From: Diphasiastrum complanatum
Taxonomy: Eukaryota > Streptophyta > Lycopodiopsida > Lycopodiales > Lycopodiaceae
Direction of reading: 5' to 3'
Length of the DNA stretch: 64,000 bases
Assembly: GCA_029204225.1 (NCBI GenBank)
Contig: CM055097.1
Coordinates: 31,261,599 to 31,325,598 of the forward strand
In this document: positions 1 to 64,000 of the stretch, in pieces
How positions within the stretch are numbered: position 1 is the stretch's first letter
Layout: every line of letters starts with the position of its first letter
The notes under the pieces: model-generated
What the model was told of the DNA's origin: nothing
What the model saw: only the letters and a program-made list of their open reading frames with translations
Databases searched by the model: none
Made by a program: the position numbers and the translations under genes

Positions 1-269
1 TAGCTTCATTTCCATCAGCAAAACCAGCCAAGAATTCTAGTACAACTCCAACATCATAATGATGCAAAACAATGTAACTAGTTTCACCCGGTATCTTGAC
101 AATTTGCACATATTCACATGAATTGCTCAAACATGAGATAGAATAAGTAAAGTAAACTTGAACAACACTTCCTTGATGCTCCCTTGACCTTACTTGAGTC
201 TTCAAACACCTGCAAAAATAGATCCAAAGTATCTTTTCCATTTGACTTCCCTTTGATGCCTTGACTAGC

Positions 270-1600
270 TTCAAATTGTCACTTTCTCTTTTGTGTTGTT
301 GAAGCCCTTTGAGATCAATCTCTTGATCTTCCACTTGACCATCAAAGGACTAAGAAGATGGATCTTCCTTTGTCCTATCATCAAGAGTAATGTTGATAAT
401 CCAGATACATCCAAAGTTTTGAAAAACTTGACACTCGGCCTCCTACCAGATAACATCTCAAAAGGTGTATTTCCATCGCTTAATATTAGCAAATTCTCCA
501 ACTTCCCCTCAAATTTAGCTTGATAGAACTATGGTACATATATCTACAACTCTAAGAGTTGATCTTAGCTTGATGAATGAATAGTTTTAGATGAATTCCA
601 GCTACAAACAAGGGACCTATGAGACTCCAATAGAGAATGATGTCCATGAAGGATCTTTCACCACCTCTTAAAGGATCCCTTACAAGATGTTCCATAGATG
701 TCTATTCTAACATGCATAGATCCATATGAGATCTTCTTAGACATGAAGTAGCAAGCTGAAATCAATAAAATTCAGCAAGAGAAGTGGAGCTCAAGCCTAA
801 TGTGGCCAAGATCAGCATTTTCCACTTTCTTGATGCTTACTTTAATGTAGGACACCTCAAAGCTATGCATCATGCCAAGCATTGAGCTTATAAGTGCATG
901 AAGAATGTTTTCAAATTCACCTTGCCTTGCTTTATCCATATAAGTGAGCCTTGATGGCTCCATGTTGTTGTTGTTGTTTGAAGACTTTCTTGCAGTCCTC
1001 AGGTCTTGACCTTTTTCCACCTCTTGACTTGACTCCAAGCCATCAATGATTTGAATTGCTTGATGATCCACACTTGCTTCTTCAAACTTATAGCTCTTCC
1101 CTTAATAGAAGATTACATCTCTATTAGTTACAACTCTCTTAGTAGAGAACATATAAATCCAATAAGCTTTCCTTGAAGAGTAATATCCTACCATTATTCT
1201 TGGAGCTCTCAGGTTTTGAGGTTGATCCTCAAGATCTTCCTCTCTTTGATGCTCCTCCTCAATCCTAGCAAGATCACGCTTTGATAAGATCTCGCTTGAG
1301 TGACCTCCTCTTTTGCCATGTTCACACTCTCAATATCAACAATATCAACATTAGCATCCAACTTAAACAATCTTCCATGTTTAAATCCCTTTGCTATGCA
1401 AACATCATTTTTCAAAATGGAACAAACACTATGCTTGAAGTGCACATCCAAACCATTATCCATAAGTTAACTAGCACTTAGCAAATTTTTGGTGATTGAT
1501 GGTACATAAAGGACATTGTCTAGACCCATTCTTTTAAAAGATCCTAGACACAAAGGGATGGCTCCAGCACCATCTATTTTACATTCTTCATCACTTGGGA
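270..1600 (-). pseudogene. Ty1/copia relic: pre-integrase and integrase fragments, rearranged
   Basis: The minus strand from about 1590 down to 1209 reads as the end of a copia protease and the GAG-pre-integrase domain (LDNVLYVPSITKNLLSAS, a stop, then MDNGLDVHFKHSVCSILK). Directly after, 1208-1080 reads as the integrase C-terminal strip (APRIMVGYYSSRKAYWIY, TKRVVTNRDVIFY). Around 470-385 lies TPFEMLSGRRPSVK, which in an intact copia integrase comes before that strip, so the order is scrambled or two copies overlap. Stops and frame changes break every part, and the integrase catalytic core is missing. Positions 1-270 may belong to the same relic, but I recognise no domain there. Copia identity is firm; exact limits are not. 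Confidence 0.72.
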
Positions 1601-2689
1601 AATATGGATCTTTTAGCACCAGAAATCATCTCCTAGGAATCACTTGTACAAGTTCGTTATCTAGAATTAGGATTTACCGTTCTTTGAGCCAAAACATCCG
1701 AGAGGTGAGCTGATTGCTGAGCAGTGATCGTTGCATGCCATCGTTTTCCGCCGAGGACCATCTTGTAGAGACAAGTCCAAATAGACTCATTCTCCACTTA
1801 TTACTGCCTTGACGATGGTTCACAGCGAGTGCACCCTCAAAACAACTACGTTGAAGGCAGCCATTTGGAGATGGGACTGTTTCAAAGCCTTTCCATATAG
1901 GGGACTTTGCAATTGCAGGTCAACACGTCGCATACCGATTTGTCTCCAGGCATGCTTGAGAATTGCTCTACGAGCATATCTTGGACTAGTTTTTGTATTT
2001 TACCAATGTTCATATTGTGGAGTTGGTAGAAAATCACCCGATGGCATTGCAATAAGTTATAGTGTGTCACTCGTTCACACTTGTCCACATAACCAATTGT
2101 GTCGAGGATTGGATAAGAAGGCCCATTCGTATGTGTTCTCCTCAAACACGTACTTAGTTTTGTGGAGCATTGAACTTCTAGGAAGAGAGGAGAAAATGAT
2201 ATGGCGAACTTAGAGATGGACACTTCGAAGCATGGTTTCACTCTCTTCACTCATTGGGTTTATGGGTTCTAGAGTTGGGGTTCAATATTTGGTCCAACAA
2301 AACCACATACCCAAAAGTCGCATGTTCGTTGTGCAACCATCTGTTTTCGCCACCCCGATCCACCTCTTCCCAAAGACCCAAGAGTCCTAAATGGTTTGGA
2401 CATTGAAGCTCTGTCCTCACGTCCCGTTGTGTGGGCCAACAAATGGCCCAAAAATTGCAAGATCCACCCACCGTTGGCATGCTAGCACATCTATCTCGTC
2501 GATAGTGTGAGGTGCATGTCCCCGATCAGCTTGGTTGCTTATCTGAAAAAACTCAAAAAAATGCGAACAGATTGTCGGTGAACCATCTTGCTCAATTTCG
2601 GACTGATTTCTGAGCTGCCGAATTGGACCCCGGGCAGCTGTTACAAGAGGATTTTTCCAAATATCGAATATTGACCACAATGAGACTTT
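1601..2689. other. Stretch with no recognised gene
   Basis: Reading frames of 60-134 codons occur on both strands, but none shows a known domain, and those overlapping one another on opposite strands look like chance. The stretch separates two copia relics and may be worn retrotransposon sequence. Confidence 0.5.
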
Positions 2690-3985
2690 CAATCTAGTAG
2701 TCAAGCAATCTTCAATCAGAACTCTTCTATCGTATGTTGCGGCAGCCAATCTAGAGATATATCAGATGGATGTACAGACACCCTATCTAAATGGAGTTAT
2801 CGAAGAAGATATCTACATGGCCCAAAGGTTATCTAATCAACAACAAAAAAAATCATGCACGCAAACTCCATAGAACACTTTACGACTTGAAGCAATCTAC
2901 TAGAGTTTGGTTCCAAAGGATCAACACTTTTCTTATCGAACATGGTTATAACCCAAGCACTTCAAATTTGAATGTCTACTTCAAGTCAATGTTGCATTTT
3001 TTTATTGGTATTATAAATTTGTATGTGGACGACAAAATGCTATTTAGCCATATTGTCGAATTGATAGAAGATGTGAAACAAATGTTGTCTTCAGAATTTG
3101 ACATGATATATATGGGCGAATTTCATTACTGTTTTGTTATTCAAATCCAAAGAGATAGAGAGCAGAAGCTGATTTCCATCACTCAACACATTTACAATAT
3201 GCTAATCAGATATAATCTAATGAATTGCAAGTTAGCTCACTCACCAATGGACCCAAGACTCAGATTGTAAAAGGATCAGTGTCCTCAAACAAAAGAAGAA
3301 AAGGAGCAGATGTGTGAGTAGCCATATTATTCTATAATAGGTTCTCTTTTGTATGTCATGATCTATACCAAACCAAACATAGCTTTTGCAATCAGTTCCT
3401 TAAGCCAATACATGGCTGATCTTGATAATTCACATTGGAAGGCTCTTATTAGAGTATGAGATACATTCGAGCTACTATGGACTAATGCATCTATTATGGA
3501 GCAATCGACAATGACAAACTCAACATACTCAGTGGTTATTCATATGCAAGTTGGACATAAGATGCAAACACTCGTAGATCCACATATGGATTTACATTCT
3601 TCCACAACAATTGTCCAATCTCATGAAATAGTCGCAAACAGATCTCAATAGCTCTATCTTCTATAAAATCAGAGTATATCGATGTATCTCAAGTGAAAAA
3701 GAAAGCAGTGTGGTTGAGCAACATACTATTGAACGTTTGTCTAATATCGTATGCTCCAACAATTGTCTTTTGGGATAATCAAAGTGCTATTGCTTTATTG
3801 ACCAACCTTATATTTCATTCTAGGAGTAAGCACATTGAAATTAAGTATTACTATGTCAAAGGCAAAGTTCTCAACAAAGAGGTAAGCTTGGAGTGTTGTC
3901 GAGGCACTGAGCTTGGATGCACACCAAAGATTTTATGCAATGCTAAGTTTAAAGGTCAAGGCATACACAGATTAATATTGAGGAG
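2690..3985 (+). pseudogene. Ty1/copia relic: reverse transcriptase to RNase H
   Basis: The reading starts at about 2690 in the copia RT finger region (VVKQSSIRTLLSYVAAANLE, then YQMDVQTPYLNGVIEEDIYM), shifts frame near 2820, and continues through LHRTLYDLKQSTRVWFQRI and the catalytic region (INLYVDDKMLF, near 3015-3045) to 3270. After frame changes it resumes as IGSLLYVMIYTKPNIAF near 3340 and as the RNase H end (VFWDNQSAIALL, HSRSKHIEIKYYYVKGKVL) at 3693-3880. The YVDD motif is kept, but stops and frameshifts make it a pseudogene. A polypurine-like GAGGAG followed by TGTTGGA at 3980-3992 is where the 3' LTR should start; instead a reverse-oriented copia gag-protease follows. Confidence 0.82.
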
Positions 3986-3989
3986 TGTT

Positions 3990-5010
3990 GGATTAGTATC
4001 CTTACCCTCGATCTTCAGAGAGCTAGAATCTCCAAGATGAATGGTGTTGTCATGATGTGTCGAAGAAAAGCTTGTAAACCAGTCACTTCTAGAAGTCATG
4101 TGTTATGTCACACCATAGTCGAGATACTCGTAGACATAATCTGAATGATTGTTCGATTTGGCCATAAACAACTTTTGAGTGGATTTGTCTTCTAAAGCAT
4201 CAATGACTACAGTATGAGCCTGTTGGTTCTTCGTTGCTAGGATTCAGTAGTCCTTTATATCATGTCCTTTCTTCTTGCAATACTTGCAGAAGAGTTTGGC
4301 ATATTGATGTTTTGACATTTCTTGTTGTATTGGATGTTTATCTAACTTTGAAGTGTTGATAGCAGACCTCTTCAAGTATTGCTTCTTCTTCAAGTATAGT
4401 GCAATCGACTTATCTGATGCAAAAACATCATTCAACTTTCTTCAAAGTTCTTCTTGGAGAAGAATTGAGGTGACCTTCTACATTTTTAAATATGGCTATG
4501 TCGAGATCAAGATGACCAGATGATCGTAGGAATCAGGAAGGCTTCCTAAGTGTGTCATGACCACATCGTTGTCGGCAATGGGTGATCCAATTGCAGCAAG
4601 TTTATCAATTAATGATCTAACATAATTAACGTGGTCACTGATTTTCTTTCACAAGAATAGATGAGTAATGACATCTTGGGTCTCATACCGACTTATGAGA
4701 TTATCCCAAGCTTGTCTAGATGTTTTGCTGCTACTGATATGAGATTTTTGTGAATCCTTGAGATTCATGGATATTAATGTCATCTTTGGATTTCCACTTG
4801 GCTATGAGATATGCTTCTTGTTGTGGTATTAATGAGAAATCGTCGACCACATTCCATAAATCTTTATGTAACAATATCATTGTCATACGATACTTTCACA
4901 TGTGAAAGTTGTCACCATTGAATCGCTTGATGAGTCGAATTCCTGAAGACAATTACTCCATGTGTCTATTAAGAAAAATTTACTGGAAAGGTTATGCCAA
5001 TCAACACACG
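3990..5010 (-). pseudogene. Ty1/copia relic: gag and protease start
   Basis: Read on the minus strand from the primer binding site downwards, this is a copia gag of the UBN2 type (GSPIADNDVVMTHLGSLPDS near 4590-4540) with a CCHC-like zinc knuckle near 4290-4250 (CKYCKKKGHDIKDY, last Cys replaced by Tyr). After a stop comes the retropepsin N-terminus (YGVT, stop, HMTSRSDWFTSF near 4110-4070, then HLGDSSSLKIEGK) down to about 3990. The usual D-S-G active site reads D-Y-G. Integrase and RT in this orientation are absent. Together with the PBS and LTR at 5011-5987 this is the 5' half of one element. Confidence 0.8.
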
Positions 5011-5022
5011 CTCTGATACCAT
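5011..5022 (-). other. Primer binding site (initiator Met tRNA) of minus-strand copia
   Basis: On the minus strand TGGTATCAGAG lies one base inside the LTR end at 5023. It is complementary to the 3' end of initiator-methionine tRNA, the usual primer of plant copia elements, and fixes the orientation of the gag relic. Confidence 0.85.
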
Positions 5023-5987
5023 TGTTGGAAATGAGGTGCAAGGTGGGCTGACAGTTTGAAGTGTCGAGAGACACAATCAAACTATCAGTTAGTGCTACAG
5101 AACTCTTAGTGAATGAGAAGCATCATATTAGATCTTTTGTCACAATAGATCCAATCAATTAATGGATGAATCGGTAGGTGTCGAAGACAACCATAGATAC
5201 AAAATTTGAAGGCTTCAAAGACAACTGTGATTTTGCTCTTCGACTCATTTGATTCAACACACTGGGAGATTATGAGCATTCAATTTAGAAATACGAAAGC
5301 AGAAACAACAATAAAACATTCACACATCATACATGGATTTGAAGAACACAAAGTATAATTAAGATGCACAAATGTACAATAAATTGCTATAAAAAAAAAT
5401 TCTACTTATCAGTGTACAAGCCTAGAAGAACAACTTAGAGTTGATCGATAGTGCTAGGCTAAGAACAACAAGTATGTCATTGGGTCAAAGCTCCAGATCA
5501 AATAGATTAGTACATATGTGTCTAATAATCTGATAATAATAACATTTCTTGCTATCTCATCTAAGAAATACTTAGAGTGTGCATCTAACTCTATATATGT
5601 ACACAAATATGGTTACTCTATTGTACATTAGCCTTGGACTGATCGTGTTGTAGAGTGGGCATGAAGTCCCGATAGTAGTAACGGTAGTTCAAGACGTTAT
5701 TTTACCATTAGCTTCGAATGTCTTCCGAAGGTTGTTGAATCCATAGTTTGATTGTTGACCTATCAAAAAGTTGTGGAGTTGAGAACTATCGAAGGATAGT
5801 TGAAATGTCGATGACTCGCGAACCATGTCTCAAACTTGAGAGTAAATCTGTAGGTTTTTCAACTATAGCAAGTTCCCGAGTAAATAACCAGGTCTAGGAC
5901 TTTGTCATGGATACCTGAAAGAAGTAGCTGGTAGCTAATACAATGGCAACTAAATCGAATGGTTGAAGTGGAATTAGAATTCCAACA
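5023..5987 (-). repeat. Copia 5' LTR, 965 bp
   Basis: The block begins TGTTGGAA and ends TTCCAACA on the + strand, an 8-bp inverted terminal repeat with TG...CA ends, and touches a primer binding site. No second copy is in the window, so identity rests on the ends and the PBS. Confidence 0.8.
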
Positions 5988-6078
5988 CTAGCAACCTAAG
6001 TCATCAATTAGGCAGACCTACTTAAGTCCATTTAGCATCTTATGGTTTTTAACGAGTCATTACCAAATAAACAAAATA

Positions 6079-6246
6079 AAATATCACAATAACGTGTAAT
6101 TGTGCAAACACCTCTTAAGAACGTAGAGGAAGCCCCATGTGGATAAACTTCATCCCACTAAGAAATATCATGATAATGTGTAAGTTTGCAAAGATGTGTT
6201 AGGAATTTAAATTGTAACTCTCACGTAGATAAGCTTTATCCCACTA
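6079..6246. repeat. Two-copy tandem duplication, about 84 bp
   Basis: Two diverged copies lie head to tail, each starting AAATATCA and ending ATCCCACTA (about 6079-6160 and 6164-6246). The match is about 70 percent by eye. No coding role is evident. Confidence 0.65.
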
Positions 6247-6529
6247 CAACTCTCAAGCATCGTGTTTCAATTGTTGCTTCATTAATCACACTAAAAGGAA
6301 AAAAAGGTTTGCATATCTTTTCTAAAAGGTCCAAGAATGATAGTAAAGTAACATTTCAATCTTGTTATTAAATATCATTAATTCTCATATAACAAAAGAT
6401 CTTACCATCAACCATAGATTAGTCAAAAGTCCAAATCCCACTGCACAACCAAGTAGACGCTTATGCCCGTTGATTGTCAAATGGCCACCCCACACCCATG
6501 ACATCTGACAAGCATATGAAGAAGAAAAT

Positions 6530-7330
6530 TGTAGATTTGACTTCTAGAATGCATGATCTTCAAGTACAGATCTCGGAAGTAAAGGAGAAGTGAAAGAAGT
6601 TACCTAAAAGAAATCCAAGTTTATGGTGTACCAGATGCAATTCCTCAAGACATACAAATATCGATTGTCCACATAATCCAGTAGCTTATGTAGAGTACAA
6701 TACGCCTAAAGAAATATTGTGTTTGTGTGAAGCCAATGGAGATGAGTCTTGCTCATTTATACAAGGCAGTCCACCATAGACACAACAATCAAAACCAAAA
6801 TTTGCACCTAGGAGATTTGTTCCTATGCAAACTGTGGCATTGATGTAGAAAGTAGTTTGTGCTACAATAAATGAACAACCAAAACGAGTGCCAAGGACCT
6901 ATTTCAACTGCGGTGCAACAGGACATTATTCACCAGAATGTCTTGAACCTAGATGACAAGTCGGCTATACTCCTATATGTTCAAACTGTGCAAGAGACAG
7001 ACATATCAGCACCGAATGTCCAAAGCCGTTGAAGCCAAAGATTTTAGTCAAAATGGTTCAAACCCCGACAATACCAATGGAAAAAGAACCTACGAATTCA
7101 CAAAAGGATGTTGTTGTTCAATGAGTTGCAATGACTGAAGAACAGACCTCGAACCAACTCGATACGAGTTGGCCAAGTGATTTAGAAGTGAAGAAAGTTT
7201 CAATTAGAAGTTCAGTTGGGAAGAACAAATTAAAAGAACAGTCAAATCAGAAGTCTGAAAGGCATGCGAAAAAGGAATTGAAAGTTTCAAAGGACGACAA
7301 GCCTAAATGTGAAAAAGCTTTTTGAAAAAG
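6530..7330 (+). pseudogene. Ty3/gypsy gag relic with three zinc knuckles
   Basis: Three CCHC-type knuckles follow one another on the + strand: CTRCNSSRHTNIDC near 6625, YFNCGATGHYSPEC near 6900 (first Cys replaced by Tyr), and CSNCARDRHISTEC near 6980. A lysine- and glutamate-rich tail (7131-7325) follows. Several knuckles before a gypsy-type protease fit plant Ty3/gypsy gag. Stops at about 6592, 6955 and 7137 break it. Confidence 0.72.
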
Positions 7331-8021
7331 ATATTGCTTAGGAGGTAAAAGACTTATTTCATGAAGAAATACATGAAGCAGAGTCTAAGAAGAAAATTGC
7401 TTTCAAAGAAGATAATACCAAACTTTCAAAATTGTCGCAAGTTGTTGTCGATCCCAAGCCGAAAAATTTGAAGGCAGATTATAGCATTACCGATGATATT
7501 GGAGCCTTGCAACCAACTATTACTTTTGAGAAATTACTATCCGGAAGCAACTTAGAACGTTGATACAACTGAAATGCAGGCGAAAACAGAAGCTACCAGA
7601 GATCAATCTATTGTGAGTCGATATGGGCGATCTCGGAGCTCTTGAAATTGATGTTGGTAATGAAGGCTGCTTGATTGAAAAAGTTCCAATGGATTCAGGA
7701 TCAAGTGTAAATATCATGACAGAAGATACAACACATGCACTTGGATTAACTAATATCCAACCTACTCAAAGAAAAATCAAATTGGCCAATTCGCCAAGGC
7801 GAAAACCTATCGGCAAACTGAAAAGAGTAAAAGTTTTTGTACAGAATGAACCGTTCATAATGAATTTCCTACTGATAAATGTTATTGGTGATTCAACTTA
7901 TCATGTGCAATCAGGAGGCCTTAGTTTACCAAGCCAATGTTATTGTTCACTAGGAAAGGAAGGAATTACATTTTCCAGCAAACAAAACGAATACACCGCA
8001 TGTTCTATCTTGGAAGGCTGA
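7331..8021 (+). pseudogene. Ty3/gypsy protease relic (retropepsin)
   Basis: A linker with ADYSITDDIGALQPTITFEKL (7476-7536) leads into the retropepsin at 7623-8021: GALEIDVGNEGCLIEKVPMD, then D-S-G-S-S-V-N-I with the catalytic Asp near 7692, then a hydrophobic strand MNFLLINVIGD. The active-site triplet is intact, so the decay is not selective for it. Upstream is gag, downstream RT, all in the same direction: one degenerate element. Confidence 0.78.
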
Positions 8022-8159
8022 TAAATATGAAGGCAAAACCCCGACTTTTGGAACAAGTTTCACTTCGGACGAAGATTCCTTCTTTGCAGAATCAACAGAA
8101 GAAGATGATATTCAAGTGAATTATTTTAAGTTGAAGAGGCAGAAGCGTCTTTTGTTAGA

Positions 8160-8660
8160 AAAAATAATGTTTCAAATAGAGAAGCTCAAGGATACTCATT
8201 TACAAACATGATAGAAGGAATTATAAAACCTGATGCAGTTATTGACATAAATATTGCACCTAATAAAGTGTTGAAAATTCTCGACACTTCTTCAAGGCAT
8301 ACATGCAGTTATATACGGAGTTATTAAGAGGATACCAAGACATGTTTGCTTGGACAATGCACGATCTTAAAGGAATTCCAAAGGAGTTTGGTGAACATCG
8401 AGTCGACTTAAAGCCTGATGTAGTACCAATTTGACAAAAACAATATTAACTTAATCCAAATTATTCTCTAATGGTTAAAGATGAGCTCGAGAAATATCTG
8501 GAAGTTGGAATTATATATCGTGTCCTAAGTAGCGAGTGGGTATCTCCCATTGTTGTGGTACCAATGCCAGGACTTTTGAAATTAAATGTTGTAACTAGGA
8601 AAGATCACCACCCGTTACCATTTATAGATACAATCCTTGACCAAATCGCAGGGCATGAAT
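8160..8660 (+). pseudogene. Ty3/gypsy reverse transcriptase N-terminal relic
   Basis: The frame carries YQDMFAWTMHDLKGIPKEF, HRVDLKPDVVPI, a stop, LNPNYSLMVKDELEKYLEVG, then SSEWVSPIVVVP and DHHPLPFIDTILDQIAGHE, the classic start of a gypsy RT. It stops at about 8657 before the catalytic YxDD region, so the rest was lost by a break or deletion. The MFAW / LKGIP pattern is shared with the gypsy relic at 62190-64000, so they may be relatives. Confidence 0.85.
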
Positions 8661-10800
8661 TAAAATGATGCATATGTCACAATAATTGGCATTAGATTTT
8701 TTTACTTTTTCATCATATAGCACATTCATATAAGGTCTAAAAGGATAGACCATAGCTTCAAGAGTTGCAAACCTTCCATGACTGAGGGAAAATAGAATTA
8801 TCTTATGAAATTGGGATATGGCCCTTAAAGTTAAATCAAATATACCAACATGGTGACAAGTGCAACTAATTAAAGAGGGTAGCAAGTTCAGCAACTACAA
8901 TTCATTTGAATGATGGCAATGGAATCAGAAACATATTTATGTTTGAGGTAAGTTATAAGTGGACATCAAAAATTTGACCTTAACTAGTTTTGATATGCTA
9001 CTTAAATTTTGGAATTCTTTTTGGTGACGATACAATCACAACAAGATAAGCCATATCTCCAAGTATATGATTCATGATTATAGAAGATCTATAAAGGAAA
9101 ACAAAATTGATATTATGTTTTGGACCAATAACAGTTTTCACAAAATCCATTCGAAGTGATTTGTGAAGATAATATTATTTTGAATTTTGCAGTAATTGAT
9201 TTAAAAGAAAATAAGAAAAACCAAAAATGAGATTGTTTTATATGGATCCAACTAGTTTAGTACAACCACATGAAGACAATATGTGCGGAGTCATAAAAAA
9301 AGATCAAACCAAATACATGTAAACTTCAATAAGTTCTTGGGTGAAAACATAGCAAAGGGCCAAATCCTAGCATCAAAATCTCACTAAGGATGACACATTC
9401 TACAAGACACAGGCATAGAAATCCTTTCTTTGAAAAAAAGCATCACCTTTGAAAAACCTATGTAGGAATGTGGCCTTAAACATCAAAATAAAAATAAGGG
9501 CAAGAATTAGGTTGTTCTTGTAGTGACATTGTGTCATTGCATGGGAATTCAAAGGATGCACATGACAAAACTTGCATTATTCAATGTTAAGCTAAATTAA
9601 GCTAAGAAAGGCAAGTGAAAAGAACAAGGGGGGGGGGGGGGAAGGTCAAACATCTGGTATCAAGATGTCATGCCTCCTAATCAAGTCAAAGCAAAGATTA
9701 GGGAAGATGCATGAGTATGTTCAAGATCATCACATTATGTGGCATATCGATTTGAGAAGTATCGTATGCATAAAATGTAATAATATTGCCTAGGGCTAGA
9801 TTGAATGTTGAAGCTCCAACCTCAAAATGAGCCAAATGCCTAGAAAGGACCACATAGATGAAGACATTGAATGTAGATAAACCTAAGAAGATCAAGAAAT
9901 GGTGCATTCTCATGAAGTTTTTTGTTTTGTCAATTTTAAAATTTTAAATCATAAATGGGCCTTTGGCCTAAGTATTGCCCACATGTGGGTAGGGATTTGA
10001 ACCTGGGTGTAAAAGCCTCGTCCTAGGAACTACACCCACCCCACAATGTAAGTCAACCATAAGGTTTTTAGTTAGTAAATAAAAATAACAATTTGTAAGT
10101 CCAATACTACGAGTGTGGGCCAATTGTGCTTGTTTAGTAGAAAAGTTTTACATAATTCAAAAAGGAAGGTACCCCATAGCATACCCCACAAATTGCTGAA
10201 AAAAGTACGTGTGCCAAAGAAAGTCTTTTTTTAAACATCTACAAATAGCACACAAAACCATGATATAGATTAGCACCAAGGCACTTTACAGTAGCAACAT
10301 ACTTAGCATAGATGTGCTTGCTAGCTAGGAAGCTCTACCTTGAATTTTCGCAAGAATTCTAGATGTACATTAGCTAGGAGTCGTGAGCCATGGTAAACTG
10401 TTGTCAGAAGGTAGGAACGAACAAACTTGTCAAGAATAAGAATCTAGATCCTATTGGGATAGTTTTTAAAAACATAGACTAGTGCATCTCTTTGGGCATA
10501 TAATACAGTAAAATAAATGCAGCTCTATGGGAAGTATAAGAGCTTAAAATGCAAAATGTTTGAACGAACAAAACTTTCATGGTCACTTTAAGTTGACCTT
10601 TTGTAATTTGTACAAGGCCTTTTCCTCGGCAAGATACTCGCCAACAAGAAAACCAAGCCACCATGATAATTTGCCACCTCCCACTCACTAACCCCATGTG
10701 CTCTTTGACTTTACCGAAGTGTCTATGATACAACAGGACGACAAAATATCTAGCAGTGTATTTATGTCATATGCTTTACCGATCTATGTCTCATGATCTT
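8661..10800. other. AT-rich stretch with no recognised gene
   Basis: I find no domain, no LTR ends and no splice-compatible coding exon. It includes a run of 14 G at 9628-9641. Reading frames of up to 90 codons look like chance. Confidence 0.5.
9628..9641. repeat. Poly-G run of 14
   Basis: Uninterrupted G homopolymer in an AT-rich setting; it resembles the run found in polypurine tracts, but no LTR start follows. Confidence 0.9.
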
Positions 10801-11400
10801 TCATGTGAAATCCTTGCTTTCCAATCTAGCTCGAAGAAAAGCAGTTAATGCAATGTAAGCAGTAGACACTAGGCCAACACCACCCAAGGAAGCAGGAGGG
10901 TGATATTGAGAGGAAATATGAAGATTTGAAATGGATAAAACATTACCAATGGGGAGGTGAGTGAAATGTCGCTTAGAAAACAGACCTTCACAAGTGTCAA
11001 AGGTGTCTGGCCCCAAAAGACGACCAAATACGCCCAGTAAAGTATCATCAAAATCTTGAAGTAATGATATTACGTTAGGTGAAGGAGAAACACAACGTAG
11101 AAGATAGCCAGAACGTTGGGTAAAGCACTGAGTCAAAATTTCGAATGTAATCTGAGAATTTTCGAGCTTTGGCAACAAATCAGAATGACGAGCAAATCCA
11201 TCCAAAGGATCCTGCATAAATGAAATGACAAACCTAGGAGAACCAATGGGAACACCAAGTGTCTTGATGCCACGCTGAGGAGTAATAAAACCCGCAAGTA
11301 AGGAGATATCTACTGGCCTTTTGGGCACCAAGCTATGCACTTAGACCTATTCATTGTAAGCCCAATAGATGAAGTTGGGTATTGTGCCCTTATGCCCTAT
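10801..11400 (-). pseudogene. LINE-type (non-LTR) reverse transcriptase, C-terminal fragment
   Basis: An open frame of 179 codons (11340-10801) begins after a frameshift; just upstream in another frame is IGLTMNRSKCIAWCPKG, the LN..KC..W.P block that ends a LINE RT palm. The open frame then gives GIKTLGVPIGSPRFVISF, a helical region with SGYLLRCVSP, and SLGGVGLVSTAYIALTAFL, matching the thumb-side region of non-LTR RT proteins (GIxxLGxPIG ... YLLR ... LGGLGL). No endonuclease, no YADD core and no poly-A tail are visible. It is a 5'-truncated, frameshifted insertion on the gene's 3' side. Confidence 0.68.
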
Positions 11401-12079
11401 GTGTATGCCTTGCACACCCTATACATGCATATTGCATGCCCTGTGTGTACAAGTCCATTCTTTTCATACACCCTTTACAGAAAGTGCAATTATCATGCTC
11501 TAACACTAATTTGAAGGTATAGAAGATCATTTTCACACTTAGAGCCTAAATACTCTAATCAAGGCTAATATAGATGTAGATGTTTGCTGAAGATGGTAGG
11601 TCTTAGCTACAAACCTTTCATGCGCAGGATTGTCAGCTAAAGACCGATCCATTGATTTGAGGATATAGAGTTTGAAGTAGTTCATGATACAATTTGCTTT
11701 CTTCGAGATGATTTTTGTTCGCTCTTGACCACTGGCTTCCTTGCTCTATAGTTAAGCTAAAATCCAATTGCCATCTTCCCTCCACGCTTCTGCTGCGATT
11801 TCGTGTCCACTCTTCAAGAAGATCGGTCCATGAAGGAATTCTCATCAGCCTTCAAGTTGAGCGCTCATGGATAGAGAGAACGAGGCAACAAAGTGTGAAA
11901 CGCTGGTCAACAAAGTATAGAGAGCTACATAGATCCACTCCAAGAAAAAAATTTGTTGGTGGAAACCTATATTACTGGTGACTTATAACTGCTAACTGGC
12001 AAGTGTGGGTCGTCGCATGTGTGAGTCCATAACCATTGTGGGTGTGGGAGAGCACCTACTGATCACCAACAAAGGAAAC

Positions 12080-12080
<1 letters not shown>

Positions 12081-12111
<31 letters not shown>
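12081..12111. repeat. (GA)n microsatellite
   Basis: About 15 GA units in a row. Confidence 0.95.
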
Positions 12112-13682
12112 CATGAGCATGATATTATCTACATTATATCCATGCTATTGCAAAGAGGGAGAACCAAGAAACAAGAACATTGCTTAAGCAAAGAGTCAAA
12201 TCGAAAATAAGAACCAAATCAATATGTAAGGACAGTACAAATTTTTTTCCTTTGGAAAATTCTCAATTGTCTAGGTGCCTCCTCTTTTATAGGAAGAGGA
12301 GCGTGTTCATGCCAAGAAAGGAGTTTCGAGGATCGTTGCATAGGAGATGAGGAGAAGCAGATTGTTGACATCAGCAAACACACTTGTGCTTTGCTTGACA
12401 CCAACAATTTCATTATTCTCAACTCCATTCATAATAAACTTGATCACATCCAGGTTATATAATGCACAATAGATTCGTTCAATATACGTCCATTCTGCTC
12501 CCCATTATTCCAAGTTCTACTGTAGATGAATTGCATGGGTAGAGCTAGAAATTTCTTATTTCCCATACTTTGGAAGCCAATGCCCTGCATAGAGTTGAAT
12601 GCCAAATTCTAGGAATTCGCTTTTAAGAAACGTGAAAGAAGATTGATTATGCTTTAGCATCTCAAGATGCAATGAATAAAGACTTTTGACATGCAACAAA
12701 CATTCCAGCATGGAATGCTCATGCAGCGTTCACGACCCAGAAATGATCTGACCCTACCGATCAAGTAGACATACCGCTACTGACAAAGCTGTCAACTAAA
12801 CAGTCCTTTTGATTATCCATAGACCCTGGCACAAAATATCTCATACAACTTTTGAGGACTTCAATGTCATGTAGCAAAATGCAGGTCACTGCCTGACATT
12901 TTGATAGAAATTATGGTAAGATAAAGGCATGTAAAAAATTATTGCCATCATGGTCACCCAATAACTGGTATATTGGTGAAGTCCTTTCCTTTTCTTGAGG
13001 TCAGGAGTTAAACTCCAATTCAGCCTCGTAAAGGGACATCCAAGAGAAAGTAAAATGATAATGCCATTTTGGCTTGCAGATTGCTCATCATTCAAAGAAA
13101 TGGGTACTAACTAATTGACATTTGAAATAATCCAACTGATTTCCTTATTGCAGGATATGCTGCTTGACATAGATGATTTTTCTTGTATATGTTGGTGTGA
13201 GCATCGCCATAATATGATTTTGTAATTGGAAAATCTCATCCATATTTTCAGCAATCTCATAGGTAGAGCATACTTTGTAAATAAGTATGCTTGAATCTAC
13301 CGTACCTATAAAGGCGTAGTCAGATTAGCTAAGGTCAACAAAAGCAATTCTCTGCAAAAATATCTTGTAATTGGCGAGATGAAGAAACTCAAGAGATGTT
13401 CAAGATTAAGGATGTTGGTAGCAGGTTTGTGATTTGTACAGCTTGATAATGCAATGATAAGCCTGTCACCATATTATTTATAATGGTGTTATTGATTGCC
13501 GTAATTCTATAAAGACAGAAATTTGCCACTACCCTTTTGAGTCAGGTTCATGTATGCTGACAAAGATCGCCGGGTGTAACATAATGCAGCCTCGGGTGGA
13601 TATGTGCACATGAAGCTATCAGAATCTGAAATACTTTGTAGTGTACATTGCAAACACAGTCTTTGGACTTCCAAGTGGTTTC

Positions 13683-13795
13683 AGTATACATGCAAGTGGA
13701 AAAGGGTGGACATCAAGTAGTATCAGACACGCAAATGGAATAAGCTGGATTTCAATTAGTGTCAGTATACACACAAGTGACTTAGGTACTTCGGA
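13683..13795. repeat. Degenerate tandem repeat, about 40-bp period
   Basis: Three diverged units begin TCAGTATACATGCAAGTGG, TCAGACACGCAAATGG and TCAGTATACACACAAGTG. Spacing is about 40 bp. Noncoding. Confidence 0.5.
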
Positions 13796-14174
13796 AAAAA
13801 ATCAAATACACCATGACATCTGAGTCACATTAGCCATCTCAGGAAGGAGGCTTGTGACCAGCAAACAAAAGAAAGATCTTGAAATGCAGAGAGTGAGTAG
13901 TAAATGGCTGATATTTTTCACTCTTATGATAAACTTTATCGAATCAGGCAGTCAACAAGTTAGCAGATAAGACCTTGAATATACATAGCAGTAACAAATG
14001 CTACTTGCAAATTGAAACCATCAAATCTACTATGCAAGATAACATTGATGATGTAGACAGTCTAATTCTCAGTCGATAAAACAAGACATCATATGATTTA
14101 GCAGTGCTTCTGATAATACCTGTATGGATCTACAACATTCATTGAACATATATGCTATTATCTATGTATATACA

Positions 14175-14318
14175 TTATTGAAATAACCTGGAAAACCAAT
14201 TATTCCCTTCTTTTGGGCCCATCTGCTTTTTAAGTATTTCTTCCATTTCATTGTAGGAAGGCCGATGCATTGTCACTGCAGCACAGTTACTGTCTCCTTG
14301 AGAATCTATTATAAAGAC
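14175..14318 (-). CDS. Exon 6 of 6, DUF1995-like gene, with stop codon
   Basis: Forty-seven codons plus TAA (14175-14177), after acceptor AATGCAG. It encodes [20 protein letters not shown], then [18 protein letters not shown] and ends [10 protein letters not shown] possible donor (AG/GTTATT) inside the last codons cannot be excluded, but the in-frame stop is the simpler reading. Confidence 0.84.
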   Translation of the reverse strand, partial: VFIIDSQGDSNCAAVTMHRPSYNEMEEILKKQMGPKEGNNWFSRLFQ

Positions 14319-17300
14319 CTGCATTTGGCATTTACTCTCTTAGAAACAATGTAATTTTCCAACTATCCTTAGATGATTTCTTTACACGTCTCAGCATGAG
14401 CCACAAAGCATCATAGAAGCAAAAATATTCAAAAATACGCTGGACTGCAAACCTGCCAATCCCCTGGGTAGCACTTGAGAAGACGCATATTCTGACCCTG
14501 TAAGCGATATTGCTTCAGATAATAAATAATTGAGAAACTTTCCACAAATCGTTCACGTGCCCTCCTTTGATCCCCGAATCCAAAGTCTGACATTACCTGC
14601 AATGAAATCAGAGCAGATTTAAAAAATTGAGGAAAATGACAGAATGCATACATCTGTCTGGTAATTACTTGCTATTCAAAAACAACAAAAATATCTGAAA
14701 CATAGCTTCTTCTCAGTTATGTAACATATAAAGAAAGAGCGAGTGATTAACCCACTGAAGTTACTAAAGGTGGATCTCTGTTACAGCTTTTACTCCCTAT
14801 CTCTATCTCCATTGTTTACAGTTGTATGCACAGATGTACTTTTTGTAAAATACAGAAATGGTTAAGTCACCGACCTGTGGTGAACTTTGTAAAAGAAATG
14901 TAAATAAAACTGTTATTAAAGCTTCTGAGCCTCTGAGTCTCTTGTTGAGCTTTGGTGTAGGCACTGGGTCATTAATTAGAAGTGGCTGGACTGACATCCT
15001 AAAGATTAGGAGAGTTGAACAGTCAATGGGACGTGTCATATGCTCACTAGGACACTTGGTCTAATGAATGAGTGACACATGTCAAGGTTGATCGGTCAAA
15101 CATGACATATGTCACATACTGGGACACGATCCAGTTTATGAGTGACACATGTCAACCTACTCACTTGCCAGTGTGTCAAGGTACTGCCAAGTGGAAGTGA
15201 GCTTAGAAAGACACATTCCTCGTCACAATCTATGCAGCAAAGGTTGGCAGGAGACAAGGCAGCAAGCTCCACCATGTTTCATGCTTTGCGATGTTATGTG
15301 CATTCAGGGAAATCAATAAGGAACAAATTTTCAGATCTATGTGTACTTGATTTGCTATGTCTAGATTGAAGTCTCAGATTGTAGTTTGACATTTGGTATT
15401 AGAGCCTGGTTTTGGAGATCACACAAATCTACAGAAAGGAGCTTTGTCTAGAAAATCAAGTTTGAAAAGTTGCAAATTAATTGTCTACTAGGCCTTCGCT
15501 ACGCCACAATCTCTTCTGCAATCCATCGCTGCGGTTCAGCAACTAACCTCTGACAAATTTCCGGGAAAATCGTCAGTGGTTCACTGCCCTATGGCTGGTT
15601 ATCCATCGCTGAGGTTTCATCTTCGGTGGCTCATCACTGCTCCTGCAGCCCATTATACCTGCAAACAACCTATTTTAACCCAGCCGTAGACCTATCCATC
15701 CTTAAAACAGCTTTCTACAGCTAGAAGAAGCACCGGAAATTGTATTTCTTCCTGTGGCCTGCCTTATAGCACCTGCATCACTGGAATTGGAGTAAAAAAT
15801 TGAAGCTTTCGGGCTGGAAAATCCTGCAGCTAACCTGGTTAGGGTCTTTAATCACTCTTGTTCATAGGAAAGGCTCCTCCGAAGTGTTCTGAAGTCATCT
15901 ACAGTTGGTTGGAACTATACCACAGTCAGTATGAATCCGTTAGAAGGTTCTAGTCCCAAAATACTGAGGATTGAAGAAGTTGCAGCCAAGGTTGACACTA
16001 TGGAAGTGGCCCTATAAAAAATCCTTGAGCAATTGAAGTCGGCAAGATCCTCACAGGAACTTGAAAGAGTTAGTGGAACGGCTATGGTAGTTGTTGAACT
16101 TGTGATTGTTGACAAAGAAGCCAAAGTCCCATCGAAAACAAGAAAATTGCCATCAATTAAGGATCTCAAGATGCCAAAGTTCACTGGTGCAATTGTAGTA
16201 TGCAACACAGACGTAGTTGGATTCAGAAGTGGAAAAAAGCCTTTTCGATGTGCGACAATCGACGGCGACGATTAGAGAATTGCCGAATCTATTTACTGCT
16301 TGCAAGAAACTGCACGTCATTGGTGGAGGAAGGTGGAAAATCTGGTACCTACCACCTGGGATTCCTTCAAACACATGTTTGCTAAGAATTGGTTACCTCT
16401 TGATAGAAGTTAATTGGTGGAATAAGCAGAGTGAAGAGAATTCACCAGGAACTGTTTATTTTGAACTGTATTGCTTATAAGATACATGATTTGTGAGTCA
16501 TCAGGATTCATCTATGAAAGTTGTGTGCATAGAATATAGGAGATTCTTGATATAGAATATTTCTTGCATGAGAAATATATCCCAAGTTATTGACTGTATC
16601 CCAGTGAGCTCATATTGGATGACAGAGTTTAACTAATGTCAAGGATAACCATTGAATTCAGTTGGAATCCAATAGAACTTTGTAAACTCTAGAAGTTGTT
16701 CTAGGTGTTCGTATAAGTTTATGTTATTAAAGACGGGTGTTAAAATGGTCTTTAATTACTTGGTTGATTGTAGAATTTGGAACTCATAGTTTGGTTAAGA
16801 ATTGGGTTGGAAGAATATTCTTGGAATCCAGTAATTTTCCTTAGGGAAAAGATTTCAGAATGATTCTTATATTTCCTGAGTAGTATGTTGTACATATACT
16901 CCAATATCTTACAATGATTAAGTATGGTTTTGGAATCTTGTAAATTATGATTGACGAATCATAAGATTCTAAAAGTTTATGATAGGATCATAAATGGATA
17001 CTTAATTGTCATTAGAAGATTATAAAGAAATGTGAGGATTCTTAAGATAATGAGTAATTCTTGATCAATTGGAAGAGTCGGGGATTTAAATCAGTTATTT
17101 GAAATCCAAATTTCTTTTCTCCAGTGCATACTTGAGATTGTGTGAATCTCACAGGCATTTTCATAATAATTTGTTACTCATGAGGAATTTGCTTACCTTA
17201 GTGGATAAAATTCTACTACAGATTGTAGTCAATGGATGCTTGTGTATTGTTTTCAGCCTAAATCTCCGGGCAATTAGGAGACAGATAAATCTATCAGGAT

Positions 17301-20300
17301 TATATGGTTGCTATTTCCTTGCATGTGATGCTAGGAATAGAGCACTTACTTAACTCAAGAGAGTATCTGGGGTACTCAGAGCTTAGTTAAAATCATTTCT
17401 ATCTTGATGGATCTCCTAAGAGATTTTGGTAGGATGAATTGGAATACAATAATTTTTTATAAATCTAAGTGTATTTGTACCAAGAAGCATTTATGACAGG
17501 TCTACAAGTAATTGTGAATAGTCTTGGACTTGTTTGTTTCTTTAACTTTTGAACATTGATTTCCAATGTAAGGTGACATTTCACCCAGTGATTCATGTAA
17601 ATTGAGGTTACATGAAATGAAGGTGACGTTACTAGATTGGAGAAAATCAGACCCAATATGAAAATTTATCGCTTAATGTACTTCTAAAGGCGAATACAGT
17701 ACTTCAGTGCAAAGATAGATAATTGGAGAATTATTCCATCTCTAAGTACTTATTTGATTATTGACGTCAAACTAAGGATAATGATTTTCAGGATAAATGT
17801 GAAAGTTAAAAGACTGATTTGTTAGCTTTTGAACTTGATCTTCATAATTAGTCGACTGCTCATCCAGAGTGTATCATATAGATTTAGTTTATATGATGAT
17901 GACATTGGATATATTGAAAATTTTCTGTCTTCGATTTTTCTTTTCGTGCGGAAGCTCTTACGGGATCCCAGACACTCGACTATGCATCACAGAACATATT
18001 TTATTCTAGCAATCAAGAGACACAGCACAAGACCAAGAGATACACAAAATAGAGCGATTATATTGTCAGTTTTGGTTTTAGAGCGAGATCATCAGTGTCT
18101 CGCTCGTTGGCGGATTGACTCTCTGCTCTTTCGCTGTGTTCTGCTCGTTGGCAGACTTTCATGCACAGCTATGGTATTTTTTGTTTTCTTACTCTATTCG
18201 CTAAGTCTCTCTCTATTTCTTACAGATCTCTGTATTCACTATCTTTCCACTTTTTCTCTTCTTCTTCTTTTTTAGTTATGATCCAGAGAGGATCGTCTAT
18301 ACCTCCACTATGTGGAGTTTACAAGATAGCTAAAACGTAGAATCACAAGACTAGTTAACGCTAATCAACTAGTTAGTTAGTCTCCGTCGTTGTTATTCGT
18401 TTCAACTGGGCATGAAGCCCGTTGACCTGCCAGCTGGCAGCGCGAAGAATTTCTCTTCGTTTGTTTCGTTCTTTTCGTAGTCTTCGTTCTGCGCCCCTTT
18501 TGCGGTTTGCGGTCCTGGAGGTGTGTTTACGATTCGCGATTGATTCGCGAATCGTTTGTGCTTCGAGTCAAAGACACGTTGACTGTCGCGAATTTTTCTC
18601 GTTCGACCTTCGTGTCTTGTTCGTGCTGTGACAAAGTTGCAGGAGTTCACCATTTCTGACACTCCCTCTTGAACCTTGCAACTTTGTTCGTTCAATCCAA
18701 TTGCCTCTCTTAGCTTGGTAAAGAGTGATTTGTCGAGCGGTTTCGTGAGGAGATCTGCAATCATACTTTCTGATTTTATGAACTGGACCTGGAGCTCTCC
18801 TTCGAGATCAAATCTCGAATGTGATGGTACTTCAGAGGAATGTGCTTCGTCTTTGAATGGAAGATAGGATCCTGGGACAGATAGATGGCACTCTGGGAGT
18901 CCATCATCATCGTGCTTGGCCCCTCTTGTGGTATCCCGATTGCCTCCAACATCATCCGCAGCCACACTACCTCATTCGCCACTTTCGAGGCTACGACATA
19001 CTCAGCTTCGCAAGAGGATTGAGCTATCAGGATTTGCTTTTTGCATATCCAGCTGATTGCAGCTCCGCACGCTATTGTACATCCTCCAGTAATGGACTTG
19101 CTGTCATTCTTGCAGCTCGCCCAGCTCGCATCATTGTAGTGATGCAGCTCGAATCCTTTCTCCTCGTTTCTAGCTCTGTAGGTTTATCCAATATTCTGGG
19201 TACCCTTCAGGTACTGTAGGATTCGTTTGGCCATTTGCCAATGTGCTAGACCAGGATTGGAACAGAATTGGCTCAATGCGTAAACAGAGAAGGCCAGATC
19301 CGGTCTGGTACAAATTGTCAAGTACATCAGACTCCCGATTATGTTCTGGTAGGGTATACCTGCCATCTTCTGTTCTACCTCTTCTGTTTTTGGGCAATCC
19401 TGTTTCGTGAGCTTGGCTCCAGCTATCATTGGTGTGGCTTTCTCTTTGCAGTCCATCATGTGGTACTGCTTCAGCACTTTTCTGGCGTATTCTGACTGAC
19501 TCAAGTGCATTTCGCCATTTGTTCGATCTCTTCTGATCTCCAGCCCTAGGCATTTTGTTGCTTCTCCAAGATCTGTGATCTCGTAGCTTTCAAAAATCTG
19601 ACTCTTCGTGTCTTTGATCAGCATCAAGGAATCTCCTATCATCAGCGAAGCATCCACAAAAATGGTCAGTATCACAAAATCCTTTCCTACTCTTTTGATG
19701 TAGACATTACAGTCTGGTTGAGTAGGGTTGAAGTCTAGAGACTTTAGAAGACCATCAAGCTTTTGTACCAAGCTTGTGATGCCTGTTTTAGACTGTAGAT
19801 GCATCTCTGCAATCAACAGACATATTGTCTGTTGTTGGGGTCTTCATAGCCTTCAAGTTGCTTCATGAAGATTTCCTCCTCTAGATCTCCGTGAAGAAAG
19901 GCTATTTTCACGTCAATCTGGTGAATTTCCAAATTGTACTATGTAGCGTATGCAAGGAGTAGCCTTATGCTTGTCATCTTCACCATGGGCAAATATGTGT
20001 CAAAATAGTCGACACCATACCTTTGCGACAAGCCTTGCCTTGTAGCGGCCAATAGTGCCATCTGATTTTAGCTTTTTCTTATACACCCACATGCAGTCGA
20101 CTATTTTTCTGTTTTCTGGCAGTGGCTCAAATGTCCATGCCTCGTTTTGCCTCATCGACTCGATCTCCTCTGACATTGCCTGCTTCTAGAATTCTCCCTC
20201 TGGACTCTGGATAGCTTCTTGGTATGTTGTTGGCTCTTCTGTGAAGCTGCAATACTCGAACTGCGTATCTTCGCTCCATTGAAGATTGTCAGAATAGCGG

Positions 20301-23300
20301 TCTCGAGGTCTTCTTTATGTTGTTGACCTTCGAGGTTCGTTTCGTCGCTGCTCGAACATTTCTTGTTCGTGGGGTCGATCCTCTACTTCCTGCTGCTCTG
20401 GAATCTGGGGCTCTGCATTCTGATTTGATGTATGTCCTCGATCTCCCTCTTGAATAGGCAGCAGTGTGAAGATCTCATGGCCTCTTTCGTCTTTCAGTCT
20501 AGGGAATGTGGACTCGTTGAACTTCACAACTCTGCTCGAAACAACCTTCTTCGTGGTTGGATCGTAGAGTCTGTACACATGTGTTCCGTTCGAGTAGCCG
20601 ACCATGATTGTTTGCTCGGATTTGTCATCGAGCTTGCTTCTCTTTTCCTTTGGAATGTGCTTGTATGCTACACATCCAAACACTCGTACGTATGACAGAT
20701 CAGGCTTTCTGCCTGTCCACATTTCGTATGGTGTTTTGTTCTCCAGCGCTGTCGTTGTAGATCTGTTCTGCAGGTGTATAGCTGCAGCTATTGCCTCGGC
20801 CCAGAATTGACCTGGCAATTGAGCCTGTGCCATCATGCATCTGGATCCTTCGACTAGCGTTCTGTTTCTTCTTTTTGCCACACCGTTGTATTCTGGTGTG
20901 TATGCAGGAGTGAACTGGTGTTCAATCCCCTGTTCTTCGCAGAATCTTGAGAATTTTGTGCTCTTGTATTCACCTCCATTGTCAGATCTAAGGATCTGTA
21001 TCTTTTTCGAGGTGTGTCGCTCTGCGAATGCCACGAACTTCTTGAAAGAATCGAATACATCGGATTTCTTCTTCAAGTAGTAGATCGTGGTCATTCGGCT
21101 GTAATCATCTATGAATGTTAGAAAATATCTCGAACCTGAGAGTGAATCTGTTTTCATCGGTCCACACACACCAGAGTGGACGAGCTCAAGAACTTCTTTG
21201 GCTCTTCTTCCCTCGTGTGTGAATGGATTCCGATGTTGCTTGCCTTTCTGACAAGCTTCGCAGAACTCAGCCTTTGGCCTTGAAATCTTGAGACCTGTGA
21301 CAATGTCCTTTTGCTCATGTCATACAGGCTCCGCATGTTCAGATGATACATTCTTCTATGCCAGAGCTGATCTTCGTTTTCTAAAGCATTTAATATGCTT
21401 TTAGAGTTGCTGATTATTTTGGCCTGGTAGAGATTTCCTTCTTTGCATCTGACCGTCAACAACTTGTTTGTCGTCTTCTCGATCATATGGCAAGTGTTGT
21501 CGTCGAACAAAACTCGAATGCCTAGATCTGCCATCTTGGAGACAGATAGCAGATCCTTTCTGAGTGAGGGCACATAGAGTGCTCCTGGCAGCTCTGCTTG
21601 GCCTGACAATGTTCGTAGCTGTAGAGAGCCGATGCCTTTGACATCGTGTCTGCTTCCATCGCCTAGAATCACTGCTCTGTCGTTTTCGATTTCACGAAAG
21701 TTGATCAAGATCTTCTTGTTGCAGGTTATGTGAGATGTTGCTCCTGAATCAATGACTACATCGTAGTCGTGTTCAGAGTAGCTTGTCGAAGCTTTGTCGA
21801 GTATCGTGAAAGCTTCGTCACCTCTTTCAACATCCTTTGATGACTCTGCAACGTTTGCCTTTTCAGCTTTGTTTTTCCTTTTTGGGTTGAATCTGCAGTC
21901 GTATGCAAAATGCACAGTGCATGCAAGGTATTGCTGGATTGAACCAGCATTTGTTGGCCGTATGGCCTGGTTTGTGGCAGTGATCGCAGGAAGAAGATTG
22001 CTGATTCGAGGACTTCGTCTTCTCGAATCTTGGCTTGTTTTTGTTCTTCTTCTTTCCTTTCGTGAAGAGAGCCTTCTCTTGATCACTGCTTCACTCTCCT
22101 TCGTCTCTCATCAGTCTCTCATCAGCGACAAGACTGACTGCTTTGTCGAATGTCATATCTGGTAGACGCAGTATGAGCATTCTCAGCGGCTGATAGGACG
22201 TCGGTAGAGATTTCATGAAGTACATCAACTGTTGTGGTGTTGGGACCTGGTGCTCCTGTCCTGATGTAGCGACTTGAGCGAAGATCGTTCTGATCTTCTC
22301 AACGTGCTGGTCTAACTGGTTGTCGTCCCACCGTATGGATTGCAGCTGATTGTGAAGGTGCATAACTGAAGCTGCAGTCCTCACTTCATACTTCTGCTTT
22401 AATCTTTCCCACGCTGCATGGCTGTTTTCGCAGTCTTCAATCTGCATGAGTAGATCTTCATTTATGGACGAAACGATGATCGCCATTGCGCGCTCATCCT
22501 TTCTGATCCATTCAGCTCTCCTCGGGTCTCCCTCTGGAGGCTGCACCTCTAAGAGCTCGGTCACCGACCAGATGCCTTTGCCCTTCAAGAGTGGATTTTG
22601 AATTTCCAAATTTTGTAATTTGCACTATCAAGACTGATTGCTACTCTGGTCTGGATTGTCGTAGCCATATTGTGTTGTCTAGAAGAATCAATGTTGGGAT
22701 ATCAGAAGTGATAATCTGTTGGCTCTGATACCATGTCGCGGAAGCTTTTTCTTTCTTGTGTTTCGTGTTCGTCCTCTTTCTTTTGATTCGCGAACAATTT
22801 TCCGTCTTCGATTTTTCTTTTCGTGCAGAAGCTCTTACGGGATCCTAGACACTCGACTACACATCACAGAACATATTTTATTCTAGCAATCAAGAGACAC
22901 AGCACAAGACCAAGAGATACACGAAATAGAGCAATTATATTGTCAGTTTTGGTTTTAGAGCGAGATCATCAGTGTCTCGCTCGTTGGCGGATTGACTCTC
23001 TACTCTTTCGTTGTGTTCTACTCATTGGCAGACTTTCATGCACAGCTATGGTATTTTTTGTTTTCTTACTCTATTCGCTAAGTCTCTCTCTGTTTCTTAC
23101 AGATCTCTGTATTCACTATCTCTCCACTTTTTCTCTTCTTCTTCTTTTTTAGTTATGATCCAAAGCGGATCGTTTGTACCTCCGCTATGTGGAGTTTACA
23201 AGATAGCTAAAACGTAGAATCACAAGACTAGTTAACGCTAATCAACTAGTTAGTTAGTCTTCACCGTTGCTATTCATTTCAGCTGGGCATGAAGCCCGTT

Positions 23301-26300
23301 GAGCGGCTGTCACAAGCCAGTCTCTCCAAGCTCGTGAATCCTAGAAGCCGGTGTGTAGAATGAACCTCCCAACCATAGGCACCCCCTCCTTGAGTCCTTC
23401 TACCTGCTATTCCCGTCACCTGGCACATGGCATCCACCTGTGGGTGATCACTCCACTTGGCATGCCTAGCCCCTGTGACCTGTGAATACTGAGTGACTCA
23501 TAGGGTACCCCCGTGCCTCGCCAAAGACCTGTGACCCTCTTGGTCACCCCGACTACTTGCCGGCTAGCATCTCGTCACTGACGGCTAGGGTCCCAACGGT
23601 CAAGACACACCGCATCTCTGACAACTTGTTAGGCGGCCCCACCGGGTCACTGCTCGTGACGCACCGGTCCCAACTTGGGACTGATGTCCTCCTCGGTCAC
23701 TGGCCCTTGCCAATACTTGGCCTCAGGCCCTCAGGTGACCGGCCGTGCCAAGGTCATGATAGAGTCGTAACTGGACTCTAACAATCCTTCCCTCCTCTGG
23801 CAAGTCATCGGTCCTCGATGACAAACTCTGGGTAAGACTTCTGCAACGCCTGTCGCGTCTCCCAGGTAGCATCTGACAACGGATGCCCTTTCCAAGTTAC
23901 TAGATACTCTTGAAGGAGACGATTCCGCAATCGTCGCTCCCTTCGATCTAGAATTCTGTCTGGCCCATAACCTGTGGTGTCTTTCTCCTCAAGAGACACT
24001 AGACCTTCCACCAGACTATCGCCATCATGCAAACATTTCTTCAGTTTGCTAACATGGAATACTGGATGCACCTTGCATCCAACAGGTAGCTGTAGCTTAT
24101 AAGCTACTTGGCTCACCTTCTTAATAATCAACCATGGTCCACAATACCTAGGAGATAACTTGGTGCACTTTCCTGTGCGTAGCACCTTCAACTTCGAAGG
24201 GACTAGTAAATACACCCAATCTCCATTCTCAAATTCCCGATAGGTACAGTTCTCACAAGCATAACTCTCTGCCCTAGCTACAGCTTTGGACAAGTTATCT
24301 CGTGCCAACTCTAGCTTCTGCTGCATCTGAGCCAAAAACTCTACAGCACTAGGTACCCTATGCGGAATTCCTATGATTGTAGGACTCAGTGGCCTGAAAC
24401 CATAATTGAGCTCAAATGGACTCAATCCAGTGGACGCATGTCTTTTATCATTGTACGCGAACTCCAATAGTGGTAAATGCTTTACCCAGTCTGTTTGCGT
24501 ACTACTCACATATGCCCTAAGCATATCTTCCAAGATCTGATTCACTCGCTCTGTCTGGCCATCCGTCTGAGGATGCTCAGAGCTACTCATCCGCAAATGT
24601 GTTCCCAACTTGGCGAACACCTCAATCTAGAAATTTCCCGTAAACTTGGGATCCCTCTCAGAAACTATGGACTTCGGAAGACCATGGAACATGACAATAT
24701 TCTGAATAAACAACTCAGCCACTTGCGGAGCTGTGACCTTCTTGGTCGTTGCGATGAAATGAGCCATCTTGGAAAACCTGTCTACCACTACCATAACGAA
24801 ATTGAATCCATTCTGGGTCTTGGGTAGCCCAACAATAAAATCCATAGAGATGCTTTCCCACCTTCCTGTAGGTATCTCAAGTGGATGTAGCAAGCCCGGA
24901 GGACTTACTCTCTCGGCCTTGTTCACCTAACAAGCCGTGCAACGCTGGACATACTCTCTTACATCCCGCTGCAGTCGTGGCCAGAAAAAATGCCTTCTCA
25001 AAAGCTCACTGGTCTTATCAATACCAGGGTGCCCTGCGCAGGGACTATCATGGCATTCATGAAGTATCTTACGACGAAGGTCCTCCACGTCTAGCACGAA
25101 AACTTTTCCATTTCTCAATAACATACCATCCTTCACGGTGTATGTTAAATATGTATTGGTGTGTGCCTCTATGGAAGCGACAGCCTCGACTGACTCTTCT
25201 GTTTGGTCGACTACCTTGCGCGCATTAGGCCACACACGCTAACAATGCGGGTCCTTTTCTTGAGCCTTCTTAATCTCCTCCATGAGACCACTGTCAACCA
25301 CAGTAAAGCTCATCTGATGCAGTATATGAGATAGTGCATCAGCGACCACATTTTCCTTCCCTCTTCGGAAGCGAATTTCCAAATGAAATTCCTGCATCAG
25401 GTCGGCCCACTGAGCTTGGCGGCCCTTCAAATCTGGCTGAGTGCAAAAATACCTTAAGTATGATGATTTGTGTACACATAAAACTCGGTGCCATATAAAT
25501 AATGTCTCCACACCTTGAGTGCATGTATAATCGCATACAGCTCTTGCTCGTGTGTAGGATATCTCTGTTGAGCTGGTGTCAACTTCTTACTCTCAAAGGC
25601 TACTGGTCTACCCTCTTGGCTCAACACTGCACCTACGGCAATGCCACTTGCATCCGTCTCTAGGTCAAAAGGTTTCTAGGTATCCACAATCTTGAGAACT
25701 GGAGCCGTGGCCACAGACTCCTTCAAGTTCTCAAAACGTTGCTGAGCTTCAGCATCCCATCAAACCACAGTGTTGTTTTTCCTTAACTGGTCCGTTAAAG
25801 GAGCAGCTATCCAGGAATAATTCCTAACAAACCACCGGTAGAACTTACAAAAGCCTAAGAAAGACTGTAATTGGCGTATATCGGCAGGCCTCGGCCACTT
25901 CTTAACCACAGCCACCTTGGCTGGGTCAACCGAAATACCCTCAGCTGTCACTACGTGACCCAAATACTCGACACGAGTCTTACACAACTCTGTCTTCTGA
26001 GCATTGGCATACAAGACAGAAGCTTGTAACTTGCCCAAAACGGTCTTGAGATGAATCTCATGCTCCTCGACCGCTTTACTAAAAACCAATATATCGCGCA
26101 AGCCATCGTTCATGAGCATCATGAACGTGGCTGGGGCATTGGTTAACCCAAATGGCATAACCAAAAATTCATAATGACCGAAACGAGTTGGGAAGGCCGT
26201 CTTCTGGACGTCTTCATCTCGAATCCGTATTTGATAGTATCCACTTTTGAGATCTATGTTACTGAAAATAGTGCACCTTGCAACGCATCCAGTAGATCAT

Positions 26301-29300
26301 CAATCTTGGGCATCGGATACCTGTGCTTTACAGTGATCTTATTCAATCCCCTGTAATCTACACACATCCGGAAACTACCATCCTTTTTTTTAACAATTAA
26401 AATAGGAGAGGCAAAAGGTGAATAACTTGGACGGATGTACCCCAGCTTGAGATACTCCTCCAACATCTTTCTGACTTCCTCTTCCTCTTTTAGGCTCATC
26501 CTATAAGGAGGCCTACATACCGGACTTGCCCCTGGAACGAGCTCAATACGATGATCAACGTTCCGACTAGGCGACAATCCCTCTGGCATGTTACTAATTA
26601 GCACGTGTTTAAACTGCATGCGGATGGACTTCTCCAACTCACTTGCTGGGTCACATCTAGGCTGTAATGCAAATACATGTGCACTAGGGGATGCAAAAGT
26701 AAATGAAGCTTCTTGTGGTTTATTAGTGAGTGTGCTTATCTGATTATTACCAACATAAGAATCAAAACTAGAATCAACATTCACATAACACAACCACAAA
26801 TACTGAATCTCCATTCTCTTTATTTGCATATAGGTAACAAGAGGACCCTCAACAGATGGTCTCTCCCCCTTTAAGACATGAGACATACCCTCATGCCCGA
26901 ACTTATACACATGTGATTTAGAATCTATAGCGGGCTGCTTGACGTCGAATTTCTTCCAAACGGCAAAAGCTTTTCACGAACGGTCAATTAGCAGTAGGTC
27001 GCCCTCCTACTAGGCCCAATCTGAAACACTAACAGCAGAAATCGGAGAAGTTATGTCCAATCCAAAAATCTGACCTGTTTTTTGCTTGGAAACCGACTTT
27101 TTAGTGAAACAGAGGCAAATCTGCTCCAAAACCAGCGTATAATGGCTCTAAAGGATCGCTATGGATACTAGAAACATGCTCCCAAAATCTGATCAGGATC
27201 TGAGAAGGTTCCAGAGAGTTATAAGCGAAAAACCTTCAGGAAAAATGCGCTGGCCCTCCAAAACTATAAAATTTTCTGAAATCTCAGAATTTGCAGCATG
27301 AATCCCTGCTGATCTACAGCGACTACCCACTAGAAATGATCTGAGACAGATCTCCCTCAAATCTGAGCACTATAGACCAAGTTATGGTAAAAAAACCAAG
27401 CTTTTTCTCACTTTCTCTCTCTAGAACGGACGTTTCTCTCTCTAGAACAAGCGTTTCTCTCTCTAGAATGAGACTTGATACCAATTGTCACAAGCCAGTC
27501 TCTCCAAGCTCGTGAATCCTAGAAGCCGGTGTGTAGAATGAACCTCCCAACCATAGGCACCCCCTCCTTGAGTCCTTCTACCTGCTATTCCCGTCACCTG
27601 GCACATGGCATCCACCTGTGGGTGATCACTCCACTTGGCACGCCTAGCCCCTGTGACCTGTGAATACTGAGTGACTCATAGGGTACCACCCTCGTGCCCC
27701 GCCAAAGACCTGTGACCCTCTTGGTCACCTCGACTACTTGCCGGCTAGCATCTCGTCACTGACGGCTAGGGTCCCGACGGTCAAGACACACCGCATCTCT
27801 GACAACTTGTTAGGCGGCCCCACCGGGTCACTGCTCGTGACGCACCGGTCCCAACTTGGGACTGATGTCCTCCTCGGTCACTGGCCCTTGCCAATACTTG
27901 GCCTCAGGCCCTCAGGTGACCGGCCGTGCCAAGGTTATGATAAAGTCGTAACTGGACTCTAATAGCTGCCAGCTGGCAGCGCGAAGGATTTCTCTTCGTT
28001 TGTTTCGTTCTTTTCGTAGTCTTCGTTCTCCACCCCTTTTGCGGTTTGCGGTCCTGGAGGTTTGTTTACGATTCGCGATTGATTCGCGAATCGTTCGTGC
28101 TTCGAGTCAAAGACACATTGACTGTCACGAATTGTTCTCGTTCGACCTTCGTGTCTTGTTCGTGCTGCGACAAAGTTGCAGGAGTTCACCATTTCTGACA
28201 ACCTAAGGGGGGGAAGTTACACTTTTACTCCCTATCCCGGTTGTTTACAGTTTTATGCACAGATGTACTTTTTGTAAAATATAGAAATGGTTAAGTCACC
28301 GGCCTGTGGTGACCTTTGTAAAATAAATGTAAATAAAACTTTTATTAGAACTTTCGAGCCTCTGAGTTGCATGTTGAGCTTTGGTGTCGAGTACTGGGTC
28401 ATTAATTAGGAGTGCTGGACTAACCTCCTAAAAAGTAGGATTTGACTAGTCGATGGGACATGTGTCATATGCTCATTGGGACGCTTTGTCCAGTATATGA
28501 GTGGCACATGTCAAGGTTGTCCGATCAAACATGACACATGTCGCATGCTCACTGGGACATTTGGCCCAGTGTATGAATGACACATGTCAACCTACTTGCT
28601 TGCCTATGTGTCAGGGTGCTGCCAAGTGGCAAGAGTCAACTATGCATGGAATTGGCCATGTGTCGACGTTAGGAAGGAAATAAGAACTTGGCCTGAAGCT
28701 CTTGTACATATCATGTTGAAAGCTTATTGTTACCAAAGAGAATTTGGCTTTCTATAATTCCAACTACACTTCTCAATGCTATCATATTTGAGGAGCCTAA
28801 CATTGACAATTGAAAGTTGCAAGATCTTAAGAAGAGCAGATTTGTAAAACTCTTTGACACAAAAGGAAAAACCTTAAAGTTTTATGATACTTTTCCTTAG
28901 AAATGCTCCTCATAAATTGTTATGAAAAAGATCAAAGAAAAATGATGACATTTAGCAAATAGTAGGCAAAAAGTGATGCATCACGTCTCAATCTGCAACT
29001 AAGAATACTGTATGGACATCAATGGCTCAAAGAGAGAGATATTTTATGTCTTTTGAGTACTTGAAGGTGCATAAAACTGAAAGGTACACTTCAAGCTCAA
29101 ATCATAACAATGTGAGCATAAACATCTCTGAAAAGATTTTAAACTGAGACTCATAAATAAATGAGCTGACAATAACTCTATGACACAGCAAGCCAACAAT
29201 AGAGTTTCATAGATCTGCTCAACTAAATAATATAGAGGTTGCCCAGTAGTATCATGGGGTAGAGATCTGAAGGTCATGATGGTAGCTGAGGTGGCTAATG

Positions 29301-32300
29301 CGAATGTTGTACATTGTGGTAGGTGTTTGTTGTGTATACATCATGGTAGGAGGCAAGTGTGGTGCACTTATACGTATGGCAATGTGTGGTACATGAAGTT
29401 GATGGTAATTGACATTGTAAGGTTGTTGTTTCTAGTCCCATTCACATTCTTATCACTTGATTTTCCAAGCTGGGGTATTTTATCCAACTCAAGCTCATTT
29501 GCTTGCTTGGAGTTTTTGAAATCATTTTTAACCAAAATTTTAACGCTTTTCCTCCAGTTTTTTGCACATTAGTTATGGAGACATTTGCAAAAGGTTCTCC
29601 TCAGGCACCATCATCTTCAAGGCCCATGAATATAGAAGATATGGTGCAGGCAGTTGATTTGCGTCGGCAACAAATTTGTGGACATGAATGCAAAGCAAGA
29701 ATGGGCCAAGCAAGAGCTAAGGGCCATGAATCAATCAATTCAATCCCTTGCGCCCCCAACATGCCCACAAACCGATGGACGTCTCAATTCTACATGCATG
29801 TTTACTATCTAGAATTCATGTTAGGATTATGAGCATACATTTCTCTAATCCTTACAAATCAAACTACAATTTAGATCTTTGATGCCTTCAACAGTGGAAC
29901 AATTAAATCAATCTTATTGCTTGCATCGACATTTGCAAAATAGAGAAGTTTGAATATGGTCCGTCAAATAGTTCTGAAATTGTAAATTGTTGGTCACATT
30001 ATGTTCCAATTCCAAACTTTATAACAGACATGCCTTCATATTTGATTTCAATGAACTATGCTACATATTCCAAATTAAGTAGAAAACAAGTAATGCACAC
30101 TTATCTCTAAAGGATTGGCTGCATAGTGTCACCTGTCCAATTTGCCATTGAGCATTGAATAGAATCAACGGTCTGCCTTGCACTCTTGCTAAAGCTTCAA
30201 CTTTTGACAAAGAGTCTGCTGTGGGAAACAACGCTAATGCTATCTGCATAAATACAAAACATAATTCTCAGCAAGGCTTAAATGCCAACAAAGTTGTATA
30301 GCAACTCTAGGTCTTCTACCAAAAACCTTCATGACATCTCCAAAGATCGTGTACTTATTTTGCCATCAATTATTTTACAATAGTCAAGCATATAATATCA
30401 AAGAAGTATATACTTCTCTCTAAGATAATTCCATAAAATTTAAATTCAAAACATATTCCTAGTCATTGAAAATGAGAGGATTACAAATGCAAAAAAGACT
30501 GTAGAATTTGAACAAGGTGAAACATGGGAAAAGAGGCCTAATTATCAATTATCAACTTGGTATCTCCAAAAAGCAAAGAATAATCCACACATAGATAGGG
30601 GTAAGTACAAGGACATCAATTGCAAATATCGAAATTGGGAATTTAATATCTCCATGTCTCCACCTAAATCTGTTGTGATGAGATCCAAAACCATCCCATG
30701 GTATGTCTAAGACTATGAGGCATGCTTGTGTCAAGATAAAGTGCTAGCATAGAATCACATGTATCTCCTACATTGAGGAAGAGTATGCAATAGAGGGGTA
30801 GCTTGACCTCCAATGGATATGTCCAAAATCTCTTGCTATATAACTTGTCAATGTACCACATGATGTAGGAGTTGCTCCCCTCTAGAAGATTTGAGAAGAT
30901 CTACATATAGTAGAATCCATCAACTCTATGGCTTGTAAGTACCAAGATAGATGATGGTCTCTCTCATGAAGCTCTTTAGTAGATTATGTAAGCACAATCC
31001 TTGGGTATCTCCACCTATCCTCAACTATATCCCCAAATACCATGACTCTCCAAAGGTAGATGATGGATACGAAAATGGCCTCTAGATGTACCAGTGGTAT
31101 TGCAAAACTCTTCCAAGATGAACCCATGAGTTGCCCAATACCACACATGATATCATAGACACATAGAAAACTTAAAATCTAACCTAATTAGATGTAATAA
31201 GCCATAGGCACTACGTCTTTGCCACATACAAGGTTGTCAGCATGGCCAATGTGTCAAACAAGTGACACTTCCACACTATGTATTGCGTCATTAGAAGCAA
31301 AACTTCTCCATGCCAACTATAACAAAGACTGACCCTTTCCTAGATGACTTACAAACATTTGCTTCATGCCAAAGATTGGTCCATTGAAAACCCCAACTGT
31401 GTCTATAAAGAGATACAACAATTGGCTTGCCAATGTAAAAGTCCATCCTCTCGGAAAAGTTCAAGATGTATTGAAAACTATGACCCTAGTCTACTTGATT
31501 TTAACCTCGAGCCCTCTCTCCTAACAGAACCAATGTGATGTAAAAATATGTTTTCATGATCCCTCTTTAGAAGAAGAAGTTGGGTCCACAACATAGTATC
31601 GATACAAGCATATCACTTAACCTCCTTCCAATATCACCATTGTGTCAGATGATTACCTTGAATATATAATCTAAAAAGAATATGAGAAAGTGGAAATCCT
31701 TGTTATACCCAAATGGTGCTGATAATTGTCTATGAAGTACCCTCATGTGTCCTAGAACATCCCACTATGCTCTCATATAATGCCATAGCTGCAAGCATCA
31801 ACTCTAGTGGTATAGTGTCCAGTCCTAAATATAAATGCATAGAAAAGGCTTTCAAGCATGTACATGAATAAATAAGGCTTGTGGCCAATAGCATGAATAC
31901 AAGTAATCAATAACTGAATGTAGATTTGCGAAATCTACATCATATATGGTCCATGCCATTTATGAACCCAATAGCCTTGTATCTTGTAATTCATACCTCT
32001 ACTTGGCTAAGAAAATCATTGCCCCCAATGTAGGCAAGTAAGAAAGAGCAGCATCAAGGAGGAACATGAAGATGAGCAAGAGCACCTTGACAGAAGATAG
32101 TAGCAGTGACAGCATGAGCCTAATCAACAGATAGTGGTGTATGATAGAAAATATCATTGGATTTGTCGCCTATAGCAACTATGTTGTAACAAACTTATGA
32201 AATAACAGCAAGTAGAAAGGGAAACAACTATTAATCATCACAAAAAACAAAATCCCAAGGGGCATCATCCTCAATAGTAGCACATGCACGTAATAGACTA

Positions 32301-35300
32301 ACATGAAAAATATCAAATGCGTGAGTGGCAGGAGAAAGCTCAACACAATTTGTCATAAGACTGAGGCACTCAATGATCTGAAAAGTCCCATAATAGCAAG
32401 GTGTGAGCTTCTCAGCAGAAGCATGACCTATAAAAAGTGATGACAAGCAGAATGGAATCTGAGATAAACATAGTCACCCTCAAAAAGCTCCACATGACGG
32501 TGATGATAATCAACTACAGACTTATACCTCTACTGTATCTATTATACATGCAATAATCTTGTGAGCACAAGAAAGATAAGAAGCAAGGATAACAGGTGCA
32601 TCATCAAGTGGTTTACGAATACTTGGCAGGCAGGCGAATAGCCATGAGCACAAAATGGAGAAACACCCATGCTAGAACTGATAGAGCTATCATTATTTTA
32701 CTTAGCAAGGCATAAATGTTGATCCCAATCATGACCAATAGGAGAAACATAATGGTGTAAATTATCTTCCAATATATGATCAATGACCTTAGAATGGCCA
32801 TTAGCATATGAGTGGTAAGTAGATCCCATAAGTATCTTGACATCCAAGATACACCGGTTTAAAATCCAAAACTAAACTTGGTATCCCAATCAATAAGAAT
32901 GGATCGCAAAAGACCATGTAGATAGAATATCTCTAAAAGAAAAATAAAGCCACACTACTCTGTTGAAATAGTACTTCTAATAAGATCGCAAAAGACCATG
33001 TAGATAAAATATCTTTGAAAGAAAAATAAGGCCACACTACTCTGTTGAAATAGTACTTCTAATAAGAATGAAATGAGCAAACTTAGAAAAACAATTGACC
33101 ACCACCAGGCAGGAGTCATGACCACATTGTGTACGAGGCAAGCCAATGATAAAGTTCATGGAAATATCGGTCCACAATAGGAAAGGTATAGGCCAACTCT
33201 ATAAAAGACGACCAGCTTTCTCGCGAGACACTTGTTGCAAGCACAAAAAGTACAATTGCAGATAAGAAGGATAAGCTCGGACTTCATAGATGGCCAATAA
33301 AAATTCTCCTTGAGATGGGCAAAGGACTTTTGAAACCCAAAATGGCCCCAATTGGAGAAAGATGAGCATTAGAAAAGAGCTAACGACTTACAACAAGGGG
33401 ACTAAGAATACGAAGGGAACCATAATGAAATAGACGGTGGTTGACAACAAAGTATACTTGATGATGGCAAGAAGATAGGAGTGGAGTAGTAACATAAATG
33501 TCATGAAAAGCTGGACAAGTAGTATAGGTGAAGGGCAGGGCATCATACAATTGGTCATAACAAGGCTATACATAAGGACAAGGGAATTAGACAAAGAATC
33601 AGAAATAACATTGCTCTTCCTAGGTTTGTAATGATTATCAAAATTGAAAGAATGAAAAAACTTAAGCGAGAGATATTGGCGATCACTAACATCTTTTTGA
33701 GTGTAAAGGTAGCGTAAGGACTGGCAATCAGTAAAAATATCAAAAGGAACATGATAAAGATAACGACGCCATTTCTTAAATGCAAAAATAATGGCGAGAA
33801 GTTTCTTTTCATGTGTAGAATATCGTTGTTCATAGAAATGGAGATGACTCTACTCGTAGGCAATAACACAACATTGTTGGCATAGCATAGGCCCTTTACC
33901 AAATGGAGATTGCATAATCACCCATGCATCAGTCACAACAATACAACGTCGGTCAAAGTCAAGGAGGCATAGGACACAAATACAATGATAAGTAGAGTCT
34001 TGTCAAAAGCAAGCTAGAATTCAAGGCTCCATACAAAAGAGGCATCCTTCATCAAGAGAGCATGCAAAGGAAAAGACACTGTGGGAAATTGAGAACAAGT
34101 TTTTGGAGGTGAATGGCAAGACCAAGAAACATGCGAAACTCCTAGACATCAGTAGGAACAAGCCAAGCATGAATAACTCAAGTCTATTGAGATCACACAC
34201 CATTAGAAATGAGGAAACCCAAAAGACTTGATTTCAACATTAGTAAAGACGCATTTAGAATGTTTGGCATATAGCTAATCTTCGGTCAGGAGGAGAAAGA
34301 AAGTTCGTAAGTGGGATACATGGTGTTATGTACTTATATTCCTGCCTTAGTGTGAACACGTCATACTTGTAAATTTGTAAATATTAATGGCTCACACCGG
34401 CCTGTGGTGTTTCATAAAAATGAAAATAGCAGGTTTCTGGTAACTTGTTGTCCTGCTTATATTTGGTATAGGGTACTGGGTCTTAATTTAGAGGCTGCTG
34501 GACTGACCTCCTAAAAAGTAGGAGAGTTGACCGGTCAACGGGACACATGTCATATGCTCATTGGGACACTTGGTCCAGTGCATGAGTGACACGGGTCGCG
34601 GACGGTCCTCCTACTCGCTTGCCAATGTGTCGGGGTACTGCCAAGTGGCAAGTGTCGATTGTGCGTGGGGTTCGCCATGTGTCGACGTTAGGAAAGGGTC
34701 AGGGTTAAGTGAGTGCTTGAGGATTGTGTATAAGTGAGCCCAGAGAGATAGGCAATCCTCATCATAATCTATGCAGCAAGTGGCTGGGAGGAGAGTTAGC
34801 AGCAGTGCTCTTATGTGGGATAGTTTGCCATGTACTTTGAAGAGAAATCAATAAAGTGGATATTTCGGAGCCTACTTTGGTGTGCTTTGAGTTGTATTCA
34901 AATAGCTTTGTAATACATGGGCTATCAAAGTAGTTCCTTTCCAGGATTGTGTGGGGATTGGCATCACTTTCGTTTGCAGTTAGGGTTTATTGGATGCTAG
35001 GTGGGTCAGTGCCCTCCTACATGAGATTTTCTGAGCATTTTGAGAGCCCTGAAGCTTATAGATTGCAGCCCTATGGTGGATTGCTGGTCCTTGGGCAGCC
35101 TTTGAGCATCTACTGTTGTTTAGCCTGCTTTTTCTCTATGCTTTTGTAAAAATCAGCCTTGCTTAGTTTTGTAAAAGTGTTTGTAACTTTTTCAATTCTC
35201 AGTATTTTTCGAATCTGACAGTTGCTATAGTCTTCTGGTGGTAGGTCGTTGGTGGGGTAGTGCCTATCAGATTCCTATTCTGTTATTTCCTCTTGTTTTC

Positions 35301-38300
35301 AAAGATTGTCAGTTTCAAACCCTTGTTTGCTGGTTTTTCAAGAAAAAGAGTTCGTGGGTTGCCAGATTTCGACTGTAAAGGATCTATTCTATCCAGTTCT
35401 TTTAGGAATTCAAGGTAGTCCCTCTGTGTAGCTTGTTTGTGCTTTGTTTCAAGTGCTTTAGTTGCTGGTTTTTTGCATAATTTCGCAAGTTGCTCTGTGT
35501 TTCCTGGCTAGTACTAGTGAGAGTAGCATCTGGCAGGTGCAAGACAATACTTCAGCTAACCTGGACCGTGAAATTAAGAGTGAGTTTGCAGATGTGTTTA
35601 TTGATGATTTGCCATCTGCATTACCGCCTAATAGAAATGTTGAACATAAGTTTGAGCTTATTCCCGGATCCTGTCCTGTATATAGACCACCTTATAGAAT
35701 GAGTTTGAGAGAGGAAGAGGAGGTTAGGAAGATGCTAGAGGACTATCTTGCACATGGGCAGATTAGGCCTAGCTTCTCACCTCTTGCCTCGCCGATCATT
35801 CTAGTAAAAAAGAAGGACGTATCTTGGCATATGTGTGTGAGGCCTTAATAAGATTACTATTACGCATCGATATCCTATGCCGCGTATTGATGATTTGCTT
35901 GATGCTCTTCATGGTGCCACTATATTTAGTAGGATAGACTTGAAGAGTGGGTATCATCAGGTTAGAGTTCGTGAAGAGGATGTTCAGTGTAATCGGGAGG
36001 CATGCAATACTAGAGTATGTACCATGCTTTCTAAAAGAGAGATAGATGTTCTATCAAACAACTTAACAAGCTTTGAGTTGATAAAAGAAGTACTGTTTAG
36101 CGAGCTAATACAATGAGATTAGAGAAATGGAGAATGTGTTCGCCGAGAAATTTAAAATTAGCGAGAGCAATCAACATATCTTGTTCCAAATCTTTCACCA
36201 CTGATTCTTTGGACATGAAAATGCAAAAATAAGGATAGTTGATTTTGAGAAGAAGGAACTTTGATATAGCTAGAATCATGAAACAAAGCTCAAGTTAATA
36301 TACAGGCTTGGCACTCACTTTACATGCCCAATATTTTCCAGTGCCTTAAGCTCAGATTCTCTTCAACCTGACAAAAAACTAACAGAATACACACTATAGC
36401 AGTTTCGGGCAAGCCAAGGAATAGCTCAAATAGGCCTTTGTTCTAACTTGATGCCCCTAAACCTTCCAGCCTGTGATTCCACTAATAACTTCATGCAAAA
36501 GAAGTTCTAAGAACATCAGCTTATTCTCTCCTACCAGAAGTAGTAAGGACTTGCTGGCTATTCTGATATACATGTGTCATGTATACCTATTCCCTTTCAC
36601 ATTCTCAAATTGCAGAAAAGGAGATCTGAAAACTTGCGGTATGAATCAGCATAAGAAAAGCATCAACTTACATCATCATTTTCCCAAACTCCAACTGCAT
36701 CCCCCTCATCAACAATGTACTTCTGAAAAGTGATTTCTTCAGTGGGATCTCTCTTAGTAAGACCAGTAAGCATTAGGTTCACCATCGGAACAGCAGCTTT
36801 GAATTGTTGTTGAATTCCTCCCTAATAGCACACGCACCGATAGTATCACTTCCAATTCAGCACCCATCAGAAAATCTACCAAAAATCAACATGAATGTTT
36901 GCGTAGGTAGATGGTCACTCCTGTACAATCACACCAAAGTGATACAACACTTCCAAGAATGCAGTCAAACCGGCCAGTCATCAAGATCAGTCGCCCCAAT
37001 CAATGGAAGAGGCAGCTCCAACTGCAAACGCCCTTTTCCATTTTTGATAGCTTGACGACAAGCAAAGCGGGCCTGAGATCATAGTAGAGGTAATATTAAC
37101 ACAGAGACCGAGGAAAAACAAGGACTGGAGCAGTTTTTTTTTTTAACTACAAAATAGAAACTGTAACTTGTTTGCCATCATCTACGAGAAAGGGAAAATA
37201 CTTATGTCATGTGATTTATGGCTAGAACTGTTTGTTTGACATAAGATTTTAAAATTATGCTTTGTATATAATCATAGTTGCAGCAAATCGTGATTCACTG
37301 GGTTTCACGATTCGCGATTCGCTGCAGCGAATCGCCCAAAAAAAAAAATTCTTCACCCAAAAAATTTTGGGACCTGAAATGTACTGGCATTGAACCTATA
37401 ATATACTGAAATTGAACCTGAAACTACAAGAAACACAACTTATAGGTCCAATTCAGTATATTATATAGTACACAGATGAACTGGAGAACTCTAAGCATTG
37501 GGTTGGATTTTCAAGTACTTCAAAGAGACAATGAAATACCAGCTTTTGTTTCAATACTTGAGGAGAGTCAAAACTGTATATCACTGTCCCAACATGTTGA
37601 CTGCACAGAAGGTCAAAGTTTTTCAAAATTCACTGTTGTTTTACCAGAGAGACGGTAGAAGGTGGACATTGTCAAGAATTTGGGCCTCAGGGCCACGCAC
37701 ACATGTACCCACGCAAGCCGCGTACTGGTATCCCAACGCCAGTCGCCTAGCCACCCGCTATCCGTCTAACCCCCAAAAGTGCTGGTACCAGGGGATAGAG
37801 AATGACACCATAGAAATTCTGACCAAAGGACTGAGTGAATAAAAGTTTAAATAGGAGCTGCAACGTTTAAGGATGTTTCTTGAGTGGGAGCATTGGAGGT
37901 GACAATCAACATCCTTATAATGCCAAATATTTCCATAACGCGACTAGTTGTAGGAAGTGGGTAAATCACTTAATCAGTTAGACAGTAAACTAAGATGAAT
38001 CTGTATTTGTTGGCAGCAAATAGCACCATAAGCATCTATATTCAGACCAAGCCCACATCAGTTAGACAGCAATTTTTGTCACATTGTGACATGTGTTGCT
38101 CTGATATCAGTCCACCGTTATATATAGCCTTCCAATCGCTACTATTGTCATTTTTCTCTTCTCTGATTCTTCTTCTTGATTTAGGCACTTCTAAGCCTGC
38201 TAATTTCAGCTCGTATTGTATACAGTTTACAGCCTACCTCTGATTGTCCATCACCTTCAATATGATTTTGTCACCTAGTTAATAACATTACGTGAAAGAT

Positions 38301-38702
38301 TCTGTTCACCGATTTCCTTAGGGAAGAATATGTCAAAATAAAATCAGAAAGCCATACTAAGCAGCTTGGCTTTTCCAACGATAATAGCAAAAGAAACCCA
38401 ACATAAAATGAGGAGATGAAGAAGAATCATACAGCGGCATCATCATCATAATCATCATCAAAAGTTTGTTGCTTGACAGGCAGCACTGATGAGCATTTGA
38501 AGGAAGAATTTCCTCGAAGTCTATATGCAGAGGAAGAATTGCAGGAGAGAGATAGTGGTGGCGGTGGTGTTGAGAGTGTAGGAAGAGTGATGGCGATGGT
38601 TGACTTGCTTGCTGTTGCAGCACCAAGCTCTCTAAGCAACCCATCATCCTCTCTCTCCCATCTTCTTGTAATTGCCACACTTGGCGCATATAATTGGCTC
38701 AT
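14175..38702 (-). CDS. Split host gene: DUF1995-like, probably plastid-targeted protein (6 exons)
   Basis: Six exons join as 38433-38702, 36971-37072, 36672-36821, 30133-30243, 14453-14596 and 14175-14318. Each junction is GT-AG and phase 0, giving 306 residues and a TAA stop. Residues 1-90 are Ser/Thr/Pro-rich with a run of acidic residues at the end, like a chloroplast transit peptide. The body has [82 protein letters not shown] and CYPGDWQ. From memory this layout (amphipathic start, LFNAQW strand, late FVESF...YPGDWQ block) fits the DUF1995 family of plastid and cyanobacterial proteins. Biochemical role: not known to me. The ATG at 38702 is the first after an in-frame stop 39 bases upstream. 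Exon frames carry no stop or frameshift, unlike every transposon nearby, so the gene is probably alive. Family name is less sure than gene structure. Confidence 0.88.
14453..14596 (-). CDS. Exon 5 of 6, DUF1995-like gene
   Basis: Forty-eight codons between acceptor TTGCAG and donor GTTTGC. It encodes [20 protein letters not shown], then [13 protein letters not shown] and [10 protein letters not shown]. It continues the IGQ end of exon 4 without a break. Confidence 0.88.
14779..15391 (+). repeat. X-family gypsy 5' LTR, 613 bp (intron 4)
   Basis: It starts TGTTACAG, ends TTTGACA, and is followed by a primer binding site. Two more copies are in the window: 28215-28681 (partial) and 34324-34918. 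The block holds two tandem units around GGGACAC...GACACATGTCAA (about 15030-15155). Confidence 0.82.
15394..15406 (+). other. Primer binding site of X-family gypsy
   Basis: TGGTATTAGAGCC differs by one transition from the initiator-Met tRNA complement and lies two bases after the LTR end. Confidence 0.8.
15931..16440 (+). pseudogene. X-family gypsy gag relic
   Basis: The frame starts with [17 protein letters not shown], a coiled-coil-like N-terminus, has one stop near 16015, and reaches [14 protein letters not shown] and [15 protein letters not shown]. After frame changes the core of Retrotrans_gag appears: [20 protein letters not shown] then [15 protein letters not shown] near 16275-16395. 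No protease or pol follows; the interior up to 17918 is AT-rich with no recognisable coding sequence. Confidence 0.75.
16441..17918. other. AT-rich interior between X-family gag and copia-A
   Basis: Nothing recognised. It is inside the span of the X element but carries no pol motif; it may be decayed element sequence or older intron. Confidence 0.45.
17919..18661 (-). repeat. Copia-A 3' LTR (outer end truncated)
   Basis: It matches 22797-23300 and 27968-28200 with a few percent mismatch. It begins (minus) TGTCAGAAATGGTG next to a polypurine tract. The last bases corresponding to 22734-22796 are absent at 17918. An antisense frame of 148 codons inside is a chance ORF, repeated as 109 codons in the other LTR. 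Confidence 0.88.
18662..18672 (-). other. Copia-A polypurine tract
   Basis: AAGAGGGAG on the minus strand directly before the 3' LTR start TGTCAG. Confidence 0.75.
18673..19190 (-). pseudogene. Copia-A RNase H domain
   Basis: The minus strand gives [20 protein letters not shown], then [40 protein letters not shown] and, after a frameshift near 18800, [20 protein letters not shown]. These are the copia RNase H blocks in order (DADWA, STEAEY, DNQSA, RTKHI, ADxxTK). The frameshift separates the last block. Confidence 0.83.
19184..20310 (-). pseudogene. Copia-A reverse transcriptase, altered active site
   Basis: RT begins near 20250 ([20 protein letters not shown], then [21 protein letters not shown]), passes frameshifts at 20050-19820, and is open from 19816 to 19187. 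The catalytic block reads [14 protein letters not shown] where family members have YVDD: the second Asp is Ala. Downstream blocks [26 protein letters not shown] and [16 protein letters not shown] are well kept. The change removes a metal-binding Asp. Confidence 0.85.
20315..21300 (-). pseudogene. Copia-A integrase, catalytic Glu replaced by Lys
   Basis: Frames at 21300-21155 and 21169-20315 give [19 protein letters not shown], the core Asp in [10 protein letters not shown], the second Asp in [12 protein letters not shown], and [11 protein letters not shown] where the family has NGVAER: the D-D-E glutamate is Lys (GAA to AAA). The C-terminal strip [20 protein letters not shown] and [19 protein letters not shown] follow. 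A long, well-kept frame with a dead active site. Confidence 0.88.
21300..22086 (-). pseudogene. Copia-A protease and pre-integrase domain
   Basis: The frame 22086-21154 contains retropepsin [19 protein letters not shown] (active-site D-S-G near 21750), strands [12 protein letters not shown] and [20 protein letters not shown], then [18 protein letters not shown] of the GAG-pre-integrase. A frameshift at about 21300 separates it from integrase. The same protein type appears at 44219-44640 in copia-C. Confidence 0.85.
21890..22609 (-). pseudogene. Copia-A gag with zinc knuckle
   Basis: From the ATG at 22609 a 172-codon frame gives the copia gag ([55 protein letters not shown]) and stops at 22091. 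Out of frame, 21990-21890 holds a CCHC knuckle ([11 protein letters not shown]) and a second Cys-rich piece. The stop between them leaves an RNA-binding domain in another frame. Confidence 0.83.
22721..22733 (-). other. Copia-A primer binding site
   Basis: TGGTATCAGAGCC on the minus strand abuts the LTR end at 22734; perfect initiator-Met tRNA type. Confidence 0.9.
22734..23307 (-). repeat. Copia-A 5' LTR, inner part
   Basis: It starts TGTCGCGGAAGC on the + strand and runs until the chromovirus insertion. The sequence resumes at 27965. The last five bases GCGGC are the left copy of the target duplication. Confidence 0.88.
23308..23783 (-). repeat. Chromovirus 3' LTR
   Basis: TGTCACAAGCC at the left end and CTCTAACA at the right end; near-identical copy at 27486-27964. 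AGGAGGGAAGGAT on the minus strand at 23784-23797 is the polypurine tract. Confidence 0.92.
23805..24926 (-). pseudogene. Chromovirus integrase core and chromodomain
   Basis: Two frames (24926-24627 and 24620-23805) are separated by one TAG where the family has Trp. They give the integrase core with [33 protein letters not shown] and [19 protein letters not shown] (D-D-E residues all present), then [12 protein letters not shown] and [12 protein letters not shown]. The end is a chromodomain: [35 protein letters not shown], then [12 protein letters not shown]. Chromodomains of this group direct insertion to marked chromatin. Confidence 0.9.
24927..25235 (-). pseudogene. Chromovirus integrase zinc-binding domain
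   Basis: The frame gives [19 protein letters not shown] then [18 protein letters not shown] and CTAC: the H-H-C-C zinc-binding module. A TAG (from CAG by one transition) divides it from the core, and another divides it from RNase H. Confidence 0.85.
25239..25759 (-). pseudogene. Chromovirus RNase H region
   Basis: Broken frames on the minus strand read as the gypsy RNase H with its [14 protein letters not shown] strand near 25640, [20 protein letters not shown] near 25570-25530 and then [20 protein letters not shown] and VADALS at 25430-25320. Stops and one frame change occur around 25511-25540. Confidence 0.75.
25760..26910 (-). pseudogene. Chromovirus protease end and reverse transcriptase, core deletion
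   Basis: The frame 26910-26254 runs from a short protease-RT linker to [62 protein letters not shown] and [11 protein letters not shown]. After a frame break, 26164-25760 has [19 protein letters not shown] directly followed by [14 protein letters not shown]. The stretch that should carry the FLDD catalytic pair is shortened by about a dozen residues, so the enzyme cannot be active. [18 protein letters not shown] follows normally. Confidence 0.88.
27411..27472. repeat. Three tandem 21-bp units in chromovirus leader
   Basis: TTTCTCTCTCTAGAA occurs three times at about 21-bp spacing just inside the 5' LTR and PBS. Confidence 0.8.
27473..27483 (-). other. Chromovirus primer binding site
   Basis: TGGTATCAAGT on the minus strand, two bases from the LTR; a variant of the initiator-Met tRNA type. 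Confidence 0.8.
27486..27964 (-). repeat. Chromovirus 5' LTR
   Basis: 479 bp, TGTCACAAGCC to CTCTAATA on the + strand; the final dinucleotide context AACA is AATA here through one transition. Confidence 0.92.
27965..28200 (-). repeat. Copia-A 5' LTR, outer part
   Basis: It begins GCTGC (right copy of the target duplication, one mismatch) and continues to TTTCTGACA, matching 18427-18661. Confidence 0.88.
28205..28681 (+). repeat. X-family gypsy polypurine tract and partial 3' LTR
   Basis: AAGGGGGGGA (28205-28214) precedes AGTTACACTTTTACTCCC, the LTR start with T to A at its first base. Homology to 14779-15391 is lost after about 28681. The internal duplication (28454-28600) is shared with the 5' LTR. 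Confidence 0.75.
28682..30132. other. Intron 4, 5' portion
   Basis: Mostly unrecognised. At 29575-29790 (+) [18 protein letters not shown] and [14 protein letters not shown], then in the next frame [20 protein letters not shown], look like the coiled-coil N-terminus of a retroelement gag with one frameshift. The splice donor of intron 4 is at 30132. Confidence 0.45.
30133..30243 (-). CDS. Exon 4 of 6, DUF1995-like gene
   Basis: Thirty-seven codons between acceptor TTATGCAG and donor GTGACA. It encodes [20 protein letters not shown] and then [15 protein letters not shown]. It is isolated by 6.4 kb upstream and 15.5 kb downstream of repeat-rich intron, yet fits both neighbours in frame. Confidence 0.88.
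30244..32229. other. Intron 3, 3' portion, nothing recognised
   Basis: No domain, LTR or exon-like frame stands out, apart from the acceptor TTATGCAG at its edge. It may be the worn 3' end of the gypsy relic that follows. Confidence 0.5.
32230..34260 (-). pseudogene. Old Ty3/gypsy pol relic in intron 3 (RT end, RNase H, integrase)
   Basis: Reading downwards on the minus strand: RT thumb (EFRMFLGLA near 34130), RNase H ([20 protein letters not shown] near 33800, then [20 protein letters not shown]), integrase core pieces ([20 protein letters not shown] near 33150-33100; [20 protein letters not shown] near 32810), and the C-terminal strip [16 protein letters not shown] ending FHVSLLRAC near 32290. 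Frames shift many times, and the HPQTDGQ block is worn. It lies in the same sense as the host gene. Confidence 0.8.
32902..33066. repeat. 82-bp tandem duplication inside gypsy integrase relic
   Basis: Two copies starting GATCGCAAAAGACCATGTAG are head to tail with only a handful of differences, so the duplication is younger than the general decay of the relic. Confidence 0.9.
34324..34918 (+). repeat. X-family gypsy LTR, third copy (intron 3)
   Basis: It starts TGTTATGTAC and aligns with 14779-15391 in blocks (GGCCTGTGGTG, GGGTACTGGGTC, CTGGACTGACCTCCTAAA, AATCTATGCAGCAA). It has a single GGGACAC...GACAC unit where the intron-4 element has two. A worn PBS-like TGGGCTATCAAAG follows at 34919. 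Confidence 0.72.
35545..36000 (+). pseudogene. Gypsy reverse transcriptase fragment of the third X-family copy
   Basis: [20 protein letters not shown], then [40 protein letters not shown] and [14 protein letters not shown] are in one frame (35462-35848). The next frame has [20 protein letters not shown] and [15 protein letters not shown] and then ends. It is close in type to the chromovirus RT at 26254-26910. Gag and protease are missing between LTR and RT, so this is an internally deleted copy. Confidence 0.85.
36001..36671. other. Intron 3, 5' portion
   Basis: I looked for an additional exon here on the minus strand and found none needed: exon 3 joins exon 4 in phase without it. The frame at 36097-36279 does not resemble the family. 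Confidence 0.5.
36672..36821 (-). CDS. Exon 3 of 6, DUF1995-like gene
   Basis: Fifty codons between acceptor CTATTAG and donor GTAAGT. It encodes [20 protein letters not shown] and later [12 protein letters not shown]. The donor is the strongest of the five and opens the 6.4-kb intron 3. Confidence 0.88.
36971..37072 (-). CDS. Exon 2 of 6, DUF1995-like gene
   Basis: Thirty-four codons between acceptor ATCTCAG (ending 37073) and donor GTTTGA (from 36970). It encodes [20 protein letters not shown] and [14 protein letters not shown]. The final Pro codon joins GGI of exon 3 in frame. Confidence 0.88.
37073..38432. other. Intron 1 (1360 bp)
   Basis: Bounded by donor GTATGA and acceptor ATCTCAG. 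It contains a perfect 22-bp palindrome (37314-37335) and an A-rich tract; no coding signal is needed or seen. Confidence 0.7.
37314..37335. repeat. Perfect 22-bp palindrome
   Basis: Arms GCGATTCGC around TGCA and back as GCGAATCGC. A longer imperfect hairpin with GCAGC(A)AATCGTGA starts at 37280. Confidence 0.9.
38433..38702 (-). CDS. Exon 1 of 6, DUF1995-like gene (transit-peptide region)
   Basis: Ninety codons from ATG (38702) to GCC GCT, then donor GTATGA at 38432. The protein starts [18 protein letters not shown] and later has [15 protein letters not shown] and SSVLPVKQQ, low in acidic residues until a closing [10 protein letters not shown]. That pattern suits a plastid targeting sequence followed by a mature N-terminus. 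Confidence 0.82.
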
Positions 38703-38756
38703 TGCGCATAATTGGTGTAGGATAAGACTTCCTTTGCTTTAGGTATGAGTTCCAAT

Positions 38757-38846
38757 GAATCACTTATTTGCATTGCACAAATGAATCACTTATTTGCACA
38801 AATAAGAGCATATGAGTATATATGGATCACTTATTTGCACAAATAA
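38757..38846. promoter_or_regulatory. Three direct repeats with palindromic core, promoter region
   Basis: GATCACTTATTTGCA-type units at 38757-38772, 38783-38805 and 38824-38846. Two contain TTATTTG CA CAAATAA, an inverted repeat. They flank the TATA-like site within 150 bp of the start codon. Repeat expansion is seen; a regulatory role is inference. Confidence 0.5.
38816..38825 (-). promoter_or_regulatory. Candidate TATA box of the DUF1995-like gene
   Basis: CCATATATAC on the minus strand, 114 bp before the ATG. Position suits a transcription start about 80 bp upstream of the ATG. No other promoter element was checked against data. Confidence 0.4.
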
Positions 38847-38965
38847 TAGCATTCATTAGGACCGGAAAAATGCATTATGGACTAGATAATGGATGTTTGG
38901 CAGTCCATGATAATTGATATAATGGCTTGTACTCTCATCTCAAGTTCAATATGAACAAGGTAGTT

Positions 38966-39068
38966 GTTGCTTGGAGGCCCATGGTAAGGATATAATGGCT
39001 CGTCCTCTCATCTTGTCGAGAGAGGAGAGGGCGAGCCATTATATCCTTACCATGGACCCACAAGCACC
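38966..39068. repeat. Foldback repeat with 43-bp arms upstream of the gene
   Basis: Left arm (38966-39009) and right arm (39025-39068) pair over CCATGGTAAGGATATAATGG and flanks with a few mismatches; a 15-base loop separates them. A diverged third arm copy is at 38893-38937. It may be a small inverted-repeat transposon remnant or an miRNA-like hairpin. Confidence 0.75.
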
Positions 39069-39380
39069 CATTATTGCATATAGTGTGTGTCACAAAATTT
39101 TGAAAAGAAATAGAAGAAGATCAATTTCAAGATTTTGATAATGATTCCATCCACGAGGGCTGTTCAAAATTACATCCATGAGGCCTATTTATGTAGTAGC
39201 TTCTCAATCCATCTAACAACAACATTGGTTTATTACAAAATCCTAGTCATATTTTTGGCTTTTTGAGAATGATTGGAAGGTTTGTGTCGAAGCATCAAGG
39301 TATTCAAAGAGGACAATATTAAAATATGTTAAATTATCTGATGAATGTGATCAATAACCTTTATTTAATGTCGATATTAG

Positions 39381-39644
39381 TGTTAATAATCAGAAACGCA
39401 ACATCAAGAATTCACCATAAGCAATCACCAAGTAGGGAGACGGAAGAAGAACACGCAATATCACTCTATCACACTAACACATACTGAATGTAAAATGTAC
39501 ATATAAACCCTGAACCCTGATAGAGAGGGAGAACCTAGGAGTAGACTACTAGACTAGCCTATGGCTAGTTACATCTAGTAATAAAGTACATCGTAAACAG
39601 TAACTAGGAAGTGTAACAATGAAGTTTATCATTGATTTCTAACA
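39381..39644 (-). repeat. Copia-B 3' LTR
   Basis: 264 bp, TGTTAATAATC to GATTTCTAACA on the + strand; about a tenth of positions differ from the 5' copy. The minus-strand polypurine tract GAGGGAGAG lies at 39645-39653. Confidence 0.88.
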
Positions 39645-39653
39645 CTCTCCCTC

Positions 39654-40225
39654 AATGATAAAATTACATTCTTCTATTCCTAGTAGAGTACGAAACTTTT
39701 CAAATTTACATCTACCTAATGACTTAGTAAAAATATCTACCAATTGATCTTCAGATTTACAGAAGACAAGATCAATGGCTCTATCAAGAATTTTCTCTCG
39801 AACAAAATGATAATGTATTTCGATGTGCTTGGTTCGATCGAGCATGTAAAACTAGATTTTTGGCAAGGTGAATGCGGCTCTGATTGTCGCAAGATATAGT
39901 AGTCGCATCCACCTGTGGTTGACCTAAATCCACAAGCAATCTTCGTAACCATACCGCTTCTTGTGTAGCATTGTTGAGTGCTCGATATTCAGCTTCCGTC
40001 GAGGATAAGACTACTGTAGGTTACTTTTTGCTGCTCCATGAAACTGCAGTTGTACCATAACTGAATGTATGACCACTGGTAGACCTTCTGTCATCAATAT
40101 TACCTGCCCAATCAGCATCTGTATATCCTATCAATATTGGTGCTTCAGGTTGATCATACTTCAAACCAAAATTCAATGTCCCTCGAATGTATCTGAGAAT
40201 ACGTTTAGCACCGTTGTCGGAGAGC
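39654..40225 (-). pseudogene. Copia-B RNase H
   Basis: The minus strand gives NGAKRILRYIRGTLNFGLKY, YTDADWAGNIDDRRSTSG, VVLSSTEAEYRALNNATQEA, SCDNQSRIHLAKN and, in another frame, TKHIEIHYHFVREKILDRAI to EDQLVDIFTKSLGRCKFEKF. One stop and one frame shift. The RT palm is cut at about 40225. Confidence 0.83.
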
Positions 40226-41388
40226 TATGCCAATTTTTCAGTTTGCAGCATGTTTGGTTATCTTGCATTAGGCATCTTGTCGTGGCATGAATAGTGTTAG
40301 ATCTGCATTTTAGGGCTAGTTTGGGATTGATTTTGCTTGATTTGAGTAGATTTGCTTGTTTGAAATCTAATCTGATTATTAAATAGGAAAAGATATTCAG
40401 ATCACCAATCTTAAGATCCATTTGGATTTGAGATATCAGAGAAAATAACAAATACCGGTCAAATTTGACAGATTTGGTCAAAAAAAGACAAAAAGCATTA
40501 TCAGAGCTCAAAAAATTTTATCCTCTTTTAGGAAACCTTCGTCGAGTTGCAGACACCTTAGGTTTTGTTTACAGAACTTTCAGTTTGAAGGGCGAAGATT
40601 AATTCCTAGCAGATTTCCAAAAACATTAGAAAAACCGCCAAAAAACACTAAAAATTATCAAAACCCTAAAAATACAGACAAAGAACCTTCGCCCGATTTA
40701 TTGTGCTAAGATGTGATTTAGATCTATCTATTGCCAGGTCGGCGAAGAATAATACCAAAAACAAAAAGAGTTTCAGAGGATCAGTTGTCATATTGTCATA
40801 TTTTTGCCAAAAAAGTCACTTTTTTGCAAAATTACCAGTATTACTCTTGATCCTTCGCCTGAACCTTCGCCGAGTTGCCTAAAATATTTTATTTATAGAA
40901 AAATACTATTTTTGAGTTCGGCGAAGATTCATCTTGATCAGATCACAAAAAAAACTTAATTTTTACCCTCGCCAGATTACAGAAACTGTATTTCCTTGTG
41001 TTAGAAAGCTTTGTCTGGTTTTTCATAGTTTTATTTGTGTCAGATCTTCCATCTGAGAAGTCGACAAAGGTTATTTTTCAAGAAATTGCCAAAAAAGTTG
41101 TTCAGAGAGTTTTTTCCCAACATAGCACTGTTTAAACTTCACCGAACCAACGTTCGCCTAGCAAACCTTCGCCAGTCCTATTTTTAGTTTTTGATTTTCC
41201 AGATCAAGTCTCTGTCAAAATTTGGATCAAATCTGATATATTCTGAATTGGATTCTAAGAGATTTATCATTCTTGAGAAGTATGGATTGATCGAATTTCG
41301 GAAAGTTTTTCATCATATAGAATCAGATTCTTGAAAAGTGGAATAGATCTAGCAAATCTAATCTAAGATAGTTTTTTATTGAAAAAAT
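40226..41388. other. Filler with repeated CTTCGCC / GGCGAAG motifs inside copia-B
   Basis: This AT-rich block replaces the integrase core and RT. CTTCGCC or GGCGAAG occurs at about 40592, 40685, 40741, 40855, 40865, 40920 and 41167, with close variants at 40532, 40967 and 41152, in both orientations. No domain recognised. It could be an unclassified transposon insertion. Confidence 0.5.
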
Positions 41389-41682
41389 CTAGATCCAATG
41401 TATTGGTCCACACAGATCACTATGAACAAGATCAAGAATGCCATTGGCTCTTCTTGCTCCATCTTTGGGAAATCTCTCTCTATGTTGTTTTCCCAAAATG
41501 CAACCCTCACAAATTTTTCCTTCAAAAGAGATATCAGGCAATCCAACAACTAGATTACCTCTTTTAAGAATTTGCAAGCTTTGAGCACTGATATGACCAA
41601 ACCTTTGATGCCAAAGATCATTTTGACTATCAACAGTGCTTACCATAGCTTGAGTAAAATATCGCGCACTCAATTTGTAGAG
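41389..41682 (-). pseudogene. Copia-B GAG-pre-integrase and integrase zinc motif
   Basis: DLWHQRFGHISAQSLQILKR, GKICEGCILGKQHRERFPKD and ILDLVHSDLCGPI are present; the frame ends at 41389 where the filler begins, before the first catalytic Asp. Confidence 0.85.
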
Positions 41683-42066
41683 TCAATTCCTGTTGACTCT
41701 AGCTCCTGTAGCAGTTAGTTTGTAGTGATTCTTGATGTCTTTGACAAGACATTTGTCACTGTCAAACTCAACCTTGAGTTGTTGATCAGCCATCGTCCCA
41801 ACAAATAGTAGATTGTTCGCTAAGCCAGGTACATATTGCACATTGCTTATCTGCTTTATCTTCCCGCTGGCTAACTTCACTGGTACCACTCCAACTCCTT
41901 TAACATATAGCAATTTGTCATCAGCTTGTCCAACTTCATCACCATTTTCAGTTTCCTTGAGTTCTGAAAACCACTCTTTCCTTGAAGTCATGTGCTTGGA
42001 TGCACCATAATCAATGTACCATGTATCCTTGGCTTCACCACTTGTCATTAATGCTGTAATGAACAT
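41683..42066 (-). pseudogene. Copia-B protease, active-site Ser to Tyr
   Basis: DTWYIDYGASKHMTSRKEW: the family D-S-G is D-Y-G. Downstream LLYVKGVGVVPVKLASGKIK and VQYVPGLANNLLFVGTMADQ are intact. A stray copy at 47541-48350 keeps D-S-G, which supports the Ser as ancestral. Confidence 0.88.
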
Positions 42067-42096
42067 TTTTGAACTCTCACCAGTATCATCTTCATA

Positions 42097-43062
42097 TTAA
42101 TCATCATCGTATTGATGTTGATCAGTATAATTGTCTTCATAATAATAGTCATCAAATTGATGTTGATCAGCATAATTTCTCGCTTGCCATTTGTCTTTCC
42201 TTTGTTCCATCTCCTTCTGTTTCTTGAAGCATTCATGCTCCCAGTGGCCAGGTTTGTTGCAGTACCTACAATTTACAGGTTTATTTTGTCTTGAATAGCC
42301 GCATCCTTGACCTCGGCCTTGATTCCAATTGCCTCGATTTGGACTATCATTGACTTGCTCATAAAATTGTTGAAATGATCCCCGGCTTGAGTTTTCTCCT
42401 CTCGATTGATACTTTCCATGGCAAAATCTTCCACCTCGTCCTCTAACTGCAAGAGCTTGATCATAGCTCCTGTTACGATGATTCAAGTTCTCTTGACGTT
42501 GCTCTTCTTGCAAAAGCAATCCACCTAGTTCTTCATACGTTGGAAGATTTTCTCTTGTGGCTATACTCGTCACAAACATCTGATGTGACTCACTCAGACT
42601 ATTCAATGTCAATTGCATGATCTCACGATCTTGTTCTCGCTCTCCAACTGCTGCTAATTGGTCACGAATCTCTTTGATCTTCAGTATGTGATCGGCAATA
42701 GTTGCACCATCAGCCATCCGCAATGTATGCAACTTCGTCTTCAGAAACAGTATTCGAGATGTATTTGTCGTTCACAATGCCTTCAATGTATCCCACGCTT
42801 CTTTTGGTCCTTCTGAATCTGAAATATAGGGAATAATTGCATCTCTAACTAATAAGTTGATGACATTCTGGGCTTTCCGTTTTCTCCTATCAAATGTCCG
42901 CTGATCTTCTTCAATCACTGACCTTGTCTCTTCACCTGTCACGATCTCCCACAACTCTTTTTCCATCAAAATATTCTTCAGTTTGAATTTCCAAACTGCA
43001 TAGTGGCCGACACCTTCCAATTTGCTTGACTCATTAAGGACACTCTCGCTTAGAGTTTCCAT
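42097..43062 (-). pseudogene. Copia-B gag with zinc knuckle
   Basis: Frame 43062-42772 gives VGHYAVWKFKLKNILMEKEL and RDAIIPYISDSEGPKEAWDT; after a stop, 42732-42097 gives ATIADHILKIKEIRDQLAAV, an Arg/Gly-rich region, the CCHC knuckle CRYCNKPGHWEHEC and an Asp/Tyr-rich tail with two QHQFDD-like repeats. Confidence 0.88.
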
Positions 43063-43959
43063 TACTGGATAGATGAGTCTGGCTCACAAAATTTATCACA
43101 CCACAGAACTGTAAATTTTTGGTTGGACACTTGATATCGGTACGACGCATGGGTGCATGACTACTCGAGATTCTCTTTAGCTCGCACGCGTGGATCCGAT
43201 ATTGGTACAAATATGCGATATCGATATGATGCACGGATGGACAACTACTCTGGATTTTATTTACCTCTGGCGTGTCGCTCCAATATTGGTACTGATATGT
43301 GATATCGGTATGACGCGCAGATGTACGATTGCTCTTGGTTTTCTTTACCTCTGGCACGTCGATCCGATATTGCTACGGACAAGATGAAAAGTAGAGAGAA
43401 TATAAGAACTTTCAAAGAGAATATTTCAAAATGTGTGATCGTTCAAAAGACAGAGATTAGTAATGTGAAAAGTATGAAGCTTTCTAACTCTGAATGACAG
43501 TACTAGACACTATCTAGTGTGATTTGTGGTACTCCAAATAGACAAATGAGAGATTTCTTTGCAAACCTCTCACACAAATAGCACTTTCCACAAAACTAGG
43601 AGGTATTGTAAGAATCTCCCCCACTCAACAGATTTTCAATCTGTCTGATGCTGTCCTGGCCTTTTGGATGCCTCTGGGACTGTGCTTTTCACAACAACTA
43701 GGAAGTATTGTAAAAAGCTTCCCACTCAACAGATTTTCAAATTGTTAGATGTTGCCATGGCCTTTCTGATGCCTCTGGGATTGTGTCTTCGTTCCCCACT
43801 GATGATTTTGAGCTCAAAACCTGCAAAATACACCAAAGAAAGATTTCATCCAGCCGTTTTGATCTCTCCAAGCTTTCACCTCCCGTGAAGGACTTTCTCA
43901 CTTCGTTGCGGAGCCTGTGACAAGCTGTATCCATTGATCAGGCACGCATGACTATTGCT

Positions 43960-43971
43960 GTTCTGATACCA
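43960..43971 (-). other. Copia-B primer binding site
   Basis: TGGTATCAGAAC on the minus strand, adjacent to the LTR; initiator-Met tRNA type with one change. Confidence 0.85.
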
Positions 43972-44234
43972 TGTCAAGAATTAGACATGCAACATCAAGC
44001 ATTCACTATAAGCAATCACCACAAGAAGGCGGAAGAAGAACACGCATTGTCACTCTATCACACTAACTCATACAAAATGTAAAATGTACAAATAAACCCT
44101 GAACCCCTGATAGAGAGAGAAAACCTATGAGTAGACTAATAGACTAGCCTACGGCTAATGACAGCTGGTCACAGTTGTCAACATTAATGTACCTCGTAAA
44201 CAGTAACAATGAAGTTTATCATTGATTTCTAACA
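43972..44234 (-). repeat. Copia-B 5' LTR
   Basis: 263 bp, TGTCAAGAATTAG to GATTTCTAACA on the + strand. Confidence 0.88.
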
Positions 44235-45540
44235 TATAGAATATCTGACGAATCATCATGGGTATGATGTACTTGATCTACAGGTAGGTGTACCTTCAAG
44301 TGATACATGTTGTCTTTTCTTCTATCTTGTGTAATCAGTGTATTGGTGCTTGCATCAACAACATTGCATGCTTCGTTTGAGAACATTACACGCATCCTTG
44401 CATCAGCTATTCTTGCCACTAATAGCCAGTCCTGCTGCAGTGTAGGCATGAACAGAACATCTTCGAGTCGTTTGTCTTTGCCGTTTGTGTTGAGCCATAG
44501 TGAGCCAATACCATTCACTTGATGCTTTGATCTGTCTCCAAGAATGATAAATCTTGATGGATTTGCACTTCAAAAATCAGACATTATCCGTCTTGATGTA
44601 ACGAAGTGCGAGGTAGCTCCTGAATCAAGGATTATCTCCTGTGTGTCAGGTGTTGATACTGCACACGTGTCTGCACATATGTAGGCGAACCTTGAGCTTG
44701 TTTGTTTCTTGGGTTCTGGTCCATGGCTGCATGACCCTTCTTATGACAATGGATACACTCAATTTTTGGATTTAGCCAACATGAATCAATAGTATGTCCT
44801 TTGCGTTTGCATCTCACGCATATCTTCTTGTCTCCATTCTACTGTTTCGGCTTTCTTTTGTTCTTCCATTTGCCTTTGCTGGCTTCTTCTGCTTGCTGGT
44901 CTTGATCCTGCTTTCGGTCTAACTCCCTCTTAGTCTTGAATTGCTTAGTCTTCTCCTTGTTGTTGTAGAGAGCTTGGTCAGAAGCATCCTTGTGATCAAG
45001 GTTCTCTCGAGGTTCGACTTCTTCTCGAATCTCGACAACTGCCTTTTTGAGTGTCATGGATGGATCCTTTACTAGCAGCGTTCTTGTAGTCTGAAAGGAT
45101 CATGGTAAAGCTCTTAACAGATAGGTAAGTTGCTTCTCTGCTGATACTGCATTTTTTGCTTCGGAATTGTGTAATGAAAGGAACAGATTTTTCATCTTTC
45201 TGATAAAGGAGGTGAGGTCTTTGCCATCCCATTGCAGATTTGTCAGCTAATTCTCAAGTAGCATGATCTGACTACGTGATTTCGTCTGAAATCAAAGTAT
45301 CCCACATCTCTTTTGCCTTAGAGAGTGTACCAGGTCAAGAGTTAGGCTATCCTCGATGGATGATGATAACATGGCTACTGCCTTGTCATTCTTCTCTCTC
45401 CATTCACGTAGCTCCTTGCCTGTAGTTGTAGGCATCTCCTCGGTGCCATCTACCCAAGGAAATAATCCTTCTCGCTTTAGTATAAGAGAGGTCTTAATCT
45501 TCTATGCTAGGAAGTTAGATCCTGATGAGTCTTTGGAGAG
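44235..45540 (-). pseudogene. Copia-C relic: gag, zinc knuckles and protease
   Basis: Minus strand from about 45540: EGLFPWVDGTEEMPTTTGKE, WREKNDKAVAMLSSSIED, LQWDGKDLTSFIRKMKNLFL, two knuckles (MRCKRKGHTIDSC and CIHCHKKGHAAMDQ, the second worn), then IILDSGATSHFVTSRRIMSD and VNGIGSLWLNTNGKDKRLED. The protease stops at the copia-B LTR, which cut it. It is the same gag-protease type as copia-A. Confidence 0.82.
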
Positions 45541-46037
45541 TGAAGGGTTTTGTGTTGTGAAGATTTTTGTGTCGCAAAGTTTGACCTTCTCCTTTTTCGT
45601 GTCGTTTGACCTTCTTCTGTTGTGTCGCAAACATTTTTGTTTCGTGAACATTTTTGTTTCGTGTCTTTTCGTCAGATTGGGAGTTGAGAGCTAGCAGAGC
45701 TTTGGTAATAGAAACATTTTGTTTCTTTAGAGAGCATTATTCCTCTTGTAGTTTGTGTAATGTGGAAATGCCACTAGGATGCCACCTAAGGAGCTCTCTT
45801 GCTTATTTAAGAGACTCCCTCTTTGAGAAGAGGAGCTTTTTATGCATTGTGTCTACTCCATGTCCAAATGAGAAGAGCCTCCACGAGTTTGATACAACAC
45901 TAAGCTCCTTAATCATGGCAGTTTTCTTGAGTGATGCTCCTATGATCATGCCCTTCCATCCTTTGTGTGTGGTTATGGATAATAGAGTGGATTAGTTATC
46001 CTGCTTTCCTAGAGTGGATTAGATTTCATTTCTTGTT
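45541..46037. other. No recognised gene
   Basis: Leader or LTR of copia-C would be expected here, but I find no PBS. The GTGTCGCAAA / TTTTGTTTCGTG repeats near 45565-45665 are similar in style to the copia-A LTR. Confidence 0.4.
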
Positions 46038-46627
46038 TGTGGATTAATGTAGAAATCAACATTTAGGTAAACTAAATAGACTGGGTTTGTGATGTAATTC
46101 TTGCATATCCCCTTACAACCTTGTCTTGATGTTCTTGGGATGTCCAATAATCAAAAGACTGGTTGGTTTCTTGATTCTTGGACTTCTAAAATGTTGTCTA
46201 CTTTAGTTCATTTCTTGTTCTTGTTTTGTAGAATGTATGTGTATATTAGTTCTAGTTGTAAGAATATGATTGTAACTCGTTTTTGCAGCAAGGTAGTCGT
46301 AGAAACATGATTTGTTCACCTGGACTGTATGCTGATATGTAGGTTGAGCAGTTTGATTACATGTTTGGTTGTAAATGCATGTGATACAGTTCAAGAGTGA
46401 CCTTCCTTGGTGTCCTCTGACAAGTAGGACAATACTAAAATGTTCATCAGTCCATTCTGCCTGGTTTTGGGCAATGTAATAACAAGAAAACATCCAGAAA
46501 ATTCCCAGGAAGCCTGATAACAAGCAGAACCAACCTTGAAACTGTTTTGGAACAAGAAGAAAGAAACCAAACAAGAAAGAAAAGAAGCCAACAGATTCTA
46601 AAGTAGAGAATCTATCAATAATCCACA
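46038..46627 (-). repeat. Probable copia 3' LTR, 590 bp
   Basis: It starts TGTGGATTA and ends TAATCCACA, a 9-bp inverted terminal repeat. On the minus strand a GGGGGGG tract (46640-46646) lies just upstream, followed by the integrase relic. A gap of 12 bases between tract and LTR is unusual. No second copy is in the window. The 142-codon frame inside is not similar to anything I know. Confidence 0.4.
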
Positions 46628-46679
46628 TCAAGGACTATTCCCCCCCTTAATATCGATCCATGAATACCTTGATCTTCAA

Positions 46680-47530
46680 ACTTAGCGATGCACAGAATTT
46701 GTTATGTGCATCTATGCTCATCACCTTAATAAATACATTTACAGTCATGTATTGTATTTGACAATACTCTAAGCTTACCTCCTTGTTGAGAATCTTGCTC
46801 CTGACATAATGATATTTTACAGATTCTTTCTGGTCTCCTTCAGGATCTAGTCATAAGCAATTGATTCGAACACTATGAGATTCTTTAATGATGGTTTGGA
46901 ACTTGTCCAGACTTCATAAGATATTTTTATTGAGAAACCTTTAGTTGAGCATTTATTCTGAATATAAGTTGTAGTGGACACAACTTTAGCCCAAAAATAC
47001 TTAGGAGTGATGCGTGAACAAGCATACACTTAGACAATTCGCGGATTCTTTTTTCTCAACGATTCCATTGGACTGAGGTGAATAAGGAGTGATAAAATTT
47101 TGCTCAATGCCTTTGTTAAGACAATACTCTTGAATTTGATCAAGATGTATTCTCCATCATTGTCAATCCTTAGTGTTTTAATTCTTTTACTAGTTTCATT
47201 TTTAAAGAGGTTAAAATGCCTCTGATTTATGCTTTATAAAATAAGTGATGTTCTTCTTGAAAATTCATGAATAAATATAATAAAATATCTTGCACGTACC
47301 AACAATGCATTGGGCCACATATATCTAATGAACAATATCTAATATGTCTTTTGCTACATGTGGATGACTCTGAAATAATCCTAGCCTTCTTTCCGATAAA
47401 TCAACTTCAAGTAGACTAGTAGACTAATTTTCTTATCTGGATAATTGAGATTAAGAACTAAAGATTGTCAAAACATGTTTGAAATTAATGCATGATTTAA
47501 AGTTGCCAAAGTAATCCTTTTATTGACAAG
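46680..47530 (-). pseudogene. Copia integrase relic
   Basis: From 47530 down: pre-integrase remnants (NHALISNMF), RYFIIFIHEFSR near 47280, RIKTLRIDNDGEYI near 47170, a worn ITPYSPQWNGIVEK-like stretch near 47080, then PKYFWAKVVSTTTYIQNKC and SYEVWTSSKPSLKNLIVFES at 47029-46847. D-D are visible; the Glu area is frameshifted. Confidence 0.75.
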
Positions 47531-47540
47531 ATCAGTGACC

Positions 47541-48350
47541 CACAAAGATTCCAAGCAAAATAAACCTGGAAATTGTAGGTATTGCAACAAACCTGACCAT
47601 TGGGAGCGTGAATGCTTCAAGAAACAAAAGGAGATAGAACAAAGGAAAGGCAAATGGCAAGCGGGCAATTATGCTGATCAACATCAATTTGATGATGATT
47701 ATTATAAAGAAAATTATGCTGATCAACATCAATACAATGATGATCAATATGAAGATGATACAGGTAAGAGTTCAAACTTGTTCACTATAGCATTAATGAC
47801 AAGTGATGAAGCCAAGGATACCTGGTACATTGATAGTGGTGCGTCCAAGCACATGACTTCAAGGAAAGAGTGGTTTTCAGAACTCAAGGAAACTCACAAT
47901 GGTGATGAAGTTGGACAAGCCGATGACAAATTGCTATATGTTAAAGGAGTTGGAGTGGTACCAGTGAAGTTAGCCAGTGGGAAGCTAAAGCGGATAAGCA
48001 ATGTGCAATATGTACCTGGCTTAGCTAACAATCTACTATTTGTTGGGACGATGGCTGATCAACAGCTCAAGGTTGAGTTTGACAACGACAAATGTCTTGT
48101 CAAAGACATCAAGAATCACTACAAAGTGATTGCGATAGGAGCTAGAGTCAACAGAAATCGACTCTACAAATTGAATGCGAGATCTTTTGCTCAAGCTATG
48201 GTAAGCACAATTGATTCTTTGGCATCAAAGGTTCGGTCATATTGGTGCTCAAAGTTTACAGATTCTCAAAAGAGGTAATCTAGTTATAGGATTGCCTGAT
48301 ATTTCTTTTGAAGGAAAAATTTGTGAAGGTTGCATTTTGGGAAAACAAGT
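47541..48350 (+). pseudogene. Stray copia-B-type gag-protease segment, opposite strand
   Basis: A 251-codon frame carries the knuckle CRYCNKPDHWERECFKKQ, the QHQFDDDYYKENYADQHQYN tail, protease DTWYIDSGASKHMTSRKEW and QYVPGLANNLLFVGTMADQQ. After a frame break, GHISAQSLQILKRGNLVIGL and CEGCILGKQ follow to 48350. It matches 41390-42310 closely but is on the + strand with no LTR at either edge. Confidence 0.87.
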
Positions 48351-49098
48351 TTCTTTCCTTGCCTAACCTGAATCCAAGATCTAGCCAATCTAGCATCAAA
48401 GAGACGGAGTTAGTTGTCACGCATAGGTTCGTTTCCATGAGAGCGATAGTATAGTTCAGATTTCAACATGAATGGAGGATCTAACACTAACATCCATTAA
48501 CACTAAGCATTAACACTACATCCATTAACCCTACTTCCATTAATCCTAAATCCACAACAATGATAGAAACTTACTCTTCTCTCTCTCCCTTTCTCTCTCA
48601 CAAAAAGCGTAAGAAATAGCAATCCCAATAATGATCAAATCCAACAATTAGCAAATACAAAGGAAGCATGAGAAATGGAGGAAAAGAGAGGAAGAGCAAG
48701 GACATTCATCAATCCATTTCTAAAGAGAACCAATTTGCTTTATTGAAATGAGAAAATGAACATCAGAAACAACTCGAGTTGGTCTCTTTTTATAGTAGAG
48801 AGGAGGACCCTGGCCTCTGAATACTATTGGTCTAGTCTTGCCTCTCTTTTTATTCAAATTTAAAAATGTGTGGGAACCATCGAAATTGGAGGGAAACCCA
48901 AATTTATTCACTAACTTGACATTTAGGCCCTGCGACATTAAAAGTTCCGCAAAAAGGCCTGAAGTCCTTTATTAACTTTTAACTAATCAATCAAATAATA
49001 TTTGGACAAATTCTATTGAGGTGATTGCCTTGACAATGTTGGCATACTAGCGGTGGGAGCATTTCTGTATTACGCCTTTGTCCAATCATATTACGTTG
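48351..49098. other. Noncoding, with a CATTAACACTA-type short repeat
   Basis: Around 48490-48550, ACATCCATTAACAC-like units recur about four times. Nothing else recognised. Confidence 0.45.
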
Positions 49099-50260
49099 TC
49101 ACTTGAGAAAATTCACATCCAAAGCTAGGGTAGATATGTTCTCATTCATCATGTCCATGTACCCTTTCAACATGGCTTTTACATTGTCTATCCCTGAGCT
49201 AGATCCAGTGCTCTCATATCCTCTCTCCACATGTACATTTCTAGCGGTTGTTGCTTGGATTTGCATTCCCTCTGAGTTTCTTGGTTGGTTTCTAGAAGGA
49301 TTATTTCTACTTTGACCTGGTTGGTATGGTTCTATAGTCTGTATTGGCACATAGGTGTTGTAAGAGTTTCTTTTTGGAACTGGGTTTGCTTCCCACATAT
49401 CACTCTTAAGGTTTAAACTATTTATGACCTATGATATTTTAGATGCTTGGGCAATAGCTATCTGTGCATTTTTTGCTACTATCACTTTTGCTACTGCTTC
49501 ATCTATCAACTGGGGATTGCTATGCCCTACTATCAACTGTAGGTCATTCTTCAATCCTCGCAGGAAGAAAGTCAGTAGTAATTGTGGCGGTAGTGCTACA
49601 GTAGCTCTTATTTGCCTCGAAAGTTCAGTCAGTCTTCTCAAATATTGTCTAACTCCTTCTCCTTCTCCTTGTTGAAGGGATGTCAAAGTGAACAACAAAC
49701 CATCAATAATTCTATGTGGGCAAATCCAGTCAGAATAATCTATGAAAGGTCTCTATATCTTCGATGGATTCGTCAGGTAGACTATAGTATCATTTCCTCG
49801 CAGTTACCGTCAAGGTAATGGTAAAGTACATCATAATATGGTGTGGATTTGTTATGCAGTTTATCATACAAGCGGTCCAAAATGCATTGATGTGGTCTTC
49901 AGCACTCTCATAAGGAGCTCCATGAAACTCAGGGGTTGTGCTTCTCAACTTTGGTAGGGGTTCTATATCAGCAGGAATTACTATAGGCTCAGTAACTTGA
50001 GCAGCCATTATTTCCGGTTGTGAATACTCGGGGGTTTGAAATAGGATATCAGGTATTTGAAATATGTCCCTTTCTGGAATGATCTCACGGTACTCAAGTT
50101 GTTCCTTTGGACTAGGCGGTGTTTTAGTTTCTGATGGACTTTCACCGCTAGTACTCTTTTGGGATCGAGGCAATGTCTTAGATATGCTTTTGGTAGTGAT
50201 CGAGGTTCTACTTCCGAGAAAATATTTTGGTGGGAGTGTCACCTTCTCAATTCGTCATCG
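49099..50260 (-). pseudogene. Ty3/gypsy gag relic
   Basis: Frames 50242-49790, 49698-49429 and 49398-49099 in order give a Pro/Ser-rich N-terminus, LRSTTPEFHGAPYESAEDHI with NAFWTACM, then GEGEGVRQYLRRLTELSRQI and LTFFLRGLKNDLQLIVGHSN (Retrotrans_gag), and a tail. No protease follows to the left. Confidence 0.75.
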
Positions 50261-50482
50261 CAATGGAGGACCTATGTTGGTGGTTCTGGAAAAGTCCGAT
50301 GATCATTTATCATGAAGGGTTCTATTCAAACCATACAATACTAGAACCTCATGGATAATGAGCATTTCGCACACTGTAAATAGTCACAAGGGTCGACTAC
50401 AATTGAAGTATGAGTAGTCAAGTTCAGGTAATAAAGACATACTTATCTTGAGTTCAGATCAGAAGGTTGCATCCAACAAAGT

Positions 50483-50502
50483 TTCACGTCAGGTTCACCA
50501 AT
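50483..50502 (-). other. Possible primer site and LTR edge of the gypsy gag relic
   Basis: TGGTGAACCTGACGTG on the minus strand abuts TGTTAGGGATTTTTCC at 50502, as a PBS abuts an LTR. The tRNA it would match is not one I can name, and the other LTR end was not found. Confidence 0.4.
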
Positions 50503-52180
50503 GTTAGGGATTTTTCCGATAGGGGATTGGTCCCGCCAGAAAGCCCCAACAAATAAAAGGGCCCACACTGCCCTTACGCTAGTGACTAGGTTCTATTATC
50601 GCTTCCAACCCTGGGAGTTGTCTTAATCACCCCGTACTCCCCAATCAATGAGAGTTTTCCAGGCTCTCAGAAGTATGATTGCAAGGAGATCGACTATTGA
50701 GTCCTCAAAGTTCTTCTCAATGTGGTAGAGTGAGAGAATGACTTCTCGTCATTCTATGAGGTCAGTAGAATATAAAACCGTCTTTGGAACCAAGTACTAA
50801 CTGAACCTTAGATATGGTAAGTAATGGTCCAGAAGAGTAGTAAAATAGTTACATGTCTTGTTCGTTCATAGTCGAGGATAGGTAAAATAAAGGGTTCACG
50901 AGATCCAAGGATCTCCCCTAGATGTTCAGCACCAAAGATTGACACAATACATTGAATGTAAGTAATTTTTTGCCCAATAAGTATTGTAATACTCAAGTAC
51001 GGTGATTGTGCATAGGGAATATTTTGACCAAGTGGTATATCTGGTCTAAAAATCTCATAGATAATCTCCTTTTTGAATAAGGGTCTCGTTCATCACACAC
51101 AATATTTCTGCTTTGGTTTGTGTTATAATATCTATTGCTTCCCTTTTATTGCATGTTATGTTCATCGAATGTCATTTACTCAAAAGATATTATGGCAAGC
51201 TTAATCTTGAGTAAAATGTTTTTTCCATTTCCAGCAAATTTTCACACTTTAGAATTCGTTTCATCATAATAGGTGAATGATTGTCAACAAGTATGCAATA
51301 AAAGGTTTTCGAGACATTTTTTATTATTTCATACATTTACAATGTGTACAATGTCTAAGATCATTTGGGAGTCTATGTATAGGATGAAATCAATCACTTC
51401 CCTTGTATTTTCCAACAAGGGTGTGATTGAATAAGAAAAACTCAAAAACAAAAAGGGCAAGATGCTACTTGTATATTCCGACAAGTATCATTGAGTCCAC
51501 CTATGTGAAAAATATATGGGGTTAGTTCTAGGGTATAGGGAATATTCCAACCTGCATAGTCATTTAGATGACCTTCTCTCTATATTCCAAGAGAGTTGGC
51601 TTATACAGCGTTAACTAAATCATATTTACAACGACAAAGCTCTAGACATAACCGACAATAATTATCATTTGTACAACAACAATATATATCAAAATATACA
51701 TTGCAATACTCAGGATTGATTTAGATTTTTCTAGATTGACTTGAAACTGAAAGTTTGTATAGCTAACACATTTTTTTCTTTTCATTCTCTTCTGTTTTTT
51801 CTCTCTTTTTCTCTCTAATTTTAGCCCACTCAACTCATGCTAATAAATACAGAAATGATAATTAAACAAGAGCTAGAATCCACAAATAAGCATAGATACA
51901 AATGATCGTTAGAAATTTATAAACCAGAAACTAAAGACACTATACACATTGAGAAAATTTAATTGTATGTGCATCAACTCATATAGTGCTGGAAGAGGTA
52001 GAAACGAAATACGTACCATCAAAGTGTAGAGTCATCGACTGCTTACTAATGAAATCTTAGTCACGGGAGGTATAAGTCTCGAACTAGTCTCCATGGAACG
52101 AACACGTGGGCATGAGCTCTAAAATATCAATGCTCAGAGATGTATAGGACTTTGTTGAATATCAGTTCACGGACGGATGA
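50503..52180. other. Probable LTR body and unrecognised sequence
   Basis: If 50502 is an LTR edge, the LTR extends rightwards into this block. Frames are short and carry no domain. Confidence 0.35.
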
Positions 52181-52705
52181 AAAACCATTAAGAGCAGGCG
52201 CTCAGATCTGAGCTTCAATGTTCGAGAGCTTCTTCTTGAAACCAGTATGGCAATAGGTGTAAGCCAATCTTCCAAAACATTTATAAAGCAGCACGTAGAA
52301 GAACCTGATGGTGATAGTGAGTCGACTGAGATTGTAGGTAGGCCAGCATCACAAAGCATGCATGCAAAAGATGGCACTCAGAATACAATCGTGAATGTAT
52401 GAGGATTCAACTCCCAGAGACCGGAACATTATGAATACATGAAGCGTTACTCTAATCTCGTGGAAGTCATCTTTGTCCTAGCCATTAAGGTGAGTTTCAA
52501 CTACACCGACGGTCTGACAGCAGAAAGATCAGTGATGGTAGTATGTTAATGGCTGACCACTCTCCAAATTCATGATACAGATGTTGAGACTACATCGCTT
52601 ACCACCTACTTTATGCTTAGAGCCAAGAAACGATGCCATGAGTCACCAACCAGACTTCTGATTGAGGCGCATACTGAACTTCAGAAGACCCAGCGTTTCG
52701 TATAG
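52181..52705 (+). pseudogene. Unrecognised interrupted reading frame
   Basis: One frame stays readable for about 175 codons with only two stops (52400, 52547) and a final TAG. Pieces: FNVRELLLETSMAIGVSQSS, EEPDGDSESTEIVGRP, SQRPEHYEYMKRYSNLVEVI, HDTDVETTSLTTYFMLRAKK and LLIEAHTELQKTQRFV. Composition is protein-like (charged, amphipathic helices). I do not recognise the family; a retroelement accessory frame or a decayed host gene are both possible. Confidence 0.4.
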
Positions 52706-55700
52706 TAATAATTTCTCATAAATTCATATATAGCATAGTTATTGGCCTATAGACATTTCTCGGATATCTGGATTTGGCAGACTTGAGTTCTGCAATTGAC
52801 AACTGAGAGAGCGTGATCTTGAGAAAGAAGTATTCTCTCCACGTAGATAGATTCAACTAACAGATAAAGAGATATGACTGGTTTCCAAGTTCTGCTTCCT
52901 TTGAACTTCATACGTAGGGAACAATAAACTCATGTGAGTTTATTGTATTTACTTCATGATTGTCTGTGGAATTGCCACGGAGAGATTGTAAAGCGTGAAG
53001 ACAAGATTCCTTCCATCAGTGGTTCTCAGACAATAGTAGCTCAGTCAACAGTGAAACTCATTTGCAATAAGTGAACTAAGGTTGCGATGATCTCTTTGGC
53101 ACCAAGGATGATTTGAGAGTCAACTAGTGACAGCGACGTTAGAAGGCAATCCTTTATGATGCGTTCAACTGCTCTGAAAAGCTCAAAGCTCGGCTCTCAT
53201 GTGAGGTTAGGAGTTAAACAACCGGAATGTATGAGAATTTTTCCTCCAAATTAACATATGATGGTTATGATCCAAAGCCCAACCATAAGAGAATCAGTGA
53301 AGTAGTTTGAACAGTGATGATGGGCCTGCTAAGATCAATGATAGCAGGGGCGGCTTTGCATTCTTCTTAAAACTCCACGCCTTCATGATATCTTGGCTCT
53401 TATTTCTTTGCTCTCAGCAAGAGGTTCAACCGCACGTTTAGATCAGTAGCTTTCTTTTCTTCATAGTTAATACTGGTAGCAGTGAGAACTTCCATCCTAG
53501 TAGCGATGGTGGTAATTAATCGTTCTTGATCCCTCTAATTCTTAACCATGCTCAATAAGATAGTTTGCATTCTCAATCAAGTACAAAATGGTCTAGTCAG
53601 ATGGATGTTTAGTATGCATGGAGAGGTGCTCTGAGTGCAGATGATAGTTAAACGGCAATGATCATTTATACATCTGAGATAGTTGCGCCCAACAGCTACG
53701 ATGGAACTCATCATGGATATGTATTTGGGTAAGAGCAGTATGTACTCATTAGTTTGATCTGCTTCTCAGACTAGTCTTCATATTAGCGAGTTGAGAGCCC
53801 CTCATCAGTCGCTCAAAACCTTCTTCACCCTTTTCGAAGTAGCATTCCAAAAATTTTCGTGTGTATCTAATGCTTTCCTATGTGGTTTGCTCCTCTACAA
53901 CGATGGCTTTTCCTCCATTATTTTCCTCTTTGACGATTAGCATTTGTTTCTTTTCGGAAACTGAGGCGTCGGTGGCAGTCTCCATTACCCTCTCTCTGAC
54001 TCGCTTAGATAGTAATGCCCATCTCTCATGATTCTTAGCTGCGCTCAAGAGCATATGTTACATTTTGGTGCACTTCATAAATCAGAGATATCCTTTGGAA
54101 AAAGGCTACTCTCCTCTTATACTCTTTTCTATGTGAATGACCTATTACCTTCTCTTCAAAACCTCCCTTCAAAGTGTTATTTGGCCTTCCCTCTGAAGTT
54201 GTGTGTTTCCCGAATAATCTCGGTCTTTACATTTCATTTCCAAAGTTGCCCGATATGACTTTGCGGAACGAGTTTCGGGTATCCAAAAATAAATAAAGGT
54301 GATTTTGGCATTTGCCGACAGTTTCTATCATGAAAACTTCATACAGCTTTCCAAGTAGCACTCTGATACTCAAACTGAAAAATTGCATTGAAGTTTTCTT
54401 TGTTGAACTTCATCTGCAAAATCTTATGTGAATTTTGGTCCAACTTTCCTCTTGAAGTTTTCAGTAGCTCCTATTCTTCAAGTTTATTTTTAAGACTTGA
54501 ACCATTATCTATTTGAAGTCAATTCCTTCTCTTTGAAAGTGAAGTGCTAACCTTTTTCTTCATTTGTCAGGAACCTTTCCCCACATATGTCCGAAGTTTA
54601 ATAGGAGCAATTTATTGTCAGAATATTTGTCACCGTTTTTTACACGTGGAGTATCCAAAAGAGAATAAGGGCACTTTTGACCTAGGAATCTGTCTTCATG
54701 GAAGTCCTTTAGGAGTATCTTTTCCAACAACGTCTATCTTATGATCCCTAGTGCTTAATGACGTTCTCATCTTTCTGTCGGTTTTATTTTCATGGGTCTT
54801 GTTCTTATCCTCTCTGTGGAATATGTGTGACGTCATCATGATCCCTCTGAAGTTCCCTGTGTCTTTTCATTTTCAACACACTTCACAGGCTTGTGAAGGG
54901 TGGTAGCCATTTTTGATACACCTAGTAACTCCTCAACATTTTCATAGATCTATTACATAGACCGGTTCCTCTTCAAATAAGACCTTTTCTTCGATAATTA
55001 TCGAGCATATTTTTTAACCCAATAAAACACCGTATTTTTCACTTTGAGAACGGGGTTTTTTACTTGACATCTAGATAGAACCTTGAAACCCAATGTTATT
55101 GATGGAGATGAAAATTTTGACGGCCACTATCCAAATTTCCTATGTGCGTACTGTGTCGGTGACCAATTTTAGTAGAAAATAACCTGCCTGAAACATCTTG
55201 TTGATGGTTTTACTCAATTGTTAGTCTTATTCCCATTTCCGATGTATTTGAACTGTTCGATAGTGGTGCTGTTGTTGATGCTATGCTCCGTGACTGAGAT
55301 TTTCCTAGTCGGTAGGTGGGATCAAAACACAATGTGGTCTTTATTAACTGAATGTCATAAGTACATTGAAAGCGTTGTTTACATGCCTCTAAATTACTGG
55401 AAAAAATATTTACATAAATTTAAAAATTCTACTTTGGCCATTATTGGGCAGGCCAGATGCCCCAATGGTAATTACAGTTATGCAATAATCTACAATAATC
55501 AGCCATAGTAGCCCGATTTTATCATGAAAATTTTAAAAATTGTCATAATTCAAGTCTGATTTTTTATGATAAAAAACCGGCTAACAGGTGCTCTTGGATA
55601 GCTCTGGCCGAGTATCTTGGGGATTCATCGGAATCAGCCAACATGGATATTAAGTACTCCATTGTACGATTTTATTAGTTATGGCTTGCCATTTCAAACT

Positions 55701-55880
55701 AGGCCAAAAATGCAATTAATAACCTTGTCAGGGCCCAAACGCTCTAATTAGGACTTATGGAGTTAGTCCGTGGTGATTAACTACTTTTAGTGCATGAATA
55801 GGAGATTAAAAAAATATCATCACTATAATGCACCAATAAATAGATGAATTTAAGAAAACTCATGTATAAGCATGAAATGA

Positions 55881-55883
<3 letters not shown>
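52706..55883. other. No recognised gene
   Basis: T- and CT-rich stretches around 53800-54900 give frames of up to 96 codons with no known domain. Confidence 0.45.

Positions 55884-55959
<76 letters not shown>
55884..55959. repeat. (GA)n microsatellite, 76 bp
   Basis: About 38 GA units without interruption. It creates a false Ser-Leu frame on the other strand. Confidence 0.97.
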
Positions 55960-55963
<4 letters not shown>

Positions 55964-56267
55964 CTTTTCTCCCATGCTTGTACACTATTCATAACAGGTC
56001 TGTGCCTAATTTTGAATCTTAGTTTCCCTCCAAAGAAACTTCTAGATCGAAAACCCTATCAACAATATGAATAGATTCAATGTATCTATCATTCAAATTT
56101 GAATGTGTCCAAACTTGACCTACTAAATTTCCCTCACTTTCTAAAAGTGGCAATTTAAAAATATTTAGACTAAAATAACTTTGAAATGTATATCTCTAAG
56201 TCTAAAATGCAAATTGGCCTCAATTGCCAAATACAAAAGATCAAACTAGTTTACAATTTCTCACACT

Positions 56268-56480
56268 CCCTCTTCAACTAGTTTTAGCATAGACTTTGAG
56301 AATACTCCAAGTGAAGTCCTATGCTTTGTAAACAAGTCTTTTCCAAGTGATTTGGTGAAGATATCAGCTACACATTCCTTTGAAGAGACATGTTGAAGCT
56401 CCACCTCCTTTGCCTTGACTTGTTCTCTCACAAAGTGATATTATGCCACCTCAATATGCTTGCTCCTAGCATGAAAAATT
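56268..56480 (-). pseudogene. Copia RNase H C-terminus and polypurine tract
   Basis: The minus strand reads FHARSKHIEVA, a stop, YHFVREQVKAKEVELQHVSS, ECVADIFTKSLGKDLFTKHR and ends with GAAGAGGGAGTG at 56268-56279. An LTR should begin at about 56267 going left; the GA microsatellite would lie in it. Confidence 0.78.
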
Positions 56481-57377
56481 TGTAATAGATGATGAAGAGA
56501 GCAGAAGAAGACGACATAAACAAGTAAATGCCCTGAGCATTGATTCTTCATTTTGTCAAAATTAAGGTTAACTCCTTTTTACAAATTGAAATAAGCTTTG
56601 TAGGGCACGCGGTTTCGTCCGCTACTGTATTGTGCTCTACCGCATTATTGACATGTACACATGACATATAATCTGATACAGTTCATTGTTCTACATTCAG
56701 ATCTATGTTAATATTGTTATGCTTATCTTTCATTCTGTTTGATCTTTCTAGTTGTTTTTATTGGTAATAGATGATTAACATTTAGTCTTGTCTTTCGCGA
56801 ATCATTCGCGATTAATTATCAGTCGAACACAGTCTAGCTCTGCGCGAATCATTCACGACATATAATTTGTCTTGCTATTTGCGACAAATTATTCTTCTAG
56901 CGCTTCATCTATTAATGTTTGGCTACGTAATCTAGAATGATCGTGATTTCTATCACTAAAATTCTGTCATTCTGATAGGTGTAGTCTGTTGAATTTCACA
57001 AGTGTGGACTATCCACTACATGTACTTGTGATCTCCTAAGGTGTGTAGATGCATCAAGATCAAGACTAGATTGAGATTCAAGATCTATCTTTGAATCTAT
57101 TGCAAAAACACACCACTACATGCATTCAATCACTTCCAATTCTCACTCACACGTGTGGGAAGTATTCAAAAAATAATCTAAGTAAAACAAGCTGCTCTCC
57201 TCGGGTAGAGAGAGAAAAAGCATCATGAGCTCTCGGGTAGAGAGAGAGCTAGAAATCCAATAACTCACAAAATCCATGAAATCACCAAATCAATTAGCTT
57301 CAAAATGAGGAGTACAATGATACTAGTAGATCCATGAGCTACCACTATTCTTAACTATGATTGGACCATACTTTGTC

Positions 57378-57510
57378 ACCTCTTGATTCTATTGGACCAT
57401 TGATCCATGCACCTCTTAATTCTATCGGACTATATTCAAGCACACCTCAATTTCCTATTGGACCTCACAAGGTTCCACCTCTAAATCCTATTGGACCTCT
57501 TGGAATTCAT
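57378..57510. repeat. Tandem repeat with CCTATTGGACCT core
   Basis: Four units of 33-45 bp each have CACCTC..AT/TTCCTATTGGACC. In one frame they give a Pro-Ile-Gly-Pro repeat; there is no sign it is translated. Confidence 0.65.
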
Positions 57511-57816
57511 CAAACAAAAGCTTTACACTTGTCTACACTCTAATTGGCACGTGTTTAGCCTCTTACTCTATTTTGGCTCAATAGTGGCATTACAAGTGGA
57601 AATGCATAATTTGTCATCTATGCCAAATTTATTCCTATCAACATCCTACACCTAGATGCTTGATGTAAAAAACATAAGACCCCTATATCTAACATAGATA
57701 ATCTTTTTCAATTCTTCACATAGTCATGCTTCCGGAGAGAGTCGTATAGTTCATTCCACTACACACGAACATTTTCTGTTCGAGTTTGTTTCTCGTTCGT
57801 GTTCGTCATTTATTCT

Positions 57817-57821
<5 letters not shown>

Positions 57822-57871
<50 letters not shown>
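57822..57871. repeat. (CT)n microsatellite at an LTR end
   Basis: About 25 CT units directly before CCAACA and a primer binding site, so it lies at the 3' edge of a copia LTR. Confidence 0.95.
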
Positions 57872-57875
<4 letters not shown>

Positions 57876-57876
57876 A

Positions 57877-57888
57877 TGGTATCTGAGC
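57877..57888 (+). other. Copia primer binding site
   Basis: TGGTATCTGAGC, one change from the initiator-Met type, directly after ...CCAACA (LTR end 57876). The LTR's start was not found. Confidence 0.8.
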
Positions 57889-58027
57889 TATTTTCATAGC
57901 TTGATAAGCTTTCACAGTACAAGACTCTACTAGCCGATAGAGTAATTGTTTTCTTGTTCTGTAAATATCAAATTTTTATACTTAAGTCACTGATAGTTTT
58001 TCCTATCACTTAGACTAATTCTTCCAC

Positions 58028-58675
58028 ATGGATTCCCAAGGGAAAGCCAATCCTATCATGGACAAGCTTGATGGAGCCAATTACCATCTATGAAAATTTA
58101 AGATGAAAACTGTACTAATGGCAAAAGAATTGTACGATGTTGTTACAGGTGCAAAAGGAAAACCTGAAGCGGATGATGCGGCAATCGTCAGATGGAAGCT
58201 GAAGGATGGAAGAGCTTTCGCACTGATCATTCTCAACATCACGGATACCCAGATTGGCCATGTATCCGAGACTCAGACATCGAAAGAAGTCTGGGACATC
58301 TTGAGTACACTATACGAAGTGCGAGATATAGCTTCCAAGCTACATCTTAGGAAGAAATTCTACTCCCTCAAGATGACGAATGGTGTTTCTCTGCAGAATC
58401 ACATTAATCAATTTAAGAACCTGCTAAGACAAATGGCCGTTGTTGGATCTGTCATAGACGATCAAGATGTAGTGATGCAACTGCTTACAAGCTTGCCAAG
58501 TTCTTACGATAGCCGGGTGATGATCATCACAACTCATCCAGAATTGACTCTTTCGAGAGTCATTACTATGTTGTTGCAGAAAGACATCTTCATGAAAGCA
58601 CTCAGTGTAAATGCACACAACAGATTTTGTACATTGCTCAGTCTGAAGATCAAGGCATTCATGGATCCAGATTAA
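58028..58675 (+). pseudogene. Copia gag, fused to the element's 3' end by deletion
   Basis: MDSQGKANPIMDKLDGANYH, one TGA (Trp codon) at 58093, then an open frame of 190 codons: FKMKTVLMAKELYDVVTGAK, SKEVWDILSTLYEVRDIASK, LLTSLPSSYDSRVMIITTHP. It ends FMDPD and a stop, directly at a polypurine tract. Knuckle, protease, integrase, RT and RNase H are all missing. Confidence 0.85.
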
Positions 58676-58683
58676 GGGGGGGT
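58674..58683 (+). other. Polypurine tract and 3' LTR start of the gag-only copia
   Basis: AAGGGGGGG followed by TGTTGGATTTATTCCC, the typical copia junction. The LTR body extends to the right; its end is not resolved. Confidence 0.78.
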
Positions 58684-61600
58684 GTTGGATTTATTCCCTC
58701 TAGCTCTCCTAAATCCCATTTTAATCTGCCTCCATTCATGTTGCATATTTACTAACATTATCACGCAGTCTGCATATTTACAAGCAAATTCGCACAGACA
58801 AAGAAAAGGCAAAAGAATCGTGACACTGTGTTTCTACACAATTTAAGGTGACAGGCGAAAAGGGGACACTCTCTTACAGAATGTCAAAAGTGTCCTAAAA
58901 GCTAAGGCACCGTGTAAATCTTATCCTAAGGCCATTCGTAAGAGTGAAGCACTTTTCGCATCATCACCAACGTTCACTTCAACACTGGCTGACGTTGCAC
59001 CTTTTCATGCTCACCCCATGCAGTTGCGCTAACGGATTGGACAACGATTGCAGCCACCCACGATCTCCTACAAACAGCACATCCACTCTGTACTTTCACA
59101 TCTGCACACTATTAGCCGATATTTCCACACGGAAAATCGGGCTAATATTGAAATTTAAGTTTGCAATAACTGAAAAAATTGACATGTAAAACCCGGTTAT
59201 TTTAGAAAAATCGGCACAAATTTGCCTTAGAACTGGGTCCCAGCTCGTCCTAAAGTGGCTAGACACAGTTTAAAAGTAAGAAACTGACTTTTGAAAAACC
59301 GTCAAAAATATTATGTGGTCAAGTTTTGTAAGACCAAGCCAAAAGTGCCGGTCCACCTAGAATTGGGTCCCAGCCCGCCCTAAATGTGGCTAGAGAAAAG
59401 GTTGTAGCCTTAGAAATGGCTTGTGATAAAGTTTTACAGCTTTTTGGCCAGTTGTAAAAATAGTCGGCATAGCCGTGCTAAAATTCTACCATGTACAGAG
59501 TTGGTTTTACTAATATATGGTTGCCTAGTGTATTTTCAGGGAAACCATGTTGTCGTGGGAGCCCTAGTCATGAATGCCAAAAAAGTCAACCCCAGTCAAA
59601 GAGCCATCAGATAAAAATATCTATCGGGCAAAACCCAAGCTGTGAATTGTAAGCAATACTAAAAACTGGCAGAAACCCTAACGGGTAAAATTGGGCAGAT
59701 TACGGGAAATGGGCAAAGTACGCAAAAAAGTCGGTAATCTCGAGAAACCAAAAACCAAAAGTCGGGCTGTGTATACTACAAGGAAAATCAAATGAAAAGC
59801 CAAGGAAAATGGAGGACCGAGGGAAATAGAGGACACCTAACAAGAGAGAGAAAGGTTGGCAAGAGTCTTCAACAACCTTTTGGATCGTAAATGCAAGAAG
59901 GCCTTAGAGGCTAGCAAAGTTTGGTAGATACCTCCTCTAGCTGTTGACAAAAGAAGCATCTTGGCTAGTTTTGGAAAGGGGCCTTAAATGGCACCAACCC
60001 CTACACCTTCAAGGAGGCCACTTGATGTACTTGCCAATGGGGATTGGACAAATGGAAAGAATGCTGGAAGGGCATGAAAATTGGAAAAGCCTCATTTTGA
60101 AGGGGGACACTTGGGATTTACTATAAAAGGAGGCAACTCCTTGTGTTAAGATATAGTTGGATGATAGTTGGCTAGTAATGTGATAGTGAGTTGATGGTAA
60201 TAGTTCGAGTTGATGAGTGTGATGTGATAGTGGAATGCCATGTGCATTGAGAGTGTCATGTTGATTGAGAGTTAGTTAGAAGTCATTTGAGTTGGAAGTC
60301 ATGTTGGTTGAGAGTCTTTTGGAGTGTGAGTTTGTTTGTTTGTTTGAGGGAGCTTGTGGTTTAGTTCCATTTTGTGTCTAATGTTACTCAAAGTTAGTAT
60401 TACTTTGATGTTAGTTGCTTTGTGTAGTGCTTGAAGTGGATGTTTGCAATGTGCATTAGTGATGTTGGAAGTGATACTAGTTTTGAGAGGGATGGTGTAG
60501 TTGGAAGAGTGCATTGTTGAGTCCCGTTGGTGGTGGGTAAGGTGTTTCTTACCATGCTTGTGTAGGGATTTTGGTGGATTGAAAGGATTTTGTTAGTAAT
60601 GTTGCTTTGGAGGTATTGTTTGAAGTTGGAGTAATCGATTGGTTATATGATTTGTTTGTGCAATGGTAAGGAGGAAGTCCCTTGATTAGTGGTTTGATCA
60701 AGGTATTCTAGGGTCTTTGAGTAAGACCAATGTTTGTATTTAAGAGTGGGCTGAATGCTTGATTATGAGTAGTTGTTTGAGTTATGAGTTGATGTATGGA
60801 AGAGGTATGGTCGTATTTATGATTCAATGCTTTGGTGAGGGAAGAATGTGGGCTAGTGTTTTGGAGTTATTTGCTATTTACTTGCATGTTGATGGAGGTT
60901 GTGCCAAAATTTGTGAAGTAGGGGGTTAAGAGTGGAATCCTCGCTTGAATGTCTTGTTGGGGAGTGATCTTAACCATGTTGGAAGGAGTGAAGGATGTTT
61001 TCAACTACCATTTGTGCAAGTAGAAGCCATCAGAGATGGAACAACATCGACGGTTTTCCAATGACCTGCAGCACACTCAGATGCCGCAAGCATTTATGCC
61101 ACACCCTACATGCTGCACGTTTATAGGTTACTTGGGTTTTCACAACCTCACTTGAGCTACCTGCCCTCCTACAACCCAGCGCTGCCTCATCAACTGCCTC
61201 TTGTAGCCCAACGCTTCTGCTGGCCCTGCGATCTACCTACTGCATCTGCGTTCAGTGTGCTCGCTGGAAGCCTGTCAGCATGCTTGCATTTTTCAGAGCA
61301 GGGTGGTTCTCATCTGCCTGTGCAGTCTCTGTAACTCCTCGCTACCTATCCGTGGCTGCTCACCTGTCTGTCTACTAGTTCTGGTTGCCTATAGTTCCTC
61401 CTACTGTCGATTCACACCTGCCTACTAGATCTGCGGCCTACTGTGAAGAGAACCTGCGGCCTGGAAACCATCAAGAATCAGAGATTCTAAAGTTCTGATC
61501 GCTGCCTACCTCTGGTTAAAGCTGGTTTAGCCTTGTCTGTCCTGTCCTGTCCATCGCTGACAGAGAGATAGATTTTGAAGACTTTTCTGCTCAAAAGAAA

Positions 61601-62189
61601 TGAATCAAGCCCTTGTCTTTCCATCGTTGACAGAGAGGATCTGTGTATGACAAATTTGATTTGCTCAACAATGAAGCGATATATCCGTCATTGCCAATGT
61701 TCCATCCCTGCCAGTTGACTTCCCTTTGGTCTCACCATGTATCCAACCACTACTGGCAAAACCAGTCGCAAACAGCAAAGGGATTATGATTGAAGGAGTG
61801 AAGAAGCATTCATGACTAAGCGGTTCTTGTGGCAATCTGGCTTCCCAATTCATCACTAAGGTAACTCATTTTTCATCTCAATATTGTTATATGGTATGAT
61901 GTTCGTATGCATACTGGTTATTAGTTAATCAATTTTTTTTGTGGTTCCACACCATTCTGTGATAGAGTGGATATGTATGGGATCCGCAATCCTGTGTTAC
62001 ATAGTGAAGGACTTAATAGCAATTCTACGATACAATGCCTGCAATTCTAGTGAACATAAGTGACTTGGTGTACCAAATTCTCGTAAGCATGTTATGTTGG
62101 GTTTAAACTAGCAAGTAAGTCACGTCACCATACGGTGGTTTAAGGTTGGAGGTCCTTACTTGCTTATGTCGTATTATCTGGAAATTAAC
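58684..62189. other. LTR body and unrecognised sequence
   Basis: Includes a spaced repeat (next entry) and a G/T-rich strand-skewed stretch (about 60130-60900) of TTGATG/GTTGGA-like words. No gene recognised. Confidence 0.4.
59225..59395. repeat. Spaced direct repeat, about 35 bp
   Basis: GAACTGGGTCCCAGCTCG with CCTAAAGTGGCTAGA at 59229 and AATTGGGTCCCAGCCCG with CCTAAATGTGGCTAGA at 59360, about 130 bp apart. Confidence 0.7.
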
Positions 62190-64000
62190 AAACGTAAGGA
62201 TTGATAGAACAGTTGATGAAATGGCATCCATAAGTTTCTATAACTCTTGCTTGATCAGTTCTGTATAATTTGGGTTGCAGCAGTAGTAACGGCTTACCTT
62301 GGGGACTGCTCCGTCCACCAAAGGTATGGTGTGTTGGACTACTGTTGGCGGAATGCCCTTTAGATCACTATAGCTCTAGGCAAAACAGTCTTTATATTCT
62401 ACCAACAAGGATCGTAGTCTCTTGAATTGCATGGGTGTTAACTGCTCTTCCACATGCAGTATCCTTTCTTCTTCTCCTGGTTCCGCAAGATTCATCGGCT
62501 GTGTTCGCGTAGGTCCCTCGAAGACTTGTTCCGCTGGTGCCTGACTTTGATCAGGTTCTCGTTGGGCTTGCGGCATCATGATTACCACGTCGTCCAATGT
62601 ATAATTCTTGAAAGTATCAAGCATCTCATGAACTGGAGCTCGTCGAGATTCCTCTTTCAGAATATTGATCTTGGTCCGACTGGTCATTTTTTTATTTTTA
62701 CCTGTGTAGAAGATGACGCTGTATCTGAGTCCACTTGATTGACTTCAAGGAATCCAACACCTTCTTCTTATTCTTTTTTGTCATTTTGATGGGCTCATCC
62801 TTGTTGTCTTTCTTTGGGACTGCTGTGACATTCGCCTCACGGTTGCGAATATCAACGTCTATTGTAGCTATTGCCTCTTCGGGTAGGTCACTCCATCGGA
62901 TCACCTGGTTGTAGTGTTGCTTCAACTGATTCTTCTTATTTGCAGGTGCCTTGGGTGGTTCGATCCTTGAGACTTTCGTCATAGCAAACCTTTGTGGTGG
63001 TTGAGCTGGTACCTTTTTGGTTCCGTAACGATCTGGGTCCATGTGGTGTAGGACTTGTTCATCAGTAGCTCAATCTCCTTATTATAAGTTAGAGCATGTT
63101 GCCAAGGGACTAGATCATCGTCCACTGGGTTCTCAATCGGCTCCGCTGACAGCCATGCTACGTTTATCATATTCACTCCAAATGTGATTGGTGTGTCCAT
63201 AGTGTAACATTTGGACGAAGATATACTCAGTTCTGGATCTTATTCATATTGACATGCCTGGTAGTCAATAGTTGCTAATGCATCCGTCCATCTCATGACA
63301 TCCATCTCTGAATGATAGTGACCTCCCTTGGCTGGCCTTGGACAGTCAATCATATGATCTGTTGTGGATGATCCATCATCAGCTTTGGGTGCAATAGGTT
63401 TTACCGCCCATGTGGTTGGATCTACCTTTACAGCCTATTCTCTATTCTCGAAGGTGAGTTTCCCTATACCCCAGCTGTGTACTACTTGCGCAGCCCTCGA
63501 CCATGGTCTTCCCAATAAAATACGATATGCAGATGGAGATTCAGGTATATCCATGACCACAAAAGTAATCACATACTGCAAGGCATGCTATCTTTACAGG
63601 AATATTAGCAACTACACCTTTTGGTTTCACACAGGATTGATCTGCTAACTTGATGGTGAATCTGGCTGGCTTCAATTCTTGTAATCCCCATTTTTTGGAC
63701 AAAGTAGTGGAGATCAGATTGACACCCGATCCTCCATCTACACTGCCGCCTCGTCCTCATATCTCTTGTGTTTGATTGGCAAAGTGATGTTGTGTTCCTC
63801 ACTTTACCATGCTGCTCCGATGTGGAGGACGTTACTTATTTCATCATAGCCCGCACAATATATGGGCTCAGGTGCTATTGGCTCCTCAGTCGCCTTGGCC
63901 CATTCAGCTAAAGGGCTTTTCGTTTGTGGTGCAATCCGCAGTTTCTCCGAAGGGGTAAACTAACGTGGCCTGACAGCAAGAGTGTGATCCTTTCAGTGCG
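62190..64000 (-). pseudogene. Ty3/gypsy relic: protease to RT start, runs off window
   Basis: Minus strand: GSGVNLISTTLSKKWGLQEL near 63740-63680 (retropepsin; D-G-S-G), KPARFTIKLADQSCVKPKGV, linker frames 63042-62698, then 62687-62376 with RILHVEEQLTPMQFKRLRSL and LVEYKDCFA. After a stop, SYSDLKGIPPTVVQHTIPLV and CCNPNYTELIKQEL (62350-62220) begin RT and then it breaks. Several stops. Similar style to 8160-8660. Gag would be outside the window. Confidence 0.8.

Follow-up and report, generated by a model that had tools for sequence, protein, structure and literature searches.

A DUF1995 gene with transposon-stretched introns in the clubmoss Diphasiastrum complanatum, the doubtful ends of its public model and the probable loss of its branch in flowering plants

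Results

Six minus-strand exons form one reading frame

The window analysed here, C6:31261599-31325598, is a stretch of 64,000 nucleotides from the genome of Diphasiastrum complanatum, a member of the Lycopodiaceae, and the gene under study lies on its minus strand. Exon 1 (38702-38433, 270 nt) carries the start codon, a Ser/Thr-rich stretch without acidic residues and an acidic end, DDDYDDDAA. Exon 2 (37072-36971, 102 nt) encodes 34 residues that bear the family signature, and exon 3 (36821-36672, 150 nt) ends in VWENDD. The isolated exon 4 (30243-30133, 111 nt) ends in NAQWQIGQ, while exon 5 (14596-14453, 144 nt) runs from VMSDFGFG to YPGDWQ and exon 6 (14318-14175, 144 nt) from VFIIDSQG to NWFSRLFQ and the stop codon. 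Scripted on the window, the five introns measure 1360, 149, 6428, 15536 and 134 nt and all have GT..AG borders, and the joined exons give a 306-residue frame with a final stop and no internal ones. All exon lengths are divisible by three and all introns are in phase 0, so that inner exons could be skipped without a frameshift. An earlier note had read these six exons from the letters alone, including the distances of 6.4 and 15.5 kb that separate exon 4 from its neighbours, and the script reproduced its coordinates, lengths, borders and open frame exactly.

All 306 residues are identical to a public Diphasiastrum complanatum protein, O6H91_06G062800 (P0001; 100% identity over 100% of the length), which is labelled 'hypothetical protein'. 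This is the same gene, without any difference. A gene model of identical form had thus already been predicted and made public, and the claim of the earlier note that it is hidden and easily missed by gene finders did not hold.

The DUF1995 domain is assembled from all three exon clusters

The joined protein matched PF09353 with 109.1 bits against a cut-off of 26 (E-value of 3.8e-31), residues 90-286 covering profile positions 10-197 of 197, which bears out the previously suspected resemblance to DUF1995. Taken alone, exons 2 and 3 matched positions 11-53 (16.5 bits) and exon 4 positions 86-119 (21.3 bits, E-value of 0.0003), both below the cut-off. Exons 5 and 6 matched positions 128-197 with 58.6 bits and were the only cluster above the cut-off by itself. 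The domain is therefore made up of consecutive, non-overlapping parts from all three clusters. In tblastn searches, proteins from Marchantia, Cryptomeria and Adiantum as well as the homologue P0002 each matched exons 2, 3, 4, 5 and 6 singly, in order and on one strand (weakest E-value of 5.2e-6), and none of them matched one exon cluster only. Two more matches elsewhere (E-values of 0.05 and 0.48) look like chance. As the earlier note had proposed, a single host gene spans the 24.5 kb.

We then compared the exon junctions with 17 chosen land-plant relatives in pairwise alignments, ten of which were counted as land plants by similarity (P0017, P0036 and P0128 were left out), and looked for gaps in twelve residues around each junction. 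The junctions were gapless in 16 of 16 relatives for exons 2 and 3 (one relative was not aligned there), 17 of 17 for exons 3 and 4, 17 of 17 for exons 4 and 5, and 16 of 17 for exons 5 and 6. Around the junction of exons 1 and 2 just two of the 17 aligned, one of them without a gap. The Diphasiastrum protein has the subfamily signature and keeps 56 of 58 highly conserved columns, defined as at least 85% conserved among 118 other alignment rows after columns with fewer than 60 residues were dropped.

An AlphaFold2 model built with 119 sequences had a mean pLDDT of 78.3, with 160 of the 306 residues at 90 or above. Residues 91-290 form a mostly confident domain (ten-residue means of 74-97), in which residues 111-130 around the family signature are lower (mean pLDDT of 74), and exon 1 is of low confidence. 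Comparison of the model with solved structures gave no clear fold match.

Splice points recur in other plants

P0014 and P0036, isoforms of a single transcript, differ by exactly the 48 residues that are equivalent to exon 5. The junction context in P0014, NPQWQDGQ followed by IISDFGFG to YPRPWE and then VFVV, places the junctions on both sides of exon 5 at the same residues as in Diphasiastrum. P0014 groups with conifers in the tree (support 100/100). P0036 itself represents an in-frame loss of the SDFGFG-bearing exon in a probable gymnosperm, which would delete a core region of the domain and may reflect either regulation or splicing noise. Isoform X2 of Physcomitrium (P0017) and P0018 are set apart by a cassette of 25 residues, whose end directly precedes ARQACQQ, the position of the exon-2 acceptor here. 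We took P0018 to derive from the same gene as P0017 because, from P0017 residue 21 on, the two are identical outside the cassette. In a paralogue on C8 of the Diphasiastrum genome, the frame that we read as an exon stops at YPYDWH, directly before a GTAAG, which is the position of the junction between exons 5 and 6.

Retrotransposons fill the two long introns

Introns 3 and 4 owe their length to inserted LTR retrotransposons, which are nested in intron 4. Intron 4 (14597-30132, minus strand, 15,536 nt) is filled by this nest. A minus-strand Copia-type element at 17919-28200, with ends defined by alignment, carries gag, integrase and RVT_2 domains. Its right LTR lies at 22796-23302 and 27966-28200, split by a Gypsy-type element, and the corresponding repeat pairs are 95.3% and 96.2% identical. 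The Gypsy-type (chromodomain) element inside the Copia LTR (23308-27962, minus strand, with Chromo and RVT_1 domains) has LTRs at 23308-23781 and 27486-27962 that are 97.9% identical. An older repeat pair (14780-15194 and 28216-28629), 83% alike, surrounds the nest and probably represents the LTRs of an older element. Subtracting 14780-28629 would leave an intron of about 1.7 kb.

Intron 3 (30244-36671, minus strand, 6,428 nt) holds retroelement remnants, including an RNase H remnant at 33391-33849 and, at 34462-34592, a fragment akin to the older repeat. It also contains an 82-nt unit in two tandem copies that are 95% alike (32902-33067). Introns swollen by retrotransposons are ordinary in large plant genomes. 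Outside the gene, we noted by eye a near-perfect inverted repeat, GGCTCGCCCTCTC...GAGAGGACGAGCC, at 38980-39040, about 0.3 kb upstream of exon 1, which is possibly a small transposon or a hairpin. A minus-strand open frame of 179 residues downstream of the gene (10801-11340) had no Pfam match.

Both ends of the model are doubtful

In most aligned relatives, a stretch like YSLPVTLEESVNQ precedes exon 2, with variants in algae, and the protein closes with a tail like ELKFNQDSLK. Both are missing from the Diphasiastrum model, whose exon 6 stops short of the E[LF]xFNxxSL tail that is conserved in most aligned relatives. P0014 is without the tail, Physcomitrium isoform X2 is without the N-terminal stretch and the algae are variable, so neither feature is strictly defining for the subfamily.

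A scan of both strands of the window with four motif profiles found no convincing N- or C-terminal end, and the best sites were unrelated to the ends of the gene. The best minus-strand scores were 20.4 of 56.6 (N), 19.4 of 58.8 (C), 20.0 of 47.6 (short C) and 20.8 of 47.5 (short N), against 18.8, 17.8, 17.6 and 20.4 on the plus strand, raw values that had no shuffled control on either strand. Three more specific candidates were rejected. For a cassette exon in intron 1, 85 open segments between AG and GT or GC were compared with seven homologue peptides. The best score was 21, and 20 simple shuffles, which used GT ends only and so offered somewhat fewer candidates, gave 17-33. An extension upstream of exon 2 as in P0002 was ruled out, as the frame crosses a stop. 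A C-terminal look-alike at 13024, AELEFNS followed by a stop, scored 14.6 and by eye had no fitting splice frame.

Past the stop at 38741, the sole in-frame ATG lies in exon 1. This exon found no homologue match, either in the alignment of relatives or in tblastn with four homologues, and its support consists solely of an open frame, a GT donor and the agreement with the public model. Its residues 27-78 include 17 Ser/Thr, five Lys/Arg and no Asp/Glu, a composition that looks like a transit peptide, and the protein is probably imported into the plastid by way of this leader. Either the public model is wrong at its ends or the ends were lost in this lineage. On balance, we lean towards exon 1 and the 3' end being as annotated.

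The gene is probably single-copy

Searching the 1.74-Gb genome for PF09353 (E-value of at most 0.001) yielded five matches: exon 5 of the window, two loci on C3, one on C8 and one on C22. By eye, none of the four other loci reads as this gene's type, one of the two C3 loci having been read. The gene is thus probably single-copy, although the search reported exon 5 alone of this gene and could therefore miss a partial second copy. The nearest paralogue found was the C8 locus (L003, C8:62708347-62708760), which is of the SDFGFGPWKR type (NPQWRASGQIVSDFGFGPWKR) and which we take to resemble LPA3. The two C3 loci (L001, C3:75822311-75823000, minus strand; L002, C3:76290147-76290836, plus strand) have equal scores and each consist of one 378-aa open frame. 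They face opposite ways, separated by about 0.47 Mb, and either stem from a recent duplication or were duplicated in the assembly.

The subfamily is spread over green plants, with no named angiosperm

A midpoint-rooted tree of 44 rows (43 different) chosen from 148 proteins had strong support for 17 of its 40 inner branches. Twenty-one streptophyte rows, from Mesostigma (so named by us on the strength of its code name), Closterium, Chara, mosses, liverworts, lycophytes, ferns and conifers, stood apart from the rest (93/84). The Diphasiastrum protein falls within the land plants, where its branch of 1.11 is the longest. It does not group with Selaginella, nor do the bryophytes form one group. 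Under the midpoint root, the prasinophytes Cymbomonas and Bathycoccus lie beside the streptophytes. The subfamily tree follows green-plant history broadly, not exactly. Two chlorarachniophyte rows group with a pedinophycean green alga (96/85), a position that would fit their having gained the gene with their plastid. A row labelled as the haptophyte Pavlova lutheri (P0086) stands among chlorophyte rows (97/74), which reflects either contamination of the data set or transfer.

Among the organism-named rows of the matches listed in three protein searches (50 of 50, the best 120 of 299 and the best 120 of 203, many rows being nameless), there was no angiosperm. The same listings hold bryophytes, Selaginella, a fern, conifers and many algae. 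Judged by these named rows among the matches listed, with no angiosperm positive control, the branch was probably lost in flowering plants. A scan of GTDB contigs for the subfamily signature gave 13 pattern matches and no bacterial relative. PF09353 itself was found in Synechococcus elongatus, one of 14 control genomes.

Discussion

The six pieces are one ordinary nuclear clubmoss gene with transposon-stretched introns, and we are all but certain that the gene exists and that exons 2 to 6 are spliced in the way described. Introns 3 and 4 are presumably removed in the plant. That the exon clusters are separate genes, or debris in order by accident, is vanishingly improbable: nothing more than the distances between them speaks for it, while they encode consecutive non-overlapping parts of one domain on one strand, four junctions are gapless in nearly all aligned relatives, and the 322-aa homologue P0002 is encoded whole on a 1,251-nt contig. 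A decaying pseudogene, that is, a formerly normal copy that grew through retrotransposon insertions, lost both its ends and evolves rapidly, would account for the missing conserved ends, the long branch and the transposon-crowded 24.5-kb span. We consider it very unlikely, as 306 codons have kept clear of stops and frameshifts, every splice site is intact, nearly all of the highly conserved columns are retained, and the genome search for the family, in which one exon of this gene was reported, showed no second copy of the type. More weight, if still well short of an even chance, goes to a real gene whose model has the wrong ends, with exon 1 an artefact and the true 5' exon and 3' end elsewhere or diverged beyond recognition. 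The unmatched exon 1, the missing C-terminal tail and the missing counterpart of the 25-residue N-motif cassette that Physcomitrium has just before the exon-2 acceptor all point that way. Conversely, intron 1 held no cassette above its shuffled control, and the highest N and C motif scores of the window stayed far under the maximum and were barely better on the gene's strand than on the other. The reading frame that precedes exon 2 runs into a stop, and the moss X2 isoform is likewise without the cassette.

With respect to function, Chlamydomonas has three DUF1995 genes (PMC8448359). Mutants in one of them, lpa3, are described as acetate-requiring and as having a very low Fv/Fm, and reintroducing the gene rescues them (PMC8448359). 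A single Cre06.g281800 mutant had an Fv/Fm near zero, rescue not being among what is reported here for this one mutant (PMC8448359), and under the name LSAR4 the gene falls within the light-sensitive photosynthesis cluster of a second screen (PMC9110296). DUF1995 is also reported to be absent from the non-photosynthetic alga Prototheca zopfii (PMC11302234), and a review describes LPA3 as acting with ALB3 in CP43 assembly (PMC4754418). The clubmoss DUF1995 protein would enter the plastid, probably through the exon-1 leader, and, by analogy with Chlamydomonas LPA3 and LSAR4, act in the stroma as a soluble factor for photosystem II (PSII) biogenesis. Because the Arabidopsis LPA3 paper, which underlies the CP43 claim, was retracted (PMC8448359), we regard a role in PSII biogenesis or assembly as roughly evenly balanced. 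For the reading as a whole, a probably single-copy DUF1995 gene with a probably plastid-imported product and a role in PSII biogenesis by analogy, we have a cautious preference.

The same gene could instead serve another trait that angiosperms lost, such as dark protochlorophyllide reduction (chlB/L/N) or flavodiiron electron flow, both of which share its apparent distribution as described (PMC7650654, PMC12344627). The accounts of Chlamydomonas DUF1995 mutants in PMC8448359 describe PSII defects and, in the passages concerned, do not mention greening. Bathycoccus keeps a member of the subfamily (P0147) and, to our knowledge, Mamiellales are without chlB/L/N. We think a function tied to such a trait unlikely. 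Equally unlikely, in our judgement, is the more ambitious form of the preferred PSII reading, in which the branch would be a PSII biogenesis factor from the base of the green plants, passed vertically through algae, mosses, lycophytes, ferns and conifers and dropped by flowering plants along with plastid Psb30/Ycf12 of the CP43 module. The link is suggested by a single apparent shared loss and a single consistency check. For the latter, we take Micromonas to be in the same order as Bathycoccus, which retains its member. Micromonas has ycf12 (PMC5344333). In Synechocystis, Psb30/Ycf12 is part of the CP43 module (PMC9458580). What speaks against the link is the mild psb30 phenotype. The text of a lycophyte plastome paper, as far as it was available, does not mention psb30 (PMC6590440), and a full-text literature search for Psb30, Ycf12, CP43 and angiosperms together returned no paper. 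If true, the branch would be a candidate CP43-module assembly factor, as was proposed for the paralogue LPA3, and would be a part of PSII that was replaced in angiosperms.

The architecture of the gene is ordinary, and its interest lies in the doubtful ends of its public model and in the likely angiosperm loss. For the existing model, whose 111-nt exon is stranded far from both neighbours, exons 2 to 6 are confirmed as right, and likely errors or lineage-specific trimming are flagged at both ends. If the angiosperm loss holds, this is a photosynthesis gene that is invisible to work on Arabidopsis and that moss, liverwort and Chlamydomonas genetics can test directly.

Comparison with known DUF1995 proteins

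Among named relatives, the Diphasiastrum protein shares DUF1995, the subfamily signature and SDFGFG with proteins of Marchantia (MPTK1_4g23770; 61% identity over 70% of the query), Adiantum (GOP47_0012426; 49% over 90%), Cryptomeria (SUGI_1098740; 52% over 83%) and Chlamydomonas schloesseri (HYH02_007220; 42% over 68%). It differs from them at both ends. The Marchantia, Adiantum and Cryptomeria proteins have an LP/VPxTxxES-type stretch before the exon-2 boundary that is missing in Diphasiastrum, and C. schloesseri has an IPIPDGP stretch at this N-terminal position instead. All four end in an FNxxSL tail, which the Diphasiastrum protein is without.

GreenCut2 membership requires an Arabidopsis homologue. 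In Table 2 of PMC8448359, the GreenCut2 field of Cre06.g281800/LSAR4 is blank, which would fit a gene absent from Arabidopsis and agrees with LSAR4 being the orthologue of the Diphasiastrum gene, without proving it. LSAR4 and Cre08.g369000 are the other two Chlamydomonas DUF1995 genes, and one of them is probably the Chlamydomonas orthologue. The third, LPA3/CPLD28 (Cre03.g184550, At1g73060), likewise contains DUF1995 and is described as needed for PSII accumulation in Chlamydomonas (PMC8448359). Unlike the apparent distribution of the branch described here, LPA3 is present in Arabidopsis, and in Diphasiastrum the nearest paralogue found is the separate locus on C8.
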